Both the position numbers and the translations under genes were made by a program. From assembly GCA_030272155.1 (NCBI GenBank), contig CP126205.1, positions 2,096,501 through 2,160,500 on the forward strand: a stretch of DNA of 64,000 bases. The letters are read 5' to 3'. Shown piece after piece: positions 1-64,000 of the stretch. This stretch comes from Tetradesmus obliquus. Taxonomy: Eukaryota > Chlorophyta > Chlorophyceae > Sphaeropleales > Scenedesmaceae. The first letter of the stretch is position 1, and the number at the start of each line of letters is the position of its first letter. The notes below the pieces were generated by a model, which was not told where the DNA came from, searched no databases, and saw only the letters and a list, made by a program, of their open reading frames with translations.

Positions 1-559
1 GATGGGCGAGCTACTTGCTTTTGAGTATCTATGAACATATCAAAAGACGCTTAGCCTGCTAGGAGGCCCCCGGCAATAGCCCCGACAAGGCTTTCCGACC
101 AAAAGCCACAGACCCTCCAACTCGGCTTTGCATCTCACCGTGCAAGCATGTAAAAGCCTATTGCTACCTTAAATGTAAGTTCAGGCCTGCTTTGAACCAG
201 TATCTAGCGGCAAGGCTCAGTCTTCTGCTCTCCGGACTTCCTCTCTTTGCACACTTCGCTGCCGTAGCACCCAAACGCCTGTTCACACAAACATAGTCAT
301 GTTCAGCTCCACTGCACCAGCAATCGGAGCAAGGCAGCGGGGTGTTGCGCCTGCTAAGACCTCGTTGTAATGTCCATAGTGTGAAGGACGTGCATTCGCT
401 TTGATCGGACGAGTGCAAACTACAGTCGGTGTTTGAAGTCTTTTAGTCCTGGTCTGTTCACCGACAGCCCCTGATCTGCTGCAGCAGGGCGTTTGTCGTG
501 GCTTGTTTTGTTTGCTGTTTCATCCAATATTTTATATTTGTACCACACATCCTTGGAAG
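1..559. other. No gene recognised at left edge
   Basis: Open frames here are short, start at non-ATG codons and match nothing I know. The right part presumably holds the 5' UTR and promoter of the small gene starting at 560. Confidence 0.4.
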
Positions 560-1058
560 ATGCCTTTCGCCTCCACGTTCGGCTTTGCAGTGGGGGTGGG
601 CATCACCTGCTTCAAGAATGGCCTGCAGTATCTTCCAGCGTACAGGTGCGCTGCAGCGAGCTGCCTGTGCTCAAAGTGACAGGCTCGCGTATCAGGGGCT
701 GCCAGCAGCGGCTACCGGGCTGCGCAGGACGGCTGCTGTACAGGAGCTACAGCAGCAGCTGCTGTCTTGATGCAGCATGCCCATAACAGAGCAACGTCTG
801 CCAGCAGTGGGACCATCAGCTGCTAACCCAGCAAACACATAGCAGTCAGCGCACTGGCGCTGGCTGTTCCGCTCCTGTTCCACCTTGCCCACCTCACACT
901 GGATGTCTTCTGCTGCTGCTTGCAGGAAGCCGTGGGAGCACGTGATTGCAGGCACAGCAACAGCGTACTTGTTCCAGTGGATTGTGGACCAAGAGGAGTC
1001 GCTAGTGAAGCAGATTGAGGACCACTACTCGCGCATGTCAGAGCAAAAGCAGCAATGA
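560..1058 (+). CDS. Small 72-aa protein, two exons, function unknown
   Basis: I join exon 1 (560-645) to exon 2 (926-1058). The donor is TACAG|GTGCGC and the acceptor GCTTGCAG|GAAGCC, and the phases close exactly (86 + 133 nt, 73 codons with the stop). The protein begins MPFASTFGFAVGVGI, has a hydrophobic Gly-rich N-terminus, then the conserved-looking block KPWEHVIAGTATAYLF, then a charged tail ending in SRMSEQKQQ. Size and hydrophobic pattern resemble small accessory subunits of mitochondrial membrane complexes, but I do not recognise a family. Each exon is too short to stand out as an open frame. The ATG at 560 is the only in-frame ATG giving a sensible N-terminus. The exon join is seen in the sequence; the mitochondrial idea is inference. 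Confidence 0.6.
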
Positions 1059-2307
1059 CGGCAGCAGCAGCAGCAGTCACAGCTGCTGGCCACTGTGGTG
1101 TTCCCCAGGCTCTAGAGGCAGTGGCAACAGCTTCGCCACGGAGAGCGCGGCGAAAAGCTGCAGCAAAGTGATTGGTGGCACGTTCGCGCCTGTTCACTTT
1201 GGTTGGCGCGCTGCTGGCTGGCCATGGGCCTTGCAACAGCGCTTGCCGTACTTGCTGCTGCAACTGTGGCAGCAGCAGCAGCACGCGCTGTGTTCAGCTG
1301 AGGCAGTTTTTTTGCAGCCGCAGCACTCGTTGTTTGTGCAGCCTCAAAGCGGCAGGGGGCTTGACGGCAGCACTCACAGCGCCTACTAGCAGGCAGTCCT
1401 TGCATCACGTGCTAGCGCCAAGGGGTTTAATTGCCCAGGCTAGGGGAGCAGCTCAGCTTGTCCTGGCTTATAACAGCCCGAGTTGCAGCTGCACTGGCAG
1501 GGTGTAGAAGCAGGTTTTGTACGGCTTATGGCAGGAGCCTTGTTTGGTGTCTGTCGTCGTTCCACCAGCTGCCAGAGTTCTAGCTACAGCTGAGACATCG
1601 GCTTTCTCTAACACAGGACAGGAAATATGGCATGGCAGCCACGTGTATGGTTTACTATGGTGGTGTGGTCGTAGGCTAGGGGTTGATAAGTTGGTGGCAG
1701 TTGCTGGCATTACAGGTCAGCTTGATCATCGGGCACTAACGTACATTTTGTGTACCATTAGGGTGGAGTGCAAGAGCTTTGTAATTGAGCTATTGTTCAC
1801 TGTGTTCATGCCATCACGGCAGGATATGGGCCATCTTTCCAAAAGGTTTGCGTGCAGGTATAAGATGGTTGCTGTTGGTTGGTGTCAAGGATCACTGAGG
1901 ATTGAAACGGTTGGGGAATAGGACTTCAAAGCGGTGTACAGCCTGTGAGTAAGTCCGCAGGTCGCGGACTTACCCACATTGAATGGGGGTTACACAGCAA
2001 CTTGCTTGAATGTAGTAGCAGATACAGCGGACCAACCAACAGTTGCTGCAGCCGCCTAGCGCTACGCTGCATCAAACATAGAGCACAAGTCCTCCTGCAG
2101 AGAGCCTTCATCACTAAAGTGGTGTGAGTCAGAAACTTCCGTTGGCAGGCAAAAGGCATGATGACGCTGGCACTTGGAGCTGCGTCCCAGCTAGTGGTGC
2201 CTGCTGATCAGTCTCACTGCAGCAATCGTTGTACTGTTACCATAACTCGGCGCGTTTGAAACATGCCTGCCATAACCATCAAAGCTGTGCCAGGTTTGCG
2301 CACCACT
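1059..2307. other. Intergenic, no gene recognised
   Basis: The stretch must hold the 3' end of the plus-strand small gene and, facing it, the 3' UTR of the minus-strand DUF89 gene. CAG/CTG runs keep long frames open on both strands (for example 1517-1921 +), but none has ATG context, domain or splice sites that persuade me. Confidence 0.35.
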
Positions 2308-2588
2308 TCAGTTTAGCGCCGCATTCTGCTGCAAGCTCTTCACAGTCCCCGCCGCATCAAACTTGCACACCACATCATACAGGCGCCCTCCCAGGCATGC
2401 TGCAACCTCTGGATGTTTCACCATGCCAAGCTTCAAGCTGTCTACTGTGAACTTTGCCCTGAGGTTTGTCTCTATGGCGCGCCCCATGCCTTCTAGCACC
2501 AGCAGGTCTGCATCTGCTGCCTCGGCTGCTAGCTCAGCAGACACCTGGCAGCAGCAGCAGTGTCAGCAGCAGCGGCAGCGGCAGCAGC

Positions 2589-2647
<59 letters not shown>

Positions 2648-5600
2648 ATTCAACAAAACATGTGACAAACTAAACAAGGACGGGACCAGCACCATGCTAG
2701 GAAGCCACAGCAGCAGGTTTTCAACAGCAGTGCTGTGCTCACAGCCGCATCCCTGCAATCGAGCTTTCAAAACAACTTGGAGGATGACTACTACCAGCAG
2801 CTAGCAGCTGCCGGAACCAGCATCCCGGCAGCTACGCAGTCTGCGTGAAAGCGAAATGCGCACAATAATCAAGCTGAAGCAACGCAGCACAGTAGTTCAG
2901 CGCACCTCCCGCAAGTCGATAACAGGCAGGTCGTTGCCGCTGTTCATCACCCGCAGCTGGCCACTGCCCCAGGCCTGACCCAGCAGCGCATCTTGCGCTG
3001 CTGCTGCCGCCACCAGCGGCGCAAGCTCTGCTGCTGTTATGTCGTTGATGGTGGCGCCGTTGTTGGCTGCCAGAATCACCTGAAAGCAAAACACAGAAGC
3101 AGCTAAGTTGAATGTGAACAGTAGACGATTCTCTGTTTGCCCTGTTTTGGCAGCATTCAGCCTGCGGGGAAACTGCATCATCGATAGTCACAAGGCCTGA
3201 CTCTCCTAGGGCTGCTTGAACCTTGCTGCAGAACACGAATCACAGCAGAGCTGCACACCTGCGTGCCCAGTTTTGAGAGCTCCCGGGCAAAAGGCAGCAT
3301 GCCCAGCAGCACATCTTCCCCGGCGTTGCCAACATACAGCTTACACAGTGCATACTGATCCCTGACACTATTTGAAACTTCTTGAAAGTTTCCGCACCTG
3401 TGTGCAAAGTTTTGTGAGCTCCCGTGCAAAAGGCAGCATGCCCAGCAGCACATCCGCCCCGGCGTTGTCCACAAACACCCCTCCCGATACCAGGCTACCT
3501 CAGCACGGGCACAAGCCGCTGCGCTGAAGTTGCTGCAGCAACAGCTGCAACAGCAGAGTGCCCTGCTGGGAATCTGCATCATGCCTGATGCAGGGCTTGT
3601 TTTGATGGGGTGCTGCTATCACGCCTTCAGAAGTTCAGCAACCAAAAACCCAGCAGCGCACCTGCGTGCTCATTTTGGTGAGCTCCCATGAAAACGGCAG
3701 CATGCCCAGCAGCACATCCGCCCCCGCATTGTCCACAAACAGCTCACATAGTACAGAGTGATCCCTATTAGATTGCAATCTTCCGCACCTGCGTGCCCAG
3801 CTTGGTGAGCTCCCGCGCAAAAGGCAGCATGCCCAGCAGCACATCTGCGCCCGCATTGTCCACAAACAGCAGCGCCTTGCGGTACGGCTGCGCCCGGAAG
3901 CGGTCCAGCACTGCATCTAGATCATCCACCACCTGCACATGTAGTTTGTTGCAGCACAACACAAGATGTGCATTAAGCACAACGAAACAGACGCTGTGAG
4001 AGGGAGTAGAACTGCAGTTAAGTCATCATCCACCATCAGCGCAGAGCTGGTCCAGCAAAAAAGCAGAGCGGCATGAGCTGCGCAGTGGACGCAGTTGAGC
4101 ATGCAGAACAGTGTTGTCCACAAACAGCAGCGCCTTGCGGTAGGGCTGCAGCCGGAAGCGGTCCAGTACGACATCCAAGGCATCCACCACCTGCCCATTG
4201 CACGTAGGTTTTCGGTTTTGGTTTGAGCTTGCCGAAGAGCGCATAACAAGACGGCAAATCAGCACATTGTGCAAATGTAAAGCGCCAGAGATGCCGCAGG
4301 AACAATGCTACAACACTTGAAGCTGCTGCTGGCGCAGTTGCACACTGCAAGCCGCAACGGTACTCAGCCCCATTCTTTGCCGCTGGCAGACCAGATGATC
4401 AACAATCCCCCAGGCCTACTGCTGGCGCTGCCTCGCACACTGCTTGTCAGTTCTCTAGCTGGCTGTCAGACCCTACACCTAGACTGCATATCCGCTTTTA
4501 GCAGAAATTCCAAACCCTACACCCTCACCCAGGGCCGTGGCAGCAGCTGTTCCAGTGCACAGTGGAAGCCAGCACCTTGGCCCGACAAGGGCTGAGTGCG
4601 ACACATATACTTAACCACAAGTCAAACACAGCCAAAAACTGCACATCCATATGAAATTGCAGACTTGAAATGCACTCTCTCACCCAGGGCCGTGGCAGCA
4701 GCTGTTCCAGTGCGCAGTGGAAGCCGGCACCTTGGCCCGACAAGGGCTGAGTACGACACATCTATCTAACCAAAAGTCAAACACAGCCACAAACTGCATA
4801 TCCATATGAAATTGCAGAACTCAAATGCAGTCTCTCACCCAGGGACGTGGCAGCAGCTGCTCAAGTGCGCAGTGGAAGCCAGCCCCTTGGCCCGACTCGT
4901 AGCGATGTGCTGACGCAGCAGCGCCCAGGTCAAAGATGTTGCCTGCAAACACGCCTCGCAGCGCTGCATTCAGCGCTGCTGTTGCATTCGGCTGCTGGTC
5001 CAGCATCTGCAGCACCTGCATGGCAGGAGGGTGGTAGCACAACAGGGGAAAAGGTGCGGCAATGTGCAGGTCGCTGACAGCGCAGCAGGGGCTGCAATGC
5101 ATGTGCAACATTCACTTACGGGGTAGATGTGACAGTTACCAGGCGGCTGGCAGCCCACACTACACAACTGCCAACATAGAAGATAGATCTACGTCGAGTG
5201 AGCGACACACTTGCCAGCATGGTTGCCAGACAAGCACCATGAAGATTGACACGGGCTTTGAAACTGTTGCAGAAACACCCTCAACCAGTGCATGCAGCAA
5301 GTCAACATCAGTAATGCATGCCCTGCTTGCGTGCTTGAAACGTGATGCTGCCTGCTGCCTGCCGTCCTGCAACCCAAGACTTGCAGGCCAACACAAATAA
5401 CACACACCTGCGGCAGCAGCTGCAGTGCTGCCTCGTCCTCTGTCTGCTTCACTGCCTTAAAGATGTCCACAAAGCCAGCGTTGTGCAAGCACTGCTCCCT
5501 GCAATTTACACAAGCACACACACCAGCAGCACTGTCAGCGCTTGATGGCTCCATTTGATTGGTAGTTGAAGCGGGAACGCAGGCGCGGGGGCGGCTTGCA

Positions 5601-6419
5601 GTTGCAGGGACGCAGCTGTGTGTGCACCTCACTGGTTGAAATTGAGATAACACCCTTATCAGCTGCGCAGCACTGCTAGCAACAAAGTGCCCTGCGTCAT
5701 CTGCTGCTCTGGCCAAGCTGCTGACAAAAGTCAACATAATGACATGCTGAGCTGTCAGGCCGACAGTGCACAGCCAGCCCACACCACACCTGACGTGGCA
5801 CAGGCTTGCGCAGCTGACAGGCTGTGCCCTGAACCCTTGCAGCTCCTGCCTAGGGTTTGCCAGCAGGGCATCCAGTGCTGCTGCAAAGTCTGCCGCAAAC
5901 TGCTCAGCCCTGGCCTGGCAACAGGCAGGGTGGGACACATCGAGGCAGGGCAAACAACAGATGGAAGGACAGCACAGCCAGCAGTGTTACAGACTCAAAT
6001 ATCTAACCAATGAGCGGGTATGAGCGCTGGTGTGAGATACTTTTGAAAGCTTGCAGGAGCACCTGATGTAACTCACTGGGGCGGCAAGCTCAAAGATACA
6101 CGATTTCACATTATCAGATGCTTGTTGCGGCTGGTCTCTGCATGTGCTGCTACTGCTAGTGGACACGAAGCCTGTCTGAACATCCTACCTCGCGCTCCGA
6201 TGCAGGGATTGACTCATCTCTTTGTGCATGTGACTTGAAGGTGGGCAGGCTCTTGCGGAACACCTCAATCCAGTGGCTGAACTCCACTGGCTGCTGAGGA
6301 TCCCTGAGGTGCAGGGTTCAAACAAAACAGTATATTCAATACGCATGCGCATGATTGGGAGAGATCCAGCTGCTTGAACATGCCTTGTGAGCTGAGCAGG
6401 CATGTCCTGCTGCTGCTGG

Positions 6420-6468
<49 letters not shown>

Positions 6469-6608
6469 CCTGCTGCTGCTGGCCACATGACTGACCTGCT
6501 GCAGTTGCTGTAGTATTCGAAAGTACCGGCCTTGTAAGTGGATGGTTCTGCCAGCAAAGGGAACGGTGCTAGCGCCACTTTACAGCTGGTGGGCGTTTGC
6601 ACTGCCAT
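2308..6608 (-). CDS. DUF89 damage-control phosphatase (plant At2g17340 type)
   Basis: Eight exons, 5' to 3': 6608-6496, 6303-6189, 5914-5790, 5498-5408, 5015-4839, 3932-3789, 3079-2906, 2544-2308; phases close to 391 aa. The family (ARMT1/PANK4 C-terminal DUF89) holds metal-dependent phosphatases thought to hydrolyse damaged phospho-metabolites such as oxidised 4'-phosphopantetheine. The protein runs colinear with the plant homologue: APFPLLAEPSTY near residue 15, SHWIEVFRKSLPTFK (about 45-60), ARAEQFAADF (77), FAGNIFDLG (about 170), then the metal/active-site blocks FVDNAGADVLLGMLPFARE (about 230-248), AANNGATIND (about 260) and NSGNDLPVIDL (about 300). C-terminal LEGMGRAIETN and KHPEVAACLGGRLYD complete the domain. 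The start is the first ATG in frame. Introns 5 and 6 contain partial copies of exons 5 and 6. Orthology is confident; the substrate is inference from the family. Confidence 0.93.
2598..2646 (-). repeat. CTG microsatellite upstream of exon 8 acceptor
   Basis: About 16 CAG units on the plus strand, so CTG on the sense strand of the DUF89 gene. A further CTG-rich stretch runs to the 3' splice site of exon 8 at 2544. Confidence 0.9.
3245..3745 (-). repeat. Three 3'-half copies of DUF89 exon 6
   Basis: Copies near 3258-3340, 3405-3480 and 3660-3745 repeat the last third of exon 6 (DNAGADVLLGMLPF...TQV) together with the 5' splice site. They have drifted (GNAGEDV in one, SWELTKMSTQ in another). 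All lie downstream of the intact exon and none has the 5' half or an acceptor. Confidence 0.85.
4117..4190 (-). repeat. 5'-half copy of DUF89 exon 6
   Basis: Reads VVDALDVVLDRF...LFVDN, then diverges where the real exon would continue. It keeps a usable acceptor (TGGGCAG|GTGGTGG) and lies upstream of the intact exon. Confidence 0.85.
4525..4760 (-). repeat. Two 3'-half copies of DUF89 exon 5
   Basis: Tandem units of about 155-160 bp repeat the exon end (GAGFHCALEQLLPRPW), the donor and the first part of the intron. With the intact exon at 4839-5015 there are three such ends in a row. Confidence 0.88.
6415..6475 (-). repeat. CTG/CAG microsatellite in DUF89 intron 1
   Basis: About 16 CTG units on the plus strand, slightly interrupted. 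On the gene's sense strand this is CAG and lies in the donor half of intron 1, an exception to the CTG-at-acceptor pattern. Confidence 0.85.
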
Positions 6609-7564
6609 CACGCGCCAGGCGTAGACTCGATTCTTCAACAATACGATCTCAGCCCGCGAGCGCTTGAGTCAACGTCAAAAGGAGTAAGGTTGACACTTGA
6701 ACGCCGCAATTGGGCAAGGGAAGTTCGACGCGAGTGCCATGGACCAAGCTGTTACAGTGTGACAGTCACACCACCCAACCTTGGTTTTGCAGACACCACT
6801 GTACTGCACACAGGCACAAAGTGTTATTGAGACATGTGAATGTTCTCAGTGAGCCTAATGACCTTCCCAGGTGCTTGCCCCTTGACGACATAGTCCTCAG
6901 AGTAAGGCTTCATACTGCCAGCATGCCACACTTGCAGCAACACACCTGCAGCCTGACAACATACACCTGGCTGAGAATGTTTATTACGCAGAAAAATCCA
7001 TCATTATCTGCTTGATTTGCTGTATTGCTTGGTCCCGCTACAGCCCACGCAGCATCTGCAGGTTATGGCTGAACTAGTGACCAGCCTGCAGTTGCTGGCG
7101 ACCCGGGCTGTGGGCTACCAGCCAACCTGACCACATTCAAGAACCCTGATGAATGATGTTAGCTGCATTGAAGTGTCGTGTGTTAGTGTAAAACAAACAA
7201 CATCCGCACCATGGCCACCCACAGTGTGCCGTACCCATTCAACTGTATGACTGCATGTCACTATGACTCGGTGACAAGACATCGTGGATCTACTTCAATT
7301 GAAGGTAGTCTTATGCTCGTCTGTCAGACGTATCATGTACACGGCAAGCCTAGAGCGAATTGCAATCCGACTGCTGTGTTGACAACAACGCACACAGGCC
7401 AATTGCTGCTTTTTTGATTGAATTGCTGATGTACATAGCGATCTCGATCTTGGTATTGCCAATTGCTTACTCGAACTTGCTCCAGGCTGACTAGGCAACA
7501 AACTGCTGCTTGCCCGGGAACGAGTCCTGGCGTAGTCGTGGATACCCACGCCTGCTTAGACGGC
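6609..7564. promoter_or_regulatory. Divergent intergenic region, DUF89 and BTB genes
   Basis: About 950 bp lie between the minus-strand start at 6608 and the plus-strand start at 7565, so both promoters and 5' UTRs must be here. I see no convincing TATA box or other named element. Short frames inside look like chance. Confidence 0.4.
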
Positions 7565-10500
7565 ATGGAAGAGCGCACGTACGGTGAAGGCTTTGGAAGT
7601 GGCTTCTCCCGCTTTCAGGACCGGTCTGGCTCTGGAGGTGAGGTGGACCCTTGGATTCCTGCTGCCTGGCCCATCAGCAGAAGAGATGCAGCTGGTCTTA
7701 TAGCAGCCACCAGCACAATTGCAGCTGCAACTGGTGTACGTCAGCTGGGGTTTTCTTCCTGGTTTACAACCTGCACACAGCGGGACCATCTGCAGCCATA
7801 TGCTGCGCTATTGTCGCCACATCGCCACCTGCTACCCAGTTGCCTCACACATCCAACACTCACTCACCATCAGCCTGCTATGTATCATTTGCCACACACA
7901 TGCACAGACTTCTGTGACGTGACAGTCACCACCTCCTCTGGCGATTGGAGGCTGCATAGCCTGCTGCTGGCTAGCCGCAGTGAGTTCTTCTACAGGGCGC
8001 TTGCAGGAGAGTTCACTGAGAGCCGCAGCAAAGTCATTGAGCTGCATCTGGAGAAGAGTGAAGCGGTGAGTTGACCAAACTTTGCTAGGAGCTGTCGCCA
8101 TCAATATTGGTTCATGCAGGAAGGACAATAGCCTTTCCAATCAGGTGCTTGGTTGTACTTGCAAGGATAGCGGCTGTGAGTGCAGGATGCTCTGCCAACT
8201 CTGGCTGGTAGCAATTGTGGTGTTGCCGATGGCTGTGCCACTACAATCTGCTCTTTCCTGCAGGTATGGCCGCTGCTGGTTGACTACTTTTACAAAGACA
8301 GCATCACAGTCAACGAAGGCAACGCGCTGGCGCTGCTGTCATTGTCAAGGCAGCTGCTGGTGTCCAGCGTGGACGCCTATTGCCTCGAGTTCATCGGGCA
8401 GCACCTGCACACCTCCAATTGCATTCGGTACTTGCGCAAGGCAGTGAAGCACAACATCAGCGACATACAGCAGCAGTGCGTGGCGCTGGCAGCACAAGGT
8501 ACGCCACAGCAATGCTGGCAGCAGATTCATATAGAATGCAATGCTTTGTGCTTGATGCGAGTGGGCTGGTCCATCGTGGTACTGCACATGCCATACAACG
8601 TTGTGACAAGCCTTGTGGCACCTGCATGTTGCTGCAATGGCGGTGCCACGTGCTTGAGGATCTGCTGAGATGTGCTGGATGCTGTTGTGTGCTGCGCTTT
8701 TAGTGTGATATGTGTACTGCGTTCTGTGCGTTTTGCAGGCTTTCACGTATTGTTCTGCTTGCTTATCTGTGAAATATGGTCGATGCTCTCGTGTGCTGCA
8801 GTTCAAACATGTGCTGTGCGCTGTGCAGGCTTCCAATTCTTGCACTGCTTGCAGATCTGTATCTAAGCGATATGCTTGATGCTCTCGTGGCCTGCAGTTT
8901 AAACATGTGCTGTGCGCTGTGCGCTGTGCAGGCTTTCACTTTTTGTATGACCATGACGTGTCAGGGCTGCCAGCTGCAGTGGTGCTGGAGATCCTGCGCC
9001 ACCCGGTGAGGCGCAGCACACATGTGTCATAACAATCGTTATAACATCCATCCCAACAATTAATGTGTCAAGGTTGTAACAGAGAGTCGACGGCACCACC
9101 TTGTCTGAGCAGCCCAGTGCTAGTCGATGGTTTGCGCACGTTGGGGAGGCGTGTTTGGCAGCAGGACAGCTAAAGCTGCACTATGCCGATGTGCACAGAA
9201 GTGATGTACCAGTAGTGTTTCTGTTGCGCCTGTTGTCCTGCAGGAGCTGCTGGTGCACTGTGAGCAGCAGGTGCTGCGCTTTGTGATGAGCTACCTGCAC
9301 CAGGCTGATGTGCACAGATGTGTGACGTAGCGATGCCTTTCTGGTGTGCCTGCCGGTCATCCTGCAGGGGATGCTGGTGCACTATGAGCAGCAGGTGCTA
9401 TGCTTCATGATGAGCTACCTGTCCAGCACATATGTTTAACAGCAATTGTGTTGTGTTGTTGTTGTTGTTGTTCTGTTGCACAAATGTGCCGCTCATCCTG
9501 CAGGAGCTGCTGGTACACTGTGAGCAGCAGGTGCTGCGCTTTGTGATGAGCTACCTGTCCAGCACAGAGGTGGAGCCACACGATGCAGCAGCCATCTGGG
9601 GAGAGGTGAGCAGCCACACCAGTTGAGGGGGGGAGGGGAGGGGGGCAGGGGTTGTTACAGAACCAGTGGTTTGCATTGTGATGAGCTACCTGTCCAGCAC
9701 AGAGGTGGAGCCACACGAGGCGGCAGCCATCTGGGGAGAGGTGAGCAACTGCAGCGCAACTGCAGCGGTGGCAGCAGCAGCAGCAGCATCAGCAACAACC
9801 ATCATCTGAAGAGAGGGGAGCAGCCACTTGGCAGGCAGGCGTGGTTGCAGCGCCAGTGTTGCTGTGGTGTGCTGCACAGCAACTACCAGAGCAGCAGCAG
9901 CAGCAGCCTCCTCTTGCAGATGGTCCAGGGTAACACGAAATGTCATGAGGTTGAAGTCTTCATGCAAAGTTCATGCGTGTGCAAACGCAACCTATGCTGC
10001 AAGAGTTACTGGCCCTGATTACGCTTTTGGCCAAACGCACCAGGTGTCAAATGTTGCGTCAACTACCCTCCAGATACGCTGCAGGAACGCATCCTTCACC
10101 TGGACAGCAAATTGCACCCACAAGCATTTGGCCGTCACGATGTTGACCTGTCACGTCATATTGTCACTGACATGTCACATCGTTACATTTGACCGCAGGT
10201 GCGCTTCCTCTACCTCGACAACAAGCTGCTCAGCAGCTAGTCTCACCACCATTGTCAATATCTTGTTTCTTTTGACGTGTCTCGTTGTCATTAACGTGTT
10301 ACTGTTGACCCACAGGTGCGCTTCCTCTACCTAAACAACAAGCTGCTCAGCAGCTTCCCTCACCATCAAAGCTGATCTGTCACGCTGTCATTATCTTGTT
10401 ATTTATGACATGTCTCATTGTCATGATCTTATTAAATTTGACCTGCAGGTGCGCTTCCTCTACCTGGACAACAAGCTGTTGAGCAGCCTGTCTCACCACC

Positions 10501-13011
10501 CGCAGCTGCCCTCGCAGCTGCTGCTGGCAGGAGCCATGGGCAACAAACTGTACCCACAAGCATCTGGCCCTCATGACGTCGACCTGTCATCTTGTTATCA
10601 ACTTGTCACATTTGTTATATCAACTGCAGGTGCGCTTCCTCTACCTGGACAACAAGCTGTTCAGCAGCCTCTCTCACCACCCGCAGCTGCCCTCGCAGCT
10701 GCTGCTGGCAGGAGCCATGGGCCGGCTGGCCTCTATGGACGAGCCAGCAGCAGCAGCAGCAGGCCTGCAGCCGCCGCCGCGGCCCACCTACTGCTGTGAT
10801 GGGCGCTACGGGCTGCCGGGCGGCAGCAGGACGCTCACACTGGCACTGGAAGACATCTGGACACATGTAGGTGCAGAAATCCCATGATTGTGTTGCATAC
10901 CCACTGCTGTTTCATAGGGTGCTATTCATGAAGCGGCAATTGTACTAAGTGTAATTGCCGCTATTGGCTGCCGGGCGGCAGCAGGACGCTAACACTGGCG
11001 CTGGAAGACATTGGGACACGCGTGAGCAAGGCAGCACACCGACCACCTGTTACTTTACTGATACTTATTGCCATAAGTAACTGCTGCAATGGGCGTTATG
11101 GTTGGCGGGCGGCAGCAGGACGCTCACGCTAGCGCTGGAGGACATCTGGACACACATGAGCAAGGCAGCACACTGACCACCTGTTACTTTACTGACGCTT
11201 GTCGTCAGAAGCAACTGATGCAATGGGTGGTATGTGAGAGGATAGTTACATGCACATATGTGGGTCCTGGCACCAGCTGATGCTATCGGCTGCCGGGTGG
11301 TAGCAGGACGCTCACACTGGCTCTGGAAGACATCTGGACACACGTGGGTGCATTGTTATATTGTCGATGTGTACCTGAGCCTTACATCAGCAAGGCCCTA
11401 CTGATGTAAACAATTGTTTTGGCTTCAAATAACTTGTCTTTTTTGAACTTTGAGGAAATGCGGCAACATGTGGGTGGCAGCAGGACGCTTACGCTGGCAC
11501 TGGAAGACATCTGGACACACGTGGGTGCTTCAGGCTTTGAAAACTGCTGGGAAACGGCAACTGGCTACCTGTTGCCATACGCTGGTGTGATTTGTAATGC
11601 TGCTGCTTCTTCAGGTAGTGCCGCTGTTCAGTGTACGTGTATCTGCCGTGTCTGAGGGCCGTGAGCACCATTATACACACATCTTGGACCAACAAGCCTG
11701 ACCCAACCCTCGAATAGGTCCTGAAAAATGGCGTGCTGACTGTTTTGTGTTGCTGTGCATCAATCTGTGGCTGCTGCAGGTCGTGTGCTGTGCAGCGTGC
11801 GTGTTTCTGGCGTGTCTGAAGGCCAGCCCAAGCACTGTTCCTTGCACATCCCAATGTGCATGCACCCACCCTACATGCTCTCATCCGTAATTGTGGTTGC
11901 TGCCGCAGGTAGCGCCACTGTGCAGCGTGCGTGTCTCTGGCGTGTCTGAGGGCCAGCCGGAGCACGTGCTCAGCGCAGACCCTGACGCCTGGTTTGAGAC
12001 GGATGAGAGCAGCGAGCCCATGCCGTGGGTGCAGGTGGTGCTGCCGGCCAACGTGCGCGTGGTGCGGCTCACAAAGTGAGTACAGATCTACACAGGGGTG
12101 CTTGATTGTATCGAATGGTTGTGTTGGCGCATGGAGTTAACCAAAGCAACAGCAACGTCGGCCTCACTTGCTTCTGTTAGGGAGAAGAAGCACTGTAATG
12201 TAGCAGCACCGCTTTCAGACACGGAGGCCGCCGCACGTGGTCTCGGCACCTGCACAAGCGCCTTGTTGCTTACTTGCCTGCTCACCCACTTGCCATTTAT
12301 GGTGTGATGTTTCCCACAGGTATGTGTTCAGGCACGGCCACAGGCGCTGTTGCTTCACATACTGAGTTCAGCCATGGCACGGCTCACGTTTACGCGCATG
12401 CACTCTGTTGTTGCCGCAGGCATGTGTTCAGCCACGGCCACCGGCGCAGCGGCTACTTCCGCAAGCGCAGTTTTGCTTCGCAGACATGTGTCCAGCCGAG
12501 GCACATTGCTAACTTTCCCGTGCATGCTGTTGTTTCCTGTACATTTTGCAGGTATGTGTTCAGCCACGGCCACCGGCGCAGCGGCTACTTCCGCATGCGC
12601 AACTGGCAGACGCTGACGGCAGCAGACGCTGCAGGGCCCTTCAGCAAGCTCATGGCGAGGTGAGGAATTTACAGGAAACTGCCCAGCAGAAGCAATTGGT
12701 ACTGAGATTGCAGTGCCTCAACATGCGTGTATGTGCCATGGCAGCTTCAATGATACTCATTCTGATGGTGAGTGCAAGTGTACGCTTCAGCAGTGCATTT
12801 TAAGCAAATATTGTTGTAGTCTCTCAACGCGCATAGGCCAGGGTTGATTCAACAGTCGGCTTGCAAGTTAAGGGCATATAGGGGCCGGCTGCTGGCACGT
12901 TTGAGCAACTGCCTTACCACATTTCCGGGGCATGTGTTCCCTTACGCTTGGTCAGTAAACCGCATCCCAAATCAGGCACTGCAAGACCAACTGCTTGGCT
13001 ATTGCTGCTGC

Positions 13012-13044
<33 letters not shown>

Positions 13045-13859
13045 AGGCCTAGTGCCAATGAAGCCTTTGAGGTGATGGTGGCCAAGCCAGGGCAGGACAC
13101 GCCTTGGAGGTCCATCAAGCTGGTGAGCTGAGGAGAGCAGATGGGCTGAACATAGGGCGGCCTGCACGCAGGATGCCGCAGTGGCACATAACAGCTTGTA
13201 ACCACCGCTCACTTCAATCGTTTTTAGCCTCCCTCGTACAGCACCGCATCCCTGCCAGCTGCTGCTTCCGTCTGAGGTGTCACTCTTTTGTTTACTACTG
13301 GCACCCTGGTGCTGCACCTGTGTCATTTTGCAACTGAGCAGAGCGGCAGCACAGGTTTGCTTGCAGCTGTCGCCACCGTTTTGATATTGCAGACTTGTGG
13401 TTTCTTGTTGTGCAAGTGTGCACCGTCTTTTACCGCAGGTGGGCACGGATCGCCAGGAGGACTCTGTGTTCCGGCTGTGCCTGCGCAACCTGCGCCTCTT
13501 CGGCTGCTGCTGCTGCATTGTGGTGACGCTTTGTGCATTGCTGCCTTGTGAATGATTTGCAGGTGGGCACAGATCGCCAGGAGGACTCTGTGTTCCGGCT
13601 GTGCCTGCGCAACCTGCGCCTCTTTGGCTGCTGCGAGGTTGACCTGCTGCAGCAGGGGCAGCCGCAAGCCCTGGTGCTCACACACGAGCTCGTGCACAAG
13701 ATCCATGCAGCAAAGGCAACAGCAGCAGGCGGTGCGCCAGCAGATGCGGCAGCAGCAGGGAGTACTGCTGGCAGCAGGCGGGCGAGTGGCAATGGGTGGG
13801 GCCCGCCTGGGGTGATGGGTGCAGTGGTGGATGGTGAGGGTGGTGCTGCCCTGCCTTGA
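7565..13859 (+). CDS. BTB/POZ-BACK protein with F5/8C-like C-terminal region
   Basis: Nine exons: 7565-8065, 8264-8498, 8932-9005, 9504-9605, 10630-10866, 11909-12075, 12552-12659, 13047-13122, 13563-13859; phases close to 598 aa. The BTB fold starts near residue 115 (DVTVTTSSGDWRLHSLLLAS) and runs into exon 2 (WPLLVDYFYKD...SVDAYCLEF, to about 220). A BACK-like helical part follows (GLPAAVVLEILRHPELLVH, VLRFVMSYL, VRFLYLDNKLLSSL; about 250-345). From about residue 384 a discoidin/F5-8C-like beta region follows (CSVRVSGVSEGQ, WFETDESSEPMPWVQVVLP, HGHRRSGYF, VFRLCLRNLRLFG). BTB-BACK proteins are usually CUL3 ubiquitin-ligase adaptors; that role is inference. I chose the ATG at 7565; about 110 residues precede the BTB, and a later ATG at 7880 is possible. 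The tail is Ala/Gly-rich. Almost every intron carries partial copies of neighbouring exons. Confidence 0.9.
8730..8931 (+). repeat. Two 5'-end copies of BTB exon 3
   Basis: Two tandem units of about 95-100 bp end in TGCAG|GCTTTCAC-like acceptors at about 8738 and 8829, before the real acceptor at 8931. Each copies only the start of exon 3 and then returns to intron sequence. Confidence 0.8.
9241..9430 (+). repeat. Two 5'-half copies of BTB exon 4
   Basis: Copies at 9244-9300 and 9370-9430 read ELLVHCEQQVLRFVMSYL and GMLVHYEQQVLCFMMSYL, each with an acceptor CCTGCAG but no donor. The intact exon follows at 9504. Confidence 0.9.
9665..9750 (+). repeat. 3'-half copy of BTB exon 4
   Basis: Repeats FVMSYL-like to EAAAIWGE followed by the donor GTGAGC, downstream of the intact exon; no acceptor. 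Confidence 0.9.
10199..10545 (+). repeat. Three 5'-half copies of BTB exon 5
   Basis: Each begins after an acceptor (CGCAG, CACAG, TGCAG) and reads VRFLYLDNKLLSS; the third extends to PQLPSQLLLAGAMG. Spacing is about 116, 133 and 181 bp up to the real acceptor at 10629. The spacers share intron sequence. Confidence 0.92.
10960..11521 (+). repeat. Four 3'-half copies of BTB exon 5
   Basis: Copies of GGSRTLTLALEDI followed by the donor lie near 10963-11021, 11091-11155, 11284-11343 and 11474-11521. One has changed the donor to ATGAGC; the others keep GT. All are downstream of the intact exon. Confidence 0.92.
11614..11835 (+). repeat. Two 5'-half copies of BTB exon 6
   Basis: Copies at about 11615 and 11780 read forms of CSVRVSGVSEGQP after CAG acceptors, ahead of the real exon at 11909. 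Confidence 0.88.
12317..12480 (+). repeat. Two 5'-half copies of BTB exon 7
   Basis: Copies at about 12321 and 12421 read YVFRHGHRRC-like and HVFSHGHRRSGYFRKR after CAG acceptors. The real exon is at 12552. Confidence 0.9.
13008..13046 (+). repeat. CTG tract serving as acceptor tract of BTB exon 8
   Basis: A run of CTG units ends directly in CTGCAG at the 3' splice site of exon 8 (13047), where a pyrimidine tract is expected. Confidence 0.88.
13439..13520 (+). repeat. 5'-half copy of BTB exon 9
   Basis: Reads VGTDRQEDSVFRLCLRNLRL after a CAG acceptor and breaks off at FGCCC; the intact last exon is at 13563. Confidence 0.92.
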
Positions 13860-13904
13860 GCTGCTGCGTAAGGCTCTTGATCAGCTGCCTAGTGAGGTTG
13901 TGTT

Positions 13905-14123
13905 GACTTGCTGCAGCAGGGGCAGCCGCAAGCACTCGTGCTCACACACGAGCTGGTGCACAAAACACACGCCGCAAAAGCAGCTGCAGCAGGCGGTGCG
14001 CCAGCGGATGGGGCAGCAGCAGGGAGCGCGGCTGGCAGCAGGCGGGCGAGTGGCAATGGCTGGGGGCCGCCTGGGGTGATGGGCGCAGTGGCAGATGGCG
14101 AGGGTGGTGCAGCACTGCCCTGA
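13905..14123 (+). repeat. 3' copy of BTB last exon, with its stop
   Basis: Repeats QGQPQALVLTHELVHK through the Ala/Gly tail to an equivalent TGA. The frame is intact for about 70 residues with a few substitutions. It lies in the 3' UTR or just beyond. Confidence 0.9.
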
Positions 14124-17076
14124 GTGCAGTTGGCGTGCACTAGTGGTGGATTGGAAGCAGGCAGGGCTGCTAGGCCTGCTGACGCTGCTGTACAATAGCA
14201 GTACAACAGCGCAGCTTGCTGCAGGCTTCGTAGCAGGCAAGGCTCCTGAGCCTGAGGCTGCCTGTGCACAATTTCAACGGGTAGTTGGTCTGCAGAGTGC
14301 TGCTGCGGTAGCATGGGGCAGGCTAGCTGCCTGGTGGCGGAAATGCCTTCAAGCTGCTGCCTGAGGCTATGCCAAACGCTTGCTAGCGTCTGCATGTGAT
14401 GCAGCTGGTTGTGTTGTTTGCTGCGACGGCCAGATTGGTGGTGGAACAATGGCAGTGCGTTGTTTGGGTTCAGCACGCACGACACAGCCCTGGCCGCGGT
14501 GCTTATTGTAGTGAGCTCTGCGTGACAGCGCAGGTGCGTGTGTTGTGGTTGGTTAGCGTGCAGCCACTTGGGGTCAAGCACGTTTGTTCTGGCCCTGGCA
14601 CCGGTTCTTGTTGCTAGAACGTTGCATGAGCGGCGCAGTTGTGCATTGTGGGTGGCTAGCGGTGGGCGGCGAGGCTGCGGATCATCACGTTACTATCAAG
14701 TTAGTCAAGCCAAGTGAGTGTGGCTGCGGCAGGTGGTGCACTGCTGCTGCACCGCCCTATTTAAGGGTGTGGGTTGGAGCATGAGACTCTAAAGTTGATG
14801 CGCTGCATTGTAGACTGCATGAAGTGCAAGGAGCGTGGCATCTGCCATGCAAAAGAGCGCTGCTTGCATGCTGCTGGCTTGTGTGAAGATGTGTGTGGTT
14901 GCGGTTGTTGTGTGTGGCTGGCAGCAGAATAATTTATCTATCTGGATCTCTGTCTGCTTGTGTGTACCACTGCAAGATAAGACTGTGTCTGCATGGGAGC
15001 CTGTGCTGTGTGTGTGTCCCTACATGTGAAAGCAATCTTGCACATCAACTGTGTGTTTATGTCTGTATCAGCGTGTGCATGTGTGTATCAGCATTGGTGT
15101 GTATGTGTGCATCAGAGCTGTATGTGTGTACAAGGGCGTGTATGCGTGCACTGCATGGGACGGGATGACTCGTGTACAGTATGCCCAGATCAAGCTAGCT
15201 AGATCTGCTGTCATGGCAGTGCAAGGCTTGCGGGGTCTGGGGTTTTGCCAGTGGGTCTGCAAGCCTCTGCATCAGAGAAGAGCTCCAGGCATCTGGAGTT
15301 GCTTGCGCGTGGTGGCTGAGAGTGTTTCTTCTTCTTGCGTAGGAACTTGTTTTGCATAGCTGCAGCAGCTCACTGATGTGCACGTCCGCTGCTTCAGCAC
15401 AGTTGTTTTGCATAGCCATAAGAGCTCTTTGCTGTGCACTTCTGCTGATCAGCACAGCTGCATCTGCTGCTGCGGTGCTGCACTCGGTGTTAGGCTCGTG
15501 GTTGCACAAGGTGCACCTGCATGAGCAGCTCCTGCTGCTGCTACTGGGGCGTCATTGCATCTACTGCTGCTGCCACTGCAGCGGTGCAGTGTTGCAGTGT
15601 TGCAGTATGCAACCACAGCAGTTGTCACAGGCAATTGCTGAGCGCTAGCCTCTTTCACGCAAAAACCACCTCTCTAGTATCGGCATCTTGTACCATTGAG
15701 CAAGGAAGGGAGGAGGCAGTGTGTACGGTTGTTGCTTAGCTGCCTCAATGATATCTGTCTAGGGGCATGGCTAGGGCTGCCATGATTCATCAGCACCCCT
15801 GAGCGCGTCACTCGCAGCTGTAGTGCTGCTGCTTTGTGACCTGTAGCGTGGCTTACTTGCTGGTGGAGGCTTGACTCAAGCCAAGTCTGTGCCGCATGCT
15901 TTGAGTCTTACTTTAGCCTGTTGCGTCATTGCTACACAAGCATCTGCTAGTTCCCTCTTGCGAATGCTTGCCGTGCTTTTGCTGCTGCTGCATGAATGCC
16001 GTCGGGCTTACAGTCTCTGGCAGCTATGTGCAGCTGGTGTGAGGCATATCATATGCACTGAGTCAGTGCAATGCCTTGCCGCATGCGACAGGTGCGCTGG
16101 TGGTTGTCAGTACTGTTTGTCAACTGCATGAGGCTGCAGCCACGATTGTGGCTGGCTGGCTGGCTGGCAAGGAAGCTGGGTTGAATAGTGACGTCGCATG
16201 GTGTAGCCACTGACCGCATTCAAGAGTGTTTTACTATGGTTGCTCAGCTGCCTAGCCAACACCCTTTGTGTTATGCTGCAGGCTGTGCTGCGGCAATTGC
16301 AGGGCACTGTCGGCTGTACTCCCTTTTTGGTGCCTGTACGTCAGCCGGACACTGCACAACTGGCCGTGCATGGTGTCACACGGTGCTGCTGAAACAGCGC
16401 ACCTGTCTCCTATCTGAATATTCTCAGGCCCTTGTCCTGACATGTGGGGAGCGCACGCATATCTGAGTTAATATTCGCATTTGGCATGTGCTTGCAAAGT
16501 GTTACGACAACGCTCTGCTAACCAAGCTCTGAGGGCAGAGCACCGTGGCGCCCGATTCCCCGTCCGTAGAAACGGCCGTGGAATCAGGCCTTTACTGATA
16601 TGCCCGGGCGCTCAAGCAGCCTTTATATCTTTCCAACTCATACAACCGTCTAATCAAGTGTTGTATCAAGTAAAATTGCATCCGAAGGTGACATCAGGCA
16701 ACAACGATTCATCTGTGACAGCTGCCAATCGTCACCGTGCGCGATGGGTGGTTGTTGCGGCAAGGTGAGGTTTCGCTGCAGTCTGGAAGCCGATTGAGGT
16801 TCAAAGGTGTGTACGTACTTTGAAAACATGCAGGTCCCATGCAAGCTTGGGTTGTGCTGCTTGTCTGGCCTGCTGCTGCAGCAGTGCTGCTGCACTGCGA
16901 GACACCTGCATGCACCTGAATGCAACCTGCAAGCGTTCATGTCACACGCTTTGTGCGCAGTTTGCTGCATTCATCTCGCATCAGCCTCGCTGCCCTTGCT
17001 GTTGCACAACTGTACAACAAACTGATCACACTTTTGACCACGTGCACTCGAGTGCACGAGCTCCTGGCACCTGCAG
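14124..17076. other. Large region without recognised gene
   Basis: It holds the 3' flank of the BTB gene, a GT-rich stretch (about 14890-15150) and presumably upstream exons or the promoter of the gene whose exon starts at 17077. Long frames exist on both strands, but none has a domain or convincing splice sites. A 75-bp segment at about 16311-16387 recurs at 17988-18075. Just before 17077 is a 16-bp palindrome (17042-17057). Confidence 0.35.
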
Positions 17077-17577
17077 GCATGTGGTGATATAGACAACGAG
17101 CAGGTTGCCAGCGAGACCATGCTGGCCTTTGTCAGGCACCAGGTCCAAGGCTGCCTGCCTGCTGCCAAGGCGCCAGAAGCAGCACAAGAGGTGTTTGCTG
17201 CACATGGAGGCAACATCCTGCCAGTGAGTGTGTCCCTAATTCCGGTCTGTTTCCTCTCTGTATTCAAACACACAAGAGCGGCCCCTGATGCGTAAGACTG
17301 GTGTCTTGTAGCCAGTGAAAGTACGCCACATCACCCTGTAGGATCAGCTGTAGCGTACTAGCCGCGAGTACTCCTCAAGCATTTGTGTGCAGCGCAGCCG
17401 GCCCAGCCAGCTGGCGCTGCAGCTGCTGCTGTCTTTGGTACAACCTATAAAACGAGCACCCTAAACCTACTAGATTTAGTAAACCCCGCCCTCTGCATGC
17501 TGCATTCGCTGCGTGCAGCGCATCCGGCCCATCCAGCTGACGCTTCAGCTGGCCGTTGTACAGGCAGGCTCTGCTGT

Positions 17578-17609
<32 letters not shown>

Positions 17610-17884
17610 TCACCGAAGTGCATTTCACAGCCTACATAGACCTGCTGGTCAGCGGCGCGAAGAAGGCGTACGACGATTTCATCACAACGCCCACAGCAGA
17701 CGGCCGCCGCGGCACGACAGCAGACGCGCACGTGTACGGCATGTGGTTTGCGCCGCCTGCCTGCTACGACAACGGCGGAGGCGGTGGGTTTCACGGCTGC
17801 GGGGGCGGCCACAGCGGCTGTGGCGGGGGTGATGGCGGCGGCGACGGCAGCGGCGGCGGCGGTGGTGGTGGTGGTGGCGACTAG
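17077..17884 (+). CDS. Gly/Cys-rich tailed protein, 3' exons only
   Basis: Two exons are supported, 17077-17223 and 17519-17884 (stop TAG). Both are phase 0 and use CTGCAG|GCA, CCA|GTGAGT and CGTGCAG|CGC sites. The first encodes a helical stretch (VASETMLAFVRHQVQG). The second encodes RIRPIQLTLQLAVVQAG, a CAG-encoded Gln run, an acidic/aromatic block (FTAYIDLLVSGAKKAYDDF), then a Gly tail with spaced Cys/His (FHGCGGGHSGCGGG). Upstream exons are probably missing from my model because the first exon opens with an acceptor; an internal ATG at 17125 is the only alternative start. A 5'-half copy of the second exon lies at 17388-17430. I do not recognise the family. Confidence 0.5.
17388..17430 (+). 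repeat. 5' copy of the exon starting at 17519
   Basis: After a GTGCAG acceptor it reads RSRPSQLALQLLL, a diverged form of the real exon start RIRPIQLTLQLAV. Confidence 0.75.
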
Positions 17885-18340
17885 CTAGCATGAAGATGCA
17901 GCTACACTGTACATGCGGCTTGGTTAATGGTTCCTGTTGTGGCCAAGGGGGGTTGACGGCGGCCACCGCTGCTGTAGTTACTACTGTTGGCTGTACTGCC
18001 GGTTGGCTGTATTGCCTTTTGGTGCCTGGGCGTCACTAGGACACTGCACGACTGGCCGTGCATGGTGTGCTGCCCTTGTTACTGTTTAGTGGCTGCAACG
18101 CTGCATATTCTGCATGACTGGTGGCAGTTGTGAGCTAGCCCTGTAGGCAGCACCAGGTACAAATCACCACACTCAGAAACTAGCTGCAATTTGTGTGTGG
18201 CTTCAGGTGAATGGGCTGGACGCAGGGCTGCTTGCAGCTATGTCAGAGCCTGGTGCGTTTCGTTTCTGTGTATGCTTCTGGATCTGGCTGGCATTTTTTG
18301 CAACACGTGCACCGCCTGCCGTTTGTTCTTGTGTCTTACA
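17885..18340. other. Spacer with interspersed repeat copy
   Basis: No gene seen. Positions 17988-18075 resemble 16311-16387 (shared GACACTGCAC and TGGCCGTGCATGGTGT). Confidence 0.4.
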
Positions 18341-18342
18341 GT

Positions 18343-18546
18343 GTGCACAGCACCTGATGACGACCTGAGGAAGCTCAAAAACCTCTTTCAGGCAATTGCC
18401 CGTGCAGTTGTAGCAGAGATCCGCATCGCACGGACGGTGCACGGACAACCAAAACCCTACCTCGTCCTATCTGTGCCGCGACCCCAGTTGCGCGAGCTTA
18501 CACGCAAGAGCTGCATTGATCCCGCTAATGTTTTTATCGATCCCTG
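18343..18546 (+). other. Possible exon of unassigned protein
   Basis: After an acceptor-like CTTACAG the plus strand reads DDDLRKLKNLFQAIARAVVA and SVPRPQLRELTRKSCID with coding-like third positions. It could be an upstream exon of the DUF3223 gene or the end of the preceding gene, but I cannot join it in phase to either. Confidence 0.3.
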
Positions 18547-18646
18547 TTCTTGCTTTAGCGACATATAGACGGTGTTCCGCTGTACAAAGGATTGCTGCAC
18601 AGGCTCCGCTGCACCTGGTGTGTACCCGCCAGACCGCACAGCAGCT

Positions 18647-19635
18647 ATGTCCGAGTCGTTCAACAAGTCAGAAGCCAAACAGCGCTGTCAGTTGCTGCTG
18701 CAGCGGTCAGGCACCACTGTCTCCCTGCAGTCCAGTGATGGTGCTGTCCTGATGCAGCTGCTGCAGCGCCACCACAACGCAGCACAGAAGACAGGATGTG
18801 GCATCAGCCATTTCACCGTGCAATGCTCATCTGTAGGCGGATTCAAGCCCGCACCGCACTTTGTGCTGCACCGTAAGGACGGCAGCTCCACCGATTTCAG
18901 CTACAACAAGTGCATCAACAGCAAGCCAGCGGCAGCAGCTGCTGCTGCTGCTGCTCCTGCAGCAGCGCGCACCAGCTCCATCAGCAGCAGCACACCTGAC
19001 ATCAGCAGCAGCAGCAGCTGGGAGCTGCATGACCAGTTTAGGTACGAAGCCCTACGCAAAGCAGTTCGCAGCCAAACCTGGGGCGTGAAAAACGCTGCTC
19101 TGGGCCGCTGCGGTGCCCCAAGTGCCCCATCACTGGAGCCACCCTCACCTGGGACAATGCAACCACAGACCATGCTGGCGGTGCCAGTTTCAGGCAGCTT
19201 GCGCAGGGCTGGCTGCAGCAGCAGGGCATTGCACTGTCCGAGGTTGGCCTGACAGCAGGCGACAACACAGTAGGCAGCACCATGGCAGACGGCAGCCAGA
19301 AGCAGAGCTGGCAGCAGTACCACAGGCAGCATGCACGGCTGCCGCTGGTGTCAAAGGAAGGCCACAAGCAGCTGACTGCAGAGCACAACAGGCAGCGCAG
19401 CCAGGCTGGCACACTCAGCCGAGGCAGCGGCGGCAGTGCGACCGCCAGTGGCAGCCCAGGGCGGCCAAGTGCTACAGCCGCTGCTGCTGGCGCTGGTGCT
19501 GCTGCTGAGCGCGCCAGGCCGAAGGCTGCTGCTGCTACTGCCCGTGATGTGACTGTGGATGAGCATGATGAGCTTGTGGATCAGCTGGTTCGGCTGCGTG
19601 TCAAGCCTGTGCTGCCACATATCACAGCACCCTGA
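18647..19635 (+). CDS. DUF3223 protein with HNH-like C-terminal part, apparent frameshift
   Basis: From the ATG at 18647 the frame encodes a DUF3223 domain (SEAKQRCQLLLQRSG, then VLMQLLQRHHNAAQKTGCGI, then HRKDGSSTDFSYNKC; about residues 6-90), the domain of DCL-type plastid proteins and of Pol IV/V tails. An Ala/Ser-rich linker and KAVRSQTWG follow. Near 19107-19118 the homology jumps frame to RCPKCPITGATLTWDNATTDH and LVSKEGHKQLTAEHN, which looks like the HNH-type CPxTG...DH tail found with some DUF3223 proteins. That frame stays open to the stop at 19635 through an Ala/Ser-rich end. No GT-AG intron fits the jump, so it is a one-base indel in the assembly or a real mutation. DUF3223 is confident; the HNH reading and any nucleic-acid role are inference. 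Confidence 0.7.
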
Positions 19636-21970
19636 CTTGCCATCAGCAGCGGTTTACACATTTGGGTGCCCTAGGCGGAAATCAACGCTGCTGCCAGTGG
19701 TTGAAACTCTTGTCGTGGCCTGATGGTGTGTTGCCTGCAGCATGGAAGCATACAGCCGCAGTGCTTGTAACTCAGAGAGACTTCAGGTTTGTTATTTTAT
19801 GTGCCGGTCTTTAGCCTGTTGATTGTGGCTGAGTTCACTATGTTGCTGGACGCCGACGCCAAGTACCAGCATGCTGCACACTTGCAACGCATGCACCGTG
19901 CAAGGCTTGCATTTTTGGCTTGAGTTGAATCATCAGACACGATTGATGCTGCTGCCGACAGTGTTGCATTTTGTATTGTATGACTCTGCTGTTGGTACAG
20001 GATGCCGCTTAGCACAGTGCTGGTGCTGATGATGGTTGCAGTGGATGCCGCTTAGCACAGTGTGTGCTGTTTGCGCTTGATCTTGATTAGATCTTGTTTG
20101 ATTACAGATGTCATCTCAGTGCTTTCTGGACCCCATGAGCCTTGTCTGGCTCCTTGGTGGGTGGGCCTGCGGCCCTACTTTGGTGATTGGTAGTTGGTGA
20201 ATGGTATTTGACTTGGTGCTAGCCTTCAGGAGCGCAGTAGCTACGCCGTAGCGGCTCGCTGGGCTTATGCCTGAGGCAGGTTTAGGTTTTGAGACGTGTT
20301 GTTTTCTGCTAGCTGGCGGGCGTAAACTGGCTCCCTGCCCATCCAAGGCTCAGTTTGTCATGCTGCTCTGGTGTAACCATGCAATGTACTGCTTTTTGGT
20401 AGTGCTTTGACTGACCCAGCGCTGCCTGGCAGTCGATGTGTCTTTGGCCATGCGGCCTGTAGTAGGATGCAGCACTGCCAGCATGCACAGAAGGTCCCAG
20501 AGCCCACCACATCATGTGTAACGATGGACATGTTATTGTGATACAACTGGCTGGCAGCCAGTCGACGCTCTGCTGCACCCGTGCGTCCACATGTGCGGCA
20601 CATACTGTGCATGAAAACGTTTGTGAACTGGGGTTCAGCATAGTTTGCGCCGTCGTGTGTGTGTTGAACCCGGGATGCTGAACCCCAGTTCACAGACGTT
20701 GTCATGCACAGTGTGTGGGCCAAGGGCCAAAAATTGTTTGGGCCAGAAAGTGGTGGCTTTGTAGCAAGCAGCCACAGATGATGCACTAGTGAGTCAACTG
20801 TAAACAGAAGTGTTGTCCAAGCTCCACCACCTGTGCACTACGTAAACTCGGTGGCTATAACCGCTCCAAAACCACCTCATCTCACCTCAAAACTGCTGCT
20901 CCAGCAGCGGCTGTGCTGCTGTGTTTGCAAAATGCAGCATGTGCTAGCAGACCTAAGCCACATCACATCTGGCACCATGCATTGTGACACAGTGCCAACC
21001 CAACGGTGCCTGCTTCAAGCTGGCAACAAAACAGTCAATGCTTCACCAATCAAGCTAGAGCAGTGACACACAGTCTATGCTTGTCTGGTGTGCCGTATGG
21101 TGGTGCAGCCCTGCGGCATGCACATTGCTGTCTTTGCCACAACTACTAGCCTTGCATGCAACTGACTGTAATCCCTGTGTCAACGAGTGATCAGTGCGTG
21201 TTGCACTGCTGCCTGCACGTGTTGTGCAGCACCCGCGTGCTTGTAGCATCATTCCAAACTGAATGCACGCAACTGAGGTGCAAACCAGCGTCAAAAATGG
21301 TACGCAGGCCAATGTGGGTTGCAAACTGAAAATTTCCAGTCTGGTAAAGCTAGCAGGCTGCAACATCTGTCAACCGCTGTGCCAAAAGGGGCTGTGATAA
21401 CCGTCAGCTCTGGCTGACATCTGCAGACGGGAAAGCTTCCATGTTGGCTGCGGCAAAGCTATTGGTACAAGGATTCCTCACCAGTGCTGGCTGGCGAGCA
21501 AACTCTGGTCAGCTCTGCCGGAGTTCAACTGCCCTGTACTTCACTTGAAGTAGTTGGAGTAATTGCACACATCAGCACCTGCTTTGGAGGGCTTTGACAT
21601 GCACTGCCACAGCACACCCCGGCAGCTGCGCTTTAAAGCCAAACCAAATGCAGCGCACAACTTCTGTGCAAGCTCTGTCAGCTCTCAAGTCGCAGTCTTC
21701 AGGCAATGCCCTCCTATGAGCTACCAGGGCTGCCATTGCAACCCAGATGTGCATGTGAACCACACCTGCACCAATCCTACGGCAAGAAATGCTTTGCAGC
21801 TCGACACAGACAGCTGAATATCAGCAGGGCTTCACACAGATGACATCTCTGCACACAAAAACCCACACCCACCCCTGCCACGCACAACGAACGCATACCC
21901 CGACCATTGACGCCAAGACATCTGCCAAATACAGGCTCGCCTGCAGCTTGCAATTAACCAATCCCCTCAT
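19636..21970. other. Intergenic region with a long hairpin
   Basis: No gene recognised. It contains a short tandem duplication at about 20000-20060 and the 40-bp-arm inverted repeat at 20601-20716. The right side is the 3' flank of the minus-strand SET gene. Confidence 0.4.
20601..20716. repeat. Long inverted repeat (hairpin)
   Basis: Arms 20601-20641 and 20675-20716 are complementary over about 40 bp with only three mismatches (core GAACTGGGGTTCAGCAT on one arm, its complement on the other); the loop is about 33 nt. It may be a MITE remnant or a small-RNA hairpin. No target duplication is evident. Confidence 0.85.
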
Positions 21971-24900
21971 TCACTGCTTGCCAGCAGTAGCTGCAGTGCG
22001 CGTGTCTGCGGCGCCTGTGCTGTCCCTACTCTGCTGCTGCGCAGAACTGCCAGCGCCATTGCTGCTGCTGCTGCTGCTGCTGCTGGCTGCACTGCCCCCG
22101 GTAAGCTGCTGCAAGCATGCAGTCAGCACCTTTCGCTTCTCGGCCCTGAATGCAGCAGCAGCAGCCTGCGCTGAAGCCACGTCAGCAGCACTCATGCTGC
22201 TGCTGCTGCTGCCGCCGTTGCTGCTGCTCGTGCTGCCCCTCTTGCGGCCGCCAGCGCTGCTGCTGCTGCTGCTGCTGTTTGGTTGCTTGTCTTCTAGCAC
22301 GGCTAGCTCCTGTTGGCATGCATGCACCAGCACAAGCGCTATCTTCTGCTCTGTGTCATCATCTGCAGAAAGCTCATAGCTGCTAGGGGGCCCTGCAGGC
22401 AGGGATGCTGCAGGCTGGCTGCTGCCGGCAGCTGCAGCACTGTCACTGCTGCTGCCAGGTGCTGCAGCTGCAGCACTTGCACCAGGTACCAGCAGGTAGC
22501 GCAACGCCTGCAGCATCAGCAAATACCACACGAAAGACATGCAGATTGTGCACATGTGACGAGCCAAACCTCAATCCACATATCAAGTTCACCTGCATCC
22601 ATAGCCTGCCTTTGCACTGGCACCACCCAAACCCTCTGACCCCCCTACTTTCAGGGAGTAAGCATTCACATGCACATACGTTGGTGCGGAAGTTGCCCGG
22701 GGCACATCATGCTGCTGCTGCTGTTGCGCAGCATGCTGTTGCTGCTGATGAGCTACACCACACAAAAACACGCACCTGCAGGGTTGTGCGCCGCAGCCCT
22801 GGCGTGTCACCACCACCTCCTGCAGCGCCCCCAGCAGCCCCCAAACACCTCCTGACTTTGCGACAACCCACTGGCCCAACTTACATGCCGCCGTTGGCAG
22901 CAGCGAACACAACACAAAACATTAATGCTGCTGCTTCAGCTGTAGTGGCATCCTTGTGCTGCTGCTGCTGCTGCTGCTGCAGCAGCAGCTGCTGACAGCT
23001 TCCTGATCACATACACGCACCTGCAGTGTTTATGCGCCAAAGCCTTGGCGTTCCACCACCAGCTCCTGCAGCGCCCCCAGCAGCGCCTCCCGGTTCAGCC
23101 TGTCCAAGCACTGATACCGCCAACTGGCGCAACTAGAAGCCAGCCACTATACCTCAAACGTACGCAAATGTCACTACTTTGACTAGCCGCATGCCCATCT
23201 GCCCCTGCTGCTGATGGTTTCCCCTGCCATTTTCCCCGCACCTGCAGGGTTTGTGCGCCGAAGCCCTGGCGTGTCACCACCACCTCCTGCAGCGCCCCTA
23301 GCAGTCCCTCCCGATTCAGCCTGTCCAGGCGCGCCTGTGAGACCGGTGACAGCTGCTCCAGCCACTTGAGCAGGCTGCTCATCACGTACACATCATAAGG
23401 GTTGTCGGGCTCGGCAAACCCGTACATCTGCATGCAGCAGCAGCAGAGCGGCAGCAGCAGATGCGTCAGTCACAGGTGTTGGTTGTTTGCACAGTTATCA
23501 AGGACTGAGGTGTGCCTGAGAAACTGGCGACAGCTGCTCCAGCTACTTGAGCACGCTGCTCGTCACGTACACGTCATATGGGTTGTCAGGCTCGGCAAAG
23601 CCATACATCTACAATAACGTAATAAACATGCAAACATCAACAGGGATCCGAGTGATAACCAAGCACATGAATTTCTTGACGAACAATATGTGTTGCAGAA
23701 CATGTGTTTGCAGCGTGGTCCGAGCACAACATAGCAGCTGCAGCCACCACCGCAGCAGCATCGGGCAAAACAATTGTAACAGGTGAACGCATGCTGCAAT
23801 ACGATACTTGCTTCAGGGCGCTCACCTGCATGCAGTGGCTCGTTCTGTGAGCCGTAGCTGATGAACACCTGCTGACCTGGCACTTACATGTGACAAGTAT
23901 AACATAAACTGAATCTTATATGTAACATCTGCACCAAAGCACTTACCTGCATCAGTGAGTCATTGTTCTGTGAGCCGTAGCTGATGAACACCTGCTGGCC
24001 TGGCACGTATGCTGCTCCTGCCGACACCAGGAAGGCGTCCCGGGGGTAGTCGTAGCTGACCTCAGTCTGCAGCAGCATTTGAGCACATGTTATGTAACAT
24101 GTTTAGTAATATACAAGCGTCAAATCGGTGGTACTACCGTTTCGTAATGTAAACACGGCACATATGGTGACTGGCAGGGACATGCTGCCAAAGCCGGAAC
24201 ATCCATGCGGTGATGCCACCAAATGGAAGCCTGCAAAGGACACAGCAGTTGCCAGCCATCTGCAAGCACAGGCTTGATGACTGAGGATTTCAAGTGCTGC
24301 AACCGCAGAGAGCTTCATACTTTGCACTTTGTATACATGCCGCGCTTGCATGAAAGCGTCATGCTGCAGGACCCACCGTGTTGTAGCTGGAGTGGTTGAG
24401 CAGGTCGATCACCGGGCACATCGCGTACTGCTTCAGCTTGTTGCTCAGCACGACCTCATAGATCACGTTGAACAGGAACACCGCGGCAGCAGCGCCAAAG
24501 CCCTTGGACAGGTCCCCTCCCAGTGCTGTGTTGACCACAACCAGGGCCCCAACCAGTGCTGCCAGGCGGCCCCTATCGCTCAGGCTGGAGGCCACATAGG
24601 GCCCTGAAAAGGTGCGGCTGCGCACCAGCGACAGCGCCCGGAAGAATTCCTGCAAGACGATGAACCGCATGATTTGTTGAGTTATGTGTCAATGTTTATG
24701 ATACGTCGCTGAGGGACGAGGTAACGTAGGGCCCAGAAAGGTGCGGCTGCGCACCAGCGACAGTGCGCGGAAGAATTCCTGCAAGCAGATGGACAGCATG
24801 CTTTTGTTGATGATGTGTGACTGGGGGAGGAGGCCACGTAGGACCCTGAACAGGTGCGGCTGCGCACCAGCGACAGCGCCCGGAAAAACTCCTGCAAGCC

Positions 24901-25352
24901 AATGGACAGTTCCAAGTACGTTAGCTACTAGTGTAACAGCAAAGGTGCTGACACATGCCGCGCCTTGCAGCTCTTGCTGTCAGCCACTACACGTGCAGCT
25001 GCTACAGCTGCAATCGGGCTGAGTCGCGTAAGTGCCCTACATTCAGCCCTTGCAGAAATGCTCAGGCAGGAACGCTTGCAGGAACGTTTGCAGGAGCGCC
25101 CACCTGCTTTGACGGCGCGCTGCCCTTGTTGGCCGCAGCCTCCTGGAACTTGTCATACAGCTTTGACCACTCCTGCTGCTGCTCCGTGACCTTGTGAATC
25201 AGGTGCGAGTAGCGCAGCTGCTGCACCAGCTCCTGGCTCCAGTTCACAGGACTGTCCACCCTGCGTGGCAGCTGCTGCAGCCACTCCCGCAGCTCGCCCT
25301 GCTGGCCCTTGCCCTGCTCGTGCAGCAGGCGCACTGCGAGCTTGACGTACCT

Positions 25353-25418
<66 letters not shown>

Positions 25419-26373
25419 ATGCACGAGCGTCTCAGCAGAGGGGCATGAGCCATTTCGAAGTCAGATCGACACATCTGCTGGTAAGCAGCAGCACCGTGTG
25501 TTCCAGCCTGCATCGTGCAATGCATGGTGGTTAGGAAGTTCAGCACCGGGACAAGCCAGTATACTTGCAGGAAAGCATGGCTGCCTTGCAGGTGCCAGCA
25601 GGGCCGCAACTCTGCTGCTGTCCAGGCACAGAGTTATGCTGCCAACTGCAGCAGCTTGACAAGGCCAGCAGCGGGAGCAGCAGCCTTACCAGGGTGATGC
25701 ATCCCAGTATGCTGCGCTGACAAACTCTGGGCAGGGGCAGCGCTGCTTGGGCGGAAGCGTCAGGGCCTTGCCACGAGGCACAGACACAATGACATCATCA
25801 ACTTGGATGTCGCTGCTTGCTGCAAGGCCCCTCACACCACTGAATGTGGCTGGCTGCGAGTCATTGGTTGTTTACAGAAGGTGGTGCAGTGCGGGGTTGG
25901 GGATGCAGCACAGCAGCGGAAGCACGATGTAAGTTACTGCGCAGGTGGCGGTTGCTGACCTGGCAGAAAGTGATGCTGAAGGCTGCACACTGTCCAAGCA
26001 GGTATAGCAGGGCGGCAGCTTCCGTGGCTGCTGAGCAAACCTCAACTGCTGTTGGCCGTTTGAGCACTCGTGCCACTGACAGTGGTTGCTGTTGAGGGTG
26101 TCCCAAACAAGATGACAGCACAGCATGTGCAGAACGGTGGTGCTGTGTTGTCCCTACCTTGAGCTTAGGGAACTGAATGCCAGCTGAAGTAGCCCAATTC
26201 AAGAACGTCTGCGTTGCAGAGTCCTCAATGTACACTGGCGGTGGCTGCTTGGAACTGTCAGCAGCAGCACACACGCTGGTCGGGCGACATGATTGCCCCG
26301 TAGACTTGCTCAAGCCTGCGCGCCGGTTGATGCCGTGGCAACAGGGTATTTGGTGTTTGATGCCCAATTGCAT
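21971..26373 (-). CDS. SET-domain protein methyltransferase, Rubisco LSMT/SETD3-like
   Basis: Seven exons: 26373-26158, 25853-25690, 25350-25104, 24649-24377, 24066-23947, 23427-23242, 22507-21971; phases close to 580 aa. The N-terminus (MQLGIKHQIPCCHGINRRAG) is basic and could be a plastid transit peptide. The split SET domain follows: FLNWATSAGIQFPKLK (about 55-72), DVIVSVPRGKAL (about 95), LVRSRTFSGPYVASS (about 215), the AdoMet/active-site block CPVIDLLNHSS (about 287-297), VSYDYPRDAFLVSAGAAYVP and the signature VFISYGSQNNDSLMQMYGF (about 325-345). Exon 6 and exon 7 give the C-terminal helical, substrate-binding-like part; the end is a long Ser/Ala-rich tail. A hydrophobic insert (about 230-270) sits inside the SET region. 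Substrate unknown. It is divergent from the HISN2 gene. Confidence 0.9.
22772..23100 (-). repeat. Two 3'-half copies of SET exon 6
   Basis: Copies near 22772-22850 and 23022-23100 repeat GLLGALQEVVVTRQG-like sequence and the donor. The nearer one reads LNREALLGALQELVVERQG. Confidence 0.88.
23520..23615 (-). repeat. 5'-half copy of SET exon 6
   Basis: Reads MYGFAEPDNPYDVYV with an acceptor (TTGTAG) and continues as a drifted copy of the following residues; upstream of the intact exon. Confidence 0.88.
23820..23885 (-). repeat. 3'-half copy of SET exon 5
   Basis: Repeats PGQQVFISYGSQN and a degenerate exon end with the donor, downstream of the intact exon at 23947-24066. Confidence 0.85.
24725..24900 (-). 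repeat. Two 5'-half copies of SET exon 4
   Basis: Two units of about 110-120 bp carry an acceptor (TTGCAG) and read EFFRALSLVRSRT(F/C)SG, upstream of the intact exon at 24377-24649. Confidence 0.88.
25352..25413 (-). repeat. CTG microsatellite at acceptor of SET exon 3
   Basis: About 20 CAG units on the plus strand, read as CTG on the sense strand, running straight into CTGCAG at the 3' splice site of exon 3 (25350). Confidence 0.93.
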
Positions 26374-26657
26374 CTTTGCTGAGGAGTATTTGTAGGCACG
26401 GATGTTGCAATGGGCGACGCTTTTCCACGCTGTGAATGCTCATACACGTTGCATACAAGGGTCTCATACCGCAACCATCGAAGAGTATTTGAAAGATTCA
26501 ACGAGCATCGTTTCTGCCTACTTAATTGCGAGGGCTGACAAGGAATAACTGACGAGTGAGTGTGCCCGTCCGCAGCACCATCACCCACGTCCACGATCTC
26601 AAGATCCATGTAATTCAATTTTTCATAGACCTCTTATCAAGCCCGTCAGCCGCCAGG
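26374..26657. promoter_or_regulatory. Shared divergent promoter, SET and HISN2 genes
   Basis: Only 284 bp separate the two start codons, which point away from each other. The segment is visibly richer in A/T than the flanking exons. I see no named promoter element. Confidence 0.55.
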
Positions 26658-28383
26658 ATGGTGCTGTTAAACTGCACGCACTTGCAGAGGGGCAAGCAGT
26701 TTTGCCAGGGGCCCCCTGCTCCCACCAGGCAGCCTCTTTGCAGGCCTGCAAGACTTCCAGCCACCCAGAAGCAGCATTTACAGCCCCAGAAGCTTACAGG
26801 AGCGCAGATATGCCGTGCAGCAGCAGTGGAAGTGCAGCCAGAAGCAGCAGTCCCGGGCATGACTGCTTACCTAGATACGCTGCGCTGGAGCAAGGATGGC
26901 TTGGTGCCAGTGATTGTACAGGTACTGGTGGATGGCATTGAAACCTCAACTTATGGCAGCTATGAATGCAGCACCACACAGGCAACTGGCTTGTGTCCTG
27001 CACATCCTCAGGCTGGACAAAAATATGACCTGCAGTATTTGCATCAAGTGCCCGCTCAGTCAACCAGCAAGATAACCGCGCAAAAATACCACACAACATG
27101 CCAGATACTGGATGTTGATGAGTTGCTGCGCTGGTGTTCCATATGTCTGCCACTGCTGCCTCCTGCGGCTTGCTGCCTGCAGCACGTAGATACAGGGGAG
27201 CTGCTGATGCAGGCGTATGCAGACAGGGCAGCACTCAGCGAGACGCTGCAGACAAAGTAAGTAGATCAGAGCAAGCATTTTATGTACATGGTATCTTTGC
27301 AGCTATTCACGAAGACACGGTGACGGCAGCATCGGCCGATAGCCCTTGCGACAGCTGCGCCAGCTGCAGCCACATAAGGGCAGGCCAGGGACACAGCAGC
27401 ACATTTATGTGGTTTGGTTTGAGCTTGGGGTTCGGCACAGCAGCCAGCAATGGTGCTGCTTGAACTGCCTGCACCTATGCTGCTTGCAACACTGTACGCA
27501 GGGGAAGGTTGGCGATGCTTTACCTCTGTGGGCAGCTGAGAAACAGCAGCAGCACCAGCAGCCGCAGCAGCAAGCAGGCGGCTTTTCTGTGGGAAGTGCC
27601 CTGCAGTTCATGTCACCGCCACATCCGCTGCTACAGTCAAATGCCAGATTTGCCGTGACCAGCAAACGTAACATCCGTATCTGCCTGTGGTGACCAACCA
27701 AACATGTGCCTGGCAGCTTGTGTGGTGCCTTGCCTCACACCCGACACCTCAAAAAGAAACAAACCACATCATGCATTCACATCTGCTGACACATTTCATA
27801 AATGCAGGCTGGCCACCTTTCCCTGCCGCAAAACCACACCTACCAGTATGACATGTTACTAACATGTTATAAACAGCATTATTGTTACTTTTGACGTGCA
27901 GGCTGGCCACCTTTTACAGCCGCAGCCGCAGCGAGCGCTGGTGCAAGGGCGAGACCAGCGGCAACTTTATCAAAGTGACACAAGTCTTCCATGACTGTGA
28001 CAGGGACAGCATCATCTACCTTGGGGACCCTATCGGCCCCACCTGCCACACCGGCGCAAGGTGCGGCAGCTGCGCTTATACATGTTGTTTGAAACATGTT
28101 TTGTTAGAATACTGTGACAGGGGCAGCATCATTTACCTCAGGGACCCCATCGGCCCCACCTGCCACACTGGCGCAAGGTGCGGCAGCTGCTTTGCTATTG
28201 AATGTACTGTTTTGTAACATGTGATGTAACATACAGCGACAGGGACGGCATCATACCCGGGGGACCCGATTGCTTCAATTGTGCAAGGTGCGGCAGCTGC
28301 TTTGCAGCAGGCAGCTGTTATGTAACAGGTTTGGCTTCAAGTGACAAGAATTGCATCCGCTGCCACACACCTCTCACTGCTGC

Positions 28384-28434
<51 letters not shown>

Positions 28435-28641
28435 ATGCCACATGCTTGCAGGACCTGCTGGTTCCACGAGGCCGCTGTGTCAGCTGAAGGCAGCGTGCAT
28501 GCTGAGGGTGACCACAAGCAGCATGGCAGCCACGCGCCGCTCACCACCCTGCTGGCTTTAGAGCATACCATTCAGCAGCGGAAAGAGGCGATGCAGCAGC
28601 CGCAAGGTGAGGTCGAGAGTAATTTACATGCTGTTTGGTTG

Positions 28642-28678
<37 letters not shown>

Positions 28679-29190
28679 CAACGCGCTTGTGGCTGACAAA
28701 CCTCGATTGAAGATGCCCACACAATGACAGCAGCTGTTAAAAGATGGTGATTGTTGGGTAGCATGCTGCAGCCACGCACCGCTCACCACCCTGCTGGCTT
28801 TAGAGCATACCATCCAGCAGCGGAAAGAGGCGATGCAGCAGCCGCAAGGTGCGCAATGCTGCTGTATGTTCAGCTGATGCCTGTCAGTGAAGTATGCACA
28901 TTGCTAGCAGCAGCGGCGGCATGAATGGGGTTTGTGCCATGCCTTGGCGGGAGGTGCGTCTTGCACCCATCCGCAAGCCGAAGACAGCACGCGACAAGCC
29001 GCATGCAGCAGCTGCAAGTTTGCGCACACATTGCCCTGCAGGCTGTTGGAAGCCTTCCCCGCAGCTGTGTGCTCTGTGCTGGCCCGGATACGTTGCTTTG
29101 CAGTGCGCAGACCAACATGTAACCCACCTGCACTAATTATCTCTCCCTTACGGTGCTGCCCTCATCACTGCTGCTACTGCCTGCTGCTGC

Positions 29191-29223
<33 letters not shown>

Positions 29224-30673
29224 AGAGGGCAAGCCCTCCTGGACGGCGCGGCTGCTGGCCAACCCAGAGCTGCTCTGCAAAAAGGTGCGACTGACTCAGG
29301 GGCAAGTCAGTGCTGCGATGACATTCTTGTTGGCTGGCAACCCATGACCTTGCAGTGCCTTTTTGCAGTGCGCTTGGTGCTGTTGTTGTAAGGAATGCAT
29401 GAAGCAGTATGTTAGTCCTGCGCAGCATCTTTGCACGAAGCACATAAGATGCTGGCCAACCCAGCGCTGCTTTGCAGTAAGGTGCGACTGGCTGTACGCA
29501 GCTAGACAAGTGCTACAATGTATCATCTAGTTGGCTGGAAGACCGGTCTTCAGACACTGCAGTGCCTTCGTGCAGTGCGCTTTGCCGCTGTTGACGCCCG
29601 GAAAGCATGACGCAGTATGGCAGCAGGTAAGGCCTGCGCAGCATCTGTGCACAACACAGATGGACGGGTGCTGGCCAACTCCCACGATGCACGAGCACCG
29701 CATCATTCTTGTGCATGCTGTGTGTACTATGTGCAGGTGCGTGAGGAGGCTGGGCAGCTGTGCCAGACGCTGGAGGAGAACAATACATTACCACAAAAAC
29801 TAGCCATTCTTGTGCATGCTGGTGACAGAGAATGTACATAAGTGCTGTGTATGATGCTTGCAACAGGTGCGTGAGGAGGCTGGCGAGCTCTGCCAGACCC
29901 TGGAAGAAAACGAGGGCACGGAGCGGGCTGCGAGTGAGATGGCGGACCTGCTGTACCACGCCATGGTGCTGCTCAACGTGCAGGTGAGCAGTGTGTGTGT
30001 GCTGCCATTTCAAGCCATGAGGTCGACGCGGACACCGGTGTTACGGTTGTGGCTTGTAGTGCATTGGTGTTCGAGATGGCGGACCTGCCGTACCACGCCA
30101 TGGTGCTGCTCAACGTGCAGGTGAGCAGTGTGTGTGCTGCCAATACAAGCCTTCGAGTAAGGCGCAAAGTTGTCACAGCTGTGCTTTGGAATGCGTTGCT
30201 GTTTGAGATGGCGAACTTGCTGTACCACGCCATGGTGCTGCTCAACGTGCAGGTGAGCCGCGCATGCACACATTCTGTCACATTTGCAGTGTGTGCGGGA
30301 CGCATAGCATCATTTCTATTATAGTTGCCCAGATCAGAACAGCTTGAAGTGGCGCTGCACGTGCTGCCACAACACAGACGCAGTGTGTTTAATCAGCTCT
30401 GGCATGCGGGGTGCATCACTTGTGAGTGCCCGTATCAGTCTGTTTGTGGGTGCGCTATGTCCCGGCAAGACCGCAATGCTGCGCCTGTGCCGCCTGGCAT
30501 ACGCTACACAATGCACAGCAGACAAACATTCTTCGCCTACATGATAAAGCACCTGGCATCTGATGCTGCTGCTGCCTCAGGGTGTGCCCATGGAGGATGT
30601 GCTGCGTGTGCTGCGGCAGCGCTTCGGCACCAGCGGGGTGGAGGAGAAGGCAGCACGCCCGCCTAAGCAGTGA
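26658..30673 (+). CDS. HISN2: Bifunctional PRA-CH / PRA-PH histidine biosynthesis enzyme (HisIE type)
   Basis: Seven exons: 26658-26921, 27183-27256, 27902-28060, 28452-28606, 29226-29284, 29867-29983, 30581-30673; phases close to 306 aa. The protein performs steps 2 and 3 of histidine synthesis: PR-ATP pyrophosphohydrolysis (HisE part) and PR-AMP cyclohydrolysis (HisI part), in plants in the plastid. After a Gln/Arg-rich N-terminus of about 70 residues (transit-peptide-like) comes HisI: YLDTLRWSKDGLVPVIVQ, HVDTGELLMQAYADRAAL, the metal motif FHDCDRDSIIYLGDP and PTCHTGARTCW (to about 175). HisE follows from about 218: EGKPSWTARLLANPELLCKK, VREEAGELCQTLEENEG, ASEMADLLYHAMVLL and VPMEDVLRVLRQRFGTSGVE. 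Length agrees with plant enzymes. Most introns and the 3' flank contain partial exon copies. Confidence 0.96.
27806..27832 (+). repeat. 5' stub copy of HISN2 exon 3
   Basis: After AATGCAG it copies the first 15 or so bases of exon 3 (GCTGGCCACCTTT) and then diverges. Confidence 0.7.
28100..28300 (+). repeat. Two 3'-half copies of HISN2 exon 3
   Basis: Copies at about 28102-28186 (RGSIIYLRDPIGPTCHTGAR) and 28232-28297 (more decayed) repeat the exon end and the donor GTGCGGC in tandem. Confidence 0.9.
28378..28435 (+). repeat. CTG tract upstream of HISN2 exon 4
   Basis: About 18 CTG units on the sense strand, 15 bp before the acceptor at 28451. Confidence 0.9.
28646..28676 (+). repeat. CAG tract in HISN2 intron 4
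   Basis: About 10 CAG units on the sense strand, 40 bp after the donor of exon 4. Opposite polarity to the acceptor-side tracts. Confidence 0.85.
28760..28850 (+). repeat. 3'-half copy of HISN2 exon 4
   Basis: Repeats PLTTLLALEHTIQQRKEAMQ and the donor, about 240 bp downstream of the intact exon end. Confidence 0.92.
29188..29225 (+). repeat. CTG tract at acceptor of HISN2 exon 5
   Basis: CTG units end in CTGCAG exactly at the 3' splice site of exon 5 (29226). Confidence 0.9.
29440..29690 (+). repeat. 3'-end copies of HISN2 exon 5
   Basis: About 190-bp tandem units repeat the exon end (clear at 29448-29484, fading near 29665-29685) and long shared intron sequence. Confidence 0.8.
29738..29785 (+). 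repeat. 5'-half copy of HISN2 exon 6
   Basis: Reads VREEAGQLCQTLEEN after a TGCAG acceptor, then diverges; the intact exon is at 29867. Confidence 0.9.
30065..30255 (+). repeat. Two 3'-half copies of HISN2 exon 6
   Basis: Copies near 30072-30123 and 30204-30255 repeat FEMADLPYHAMVLLNVQ-like ends plus the donor GTGAGC. Confidence 0.92.
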
Positions 30674-30706
30674 CGTGCTGCTGTTGCAACAGCTTGCTGG
30701 GATTGT

Positions 30707-30743
<37 letters not shown>

Positions 30744-30745
30744 GC
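30707..30745 (+). repeat. CAG microsatellite downstream of HISN2
   Basis: About 12 CAG units in the presumed 3' UTR. Confidence 0.88.
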
Positions 30746-30799
30746 AGCAGCAATGTTGAGGTGCCACAATTCAGTGGCTGTCAAAAAGGCGACCTTGTT

Positions 30800-30872
30800 G
30801 ACAGCCGGCACCAGCGGGGTGGAGGAGAAGGCAGCACGGCCCCCCAAGCCGCATGCGGCTGCGCAGCAGTGA
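30800..30872 (+). repeat. 3' copy of HISN2 last exon with stop
   Basis: Repeats GTSGVEEKAARPPK and ends in its own TGA at about 30870, with a short variant tail (PHAAAQQ). Confidence 0.9.
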
Positions 30873-30873
30873 T

Positions 30874-32128
30874 GCGCTGCTGTTGCAATCACCTTGTAGT
30901 GAAATGTGTAGCATTGTGATGCGCTGCTGGCACTGCTGACTACTGGTGCTGCAGCAAGGTACCGCAATAACAGCATAGTCTTGTAGCCTGAAGCGTGTGC
31001 AGCGTCAAATTGCTGCATCCGACTGGTGTGTGTCTGCAGCTGCGGTCAGACTTCGCAGAGTGCTGTTTTTGCATGGGACTGACGGCCTTCCTAATCCTGT
31101 GATCAGGTGCATGTTGCGCAACATCACAGTTGCAGCTGTTGCACGTTTTAACTGCCAGTTGGTCAGTGATCAACCGTCTGATGCAAGGCAGGAGGTGGCT
31201 TTGTGCAGTCTGTGCTGTTGCTGTTGGTGACTTGACCTAAATGTAACACTGGCACTCTTTGCAAAAAAGCTCCTGAGTGAGGTTTCACAGCGGCAGTTGG
31301 TGGCATACAGCCGACGCTTGCGGAGTGCTGCCATGGTAGTTGAAAACTGCCAGATGCACAAGTTAATCACACAGAACGAAGCAGATAGCGCCCAGCACAG
31401 CTCACTGAGCAGACGTCACGGCGGTGATGGCTGACATGCAGTGCCAACTGTTTCACAGCACACCAAATGCACAAACTTGCCCTAGCAGTGATCTCAGCGC
31501 GGCACACATGTGCACCTTGAAAACCACGTGATCATCCCTTGCACATGATCACAGCGCTGCAGCAGCCCTCGGCTGCAGCAGCCGAGGGCTGCTTATCATG
31601 CAGCTGGCATGGCCAACACAACACAGGGGCATGTGAGGTGTGCGGGTCACGTTGAAACGAAGAAAGGCTGCTTTCTATCATGGACATAGACAAACACACC
31701 AACTCCATGTTAACACCGCTACCACCCTTTCAGGCAGCGCAGCAATGAAACGTACGCCGCACTGACGCCAGGCACATGGAAGCTGCCATGTGCAACAAGG
31801 AAATGGTCCGAGGTGTGTTGCAGGACTGTTGCATGCTTTCGGCAACAGCCACAGCCCATTTACCCGCTGCTGCGACCTGTTACAGACCTCTTGTGCATAA
31901 GCATGGCCAGGCACGCAGCCTGGGCAGTGCATGTCACACGCAACACATGACGGCATGTACTGGACAACAAGCGCCCAACCACCAGCATCGTTGAAACACA
32001 CGCATTGCTGCACACATGAGCACTACTTCATATTGCCTGCTCTCGCCAGCCAAACTGTGGTCAATCTGCGGAGCTTGAGCCGTTATGGTCAGACTGCTAC
32101 TGCTGCTGCTGCACAATCGCTGCCGCCA
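30874..32128. other. Convergent intergenic region, possible small exons
   Basis: It lies between the 3' ends of HISN2 (+) and RPA3 (-). The plus frame at about 31258-31434 (KLLSEVSQRQLVAYSRRLRS, then a stop) looks coding-like but has no clear acceptor; on the minus strand the same bases give an ATG-started Arg-rich frame. A strong hairpin lies at 31561-31593. A TGTAA-type polyadenylation signal for RPA3 could be the complement of TTACA near 31880. Confidence 0.35.
31561..31593. repeat. Perfect hairpin, 14-bp arms
   Basis: Arms AGCAGCCCTCGGCT and AGCCGAGGGCTGCT match perfectly around a 5-nt loop, between two convergent genes. A transcript 3'-end or insulator role is conceivable, not shown. 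Confidence 0.85.
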
Positions 32129-32214
32129 CTAGGCAAAGCCGGCCGGGTAAAACAGCTCTGCATACTGGCCGTTTGAGAGCTTCAGGAACTCGTTGTACAG
32201 GTTCAGGTCTGCCA

Positions 32215-32245
<31 letters not shown>

Positions 32246-32883
32246 GGCAGCAGCAAGGCAGAAAGCAGGAGTAAGCCACAGGTGGTTGCTGTTGTGCATG
32301 GCAGACCGCATGCGGCTGTAGGTGCTGCACATATATAGATCTCAATGGCAGCCGCAGGGTGCTCTCTATGAAAGATCACCAGAGCACGGCTAAACGTCAC
32401 TGGCAAACTTCATGCCAGCTGATCAACTGCGTGCATGTGTGGGTGGCGGGTAACCTGAAAGCGGCAACTTTCCAATGACGTGCTGGGCATGTCAACTGAC
32501 AACAATGCAGAGAAGCAGGGCAAATCACAAGACCAAGCTGGCCCCACACAACCACAGAGCTCCTGCAGGAGCATGCATGCTTGCTGATCAACGCACTGTT
32601 CTGCTGCTGCCCCAAGCTGTTGCCCACCAAACTTCTCGCCAAACTCCACGTGTGACTCTTCCCGGATGGTCATGGGGTCTACCACAGTGCCAGTGACCTC
32701 CACAAACTGCGTATCGAAGGTGCTGTTGCCCGCTTGAATCGTGACTCTGGAGCCATCTGGGGCACTCATCTGCACTTGCTGCCCCTGGAGGGTCTCGACC
32801 TTGCCGACAAAGATGACGGTCTTGCCGATGTAGTTCTTAAGCTGTGGAAGTCCGACCCTAGGAGTGGGCTGGTCCACGTTCAT
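32129..32883 (-). CDS. RPA3: Replication protein A 14-kDa subunit (RPA3)
   Basis: Two exons, 32883-32628 and 32208-32129, joined AAGTTTG|GTGGGC to GTGGCAG|ACCTG; phases close to 111 aa. The protein is a single OB fold: RVGLPQLKNYIGKTVIFVGKV (strand 1-2), VETLQGQQVQMSAPDGSRV, FDTQFVEVTGTVVDP and the conserved end HVEFGEKFDLNLYNEFLKL. Length equals RPA3 of other eukaryotes. It forms the trimerisation core of nuclear RPA, the ssDNA-binding complex of replication and repair. The chosen ATG follows a frame that also runs upstream without another ATG. A CTG-rich tract precedes the exon 2 acceptor. No exon-fragment copies are seen in this gene. Confidence 0.93.
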
Positions 32884-33213
32884 GGCTGCTTTGAGCTGCT
32901 TCCTGCTGAGAGTGCTGTGCTCGGCCTGGAGCCAAACAGCCTTCCACAACACCGAGGCTTCTGCTAAGTGGAACGATGCTAGTTACTTAATCTAAGATAT
33001 AGGAAGCAAGCGCCGCTATCAGCTGCTAACGGCAATCAAGCAATGTCTTGCTGCAAGGAGCATTCAGCAGAACAGTAGGCAGCGCAAAAAAAATAATGAT
33101 CACAAGGTAGAATAGATTGTGCATGGCTTGACGGCAGCGGCGGATGTGGGTGGTTCAAGTGTGGCGGGCTTGTTACTCGGTTAAATTCAAATGCTCAGTG
33201 TTCTGGCAGGTGC
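32884..33213. promoter_or_regulatory. Upstream region of RPA3
   Basis: About 330 bp between the RPA3 start and the transposon-like insertion. Contains a poly-A run near 33088. No specific site identified. Confidence 0.35.
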
Positions 33214-33216
33214 TCA

Positions 33217-33525
33217 GGGTAGGGATTACTTGTAACTGCCACAGTAAGTTCGTTTGTCAGAGGGGGGCAGGGGGCATTGAGGCTCCGGAGCATGCCCCAG
33301 GGGGTGGGGCATTGGGGCCACATGTGATTGGGGCACTACGGGCGACCTGCTGCAAAGCCTGCAAAACGCACTGAGCACAGGGCAGTTTGGGGCCCTGGGA
33401 GGGGGGGGGGGGGGGGCAAGGGGCAGTACTCGTTGTCAGCCCTGCAGGCAATGCCCCAGGGGGTGGGGCATTGTTTGAGTTGTCACAAACGAACTCACTG
33501 TGGCAGTTACAAGTAATCCCTACCC
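33217..33525. mobile_element. MITE-like element with 40-bp terminal inverted repeats
   Basis: Both ends carry GGGTAGGGATTACTTGTAAC-type inverted repeats of about 40 bp (33217-33256 and 33486-33525), nearly identical. They are flanked by the 3-bp direct repeat TCA (33214-33216 and 33526-33528). The 309-bp interior is G-rich, has two copies of GCCCCAGGGGGTGGGGCATT and a run of about 17 G near 33402, and encodes nothing. Short target duplication and GGG termini suggest a non-autonomous DNA transposon; the superfamily is uncertain. Confidence 0.88.
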
Positions 33526-33528
33526 TCA

Positions 33529-33997
33529 TGCAGTGCGTCAGACTGCTGACCGCCTGATTGCATGTAGCTTGCAAGCTTAAGGAAACGAGTACAAACTGAA
33601 ACTGCAGTCACCATCTGCCAGTTGCCTGAGCTGTGCATGAGGGCACGCTGAAGCCCCGCCACAGCACTTGGCATGCAGTCACCTGTGTAGTCTGTATGCT
33701 TAGCAGCAGTGTGCAAAAGCTCAAAACTATTACCTGAGCAATCGTTGAATGCCACGTGGTCGTACTTGGCTGGCCATCATGGCCATCACGCGTGATGTTG
33801 GTGACTGATCAGATACAGGATACGTACGACAGGATACGTACGACAGCTGCAGCGCTGCTGCGGCAGCCTGGGATAGTTGCCAGAGGGTTCAGGAACATGC
33901 AACACCCACGCTGGACAAGGAGCCAACAAGTGATTTATGTTTGTTACAAAAATGGGTCACCACACTACTGGTGTCAGCTTGGTAAGCCATGTACAGC
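33529..33997. other. Spacer between MITE and LTR element
   Basis: Nothing recognised. Contains a short direct repeat at 33819-33842 (AGGATACGTACGAC twice). Confidence 0.4.
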
Positions 33998-34228
33998 TGT
34001 AGCAGGACTGAGTATAACGTGTGTGGAAGCGTAATGTAAAAGAAGGTTAGTAAACCAATGATAAGCCTGAGGCCCAGCGATAGCTGATATAGGCCGCCTA
34101 CGTTGCAAGGCATGCGTAGTTCTAACAAGGCGGTACAATGTCACATTGACTGCCGCGTGCCTCACACATAGGTGTGAGTCACAAATGTCTAATCATCCAC
34201 TACATGGATAGTAACAGCTCCTGTTACA
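33998..34228 (-). repeat. 3' LTR of the TRIM-like element
   Basis: 231 bp; differs from the partner LTR at only a few bases, implying a fairly recent insertion. Confidence 0.88.
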
Positions 34229-34950
34229 GGCCTCCCCCATCAGGATTGTTGCCTGTCCTCAGTCAATACGCTGATTGAGACCATGTCGGTGAAGAGCCGC
34301 AGCTCAGGACAGCCATGCTGGGGTTCCCAGCACAGCAGTAGCATAACGCACTCGGCACAGCTACAACCAACAGCCATTCTTGGCGTGTACAGTATTGGGG
34401 ATTTGTTTGAGAATGCCCTTAAACCTGCAAGCCGAGTCGCGTGGCGTCCGCGTTGTGTCCTAAAGGGTAGGTCACATCAAGTGCATTCACCATGGGCGAG
34501 GAACAGCCCTAGCCAATCAGGCATACGGACCAAACTCAAACATAAGCAACATCGTATATACATGCTGAGCAAAGCGTATATGATTGCTTTTAGATTAGAC
34601 AAGTAGCCATCAGCTACATCACCACGTACAGAATTGTACATGAAGGTGTGTCACCAGTAGATCAAGCAGATCCTGCCACAGCAAAGCTAAAGGCAGAAAG
34701 TGACGACGAACAGTTTCCATGTTCATTGAACAGCAAAAGCTGTAGTCAAAGGCAACACTTCATCGGCTGAAAGCAATAGAATCATCGGCGTTGACGCTTT
34801 GAGCGAGTAACACGCACAGCTGGCAAAGCAGCAGTATGTGCAGAGCGCTTATTTTTGCGCTGTTTCTTGTGTGATGCTGCTTCTGCAACGCACTATGCTC
34901 AAACTCTCGTGTCTGCGCTGCTGCCTACTTTTGTGGGTTCCTCTACAGCG

Positions 34951-35109
34951 CTAGACCTTATCTTCTGCGATGCCTTTCTTCGCCTCGGGCGTGTCCTTCA
35001 TGATGAAGAATTGATTCATATCCGCCTTAAAATTAGGCAGTGGGTAAGAGTTGGAGCCAGTGTAGCGCTGGCGCTTGTCCTCCTTATCCATGTCCATGTT
35101 ATCGGCCAT
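34951..35109 (-). CDS. 52-aa ORF inside the TRIM-like element
   Basis: Starts MADNMDMDKEDKRQRYTG just downstream of the putative primer-binding site, continues PLPNFKADMNQFF and ends EAKKGIAEDKV before TAG. Position fits a residual gag N-terminus; equally it could be a captured host exon. I recognise no domain. It has an ATG and an in-frame stop, with acidic/charged content. Confidence 0.45.
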   Translation of the reverse strand: MADNMDMDKEDKRQRYTGSNSYPLPNFKADMNQFFIMKDTPEAKKGIAEDKV

Positions 35110-35216
35110 GGTAAGAGAGCTGAAAGCCTGGTCTATATCCAGTAAAGCAATTTTGATCGTATATCAAAGTGTAAAGCTCGACAGGTCACGTCGTCGAACT
35201 AGTCTCAGCTACCAAA

Positions 35217-35447
35217 TGTAGCAGGACTGAGTATAACGTGTGTGGAAGCGTAATGTAAAAGAAGGTTAGTAAACCAATGATAAGCCTGAGGCCCAGCGAC
35301 AGCTGATATAGGCCGCCTACGTTGCAAGGCACGCGTAGTTCTAACAAGGCGGTACAATGTCACATTGACTGCCGCGTGCCTCGCACGTAGGTGTGAGTCA
35401 CAAATGTCTAATCATCCACTACATGGATAGTAACAGCTCCTGTTACA
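35217..35447 (-). repeat. 5' LTR of the TRIM-like element
   Basis: 231 bp; promoter-bearing LTR if the element is read on the minus strand. Confidence 0.88.
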
Positions 35448-35833
35448 TCAGCCCCATACCAGCCCATTAATAGCGGCGGTCTACGACCACTGCCTCAGCT
35501 GTGGTAGCCATCTGCACAAGCAGAACCCGCAGAACTTGGCTGGCTACCAAGCACCAGCTGCAGGCTGCAGGCACAGTCGGTGCATTTACTGCATTACAAC
35601 ACATAGCACGCCATGTACTGCAACCATGCCGCATGTGAAGCAAGACCCGGACCTTGCAGTACAGCGTGCTGCGAGTCGCGCCCTGCGACCAAATGCATGC
35701 AAATGAACATTGCACAATGCGGCATGCACGTAGATACAATGCAGCTGGCATGCCTGTGCCGCATCTCTGCCATGCAGCCGCCAGCGAGACAGCATCAGCC
35801 ATGCCATGCTGCGCTGCTAGATGCCATATGGCA

Positions 35834-35859
35834 GTAATGCATCATGCATGATGCATTAC
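35834..35859. repeat. 26-bp perfect palindrome
   Basis: GTAATGCATCATG followed by its exact reverse complement, no loop. Confidence 0.9.
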
Positions 35860-36289
35860 TACGAGATCAAGCCTGATCCGCTCAAAATGGCCATGTTGAT
35901 TGTACAGCTTGAACAAAAACAGCAACAGCGTGGCCAACACTGTGGACCACCAACTGCACCGACTACAGACAAACGACTTGCCACATGCAAGCACGGGCGT
36001 CTACGAGCAGCATCGCTGGCAACAGCTGCCTGCTGCTGCTGCTGCTCCTGGTGGTGTGAAACATCAATACAGGCAGCCACACTGCTGGGCAGCAACTTGT
36101 CCAGCAGCGGCAGCCGTCCTTTCAATCGCATATCCTGCTTGCAAGCTTCCGCGTTGCAATCTCGTTGTCAACATGTTCACCTGCGCACAACATCGCATGC
36201 GGCAGCAACACATACATGCCATCCTGAATGTGCATTAACTTGTTACAATTGGCCTTTCCCACATGCCAACATGATGTGGTCCATTTCAG

Positions 36290-36362
36290 CAACTTGCAGG
36301 CGCCCTGCTGCAAGTGCCTCTGGTCTCAGGGATGCTTCTCAGGAGTCATTGGGGCTGTAGCA
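36290..36362 (-). repeat. Copy of the 3' end of the 36441-36851 gene
   Basis: On the minus strand it reads YSPNDS-stop where the gene reads YSADDS-stop, followed by similar UTR sequence (CTTGCAG...CTGCAAGTTGCT). Unit spacing is about 103 bp. Confidence 0.78.
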
Positions 36363-36440
36363 TGCATGCTACATATAGTCCTCTTGGAGAGCAACTTGCA
36401 GGCACTTTCCTGCAAGTGGTGATGGTCCAATGGATTGTCC

Positions 36441-36851
36441 TCAGGAGTCGTCCGCGCTGTAGCCGGGTGGAGGGGCTGTAGGCAGCTTGTCATCATGGCA
36501 GGCGTAGCAATCGGGGTTGGCAGGAGCTGCCGCGCCAGCAGCAGCACCGCGCTCTGGCACAAGGCCTGGAGTCAACTCTGGAGCACCATCGCAGCCATCA
36601 CATGCCTTGCAATCAGGCTGCTGCTGCAGGAGTTCGTTCTGGGGCTCGATTTGGGGCTGGGTGTCCCTGGGCTGGTCCATGCTGCTGATGCTAGCGACTG
36701 GAAGCTGGCGTTGCACGTTGGGCAGCAGGCGCGCTGAGGTGGCAGGCTGAAGCAACGGAAGCAATGCAGCGCTTCTTGGATCAAAGATGTGCGATGCTGT
36801 GACTCGATAGGCTTGCGATGTGTTGCGAAAGCTGAAGTGCAGCAACGACAT
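36441..36851 (-). CDS. 136-aa protein with C-terminal Cys motifs, unknown
   Basis: One open exon from the ATG at 36851 to TGA at 36441. The N-terminus (MSLLHFSFRNTSQAYR, hydroxylated and Arg-bearing, few acids) could be a mitochondrial or plastid presequence. The C-terminal half has DCKACDGCDG and, 30 residues on, NPDCYACHDDKLP, two CxxC pairs that could bind metal or form disulfides. I do not know the family. Two things support reality: a tandem copy of its stop-codon end at 36290-36362, the pattern seen for verified genes here, and a compact divergent promoter of 190 bp to the GAF gene. A second exon upstream cannot be excluded. Confidence 0.5.
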   Translation of the reverse strand: MSLLHFSFRNTSQAYRVTASHIFDPRSAALLPLLQPATSARLLPNVQRQLPVASISSMDQPRDTQPQIEPQNELLQQQPDCKACDGCDGAPELTPGLVPERGAAAGAAAPANPDCYACHDDKLPTAPPPGYSADDS

Positions 36852-37041
36852 ACGTAGGACGCCCTGTGCTGGAGTAATCGGTGCACCTCGTTAACTGAAC
36901 TTCACGCCCTGCAGGTTCCAGCTGTTGGCCAAAAACAGTGATGACTGCGACAGACACGGTGCTTGATGTGCTACCCGTTATTTCGCGTGACGCAGTGTCT
37001 CCAAGGAGGACGCTGGGCGATGAGACGGTTTCGTGCTGGGC
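36852..37041. promoter_or_regulatory. Divergent promoter, Cys-motif and GAF genes
   Basis: 190 bp between opposed start codons at 36851 and 37042. No specific element recognised. Confidence 0.4.
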
Positions 37042-38632
37042 ATGTCTAGCGCATTGAGCGAAGAAAACAATCCTCAAGAAAGCGACTTGACAGCAGAGGT
37101 CCGTGCTGTTTGCTTTCCCGATTACGTCGGCGCGCTCCCTGTCCCAAATCACACAAATCTGCTGCTGCTGCTGTTACTGCAGTTTGCCCTTCTGGCGCAG
37201 CTGCCGGTGCAGCTGGCCGCCGTGAGCGAGCACGAAGTGCTGAAGATAGCTGCTGAAGTGCTGATCAGCGTGTTTCCAGCTGTGCAATACGTCAGGTGCG
37301 CCTTCAAGGCTCGTGACCACCCTGCTGCCTGCCGTGCAGGCCAGCAGTGCTGCTCGTGCACGCCAGCAAAAAGAGTCACTGCCCACGCAGGGGGTTACAT
37401 TGTCACTCTGCTCTACTCAAACCTACAAACATATGTCAGGTCTCTGTTGATTGCTCAAGGGGAAATGCTGCGCTGCACTGTTGAAGGCCCCTGCAACTGC
37501 TTGTCTGCAGCTCCTTCACACTGCGAGTCATCATTCTTGATTATCAACTCACAAACGGCATCGCCTGCCGTCATCTCTGCTGTTAAATGTTCTCCTGCAG
37601 GATACTGCTGGTGTCTCAGAACTACCAGCCCAGCGAGCTGCTGGAGTGGTGCAGCAACACGCAGCTGACAGCAGCCATGGCAGAGCTGCAAGGCAGCAGC
37701 AGCTCCCAGCAAGCAGCCATGCGCAGAGGCATGACACTGCACACGCAGCAGCTGCAACCACAGTGAGTAATAAAGTATAGAGGATATAGCGTCGCTCAGC
37801 GCAGGCCTGCAGGTTGGCAGACACAGCAGTAGCAAGCAGCACAGCAACAACTCGTTTGTCTGTGCACAGCAGGGTGGGTTGGGTGGCCCTGCAAGCTCAG
37901 GAGTTGCGTGCAGCAGCAGCGCCGTGTTCTCCCTGCAGTCAGGGTTGGTGGAGGCGAGTCAGCTGGCTCTGCAGCAGCGCTTGCAGTGGTGCTTGCACGT
38001 CACTTCGAAGCTCCTCTTTTACTGGATATGTGCTCATTGCTTTCAATACTTCAACGCTGCTGCGGTGCTGCGATGCTGCAGGTCTGCAGCGGAGTTTGAA
38101 GACTGGGCCATGCTGCAGCAGCGCTTTGGCTTGCACAGCTTTGCTGCTGTGCCGCTGATGGTTGCTGGCACTGTGTATGGCGTCATCCTGGCAGCATCAC
38201 CCACCCCTGGCTGCTTCTCTCCGAGGTAACATGACATGCTGATAGGGGTTGGATGCAGTTGCACAAGCATGTATATGTGCATGGTGAACCTGCTTGTAGG
38301 CCGAGCATGCACTGGCAGCTCGCTGCATGCTTTTGCTGTCGTTAACCAGCAGCTGAATTGACTTTGCTGCGAAGCGCGAGCGACATTGCAATCGTTTGGC
38401 CTCTGGACCGTGTGTGTGCAGGTCGCTGCCGCTGCTGGAGACTGCAGCTCACATGCTGGCGCCGTATGCAGCAGTGCTGTACAAGTTCCAGCAGGCGACA
38501 GCAGCCAAGCAGCTGCTGCGGCAGATGCTGCCTGCGCGCGTGGTGGACGCAGCAATCGAGCGCATCAATCAGGGCGGCTTTGGAGCAGCAGACCCCTTTG
38601 CGGGCCTGAACCAGGAGCTGCCTTTTGGCTGA
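37042..38632 (+). CDS. GAF-like domain protein
   Basis: Supported exons: 37042-37295, 37601-37762, about 37920-38225, 38422-38632 (stop TGA). The first starts MSSALSEENNPQESDL and contains LAAVSEHEVLKIAAEVLIS, typical of a GAF N-terminal helix. The third carries EDWAMLQQRFGLHSFAAVPL and MVAGTVYGVILAASP, the core strands of a GAF fold. The last has LYKFQQATAAKQLLRQMLPA, a helix resembling the linker before catalytic domains, and then ends, so no effector domain is present. GAF domains bind small ligands or chromophores; the ligand is unknown. Uncertain points: the acceptor of exon 3, and two in-frame stretches (37102-37185, about 37990-38082) that look like introns whose length is a multiple of three. 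Confidence 0.7.
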
Positions 38633-39165
38633 TACAAGCAGCATGTGTGGCTTAACTACAATGCGGCAGTGTGCAGCTAGGGACTCCTGGCCGGCAGTGA
38701 TGCGAGACACACAGCAGCTGCCTCGCTGTGTGCCAACGTCCGGCATGGTCGCACATGCGCGAGCCAGCGCAGCTTGACTGCAGGGCTGCAGCAACAGCAG
38801 CAGCAGCACAAGCAGCACGCGCATCAATACAAGCAGCACGCGCCGCTAAATTATGATGTGACAGTGTGCAGCTGAGGACTCCTGGCCCGCAGTGATGCGA
38901 GGCACACAGCAGCTGCGACGCTGTGTGACAACATCCGGCATGTTTGCCCATGCGCGAGCCAGCGCAGCTTGACTGCAGGGCTGCAGCAACAGCAGCAGCA
39001 GCACAAGCAGCACGCGCATCAATACAAGCAGCACGCGCCGCTAAATTATGATGTGACAGTGTGCAGCTGAGGACTCCTGGCCCGCAGTGATGCGAGGCAC
39101 ACAGCAGCTGCGACACTGTGTGACAACATCCCGCATGTTTGCCCATGCGCGAGCCAGCGCAGCTC
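38633..39165. repeat. Tandem repeat, about 195-bp unit, nearly three copies
   Basis: The block GGACTCCTGGCC...CAGCAGCTGC...GCGCGAGCCAGCGCAGCT recurs at about 38673, 38868 and 39062, directly after the GAF gene stop. Inside each unit is a smaller repeat (CAAGCAGCACGCG twice). The minus-strand frame through it (38652-39221) repeats because the unit does. Confidence 0.88.
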
Positions 39166-42100
39166 CACTTCAGCAGTAGCAGCAGTAGCAGCACAATCAG
39201 CAGCAGTGGCAGCAGCGTCACGCGCTGCTGGCTTCAGCATTGCAGCGCACTGCCTGCAGTGCACCTCAAAACAGGTGCTCGCGGCCCAGCGGCGCCTTTC
39301 ATGTTTGTCAACGTACCTAATTTGAGCCAGGACTCGCTCAAGACGCACGGATACAAGTGCTGTGTCCTGTCTGCTTCAAGCAGCTAGCAGCCACTGCTTC
39401 CTATACAACACATGGCGCTACAGCTCCCTTTGGGCAACACAAGGGCTCGCCAACAGCAGCATACCTGCCAGCAAGCCTGGCTGCTTACTTGCAGCACCTC
39501 CTGTTGGTTGCAGTGTGGCCAACATCACAGCACAGCTCTGCAGGCGCACTTCATCTGCCGTCAGTTTTACGCCACCAGACTGCAGCAGCAGCGCATGCAC
39601 ACAAACGCACGTGACTGACATCACACTCTGCTTCTGTATGTTCAGCCTCTCGCAGCTGCTGAGCTGCGCCTACAGGATCCTGTCATGCTACAAGAGTGCT
39701 CAACGGATGCTGTTCGCTATCTTCACATTTTGAGGGCCTGCCACCCTCTCGTGGTAAGTCCTGCAAGCAGCCAACTGCTTCAAGCAGCAATTTGTTGAGT
39801 CAGCAATCTGCAAAGCAAATGCTGAGTCAGCGACCTGCATCAGCAAATGCTGAATCAGCGACCTGCATCAGCAAATTGCTGAGTCAGCAACCTGCACAGT
39901 GCAGCCCCCTTCAGCGGTAGCCGCAACACTGGCACATATGCCTGCAGTGTGCATTGCTGAACTGCCATGGCATTACTTTTCACCGTCACGGCGTTGGTCT
40001 GTGGACCTGAGCAGAGTCAGCATGTGCATGCATGTATGCTGCAGGCCAGGCTGTTGTTTTGCAGACCATGAAACAACCTGCTGCTGCCCATCCGTCTTCT
40101 CAACTGCGTAGCCTTTGCCATTGTTGTCCACATAATGTTCCTGCACTGCCGTCCGCAACTGCCCTGCGGCATGCATGCAGGCCTTGCTTTGCCCCACTGC
40201 TTGGCATCGTTCAGCGCTGTCCTGTGCTTGGAGTGTCATTGGAGTGTCATTGGCAAACACTTGCTCGCGAACCCCCCGCACCTGGGCTGAGAGATCCAAA
40301 GTTCAGCAGTAATGTTGAGCCCGTTGCTTAGGCGCCGCGCTGGCATGCTGCAAGATCTGGCAGAAGAGCCACGCTGCAGCATTTGAACGCTCAGCAGCAG
40401 TGGGGTTGCACTGCACAGGATGGGTTGGCGCTCACCCCATGGTTCAGTTTGGCAGCAGAGGCAGGTACCCTTGCATGTTGTTGAGCCAAAGTGTGATGCA
40501 TTTGTGCTGTGCTTTCAGAAAACACAGCTTGCAGCAGCTTGCTGCCATACCCCAGCCCATAGCTTCTCGTCAATGCTGCCAAGTGATGACAGAGTATGTT
40601 TTTTTGCGGAGTGTCGTGGCGATGGTGTGTAGCTTAGGCTGCTTGCAACACTGCAGATGTACAGGAAGAACAATGTGGGTTGGGTTAGTTGGCATGTTCA
40701 ACAGCACCAACAGACAGGTGAAGAATGGATGCACAAATGCGACTCGCTAGGGTCACTGCACTTGGTTGCAGCTGCTTGGTGGCGCACAGGCATCGATGTG
40801 ATACGACTGCAACCCCTGAATGCACAGCACACCTTGCTGCAAGCAAGCAGCAGACGAACCATGCTGCTAGAAAGCATACTGCAGGGCTAGATCAGGTTCA
40901 TGCAGGCTACTGCTCCTTTTGCTCATTTGGCTGTGATGGAAATGCGCTGTGATGGACTCATTTGGCTGTGATGGAAATGCACTCACTGATATCATCTGGT
41001 CACAATTGGCAGCTACAGCTCCGTGCAGCGTTTAAAATAGTTGCCGGTCCTGTTGTCGTGCTATTGGGTGTGGTTTTGATGCTTGAACGTTCCACCACTG
41101 CACCCATTTATGCGCTGGTGGCGGCAACTGGGGCTTTCTGTGCTGCTGTTCTTGTTGTTGCTCAAGGTGGCAGTAGCGCACATATCAACGCTTGCTGTTG
41201 GGTGAAGCCTCGAAGTGGATGTGTTGCAGTGAGCAACTCCTGACGTGAAAGTGTGTGCTTGCGTTTCAGACGCCAGTTCTGATGCGCGGATGTGCGTACA
41301 GTACGTACAGTGTTCCGATGTTTTGTTGTACGGCACGCAAGAATGCAGCATGATGCAGTGCACCTTATGACCCTGGCGGGAAGGAGCAGTCAGTGTCGGG
41401 GGCCTTGTTGTGACTTGCTGCCGGAGCTTTGCAATTCAACTCATCGCTCAGCTGGTGCTTGGCTCTGCCTGGTGTTAAAGGGTTGCTGTATCAGCTGCAG
41501 ATGTTGACCTGGCCCCGTTGCCAGGATGTTCAAGTGGTTATATGATTTAAGTCCTATTCCAGAGTAGAGGCATCAGCATCCTCTCGCATGCCGTGTTGAG
41601 AGCTTGGTTACACTGGGTCCACGCATGCCAGCAAGCCAACCCCTCACCACAAAGCTATGAGCTACTGCGTGTAGTACACCTTGACTTTGCAGTGCAACCA
41701 GTGACCGCGGCATCGCCACGACTGATTACGGCGTGACTGTGCCAGCTGCGTCACAGACAAGGCAGGGTGGTACACCAACATAGCACGCAGCGGCTGTATA
41801 ATGCTCAAACACGCTGACCGCACCCTGGGCACAGCATGTCCACCACACTAGCGTACAACGCAGCATGCATGCCCCAGCGCTCCAGCTCTCAGCAATATAG
41901 TCAAACACAAGGATTCCGTACTGCAAACCCCCAGTTCTGCTATAAATCTCCACGCAGACAACACTAACGAGGTGCAGGGTGAGGCACACCGGTACGGCTT
42001 GGCGGTATGCTGTCTCAGCTTGCTGAGCCCGCCGCATTCAACACGCAATGCTCGCCCGCACAGCAAGCTCCACAGCTACTAATAGTGAAGGCTCACCACA

Positions 42101-45100
42101 CAAGCAGCAGTCAAAATGCCACAATGTTGCAGGCTGATTGCATCCTTCCTTACAAAAGGCACACAATGCAGGAGGTGGCGTACAGTACTACACAATGTAA
42201 TGCCTGGTGAGTGCCATCGTCTGGTACAGTGGGTGCCATGAGCCAGCACTGAGAGTGAGCTGCAATGTTCTTTTCCACAGCAAGCTCGTGTACTGACATT
42301 GAGCACCACACTGCCAAGCCTCCGCAATGCTACTGGAGCATGGGAGACATCCCACAAACAACACCTGCTGCATCATAGAGTGCTCAAAGACACCTCTGCT
42401 CTGCCTTCTTGCACGTGGCAAACGAGAGCAATCGAGCAGCTCTGGCATGTGCACTAGGCACACAGCATGGCACTCCCCAATAGCAGTACAAGGCAGTGCT
42501 AGTAGGTTGGTACTCCAAGGTACGTATGTATCACACGTAAGGTGTTGCATGGCTGCCGCAGGACACATGGCATGGCAGTCGCAACAGCGAGGCACAATGC
42601 ATGTCCTGGACACATGGGCCGTACACACATGTAAATCGTTCTTATACATGTTACCACACCCACAGCACGCAGATTGTGGCTAATGCAAGCGAAGCTGCAC
42701 ACACAGCAACACACAGCAACCAGCAGCACAACAGGGCCGAGCACGGCAAGCGCCCTTGCAGCGCTGCTTTGGCTGCTGCGGCGATGACCGCTGCTTAAAC
42801 CAACGGCTGTCAGGCCATACAAACACGCCACTGTGTGGCTTGATGATGGGCTGCAGAGCTGGGGTGCGCTTTTCACCCCAGAAGTGATGTCAAGTGATGA
42901 GCACAGCATCTGAACCTTCCAGACAGGTTGCACCGCCTGGAGGGCTTTCTGAAATGCTCTGCAGTGTTCTGCAGTACTGAAAAAGAGCAGATGCCAACAA
43001 CGCCCAGCTACACCAACTGCTTCCTGCAGAAGCAGGAACCAGAACAGCCAGCTGGGCCTGTTGCTGTGAATCAATACAAAGCAGTTAAGAGAGGAGTCAA
43101 ATGGCGGACCAGCAGCCAAACATGGCTCTCCACGGACAAGGTGCACGGCCTGTCTGCACCTGTTTGACTGTGCAACAGTGGCCGTCACTGTCATGAGGCT
43201 GATTCACACGTAGGCTGCGCCACCAACAACGCTGCACGTTCAAACATTGAGACAGTGGCAGCTGGGAAAGCCGCACTCAGCTCAAAGACACTCGCACACA
43301 GTCTTGCAGACTTACTAAAGCCGGTCAAACGCTGGTCAGGTTGGTCAAACAAACAAAAGTCAGGCGGCTGCACGTGTAGCATGATGTATTCAGTATCCCG
43401 CAAGTGCTGAAAGTAATACCCCATAAGGCCTACCCCCCACAAGTGATCCCTCTCCCTGCACTCTATCCGTGCTGAGGGACACGAGCGCATGCATGCACAC
43501 ATGACCATACATACAGTACACATGCATGGCTCCTGCAAGCCATACATGCGCACCCGGGTCACCTACACAACGACAAAGCTAGGGACTGGGCACAAACCTT
43601 GCTGCTGAGCGCGCTGCCCAGTCGGCAGCCACCACCACAGCCACCACAGCTAAAGCTGGCAAGCTGCAAACACTCGCCAGCATGGCATGAGGTGAGGCGG
43701 TTTGCTGCACAACTGGCACGCCGAATGCACCAGCTCAGCTCCTGCAAGCAGAGGTGATGACACCCCACTCCCCACACTGAAACGTTGGTGATGCAGCGCT
43801 CTAGCTCAAGAGCAGCTGCACACACCAATAGCCCCCCTGCCAGGCACACCCACCTGGCGCCTGTCTCCAACCCCAAATCGGCAGTGCTGTTGTTTGAGAA
43901 AACAACAAGATTCCGGAAGTACGGCTGCTCTTTGCAACACCCGTGAGCATTTTGCAGTTCATCATGCGGAGCCAGCGTTGCAGCCTGTACTTCTAAGTGG
44001 CAGTTCTTGCTCACCCCCGCACAGTTCTGCTGAAAACACGCCATCACAAGGGGCCCAGCTTGGTCAGACCTCACGGCCAAGCACCCACAACCAGGACAGC
44101 AGCAACCACCAAGGTTCACTACTCAGTTGCTCGCCAGGCAACCATGTGATATGCCAGCCTTGCAGCCATCTCCTGCACCAGCATACGCAGGGAGACACGC
44201 TGATCCAACATACGTACATACATAGCATTTGACACAAGGGCACCTGCGCATATGTAGGCGATGCAATGTTGCCACAGCGCTGTCGGCAACGCACACACAG
44301 CACCTGCAGAGCACATGCCATCACAGCACAGCCCACAGCAACAGCTCGTATGCCGCTGTTATAACAGCAGCACGCACGGCAGCTGCCTGTGCCTGTTGTG
44401 CTTGTCAACAGTGCTTATTGCTTGGATCCACCCTCAACTCCGTAGTTGCTCCTGCATAGATCCCAACGCCAACTGCCATCTTGTCCTGCTGCTGCGCACA
44501 CGCCCACAACGCCACGCTCTTCACCGCAGCTGACGATACATGCTGATGGCGCTTCGCAAGACGCAGCACAACCAAAGCCTGCCCCGCCCACCTGCAAAGC
44601 AATCACCTGCAAAAGCAAACACTACATAGAAGGCATACGTAGGACACACATAGGCACAGTGATTTCAACACACACAATTCACAGCACAACACACGTGGAC
44701 ACATACAGGCCGATAGCCTGAAAGTGACCACCACCACACACCACAGATCATCGTAGACATGGCCAACAGTTGACAAACAGCGTAATGCTCGTCATACCAG
44801 TGGGGCATGTCGCCAGGCACATGCATATAACTGCTGCAAGCAGCACACGCAAGCGCGGCTGGTGGCAGGCAGTCATACACAGCAGCACTACCCCACGCAT
44901 TGCGCAGTCCTGCAAGCAACCCTGCACCTCATGGCATTTGCACACAACATGCACATCCACAACCGACATCACACGCAGCGCGCAAAAGCTTCAGACACTA
45001 GCACATGCAACACACTCGTGCTGATGGCCACAAACAACCACCAACTTGAACCTGCTGCTGGATGGGGTCAGCAAAACGCCGCAAAGCGCTGCTGCTGTAC

Positions 45101-45338
45101 CTACTCAAAACGGACGGGCCTGACTGACCCCTGCTGCACCAAGTCGCAACCGCGTAGCTTTGCTGCAGACACACAGCTGGCTGCTGCCAACCGGCTGCCC
45201 CATCAATCACATAACATCCCATGCTCCTGCAAGTGTTTCTGCCAACTGTTGCACTACAAGCTGAGCTCTATATGAACCAGCCAGTGTCCTGGCCCAGTTT
45301 GCCAGCAACAGGCACAGCATTGTGTGCATGCGATGTGT
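39166..45338. other. Six kb without a gene I can model
   Basis: Several frames look partly coding but cannot be joined: plus 39240-39386 (LKTGARGPAAPFMFVNVPN), plus about 39645-39754 ending in a good donor GTAAGT, minus 40070-40284 (AVQEHYVDNNGKGYAVEKTD), plus 40971-41243 (hydrophobic, AFKIVAGPVVVLLGVVLML), minus 44430-44600 (ALVVLRLAKRHQHVSSAAVK) and others at 43200-44120. Low stop density from CAG/GCA-rich sequence makes open frames unreliable. One or more minus-strand multi-exon genes may lie at 42600-44950. Confidence 0.35.
40070..40284 (-). other. Possible exon, weak F-actin capping alpha likeness
   Basis: The minus frame reads QLRTAVQEHYVDNNGKGYAV then EKTDGQQQ between acceptor- and donor-like sites. 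The pattern helix-xYVxxHY...DGQQ recalls the C-terminal half of F-actin capping protein alpha, but the diagnostic FWNGRW exon is not found nearby. Confidence 0.2.
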
Positions 45339-45975
45339 TTATATGCCATAGTAATGGCCGGTCCACAGGGTGCCATAGCTCAAGAACGCAAACAGCAGGC
45401 CAAGCAGCGGCGTTGCAAACCCCAGCGCCAGCAGCACCGTCAGGATGTTCCAGTTGCTGCCAACATACACATCGCCCTGCCTGCAAGTAATGGTTGTGAA
45501 CCATGCGGGCAGCAGCAAGTGCGCAAGGCAGAAGCGGCCACAAGTGAGCGATGCACAGCGCAGCAGCTTGCAGGAGGGCAAGCAAGATGCACAGCGCAGC
45601 AGCTTGCAGGAGGGCAAGCAAGATGCACAGCGCAGCAGCTTGCAGGAGGGCAAGCAAGCTGCCTGCAGGAAGTTGCCGTGGCAAGCAATCCTGGCTATAG
45701 TGCTGGGGCTATGGCTGTCGCAGCCACAAAGTGTACACAGTAAAATCGACGTGAAGCATGCACCAAGACATACGTGTGATCGCAGCTCTGCTTTACTGCA
45801 TATGTGCGACTGCAGGCTGCAGCACTGCAGCAAACGCGGGCACCCACCAGTTCTTGGTGTACAGGTGTGCATGCATCTCCTTGTCTTTGTCGACCTCGTC
45901 TTGCACGTAGGCGTCATGTAGCAGACCTGCGTGCAGCAGCAGAGGCAGCAGCAGCAGGGTTACAAACAGTTTCAT
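45339..45975 (-). CDS. 89-aa signal-peptide plus transmembrane protein, unknown family
   Basis: Two exons, 45975-45848 and 45480-45339, joined AACTG|GTGGGT to TTGCAG|GCAGG in phase (128 + 142 nt). The product starts [17 protein letters not shown], a clear signal peptide. A short charged lumenal part follows (VQDEVDKDKEMHAHLYTKNW), then a single membrane span (ILTVLLALGFATPLLGLLFA) and a short end (GTLWTGHYYGI). This is a type I topology for the secretory pathway. Third positions are GC-rich as in the verified genes. No family recognised. The exon at 46206-46393 is out of phase with it and must belong elsewhere. Confidence 0.6.
45550..45657. repeat. 36-bp tandem repeat, three copies, intronic
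   Basis: Unit GATGCACAGCGCAGCAGCTT + GCAGGAGGGCAAGCAA repeated three times, almost without change, inside the intron of the 89-aa gene. Because 36 is divisible by three it leaves long frames open on both strands. Confidence 0.92.
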
Positions 45976-46205
45976 CGCTGACTGCGGGCAAGGCAAGACA
46001 GCTGCAGTCAGAGTTGTGCTCGTTTGCGACTACCAGTCAGGCCAGACCGCATGCAATCTGACATATGTTTGAACTCGCCGCTGTGGCATGCTCCAGGCCT
46101 GCTGCCTGCTGCAGCACGGTGCAACTGGCCCTGGTGGTGGTGCACAACAAGGTGTGTGCCTGGGAATGCCTTGTCGGGCTGCCAGCATAGGCACAGTCAA
46201 CGCTG

Positions 46206-46393
46206 ATGAGTCAAACGTTTAGAAACTTACCTAGCTCTTCTCCAAGCGTCTTTCCACCCAGGTTGTGGCCCTTGGGAACCTTCTCAGGGTCCATCTCAGG
46301 CAAGCGCCCAGACCAGATGGGCAGAAACTCCACTTCATCCTCCTCATGCGCCTTCACCACCACGCAGAGGCCTGCAAAACAGGTTGATAGCAT
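46206..46393 (-). other. Probable exon of an unassigned minus-strand gene
   Basis: The minus frame reads VVVKAHEEDEVEFLPIWSG and PEKVPKGHNLGGKTLGEE with a perfect donor (GCTAG|GTAAGT, 46206). It starts either at an ATG (46393) or after the acceptor TTTTGCAG (46372). Acidic, coding-like third positions. The next exon needs phase 1; the obvious neighbour at 45975 does not satisfy it as a coding continuation. Family unknown. Confidence 0.4.
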
Positions 46394-48028
46394 GGTGTCA
46401 GCAACAGATTGCGTGTGCAGGGCAGCTGCTCAGCATGCTTGTCTGCTGGGTGCTGTCTTGCTTACGTCTGGACAGCCTCCTGCTGGTGCGCGGAGCACGC
46501 GCTGGTGCGGCAGCGAGGCCGCGATGCAAGCACAGACACTGCACCCTTTAACTGGAGCCTCCTGCAAGCAGGCGCCCAAGGCTTCAGTGAGCAGCATCCC
46601 GGAGTCCGCGTCGGAAGTGGATTACCCCGCACTTCTCGCGACAAGCTGGACACACGGGTGCAGGAAGTTTAATGCAACACAAATCACAGCAATCATACTG
46701 ATGCGATTGCCGAAAGAAGAGCTGTATGCGTGTCGAGACGTTGCATTATCGTTGCTTTGCCGGCCCGTAAAACGGTTCTAGATGCTCACAGAGATGACAA
46801 GCGCTGGCCGCGAGGGCCCCAGTAGCTGGAGACACCAATACAACTAGCAGTGATGTCCAAATGCAAGCCAGGCTAGAATTGCGTGTTTAAAGAGCTTGTT
46901 GAAAGCAAAGAAGCAGCAATTATTAGGTTAGCTCATCGACAGGCACAGAAGAAAGTTGGCGTGTCTGAGCTCAAAAATTGTAATGTCATTGCTGCCGATA
47001 TCGTCATCTCGCTGTGCAGCCGCAATTCATGAACCCAAACAGTTTTTTGTTAACCATTTAAAGCATGGCAATGGAAGTCAACAAAGTTCCATCGTGTTTT
47101 GCTGCGACTTCAATGACGTAACCTGCTTGACGAACGGTGACAGCGCTGTGTGCGCTGAAAATTGAAGCTTAAATCCGATAGCACGAAATGATATGCGCCA
47201 CTGAAGCCCAGCCGGTAGCAGATTCTCCCGTAATCAGCAGGCAGTTGTCAGTCTGCCCTCACGGGCAAGCAATGCAGCACTGCAAGCCTCGCCTGTATCT
47301 GTGCGTTCCTCGATATGATGCTTAACGTTTGATATTGTTCTGGTGCGTTTGATCACGGAAAAGCTGCTGGGAGTAATCTCACTAGCCCCAACATGTGCAT
47401 TTGAGTCAACAACAACAATCACTCCACATGTCAACCAGGCACTTACTGAAGTCGCCGTCATTGCTTGAATGAGCTGCTTTATTTATGCTGGCCATGGCAT
47501 TTCTGCGACCTTCACCATCAGCATGTACAGTGGAGCTAGCATGCGGGTGCCACGGGGATACTACCCCACTACCGGTGGTGGGCTGTCATTACTCACCAGG
47601 CAGTGAACCGCCTCTGTCATTTACAGCTGAATCCTCAATCCGCTCGTGGAGTATACTTCACGCTCTTACATTTGCATCTTGCCATGCTTTCTAAGCCGGT
47701 GCCATGCCTGCTCTGCCTTGTGGGCGTTCATAACATGAAACATAAAGCAATTTGCATGCCGGCAGTGCCTCAACAGGCCGGGCTCTGTTTGTTGGCATCA
47801 AGCCGAAACTCCTGGTAATAGGTTTGGCCTGTCAAGACTCTGTTGCACTGCAGTGCACCCTAGCAGCTGCTGAAAGTTGTAGTCTACTGAACCCCGCTAC
47901 AATGTGTCTGTCAGGGCTCCCTACCTTGTAGCAGTAACTGCTGAAAGTATCTCGTGGAGTTGTTCGCTGTAGGTTCAAGCAAGTTTTTCGACTTGTAGCA
48001 GCTGCACCCTTGTCTTTTGGCTGTACAC
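46394..48028. other. Intergenic region upstream of RIO1
   Basis: The middle (46800-47800) is visibly more A/T-rich than the genes. A minus ORF 47234-47461 (MTATSVSAWLTCGVIVVVDS) has an ATG but nothing else in favour, and a good donor GTAAGT sits inside it. The right end is the RIO1 promoter and 5' UTR. Confidence 0.35.
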
Positions 48029-48168
48029 ATGGCTGCTGCTGCCGCTCCCGAGCCAGCTTTCGAGTCTCTGCATGCCAAGTACGCCGACGATTCGGACGAA
48101 GAAGATTCAACAACAACACTTTTGATAGCTGATGTTGAGCCATCGGGCTCCCAGCAGGCCGCTAACCT

Positions 48169-48211
<43 letters not shown>

Positions 48212-48222
48212 CCAGAGCAGGT

Positions 48223-48301
<79 letters not shown>

Positions 48302-51300
48302 GACAACAGCGAAGCACAGGGCGAGCCAGAAGACGACTGGTATGATGAATACGCTGACGAGGATGACGAGGATTTGGATGACGAAGAGATATATGCAGCA
48401 CTGGAGTGGGCGGATGACAATGAAGGTGCGCGGCTGCATGCTGCTGCTGGCTGCCCTGTACACGCCTGGCAGCAGGCCTGTGTCCGCATGCGGTTTTGCC
48501 CAGCTTGCGTACAAAGAGCCGGTTAATAGCAGCCGCTTGGGTGCTCGTATAAAGCCTGTCATTTGCTCTGCTTGGCAGGTGAGCTTGGGCGACTGTGCAC
48601 AAGAGCATGCGCTGACTGGCGGCCTATCTCTCCATGGCATGCATCAAGTCAGCAGTTGCATGGCACCCTCGATTTGCAGCAAGACTGGGAACTCTGCTAC
48701 TGCTGCCATTTGCACCACATTAGACATATCCTCTGCTGCTGCTGGCTGCTGTTTGCTGTGCTGATGCCAGGTCACATAGCGCGCGGCCATGCGTCAGGCG
48801 CTTTCCAGCACCTAGCATACGGCGGTGCTGCAAACTACCGGCCCAATGCAGCCCGGCAGCAGCAGCAGCAGCAGCAGCAACAAGGTGGTGGCAGCAGCAG
48901 CGCAGGCGCCAAGCAAACTCTGCAGCCCAACCAAAACAATATGCAGAAGCTCAGCAGCAGGATCTGTGTGCGGGACGACCCGTTAGATGGCGTGGATGGC
49001 CATAAGCTATCTGCTGGGGTGGCCAACACGCTGAAAGTGAGCAGCGCCAAAGCAGCAGCAGCACGCGTGAGGGCTGGAGACAAGAGCGACAGGGCGACAG
49101 TGGAGCAGGCACTCGACCCCCGCACACGCATGGTGAGCTGCTGCTGTTGCTGTTGCTGCTTCGACAAGCAGGATGTAATCATGCGACGATGTGTTGCTGG
49201 CATGTTTGGCAGGCAGCGGCAGCAACAGCTGCAGCAACACAAGCAGCATTGCAGTGTGGCTGCTGCTGTGGCTGGCGTGATGAGTCTTGTTGCTTGCCTG
49301 GGTGGATGGTGACACCAGCTGATACTAGCAAGTCCCAGCAGGGAGTAGCAGCAGACAGCTAGCAAGGCGGGCACAGTTGTTACTGTGTCGCTGGTTGGTT
49401 GCTCTCACTCAACTGGCACTGCGCGTCACCAAGCATGCTGTCGTGTGCAGAGCAGTGCCTCATGACCATGCCTTGCGGCCACAGCACAGCTGTCACTACG
49501 CATTGGCCATAGCCTCCATTAATTCTGTGTTCGCTTGCTCGTGCAGGTGCTGTTCAAGATGCTGAACCGCGGCGTGTTCAGTGAGATCTTTGGCTGCGTG
49601 TCGACGGGCAAGGAGGCCAATGTGTACCACGCGTGCGCACCAGACGGCGCTGACTTGGCCATCAAGGTGTACAAGACCAGCATCCTGGTGTTCAAGGACA
49701 GGGACCGGTGAGTCGCTTGCTGTTTTGTGGGTTTATAAATGTGTTCGATTTTGGTATGTTTGCTGAATGGTGCTGACTTGGCCATCAAGGTGTACAAGAC
49801 CAGCATCCTGGTGTTCAAGGAGAGGGACTGGTGAGTCGCTTTCTGTTTGTGTGTTTATACATGTGTTTGACGTTTGTATGTTTGCTGGATGGCGCTGACC
49901 TGGCAATCAAGGTCTACAAGACCAGCATCCTGGTTCAAGGAAAGGGACCGGTGAGGCGCGTGTGATGCTTCCTTCCAGTGCGCTGCTCGCGCCTGCAGCT
50001 GTGTGTCTGCTGCATATCGCCTCCCCTGTGCACCAGTCAGATGTTGCATGCTCTGTAGCTATGCGCTACTCTCCATCACCTGCAGCTACGCTTCTGTTCC
50101 TTGTCGTCTCCCTTGTGCACGAGTCTGACGTCACCTGCTCCTTTGCTGTGCATCACTGCTGATATCCTGCAGCTACGTGTCGGGCGACTTCCGCTTCCGG
50201 CAAGGCTACTGCCGCAGCAACCCGCGCAAGATGGTCAAGACCTGGGCAGAGAAAGAGATGCGCAACCTGGCGCGGCTGCGGCAGGCTGGCATCCCCGCGC
50301 CTGCGCCGCTGCTGCTGCGGCTGCACGTGCTGGTGATGGAGTTTGTGGGCGATGATGGCGTGGCTGCGCCGCGGCTCAAGGTGTGGTGTGTACAGCCGCG
50401 TGTTTGAGCGCCCTGCATGCAGCTGTGCGTGCAAGATTGCATGCATGTGATGAGCATTTGTGCTGGTGATGGAGTTTGTGGGCGATAATGGCGTGGCTGC
50501 GCCGCGGCTCAAGGTAGGCTGCGCGACACAGCATCCTGTGTGCCTGGCATGTGGAGGCTGGGCTGCAGTTCACGTTCAGTCAATAACAAATTTGATCACA
50601 GAAGTTCGCTCTGTGCTGGCTGCTGCGTTGCAGGACGGCAACCTGCCTCTGTGCGGCTGCGCATCTTGCTTCTGCTTCAATGCTGGCGCTCGTCCTATGA
50701 GGTCTCACAGAATATATATGATGCCTGCTGCCCTTAAGGACACCAACTTGCCGCTGGCCAAGACTTGCGCCGCATACCAGCAGATGCTGTGCATCGTGCT
50801 TCTGTGCTAATGCTTGTGCTCATTATGTAATGTCTTACATAATATTGTGTACTGCCTGCTGCCTTGCAGGACGCCAACCTGCCGCTGGCTAAGATGTGTG
50901 CCGTGTACCAGCACATGCTGCGCAGCGTGTCTCTTCATTGAGACAATGGTCAAACACGTTCGCCTATGTACTGCCTGCTGCCTGCAGGACGCCAACCTCC
51001 CGCTGGTCAAGATGTGCGCTGCGTACCAGCAGATGCTGCGCACCGTGTTACTTCACCCACAGTTTTGCTATGTGCGATTTGCTGCCCTGCAGGACGCCAA
51101 CCTGCCGCTGGCAAAGATGTGTGCCGCATACCAGCAGATGCTGCGCATCGTGCGGCAGCTGTACCAGACGTGCCGTCTAGTGCACGCAGACCTCAGCGAG
51201 TACAATATCTTGGTGCACAAGGTGCGACGGCCTGCGGGTGTGTGTTCTAGCTGTATGTCTGGGTGCTGTTTTGTAATCAAGCAATGAAATAATGTGGTGC

Positions 51301-54030
51301 ACATGCGCATGGTGGTTCTGTATGCGCGCTTGTACTACAGTTTGCTTGCTTGCACATGGTGGTCGGTAAGCGTCGCCCCTGTTAATCCCTCCTGCCCTGA
51401 GCTACCACAGCGGCAGGAGTTTCAGATGGGGCGCACAGCACACGCCAGGGGGAGATTCGCTGACAGCACTAGGGCTGCGTGCAGCCCGATGGGTGTTTTC
51501 TGATAGTAGCTCCCCCACAGCTCTGTCAGTGATGTGAGCCAGGCGGTTGACCTTGACCAACCTGAAGCGCTGCGCTGCAGCAACATGAACTAGCAGGCTT
51601 CCCATGCTGTGTTTCCCGCCCTTTTCGCTGGCAGGACCAGCTGCTGATCATCGACGTGAGCCACGCAGTAGACATGGGCCAGCTCAAGGCGCTGCTTTTG
51701 CTGCAAGCATCAGTCACACTTGCTTTGGTTCACCTTCACTGCTCTTTTGTTGCTTGCAGGACCAGCTGGTGATCATCGACATGAGCCAGGCAGTTGACTT
51801 GGACCACGCCAAGGCGCTGGACTGTTGGCGACTATCACAACAGCTGTCGTTCTCATCCTTCATCGCTGTTGTCCCATGCTTGCAGGACCAGCTGGTGATC
51901 ATCGACGTGAGCCACGCAGTAGACCTGGTTTACCCCAAGGCGCTGGACTTGCTGCAGGCATCAGTCACACTTGCTGTGGTTCACGTTCACTGCTCTTGTC
52001 TTCCTTGCAGGACCAGCTGGTAATAATCGACGTGAGCCAAGCAGTAGAACTGGACCACCCCAAGGCGCTGGACTGCCTGCTAGCATCAATGTTCACTGCT
52101 GCTTTTGATGCTTGCAGGACCAGCTGGTGATCATCCACGTGAGCCAAGCAGTAGACCTGGACCACCCCAAGGTGCTGAACAATTTGCAAGTATCAACAAC
52201 AGCTGTCGTTCTCAACCTCCATTGTTGCTTCCTCGTGCTTGCAGGACCAGCTGGTGATCATCGACGTGAGCAAAGCAGTAGACCTGGACCACCCTAAGGC
52301 GCTGGATTCGCTGCAGGCATGAGTCACACTTGCTTTGGTTCACCTTCACTGCTCTTTTTTGCTTGCAGGACCAGCTGGTGATCATTGATGTGAGCCAAGC
52401 AGTAGACCTGGACCATCCCAAGGCTCTGGACTTCCTGCGGGAGGACTGCGCTCACGTGAATGATTTCTTCCGGCGCGGCGGGGTGGCTGTGTTGACCAAC
52501 CGCGAGCTGTTTGACTTTGCGGTTGACCCCAACATCAACGACAGCAACGAGGCAGCAGTGCTGGAGGAGCTGCAGCAGCGCGCGGCGAGGTGAGGCAGCA
52601 CGTCTATATAGTTATATGTTATGCTGTCTTGTTTGACTTTGCGGTCGACCCCAACATCAACGACAGCAACGAGGCAGCGGTGCTGGAGGAGCTGCAGCAG
52701 CGCGCGGCGAGGTGAGGGAGCACAACCCATTTTACATGTTTCCTTGTTTGACTTTGCGTTTGACCCCAATATAAATACTTACAACAAAGCAGCAGTGCTG
52801 GAGGAGCTGGTGCGCAGTGCAAAGCTGCAGGAAGCAGGCGGACTATTTCAAACAGGCACAAACATCCAGCATCTCCTGCAAGGCTTTGGTCGTTTCACAA
52901 GCAACATTCCTTTCAGAGAATGTGATATCAACTTGCTTCCTGCTACTGCAGCCGGCCCTTGGAGCGCGGTGCAGAGGCGCAGGTGGCAGACACAGTCTTC
53001 TAACAAAATATTTTTTTTACACATCTCCTGCTGCGGCTTTGGTCTTTGCAACATGCAACACTGCTCTTACATCTGAACACTCCGGTTACATCTAAATTTG
53101 CTTTCTGCTTTTGAATTTGCTATCTGCTGCTGCAGCCGGCCCCTGGAGCGCAGCGCAGAGGCGCAAGTAGCAGATGCAGTCTTCCAGCAGGCCTTCATTC
53201 CGCGCAAGCTGGATGAGGTTAGCCACTATGAGAGAGACAGAGACAGGCTTGCAGCAGGCGCCAGTAGTGAAGGCATATACTACCAAACAGTGACAGGCAT
53301 GGCAGCAGACCTGTCCGGGCCCGGGCAGGCCCCCGTGCAGCTAGCACAGCAGCAGGATGAGGCGGCAGGGGACGCGGCAGCAGCTGATGTAGGGCAGAGC
53401 AGCAGAGGTGCTGCAGCAGGTGGTGACGCAAGCAGCAGCAGTGAGGTAAAGCCAGGGAAGCGTGCGGCAACTGCTGCTGCTGCTGCCGCTGCTGCTGCAA
53501 AGCTGAAGCCAAAGGCAGGCAAGGGTCCCAGCTTCCTGGCATTCCTGCCAAAAGCAGAAGACCAGGTGCCAGCAGCAGCAGCAGCAGCGGGCGGCAGCGG
53601 CAGCAGCTTGCCTGCTTGCAGTAGCAGCAGCAGCAGCAGCAGAACCACAGGCAAGGTCACATCTGCCGCTGCAGCTGATGCTGCTGTCTCTGATGCAGCC
53701 GCTGGCAGTGAAGGAGTTAGTGCTGCCGGCTGCAGCGGCAGCCGGCCAAGCGGCAGCAGTGCTCCCGACAAGGGTGATGGCGGCAGCAGCAGCAGCAGCA
53801 GTGGGAGTGATAGTGAGGATGATGACAGCAGCGGCAGCGGCAGCGAAGATGAGGGGTCGGATGCTGAAGGCAAGTCAGCAGCAGGTGGGCCTGCAGACCA
53901 AGAAGCAGAGAAGGCAGCACGCAAGGAGCACAAAAAAGCAGTGAAGGAGGCAAACCGCGAGAAGCGGAAAACCAAGACGCCAAAGCATGTGAAGAAGCAG
54001 CACAAGGCAAAGGCAAAGAAGAAGAAGTGA
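48029..54030 (+). CDS. RIOK1: RIO1 atypical protein kinase (40S maturation factor)
   Basis: Seven exons: 48029-48425, 48771-49132, 49547-49707, 50173-50380, 51093-51221, 52369-52589, 53136-54030; phases close to 790 aa. RIO1 acts in late cytoplasmic pre-40S maturation. The N-terminus is acidic, with poly-Ala then about 25 Gln (about residues 66-92), and [16 protein letters not shown]. Exon 2 gives the conserved lead-in [19 protein letters not shown]. The kinase runs about 250-495: P-loop [11 protein letters not shown], Lys in [33 protein letters not shown], hinge [18 protein letters not shown], catalytic loop [12 protein letters not shown], metal motif [20 protein letters not shown], then [19 protein letters not shown]. 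The tail of about 290 residues is Ser/Ala-rich, acidic, then Lys-rich (ends KAKAKKKK). All catalytic residues are present. Introns are crowded with partial exon copies. Confidence 0.97.
48170..48300 (+). repeat. CAG/GCA coding microsatellite (poly-Ala, poly-Gln)
   Basis: A GCA run (poly-Ala) followed by about 25 CAG codons in RIO1 exon 1, the longest trinucleotide tract in the window. Confidence 0.95.
49765..49955 (+). repeat. Two 3'-half copies of RIO1 exon 3
   Basis: Both read [14 protein letters not shown] and the donor region. The first ends ERDW|GTGAGTCG; the second has a 1-base loss (ILVQGKGP). Confidence 0.92.
50450..50520 (+). repeat. 3'-half copy of RIO1 exon 4
   Basis: Reads [18 protein letters not shown] and the donor, 75 bp after the intact exon. 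Confidence 0.92.
50630..51060 (+). repeat. Four 5'-half copies of RIO1 exon 5
   Basis: Copies begin at about 50635, 50738, 50870 and 50989, each after a CAG (one TTAAG). The later three read [17 protein letters not shown]-like to about the same breakpoint; the first is a shorter stub. The intact exon is at 51093. Confidence 0.93.
51635..52320 (+). repeat. Six 5'-half copies of RIO1 exon 6
   Basis: Acceptors at about 51635, 51760, 51886, 52010, 52118 and 52244 precede [20 protein letters not shown]-like copies. All break at the same place (after KALD) and return to similar intron sequence. The real exon follows at 52369. Period about 108-126 bp. Confidence 0.96.
52620..52830 (+). repeat. Two 3'-half copies of RIO1 exon 6
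   Basis: Copies at about 52627-52711 and 52745-52825 read [20 protein letters not shown] and a more diverged [20 protein letters not shown]. The first keeps the donor GTGAGG; the second has lost it. Confidence 0.93.
52945..53010 (+). repeat. 5'-half copy of RIO1 exon 7
   Basis: After ACTGCAG it reads [16 protein letters not shown]-like sequence; the intact exon starts at 53136. Confidence 0.9.
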
Positions 54031-56902
54031 GGTGCGCTTCGCGCGATGCTGTGTTGTGTTCCTGTTGTTGATGCTGCTGTTGATGTTGCTGCTGCTGCTG
54101 CCTCTGCACTTAGCGTGGCTAGCTGCAACTGCCTTGGGCACCTCCTGTGTGCCTGGGTACTCTGAAAGTGTGCTGGAGTCGTAGCCGCTGCCGTGCAGCA
54201 CATGTGGATGGAATGAATGTGCACATGCGCAGTGCACGGCTGTCATGTTGATGCAGTACATGTGTTCTCACGGATAGATCGTGGCCTGTGTCGTGGTCCG
54301 TTAGCACCACTGCGCACACGCAGCGATAGGGTCAGCGCACAGGTGCATGCAACTCTGTATACTGCATGTACAGTCGCGCTGCATGGTATGCGACAGGTTG
54401 GCTTCGTTGGGCCTCTGATGTCACGCATGCCGTGATTGATGACAGGCTGTGTTCCCATACTGTAACGCATGCGTTGAAATGCGGTGTGATGAGGACACTC
54501 GTGACTGACATCCAAATCCTTCAAAGCCACAGCCCTGCACACGCAGCGCAATTATGTATTGACAAGCCGACCAGTTTCAGCTTTGCCACCATCAAAGGAC
54601 ACAGCACTGCAGGAGAACACTTAACAGTGTGCTGTGTATGGCCAGCCAGTAGGGTTTCGCTTCCCCCTGGTGACACAATAAACAGTGTGCCAAGCTGCAC
54701 ACTGATGCTGTAGGCAACAACAGCCAGAAGCTGTGCCAGACCAGGTCAGGGCTTGACCCAGAGGCACCCGGAGCCCCTGGGCATGCATTGTGTTTGCAAG
54801 TACAACGAACCCCTTGACACGACCAGAGACACGACCAGAGAGGTGCTGCAGACCCTCTAATAAAACTTTTGTTAAAACCGGATTTTTGGCCACCGCGCTC
54901 TGCATGCAAATTATGCAAACAGTATGGCAGCACCTGCAGCCGCCAGCAGCAGCTGCAATCACATTGAGCTGCAGCCAGAACGTGCTGTCAAAGGTTCCGT
55001 CAGTATGTGGCCACTGCCATGGCAGCTCTGTGCAATCATTTGGATGCACTGCCATGCCCCAAAGATGCCACGCCAGATTGCAGATTGAACTTCAAAAACA
55101 CCCACTACAAAAAAAAATACAAGTCCGTTCATCGGTCCCTTGTTGTGCATCAAGGTGCCAACCGGGACTGCCAAATTCCCATCAAATCATGCAATGCACG
55201 TGCGTGCAAGGCGTAAGGACGCCGTTGCCGCAGTTCGGCAAATGCAGCCCACCATGCCAGCTTGGCAAAATGCAGCCCACCATGCCAGCTTGGCAAAATG
55301 CAGCCCACCATGCCAGCTTGGCACATCCCGCCCACCATGCCAGCTTGGCACCTCCAGCCCACCATGCCAGCTTGGCACATTCTAGCCCACCATGCCAGCT
55401 TGGCACATTCTAGCCCACCATGCCAGCTTGGCACATTCTAGCCCACCATGCCAGCTTGGCACATTCCTGTCCACCATGCCAGCTTGGAAAATGCAGCCCA
55501 CCATGCCAGCTTGGCACATGCAGGCTAGTTTGTACTGCTTCAAGCTGCCACATCACAGCCATATCTGCCTTTCCCACAACCACATTCATTGGGCTAGCAG
55601 CACAGTGAGAGAGCTGCAGCACAGTGGAGGCGTTTGCATCTGCACAACAGTTGTTCCTACACACATCAGCCAACCTGTCAACCAGGGGGTAACAACAACA
55701 TATTCACATTCTGCACATGGCATGATAGGCAGCGCTAAATTACCAGTTAAATGGGTACTTGCATGCTGATTCCGGCACAATCTAGACACTGCCTCATCTA
55801 CAGTAAACCGACACATACACCAGAATATCTGAGACAAGAATGTGGCAGTAAAACTTCATGTGTAACCATGTGCGCAATCATTGCACATGTATGCAAGGAG
55901 TGCATTCTGCTCGCCAACCTATTCATGCATGTAATGCACACATGCATCTGCAATCAGAACATTGCAGCGTGTAGCAAGCACACACAGGATGCGCTGCAAC
56001 CATCGCCACAAGCACTGCAATTTTGCCACACAGCTCACTCACCGCCAATGCAAAGCAACTCCGCAGCAATGCAACTGCATTCAGCCCTGCACACCGCCAC
56101 CTGCTGGTGCAACCGCCAAACAATTCGCAACCCATCAGACCTGCCTCGCACCCACACTATGTCCGCAGATTTTATTAATGCAGCAACAGCCTGCCGTCAC
56201 CATTGCGCACGCGAAGCTGCACTACAAGGTGCACACGCAGTGCTGCATTGCTGCATTGCTGCAGCCGCTCATCCAAGGTGCTGTCAGTGCTGTAGCTACA
56301 TTCACTTTATGCCCATTCAGATCATGCCGACTCACAGCATGCCCCCAGTGCTGCACTGCCGTGGCCACCCCCTGCAGAGCTCAGTCAGTGCCGCCCCGCA
56401 GCAGCCACCCACCCCAAGTTGCATGCCCGGTAAGATCATGGCCATCCAGATCATGCCGACTCACATCATGCCTGCAGTGCTCATTGCAGGTGCCTACACA
56501 AGGTGTGCAGCCACCCCATCCAAGGTACTGCAAAATGCAGCTGCCACCCACTGCCAGCTGAAGACCCCGCCTTCCACAAGTTCAGACATCTCCCGCAGCA
56601 GCCACCCACCCCATGTTGCGTGAGCAGTGCTGCATTGCTGCAGCCGCCTATGCGACATGTTTGCGGTGCCACCCTCTCCAGGTTTTGCAAAGTGCAGCTG
56701 CCACTCACTGCCAGCTGACAACACGCCCTCCCTCCCTGAATTCAGACATCTTCCCAGTGCCATGCATACTGGAATGCGTGTACAATGCTGCAATGCTGCA
56801 GCCACCCTCCAAGGTGCTGTCACTGCAGCTGCCTCCCATCTGTGCCCTCAGCCAATGATGACAAGAATCAGCCAATGATAACAAGAGTTTGGACGCCATG
56901 CA
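54031..56902. other. Intergenic region with minisatellite and decayed duplications
   Basis: 3' flanks of RIO1 (+) and of the minus-strand membrane protein. Contains the 28-bp minisatellite (55244-55523). Between about 56200 and 56880 there are several diverged 110-150-bp tandem units (shared GCAGCTGCCAC..ACTGCCAGCTGA and TCAGACATCT). They look like further 3'-end duplications of the membrane-protein gene, but I cannot match them to its exon. A TGTAA motif near 54460 could be a RIO1 polyadenylation signal. Confidence 0.4.
55244..55523. repeat. 28-bp minisatellite, ten copies
   Basis: The core CCCACCATGCCAGCTTGGCA recurs ten times with a 28-bp period; inside it TGCCAGCTTGGCA is a near-palindrome. 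Since 28 is not divisible by three, the array cycles through all frames. Confidence 0.95.
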
Positions 56903-57630
56903 TCATGAACTGCAGGCAACATCTGGCAGCAGGGCCACTGCCGCGCCACAGGCAAACCACGCCACCACAAGCGCCGTGTATGCCACCATGCACCTTGCCA
57001 GGTTAGATGTTGCCAGCAGCGGCACTTTGCTGCTGCTGCTGCTGTCGGTTGGGCTCTGGCTGCTGTGGCTGCTTTCGCTGCTGCTGCTGCTGCTGCTTGC
57101 CGCATGCAGGCTGCGCGGCCTCTGCTGCCCTTGCAGCCAATTCAATTTGAGTGTCAGCTCTACTGTGTATCCCACAAGGCATGGCAGCACCAGCAGCACC
57201 ACTATGTATGTGTAACCCACCACATGCAGCAGTCCCCGCACATCTTCGCAGCTGTCTTCAATTCTACCTTCCTGCTGCGGCAGCGGCTCAGCTGGTGCGC
57301 ACAGCAGCACCACTGCAAGCTTCATGCACAGCCGCAGCATCTTACACACGGTGCTGGCTGCCGCAAGGATCGCACGATGCTGCTGCTGCGCTGCCAGCGC
57401 GCAAGCTGTAGCGCGCACAACACGGCTGGAAATTGCAACTGTGTACAGCTGTAGCGGCAGCAGGATGTAAAAGGGTAGCAGGAAATTCACTGCATGACTG
57501 ACCCAGATCAAGCAGGGTGTAGCAATGAACCGCAGCAGCTCCATGTGCACACTGTGTGGGGCGCCTGCATGGCTCAGGTTCAAAACCGACGCAAACTGCT
57601 GCATGACAGACGCCTGGGACATGTTGCTGA

Positions 57631-57679
<49 letters not shown>

Positions 57680-58369
57680 GCGGCAGCAGCAGCAGCAGTG
57701 GCGGCAGTAGCGGCATTAGAGCTGTGGTCTTGCGGGTTGCATGGCGTGTGCGCATGCACCAGCTGCGCTGACGGTTGCAGTAGTGTATGGCCGACATGGC
57801 AAGGTTGCTGATGCATGACTAGCAGCAGCCCTGCCAGCAAGCAGCAGCTGTGCGGTCACCTTTCGAACATGTACTTTGGGTAGACATAGGCGGTGGCAGT
57901 ACATCATTGCGTGGGCGCACTATTAGGGTTATCATGCAGTTGCTGGTGTCGTCACCGTGCCACAGCGGCTGAACGCGTACAAGTTTCAGATTGCCAACCA
58001 CGTGCATGCAGCAGCTGCTGAGGCGCAAACACACAAACCCCATGCAGTATCTAAAACCGCAGCTGCTGCTGGGGCCCCTCGGTATGCAACTCACCGCCCA
58101 CGTAACTGTCACTGCCTTGACCAGCCTGTTTGCAAGGTTGACAGCAAAGCGGTGCCGCTGGTGCTGCGCAGGCGCCAGCAGCAGCACTGCAAGCTGTATG
58201 ATGCCTGCTGTGAAGTACAGCAGGTTGGCAGGTGGTGCCAGGTCCATTTGGAGATGCCAACAATGCCAAAGCGCCTCATCAGCATCACATTGATCAGCAC
58301 AGAGCTGCAGAGTCCAAGGAAGTCCAAGCTTTTCAGCAGCCTGCGTGTGTAGAACAGGGGCAGCAGCAA
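56903..58369 (-). CDS. Multi-pass membrane protein, unknown, apparent frameshift
   Basis: The last exon (57631-56903, 242 aa plus stop) follows a CTG-tract acceptor CTGCCAG|GTCAGC. It carries about three or four hydrophobic segments (CLIWVSHAVNFLLPFYILLP; LHVVGYTYIVVLLVLPCLVG; MVAYTALVVAWFACGAAVAL) and a Ser-rich loop. The preceding exon ends at 58095 (ACGTGGGCG|GTGAGT), phase 0. It encodes two more segments in different frames: LDFLGLCSSVLINVMLMRRF in one, PANLLYFTAGIIQLAVLLLA in the next, with a one-base shift near 58240-58250. No intron fits the shift, so it is an assembly indel or a mutation. The 5' end is undefined. No family recognised. Confidence 0.55.
57638..57680 (-). repeat. CTG tract at acceptor of the membrane-protein last exon
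   Basis: About 14 CAG units on plus, CTG on the sense strand, immediately upstream of the 3' splice site at 57631. Confidence 0.92.
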
Positions 58370-59956
58370 GTAAGCTCAGTTGCTGCGTGACTGCTGACTT
58401 GGCAGCAGCACTGCTGCCTCGCAGGCGCACAGACGTTCGTGTCAGGTCAGCATGTTGGCTGCCTGGATGCTGCGACAAGTTCTGCATGATGCTTGGGTGG
58501 TGATGACTGTAAGAGCCAGCGCGGTGGCTTTGGCACTGTTGTTGCCCTAGAGCCAAAGCATTTGCTGGCACACTACACCCAGCAGCAGTGCACTGCAGCA
58601 CGTGCTGCTGCGGCACCTACCTGAGCGACGACCAGAACTCTTGCTCTTGAGCGCCAGAAGACAGCCGTAAATGCCATGCTATGTGCAGATCATCGTCCTG
58701 ACCCATGGCACCTGTGTCGAGTGCCGTGGTGCGTGGTCACTTGTTCGGCTTCAAAGCAGCACACATGACCTGCTACGGGGGCGTTGTCACACCAAATGGT
58801 TTGAACGATAACAATGCTTGAAGCTTTACTCTTTATGTACATCAAGGAAGAAACGTTGCTGCTCGCTGACGGATGGTAAGACAGCCGGTGAGCCCTGCTA
58901 AGTCACGTTACATTGCTGCTGAAACGTTATGAATGCTTTGTTTATCTTAGACTGCGGGATGGAGTTGACGTGAGCTTAGCACCTTATTACACAAGAACTT
59001 CCTGCGGATCCACATGAACCTCAGCAGCGAGGCCGTGCGCCTGTGGCCAGCAACGTGCACATGCACAATCACATTATGCTCAGAGTACTATAGAGCTTCA
59101 AATGAGCTCGTGTTTGGTGCAGAAGAGGGTCTTGTAATGTGAGGTGGTCATCATCAGCAACACGACGTCGTATTAGGGAAGTTCCCACGATGACCTTGAG
59201 ACTGCAAGGCAGGCGTACGCAGTCCAGCCACAAACCTTATTATAGGCTTTGCATGCTTCGGAGAAGACAAGTGGCTCCAGAGGCGACGCTGCTACCTGGT
59301 AAGGTGATATGGCTGGCGAAACTGCCAGCCTGGCAAGTTCCGGGATACCATTGCACTGTCAACATTGATGTGATCTGCTGGTGCTGGTGCTCAGCAGCAA
59401 CTATTGCGGCTGCTTCTGCCCAGCCCTGCCAGCTGCACTGACATTGCAGTGCTCCATGCCATTGCCACTCGGTCACCAAGTGCTGGTACTACTGCTGAGC
59501 AGTGCTACTGCTGCTGCTGTCGGTTGCTGGGATCCATGTCACAAAGGCAACACCAATGCTCTGACAGATCAGCTGCAATGCAGCAGCAACATTGCTCCCC
59601 ACATCATTGAGGAGGTGCCGTGCCCCTGATCAATGTCACAGCATGCTGTCTGCATCAATGCCACACGCATACGATGCGGAGTCCGCACCAGGTGGCTGGC
59701 TCTCAACGTTCAACAGCGAACTCACTTCCCTGCGCAGCGATGGCCCTGCAAGCACAACACCAGCCCATGCACAGCTGTGTCAGTCATCCAGCCTCAGCAA
59801 AGCATCCATCACGATTTGTGTGTTACACAACGGGAACACAGCCCATTCATCATTCTCTGTCGCCTCCACCTTACGATTTGTGTGTTACGCGACGGGAACA
59901 CAGCCCGTTTTCGAGCCAATGACAGGCTCATTGGGCAACCACTACAATCACCCACC
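58370..59956. other. Intergenic region, no gene recognised
   Basis: Must hold the 5' end of the membrane-protein gene on the left and the 3' flank of the ankyrin gene on the right. A 34-bp block (ACGATTTGTGTGTTAC...ACACAGCCC) is repeated at 59811-59844 and 59873-59906. The complement of TTACA near 59825 would be a TGTAA signal for the ankyrin gene. Confidence 0.4.
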
Positions 59957-60215
59957 TCAGCCCGCCTGCTGATGCAGCCAAGCCAGCACATGCGCGTGCG
60001 GCCGCTTGCGCGCTGCAGCCTCACACTCCTGCAAGTCCAGCGGACACCCCTGCCCTACCAGCCACTGCAGCACTTCCAGATGACCTTCCTGTGCAGCGCC
60101 TGCTGCAGCCCAGTGGTCAACAGGGCAGGGTGGCTGCTGCTGCCGCAGCCATATAAGTGCTGCCGGCTGGCCCCTGTATGCTGAGCATGCGCTGGCATCC
60201 ATTGTCGCCGTCCCC
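59957..60215 (-). repeat. 3' copy of the ankyrin gene last exon, with stop
   Basis: Reads QQPPCPVDHWAAAGAAQEGH, VLQWLVGQGCPLDLQECEAA and ends LAWLHQQAG-stop, almost identical to the real exon end (LAWLQQQAG-stop). It lies directly downstream. Confidence 0.95.
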
Positions 60216-60511
60216 TCAGCCCGCCTGCTGCTGCAGCCAAGCCAGCACATGCGCGTGCTGCCGCTTGCGCGTTGCAGCCTCACACTCCTGCAAGTCCAGC
60301 GGACACCCCTGGCCTACCAGCCACTGCAGCACTTCCAAATTCCCTTCCTGTGCAGCGCCTGCTGCAGCCCAGTGGTCAACAGGGCAGGGCGGCTGCTGCT
60401 GCTGCAGCCATGCCAGTGCTGCCAGCTGGCCTCTGTATGCTGCTGCTGAGCATGCGCTGGCATCCATTGGGCATGGAGGGTGCTGCGCGCGCAGCCACTG
60501 CAGCACCTGGG

Positions 60512-60551
<40 letters not shown>

Positions 60552-62291
60552 GCAGGCAGGACCTGCTTGCTGAGAGTGCGGGCAGCCAGTGGATGATCAC
60601 ATGCAGCCAAACCTGGATGCTCTTTGAACACCGTCACGTTACAGTGTGCTGTGTCGACAGTCATGCCACATCGATTTGAAACGATTGAATCGCAGCGGGA
60701 TGCGCTTCTCTTGCTGGCTGCGCTGTTGTGAAGCCAACAGGTGCAGAGAACCAGACACTTCAAAACAGCAAATAGTGCAGCGCAACAGCAATCCAGCGGT
60801 GCTGATCACCTCTATGTTGCCTGCCTTTGCTGCCACTATGGCACTCATAGCATCGATGGGGCATGGCGGCTGCTGGCTGAGCACCCACGCCAGCACTGCA
60901 ATGTGCCCGCCAGCAGCAGCTGCGTTTCAAGGAAGCACAGGATTGATGTTGATTAACATCAGTCACAACAGATGTTGACGGTAGTCGTGATTGCACACTG
61001 CTGTTGCGTTGCTGCCAACAGTGGCGATTGGTGGACAGATTGTTAGCCTGCAACGGCAGTTGGTAAGCAGTACCGCTGTCAATGTATAACTTGTGCTTTG
61101 CATCAGCACCTAGCCCGTTGTTGTTGGTGCCTTGTGTCACTGGTTTGTCGCTCCTGCAATGCATGCTCACCTGCTCGTGTTGTCCACGTATCCCATGGAA
61201 CTGTCTGTTCTCTCAGCCACTGCAGGACACGCACATGGCCGTTGGCAGCTGCTGCCCGGCTGGCCCAAGCGTCGATCTTCAATGGGGGCTGCTGCGCATG
61301 TGCCCAGCGCAGCACTGCTAGCTGCCCTGCAGCAGCTGCTGCCTGCATATTCCCAGGCCACACATACGGCGACAAAAGTACAGCAGCAGTTCAGCAACAG
61401 ATAAAGTGACCAGCACATCAGTAAAATGTCAATCCAGGGCAGCTATGCAAGCAAGTTTCGGCACCTGTTGGCGGTTGGGTTTGCCAAACATCTGCGTGGG
61501 CAAGTCTGCTGTTTCATGCAGAAATCGACTGGCAAGGCACAGAGCATCATCACCATCTTCAGGCAGAGCCCCACCTTGGCTGTCCAGTTGTCCCACATCA
61601 GCTGCCCTTGCTGCTGCAGCAGCTGCAGCACGTCTAGTGCACCTGCCCTGGCTGCTGCTCGAGTGGTCCACACGTCACACCCGCATGCATATTTACTATC
61701 AACCAGCATGAACTGCAGCACAGCCATGTTGCCTGCTGCAGCTGCCGCAGTGGCGGCGCTGGAGTTCCAGCTGCAAGGTGGCTTGAGGCTTCTTAGAAGG
61801 CGCAGCATCTCCAGTTGGCCAGCTTTGGCAGCTGCACTGCAGATACTGGAGCTGTCTGCTGAGCACCCTTGGCTGACCAGCCACTGCACACCCAGCAGGT
61901 CACCTGCTGCTGCTCGGTTGGCTAATAACTGCATATCTTGCTGCTGCTGCTGTTGCTGCTGCTGTTGCTGCTGCTGCTGGATGTGGGTTGTTGTGTCTCC
62001 TGAACCTGCTGTTGCTGTTGGTGTGCATGCCAGGCGCTGCTCAGCCTGCTGGCGATGTGCTGTATGCATCTGCTGCAGCACCCATAGCGGCAGCTCCTTG
62101 CAGGAGGCCTTGATGATATTGCAACACTTGAAAGTACCGTATGCAGCCCTGCACACTTGTTTTGCGGAGTAGGCTCGTGCACATGGTGGCAGCAGGCCCA
62201 GTATCTGCAAAACTACTGCTGATGGTAGTGCAGGTGGGCATGGAGCTGCTTGCGAGCTTTGTATACTACCTTGATTACCCAACAGATTCAT
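60216..62291 (-). CDS. F-box-like / ankyrin-repeat protein
   Basis: Four exons: 62291-61575, 61342-61171, 60919-60810, 60506-60216; phases close to 429 aa. The N-terminus has an F-box-like segment (LPSAVVLQILGLLPPCARAY then KQVCRAAYGTF, about residues 22-56). A CAG-encoded Gln run and then ankyrin-type helix pairs at roughly 33-residue spacing follow (LANRAAAGDLLGVQWLVSQG; AAAKAGQLEMLRLLRSL; AAAAGNMAVLQFML; AARAGALDVLQLLQQQG; AAAAAGQLAVLRWAHAQQPP; AAAANGHVRVLQWLREQ and so on). The wording VLQWLRAQHPPCPMDASACS is typical of the large ankyrin families of green algae. Partner unknown; a ubiquitin-ligase adaptor role would follow only if the F-box is real. The start is the first ATG. Confidence 0.88.
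60518..60551 (-). repeat. CTG tract at acceptor of ankyrin exon 4
   Basis: About 11 CAG units on plus, CTG on the sense strand, a few bases before CCCCCAG| at 60506. Confidence 0.9.
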
Positions 62292-63228
62292 TTAGTCGGT
62301 CAACGACGCTTGGTGTAACACAAGAAGCTGGCTATGCTCAAGTTGTACTCGGGGACTGGAACAACTGCGACTTCAAGGGCCGATAACCAGCTTACACTGT
62401 AGTACAATATTATGAATAATGATCCTAAAGCAGAGAGGGACTGATGTTGCTGTATGTGTTCAGCCTGGGATCGAAATTTGAACCATTTCGTGCGTGACAG
62501 TCCAGGCCTGTGGGTTCCAAGTTGACCCACGTCACAACTGATAACAGGGCCCCTGTGTTTCCAAAGCCCGATCAACATCACAAGGATGATTCCTGGTAGA
62601 TTGACGTAGACAACCTCAAATGGCCGGCCAGCTGCAGACCTTGATTCAATGCTTGGCAGCAGCGCCACGGCGCTTGGCCAAGCTGTGCATCCTGGCCAGC
62701 AGCATCACGTGATGCGTGCACGTGCTGCGCGCTTAATGAACATGCAAAGCAAGACATAAGAAAAGTCTCCCACATGAAGCTCTTACAGTAGGCTGTACAC
62801 TGCTTACAGCCGGTGTCAATGCCGCGCTCAACAACATATGCGATGCATGCCGTTCTACATTCTGCCGCAAAGTGATAACTTACACCACAGGCAGATCACC
62901 CGGCATCTTTCACAGGCATTATCGTTGTGCGGCCCTGCTGGGAAATGATGTAACAGGTAACACACTACCACAAAAAAACCACAGCACAACCGACTGAAAG
63001 GGTGCGCAGTAACGGTAAAAAGAAGGGTGCGCAGTGGACATGCAGCCGCATGCTGCCATACACCATTCAAGCACCAAGCACAAGGTGCGCAGTTGTGCAT
63101 GACCAGCGTCCTTCGGGATCCTGGCTTTGTCTAGGATTCGTCATACATGGCTCTGACAGTGAGCGCCACCAACCTACCCTACCGGCCGCAATAGACTCAC
63201 ATCCTGTACCTACACCAGTACGCAGCAG
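62292..63228. other. Intergenic region, no gene recognised
   Basis: Promoter side of the ankyrin gene (left) and 3' flank of the DnaJ gene (right). A minus frame at 62300-62668 (RPFEVVYVNLPGIILVMLIG) has no ATG context or homology. TTACA near 62880 could be the DnaJ gene's TGTAA signal on the minus strand. Confidence 0.4.
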
Positions 63229-64000
63229 CTAAGACTGCCTCGACAGCCATGCGTCATACTCCTTGCGTGCCTGGCTGCTGCTGAGTGTGTCGTAAGCAGC
63301 ATTGAGCCGGCTGCCTGCCAGGTCAGCTCCGGGTGTGCTGACCTTATCAGGGTGCACTGCCAGTGCCCGTGCCTTGCGCGCTGCTTTCACTGTCTTAGGG
63401 TTGACATCGCTCCATGCTACGCCTAGCACTTCATAGAAGTCCATTGCTTCCAGCACCTGTGGGGCAGACACGTGTGCACTTTGTGAGGATGGGAGCAGGC
63501 TGACCATCCAGCGACAAGCACGTGGCACACAAACGTTGGGCAACCGTGACACGCGCCGGAGCAGAGGCTGCCTGTATGTGTTGCCCTGGCACCTGCTCCA
63601 GCATGCGCACACGTAGTGAAGCGATTCAAGTGCTCCTTCTGTGCAAACAGGTGCTTGCTCATGCTGCTGTGCAGCCCATGCCTTCAGCAGGGGCAAGACC
63701 GCGTGGCTGGTACGGGTACCAACCCTGGTGGGAAGGCGGCAAAGGGAACTCAGATAATTCCATGATGATGGCCACAAAGTGTGTCAACTGCACCCCCCTA
63801 TTCCTTTTACTGGCGCCTGTGTACTGCTCAATTGCTGCAGCCAGTCGCTTGCCGCTGTGTCCATGCTGCGGCTGTGCTGCTCAACTGCTGCAGCCAATCG
63901 CTTGCCGCTTTTGCCACGGTGTGGCCACCAAGCAAACACAGCCGCATCCACCTCACCTCTTTGACTGCGCCGCTGCAGCCCTCAGGCACTTCCTGCGGCC
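63229..64000 (-). CDS. DnaJ-domain protein, 3' part, runs off window
   Basis: The last exon (63456-63229) encodes a J domain at the extreme C-terminus: MDFYEVLGVAWSDVNPKTVK, helix II/III with the catalytic HPD in ALAVHPDKVSTPG, then LNAAYDTLSSSQARKEYDAW and stop. The upstream exon (64000-63957, partial) ends AAAGAG|GTGAGG in phase 0, reading EVPEGCSGAVKE into VLEAMDFYEVLGV. J domains stimulate Hsp70 ATPase; a C-terminal J domain suggests an auxilin-like or other type III protein, but the N-terminus lies beyond 64000. The intron has a tandem duplication (CAGCCAGTCGCTTGCCGCT, about 63838 and 63892). Confidence 0.85.

Follow-up and report, generated by a model that had tools for sequence, protein, structure and literature searches.

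In the green alga Tetradesmus obliquus, introns have probably grown by recurrent tandem duplication of segments that straddle a splice junction, a process tolerated through inner-exon splicing and followed by decay of the copies and growth of arrays. Intron growth of this unusual kind would consist of repeated local tandem duplications in units of approximately 125 bp, each spanning one splice junction. Splicing would pair the sites of the innermost exon, as under exon definition, so that an extra acceptor upstream or donor downstream would remain silent and the duplication would be nearly neutral. Each copy would afterwards decay, and unequal exchange could multiply some arrays, also in steps of two units.

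Partial copies around intact exons

The layout claimed in an earlier note on this DNA, in which partial copies of exon edges surround intact exons, was borne out by self-comparison of the window, that is, the whole 64-kb stretch analysed. BLAST (E<=1e-4) returned 79 direct versus 3 inverted repeats; all direct repeats have offsets below 3 kb and occupy 18% of the window, and three shuffles of the window gave 0 repeats in the same comparison. The region at 40-48 kb contains no direct repeat by BLAST and four short-unit arrays by Tandem Repeats Finder. In a search bearing on whether a dispersed element or introner is involved, the same sequence then being expected at many unrelated loci, the best candidates were scored; among them, a 2-kb query containing several copies (2308-4308) matched the rest of the genome through its CAG-repeat stretch and in one weak match.

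Three genes, termed here BTB/BACK, SET and RIO1 (five exons), served as test cases, with exon models set by deposited proteins or homologues. Self-trained gene finding was dropped after it ran into one gene with more than 600 donors. Later gene-finder versions called fragments exons, and the main counts therefore rest on the protein- and homologue-based models; this behaviour is also a warning for annotation, as gene finders readily call such copies exons.

The BTB/BACK-domain gene OEZ86_009773 (7565-14124, + strand) has exons 1 to 5 at 7565-7637, 7908-8065, 8264-8498, 8932-9005 and 9504-9605 and exons 6 to 10 at 10630-10866, 11909-12075, 12552-12659, 13047-13122 and 13563-13859. Its hand-spliced product of 451 aa is 100% identical to the deposited protein P0121; exon 5 and the 10866/11909 join were set by hand, the exact-path script having given equivalent alternatives. 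Two copies of the acceptor of exon 8932 lie upstream of it at 8721-8922 and are mostly intron part, with an exon part of about 15 bp. Exon 9504-9605 has two upstream acceptor-side copies at 9236-9431 (exon parts from 9244 and 9368) and a downstream donor-side copy, 96% identical, at 9673-9747. Around exon 10630-10866 are three upstream acceptor-side copies (10199, 10316 and 10449, within 10182-10541) and four downstream donor-side copies (10950-11528). Two upstream acceptor-side copies each accompany exon 11909-12075 (11604-11835) and exon 12552-12659 (12317-12469). The last exon, 13563-13859, is preceded by an acceptor-side copy at 13435-13510 (97% over 76 bp) and followed at 13902-14124 by a copy of its 3ʹ part, stop included (88%, offset 264).

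The SET domain-containing gene OEZ86_009775 (deposited name; 21541-26609, - strand) has nine coding exons, through which protein P0128 gives an exact path; Pfam returned no match for a 237-aa piece of it. Acceptor-side copies lie upstream of exon 24377-24649 (two, 24706-24909) and exon 23242-23427 (one, 23508-23613), and donor-side copies lie downstream of exon 23947-24066 (one, 23818-23886) and exon 23242-23427 (two, at 22710-22841 and 23016-23109).

In the analysed part of the RIO1 kinase gene (49547-54030, + strand), homologues place exons at 49547-49707, 50173-50380, 51093-51221, 52369-52589 and 53136-54030. One homologue, P0001, matches 78% of the query at 96% identity and spans three of the four exon-exon joins; by its name (label GHRQ01), it looks like a transcript ORF or transcriptome record. 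Donor-side copies follow exon 49547-49707 (two, 49769-49962, the first of them with an intron part also 86% alike), exon 50173-50380 (one, 98%, 50460-50515) and exon 52369-52589 (two, 52630-52809). Acceptor-side copies precede exon 51093-51221 (four, 50612-51047), exon 52369-52589 (six in one array, 51627-52317) and exon 53136-54030 (one, 52930-53000). The six-copy array contains two alternating spacer types with a higher-order period of 251 bp.

Two further genes were read by eye and contribute about 14 more copies. The gene at 3.2-4.9 kb (3256-4942, - strand), which we take to resemble DUF89 proteins, had no Pfam match, including for one ORF of the region; donor-side copies lie downstream of its exons 4942-4839 and 3932-3789, and an acceptor-side copy lies at 4198-4114. 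The HisIE-type gene at 28-31 kb (27994-30872, + strand), with a PRA-PH domain at 29867-29986, has donor-side copies at 28111-28305, 28760-28851, 29450-29679 and 30073-30258, an acceptor-side copy at 29734-29781 and a copy of the 3ʹ part of its last exon at 30806-30849, with an in-frame stop 20 bp on. The earlier count of more than 40 fragments holds because 40 copies were counted by position in the three modelled genes in addition to those read by eye. At least one copy occurs at 14 of the 24 exons of the modelled genes, in agreement with the description that most exons are affected.

The three modelled genes yielded 54 direct and 2 inverted matches. A non-exonic copy is paired with an exon in 40 of the 54 (two being inner pieces with the exon end outside the match), and 13 connect two intronic copies; the remaining match was placed in neither class by script, yet its end lies 5 bp into RIO1 exon 2, at the acceptor. 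Wrong-sided, whole-exon and exon-exon matches each numbered 0 among the 54. The earlier note had presented as a rule that acceptor-side copies lie upstream and donor-side copies downstream. While the absence of wrong-sided matches upholds the rule itself, it is weaker than presented because any tandem duplication across an exon edge necessarily gives this arrangement if one exon stays intact. Raw counts were 40 upstream and 6 downstream for the acceptor type and 29 downstream and 1 upstream for the donor type; two of the downstream exceptions and the upstream one are the true exon viewed from a fragment, and four lie in the CAG-rich locus L008.

A similar layout is seen at seven loci spread over five other contigs, with 52 direct versus 2 inverted repeats. 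These loci are small, and each was chosen by a CAG-repeat match, such that the total sample is one window and seven CAG-selected loci from one strain. Beyond this sample, the pattern likely extends genome-wide.

Unit size and the position of the junction

Tandem duplication of a unit containing one junction, as earlier suggested, is supported by direct orientation, regular spacing and the relatedness of the intron parts. Compared with unrelated introns, intron parts are alike in 34 exon-nearest copy pairs (P=1.6e-11) and in 28 copy-copy pairs (P=4.7e-8; one-sided Mann-Whitney), with z>2 in 14/34 and 14/28 pairs, single pairs often being too diverged to tell. An initial reading from the cleanest pairs, that copies stop exactly at the splice site, was abandoned, as the intron parts are related.

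Period quartiles for the 46 called events are 121, 129.5 and 174.5 bp. Periods of 95-165 bp account for 34 events and periods of 181-277 bp for 12, many of the latter near twice 125; the 46 include a few miscalls of the fragment-viewed kind mentioned above (for example, 10449 and 12420 are copies; the period used at 10630 is an array average). For unit statistics, 32 of the 34 events were kept, two with an impossible exon part being dropped. With standard deviations taken within the 95-165 window, acceptor units (n=17) have a period of 122.5 (sd 9.3) and an exon part of 58.9 (sd 15.2) bp, and donor units (n=15) have a period of 127.7 (sd 13.1) and an exon part of 63.6 (sd 11.0) bp. The exon part makes up 0.3-0.7 of the unit in 76% of acceptor and 100% of donor units versus 42% of random placements, and the junction is centred in the unit (KS P=0.015 for acceptor and 0.026 for donor units). 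A unit size of about 125 bp and a junction near the unit middle go beyond what the earlier note described.

Geometry explains the side rule but not the bias toward junctions. A junction score of at least 11 was found in 36 of 54 repeat clusters versus 28% of matched random placements (P=4e-9), which supports a junction bias in the sample. The scoring clusters comprise 21/33 in the window and 15/21 in the seven loci; the scorer was trained on three window genes, and the seven loci are independent of that training. Among the 18 clusters without a scored junction, six were judged exon-linked by eye; among the remaining 12 are a 28-bp minisatellite, CAG-rich loci and a 195-bp array.

Tandem duplication might instead occur at random everywhere, exonic events being purged, intronic ones fading past BLAST detection and edge-spanning ones staying visible. 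This reading is possible, though we lean against it. It is consistent with the geometric side rule and with exon parts remaining recognisable longer than intron parts, and exon-overlapping duplications are common in flies, as related in part of Lehmann 2010, citing Emerson (PMC2891723). However, the intron part is visible in many pairs, so intron-only units should be seen as well. Duplications away from junctions were looked for, and no junction-free unit was present in 11.5 kb of intron in the three genes, triplet repeats aside, whereas 53-60% would be expected under uniform placement. Switching off BLAST's low-complexity filter added, at offsets of 60-320, nothing free of a junction except four matches between triplet repeats in a SET intron; a BTB match that had been classed as junction-free actually joins two copies of exon 6. 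Moreover, Tandem Repeats Finder gave fewer rows with units of 25-99 bp (4) than of 100-260 bp (10), unlike a spectrum that falls with length.

The missing intron-only units and the centring of the junction point to a bias acting at junctions, which would be part mutational and part selective filtering. Such filtering could arise from the space that a branch point takes up on the acceptor side and from the distance between competing sites. Rather unlikely is a junction-targeted process governed by a physical ruler near 125 bp, in which both breaks would be set by, say, a chromatin particle or a splicing complex located on the junction. Exon- and intron-part lengths are negatively correlated within the 95-165 window (r=-0.85 for acceptor and -0.56 for donor units), indicating that length is tighter than position, as a ruler predicts, and a ruler would likewise account for the junction-free units missing from the three genes. 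On the other hand, the sample is small and period-filtered, the minimum intron part is explicable by the branch-point need on the acceptor side, nucleosome size fits poorly, and we know of no process that acts in this way.

Relation to known systems

Tandem exon duplication produces tandem copies of exon sequence within a gene, whereas only edge pieces, and no whole-exon copy, occur among the 54 matches here. A literature search found no description of the present layout; with subscription papers largely outside its scope, that negative result carries little weight. The precedents that come closest are intron gain by tandem duplication and repeats left by break repair. Intron gain by tandem duplication likewise involves a local direct duplication at splice sites, and there the protein is preserved because one copy is spliced out. 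In T. obliquus, however, introns pre-exist and grow, units include intron sequence, and the order of copies within the intron is opposite, donor-type copies lying 5ʹ of acceptor-type copies in 4/4 introns checked that hold both kinds. That the introns themselves arose through tandem duplication of a proto-splice site within an exon is highly improbable. Such gain is described in part of one source (PMC2891723), and some exons here contain CAG|GT, but it predicts that an intron begins with a copy of the exon that follows it and closes with a copy of the exon that precedes it, against the donor-first order, and the copies here carry intron sequence.

In Daphnia, according to excerpts of PMC4202315, new introns contain internal direct repeats from staggered double-strand breaks, present in 55/90 newly gained versus 100/617 established introns, and the repeats common to an exon end measure 4-12 bp. 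In both systems direct repeats lengthen introns, and staggered-break repair is a candidate mechanism; unlike the repeats of newly gained Daphnia introns as excerpted there, T. obliquus units are about 125 bp long and lie on junctions. Argiope silk genes have homogenised repetitive introns of alternating types in the portion of PMC9779670 considered, comparable to the RIO1 array. The Argiope introns in that portion delimit whole coding repeat units, whereas in T. obliquus the affected genes are ordinary ones and splicing removes the copies.

How introns lengthen is an open question; junction-straddling duplication would supply a concrete origin for the added length, in an alga that is tractable. 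In one published table (PMC5966456, in part), T. obliquus has the longest mean intron of five Chlorophyceae, 462 bp in AUGUSTUS models versus 230-302 bp in the four others.

Proposed decay of the copies and expansion of arrays

The three products use intact inner exons (P0121 at 100%, P0128 along an exact path and P0001 across three joins). On the evidence of these products, the cell appears to ignore the copies and to splice one intact exon. Tens of duplicated acceptors and donors, apparently passed over beside the real one, would constitute natural tests of splice-site choice.

In 17 curated arrays, private changes at codon positions 1:2:3 number 58:40:74 in copies and 1:3:13 in intact exons (third versus other positions, Fisher P=0.010); without curation, they number 50:35:68 and 1:1:16. 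Copies have thus changed at all positions with a mild third-position excess, intact exons mainly at the third, which shows that the copies are under little coding constraint. An earlier candidate reading, that fragments are protein-conserved, was based on a third-position excess between exon and copy (75:61:185) and was rejected once changes were polarised.

Exon parts diverge less than intron parts, also between two copies. This is unlike the prediction of plain neutral decay and counts against junction-straddling duplication followed by decay as the best explanation, as does the mild third-position excess in the copies. A lineage-specific, junction-centred duplication of about 125 bp, whose decoys are kept exon-like by exon-templated gene conversion, is unlikely; if it were true, splice sites themselves would both grow introns and imprint them. 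Improbable, too, is the proposal that the copies are alternative or regulatory pseudo-exons under selection. It would fit the better conserved exon parts, the mild third-position excess and the frequent retention of AG (39/46 copies) and GT (24/30). An AG at all 34 curated acceptor copies was left out of account, as their positions had been fixed at one. Yet that retention is, by our own estimate, about what neutral drift leaves at such divergence, changes in the copies fall at all codon positions, and the copies are absent from the deposited proteins and P0001.

An assembly artefact or haplotype echo is barely credible. Most copies are 70-98% identical to their relatives, and their scattered substitutions, already remarked upon in the earlier note, argue against misassembly, as does a codon signature different from that of the exon. 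Identical units, which an artefact could produce, do occur at locus L003, where three of 119 bp adjoin older copies; they show a recent expansion.

Intact exons and their partial copies

The analysed stretch lies within contig C15 (4,553,750 bp) of the 104.7-Mb, 17-contig genome of the sphaeropleal green alga Tetradesmus obliquus. Pfam matches were obtained for five of ten scanned window proteins: BACK, PRA-PH (HisE), DnaJ, RPA3 and, weakly, ankyrin. The main test used three genes with exons fixed from outside, namely the BTB gene, the SET gene and five exons of RIO1. Hand splicing of the BTB gene gave a protein identical to the public one (OEZ86_009773, 100% over the 451-aa query). The second gene matches OEZ86_009775, and its exons follow an exact path along this deposited protein, from which the name SET is taken; a Pfam scan of the gene piece returned no match. 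For RIO1, the record P0001, whose name looks like that of a transcript ORF, is 96% identical with 78% of the query covered, shows exons 1-2, 2-3 and 3-4 joined with nothing inserted, and stops at exon 4. The intact exons are spliced in the deposited products. At 9244-9605, a copy and the intact exon share an internal CAG|GT, such that splicing between the two would leave the product unchanged; this alternative for exon 5 of the BTB gene came out of the exact-path search.

Self-comparison of the window by BLAST yielded 79 direct versus 3 inverted repeats, with all direct offsets below 3 kb, and three shuffles of the window yielded no repeats. The 54 direct matches in the three genes comprise 40 between copy and exon, 13 between copies, and one left unassigned by the script, which ends five bases within RIO1 exon 2 and hence also crosses an acceptor. 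Two of the 40 copy-to-exon matches are inner pieces, the exon end lying beyond the match. None of the 54 is a whole-exon, exon-exon or wrong-sided match. Counted by position, the three genes hold 40 copies, with at least one at 14 of 24 exons; 34%, 14% and 58% of the intronic sequence of the three genes consists of recognised copies. Seven 3.1-kb loci on contigs C2, C4, C6, C8 and C14, picked non-randomly by a CAG-repeat stretch in common with the window, gave 52 direct versus 2 inverted repeats; most first offsets are 115-145 bp, and the arrangement at junctions is as in the window.

The junction-spanning partial copies that the earlier note had described around intact exons are confirmed, and its reading of them as tandem duplications is well supported. 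The literature searched contained no description of junction-centred decoy arrays; the two nearest described processes are intron gain by tandem duplication (PMC2891723) and, in new Daphnia introns, the formation of direct repeats from staggered breaks (PMC4202315). In a further study based on AUGUSTUS models, the mean intron is 462 bp in T. obliquus versus 230-302 bp in four other Chlorophyceae (PMC5966456), which fits intron growth in the lineage but is no proof of its cause.

Side and junction bias

As long as an exon stays intact, the partial copy can only come to lie upstream if the tandem duplication spans the exon's start, and only downstream if it spans the end. Tandem duplication therefore predicts that no copy is wrong-sided; the lack of such copies excludes other layouts but is no evidence for a special process. 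The side rule proposed previously thus holds in the three genes, as a consequence of geometry. In the raw automatic count, acceptor-type copies fell 40 upstream and 6 downstream, and donor-type copies 29 downstream and 1 upstream. Two of the six downstream acceptor cases and the sole upstream donor case are in fact the true exon, viewed from a fragment; the remaining four lie in a CAG-rich array of L008, one of the seven loci.

Geometry does not force a bias to junctions. Uniform placement of 125-bp units in the three genes, with recognised copies first taken out of the introns, predicts that 53% would be wholly intronic (60% when the exon part must measure 30 bp or more); none was seen in these genes. 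With the low-complexity filter off and offsets of 60-320, the extra junction-free matches came to four, all triplet-repeat matches 28-31 bp long within one SET intron; a BTB match also on that list connects two exon 6 copies. A scorer of junctions was trained on the three genes, with the seven loci outside training. It reached threshold at 36 of 54 repeat clusters (21/33 in the window, 15/21 in the loci), whereas matched random placements did so in 28% of cases (P = 4e-9), and thresholds up to 21 gave consistent results. Six of the 18 clusters without a junction call were judged exon-linked by eye (e.g., 4524-4896 and 28520-28851). Some units confined to introns will escape notice, because sequence similarity is lost sooner in intron parts than in exon parts; even so, the intron part can still be recognised in 14/34 exon-copy and 14/28 copy-copy pairs. 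The bias to junctions is supported, in a small sample.

Unit size, array growth and present state of the copies

Periods of the 46 called events have quartiles of 121, 129.5 and 174.5 bp; 34 fall at 95-165 bp and 12 at 181-277 bp, many of the latter near 2 × 125. The former, minus two with an impossible exon part, left 32 events. Acceptor events (n = 17) have a period of 122.5 bp (sd 9.3) and an exon part of 58.9 bp (sd 15.2), and donor events (n = 15) a period of 127.7 bp (sd 13.1) and an exon part of 63.6 bp (sd 11.0), the sd values being valid inside the author-set period window. The events include a few miscalls (10449 and 12420 are copies rather than exons, and the period at 10630 is an array average). 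Exon-part and intron-part lengths are negatively correlated across the 32 events. The exon part makes up 0.3-0.7 of the unit in 76% of the 17 acceptor and all 15 donor events, versus 42% of random placements (KS P = 0.015 and 0.026). A minimum intron part is expected on the acceptor side, since the second copy must carry its own branch point. For the donor side, one tentative suggestion is that a donor is repressed by exonic enhancers lying shortly downstream of it.

Some arrays appear to have grown by exchange. Locus L003 holds three identical 119-bp units adjoining older copies, and the RIO1 intron-3 array has two alternating spacer types with a 251-bp higher-order period, resembling the alternation of intron types reported for silk-gene introns (PMC9779670).

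In 17 curated arrays, each with at least two copies, copy-private changes are distributed over codon positions 1:2:3 as 58:40:74, versus 1:3:13 for those private to the intact exon (Fisher P = 0.010). The uncurated count, with some arrays entered twice, is 50:35:68 for copies and 1:1:16 for exons. This contrast implies constraint on the exon, from which the copies are largely free; where an ancestral state survives in the oldest copy, a mild excess of third-position changes among copies is to be expected. AG is retained in 39/46 copies and GT in 24/30 (uncurated set). The copies look like silent decoys rather than coding exons. Similarity is nevertheless higher in exon parts than in intron parts, whether an exon is compared with its nearest copy (median alignment score 32 versus 4 of 40) or one copy with another (30 versus 5), which, given the weak constraint on copies, points either to exon-templated conversion or to unusually fast, indel-rich intron change.

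Other repeats in the window

Direct repeats occupy 18% of the window and are unevenly spread: they take up 53% of 8-12 kb, whereas the 8 kb at 40000-48000, in contrast to the gene-rich parts, have none by BLAST (E ≤ 1e-4). Tandem Repeats Finder still reports four short-unit arrays in these 8 kb, the largest 36 bp × 3.1 at 45550. A 195-bp unit (2.7 copies, 93% matches) at 38632-39202 is without a scored splice junction, and a ten-copy, 28-bp minisatellite at 55240-55516 is outside the junction pattern. On the minus strand, a 259-bp duplication (92% identical) at 59955-60469 lies near the end of a gene reading like an ankyrin-type one; the weak ankyrin Pfam matches belong to the ORF at 61443-62291. 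(CTG)n microsatellites run straight into an acceptor at 13003-13046 and 29168-29225 and lie just upstream of one at 28377-28434; triplet-repeat expansion may affect the tract that precedes the acceptor. A probable small LTR (TRIM-like) element occupies 33998-35447; its direct repeats are 231 bp long and 98.3% identical, have TG...CA ends and stand 1219 bp apart.
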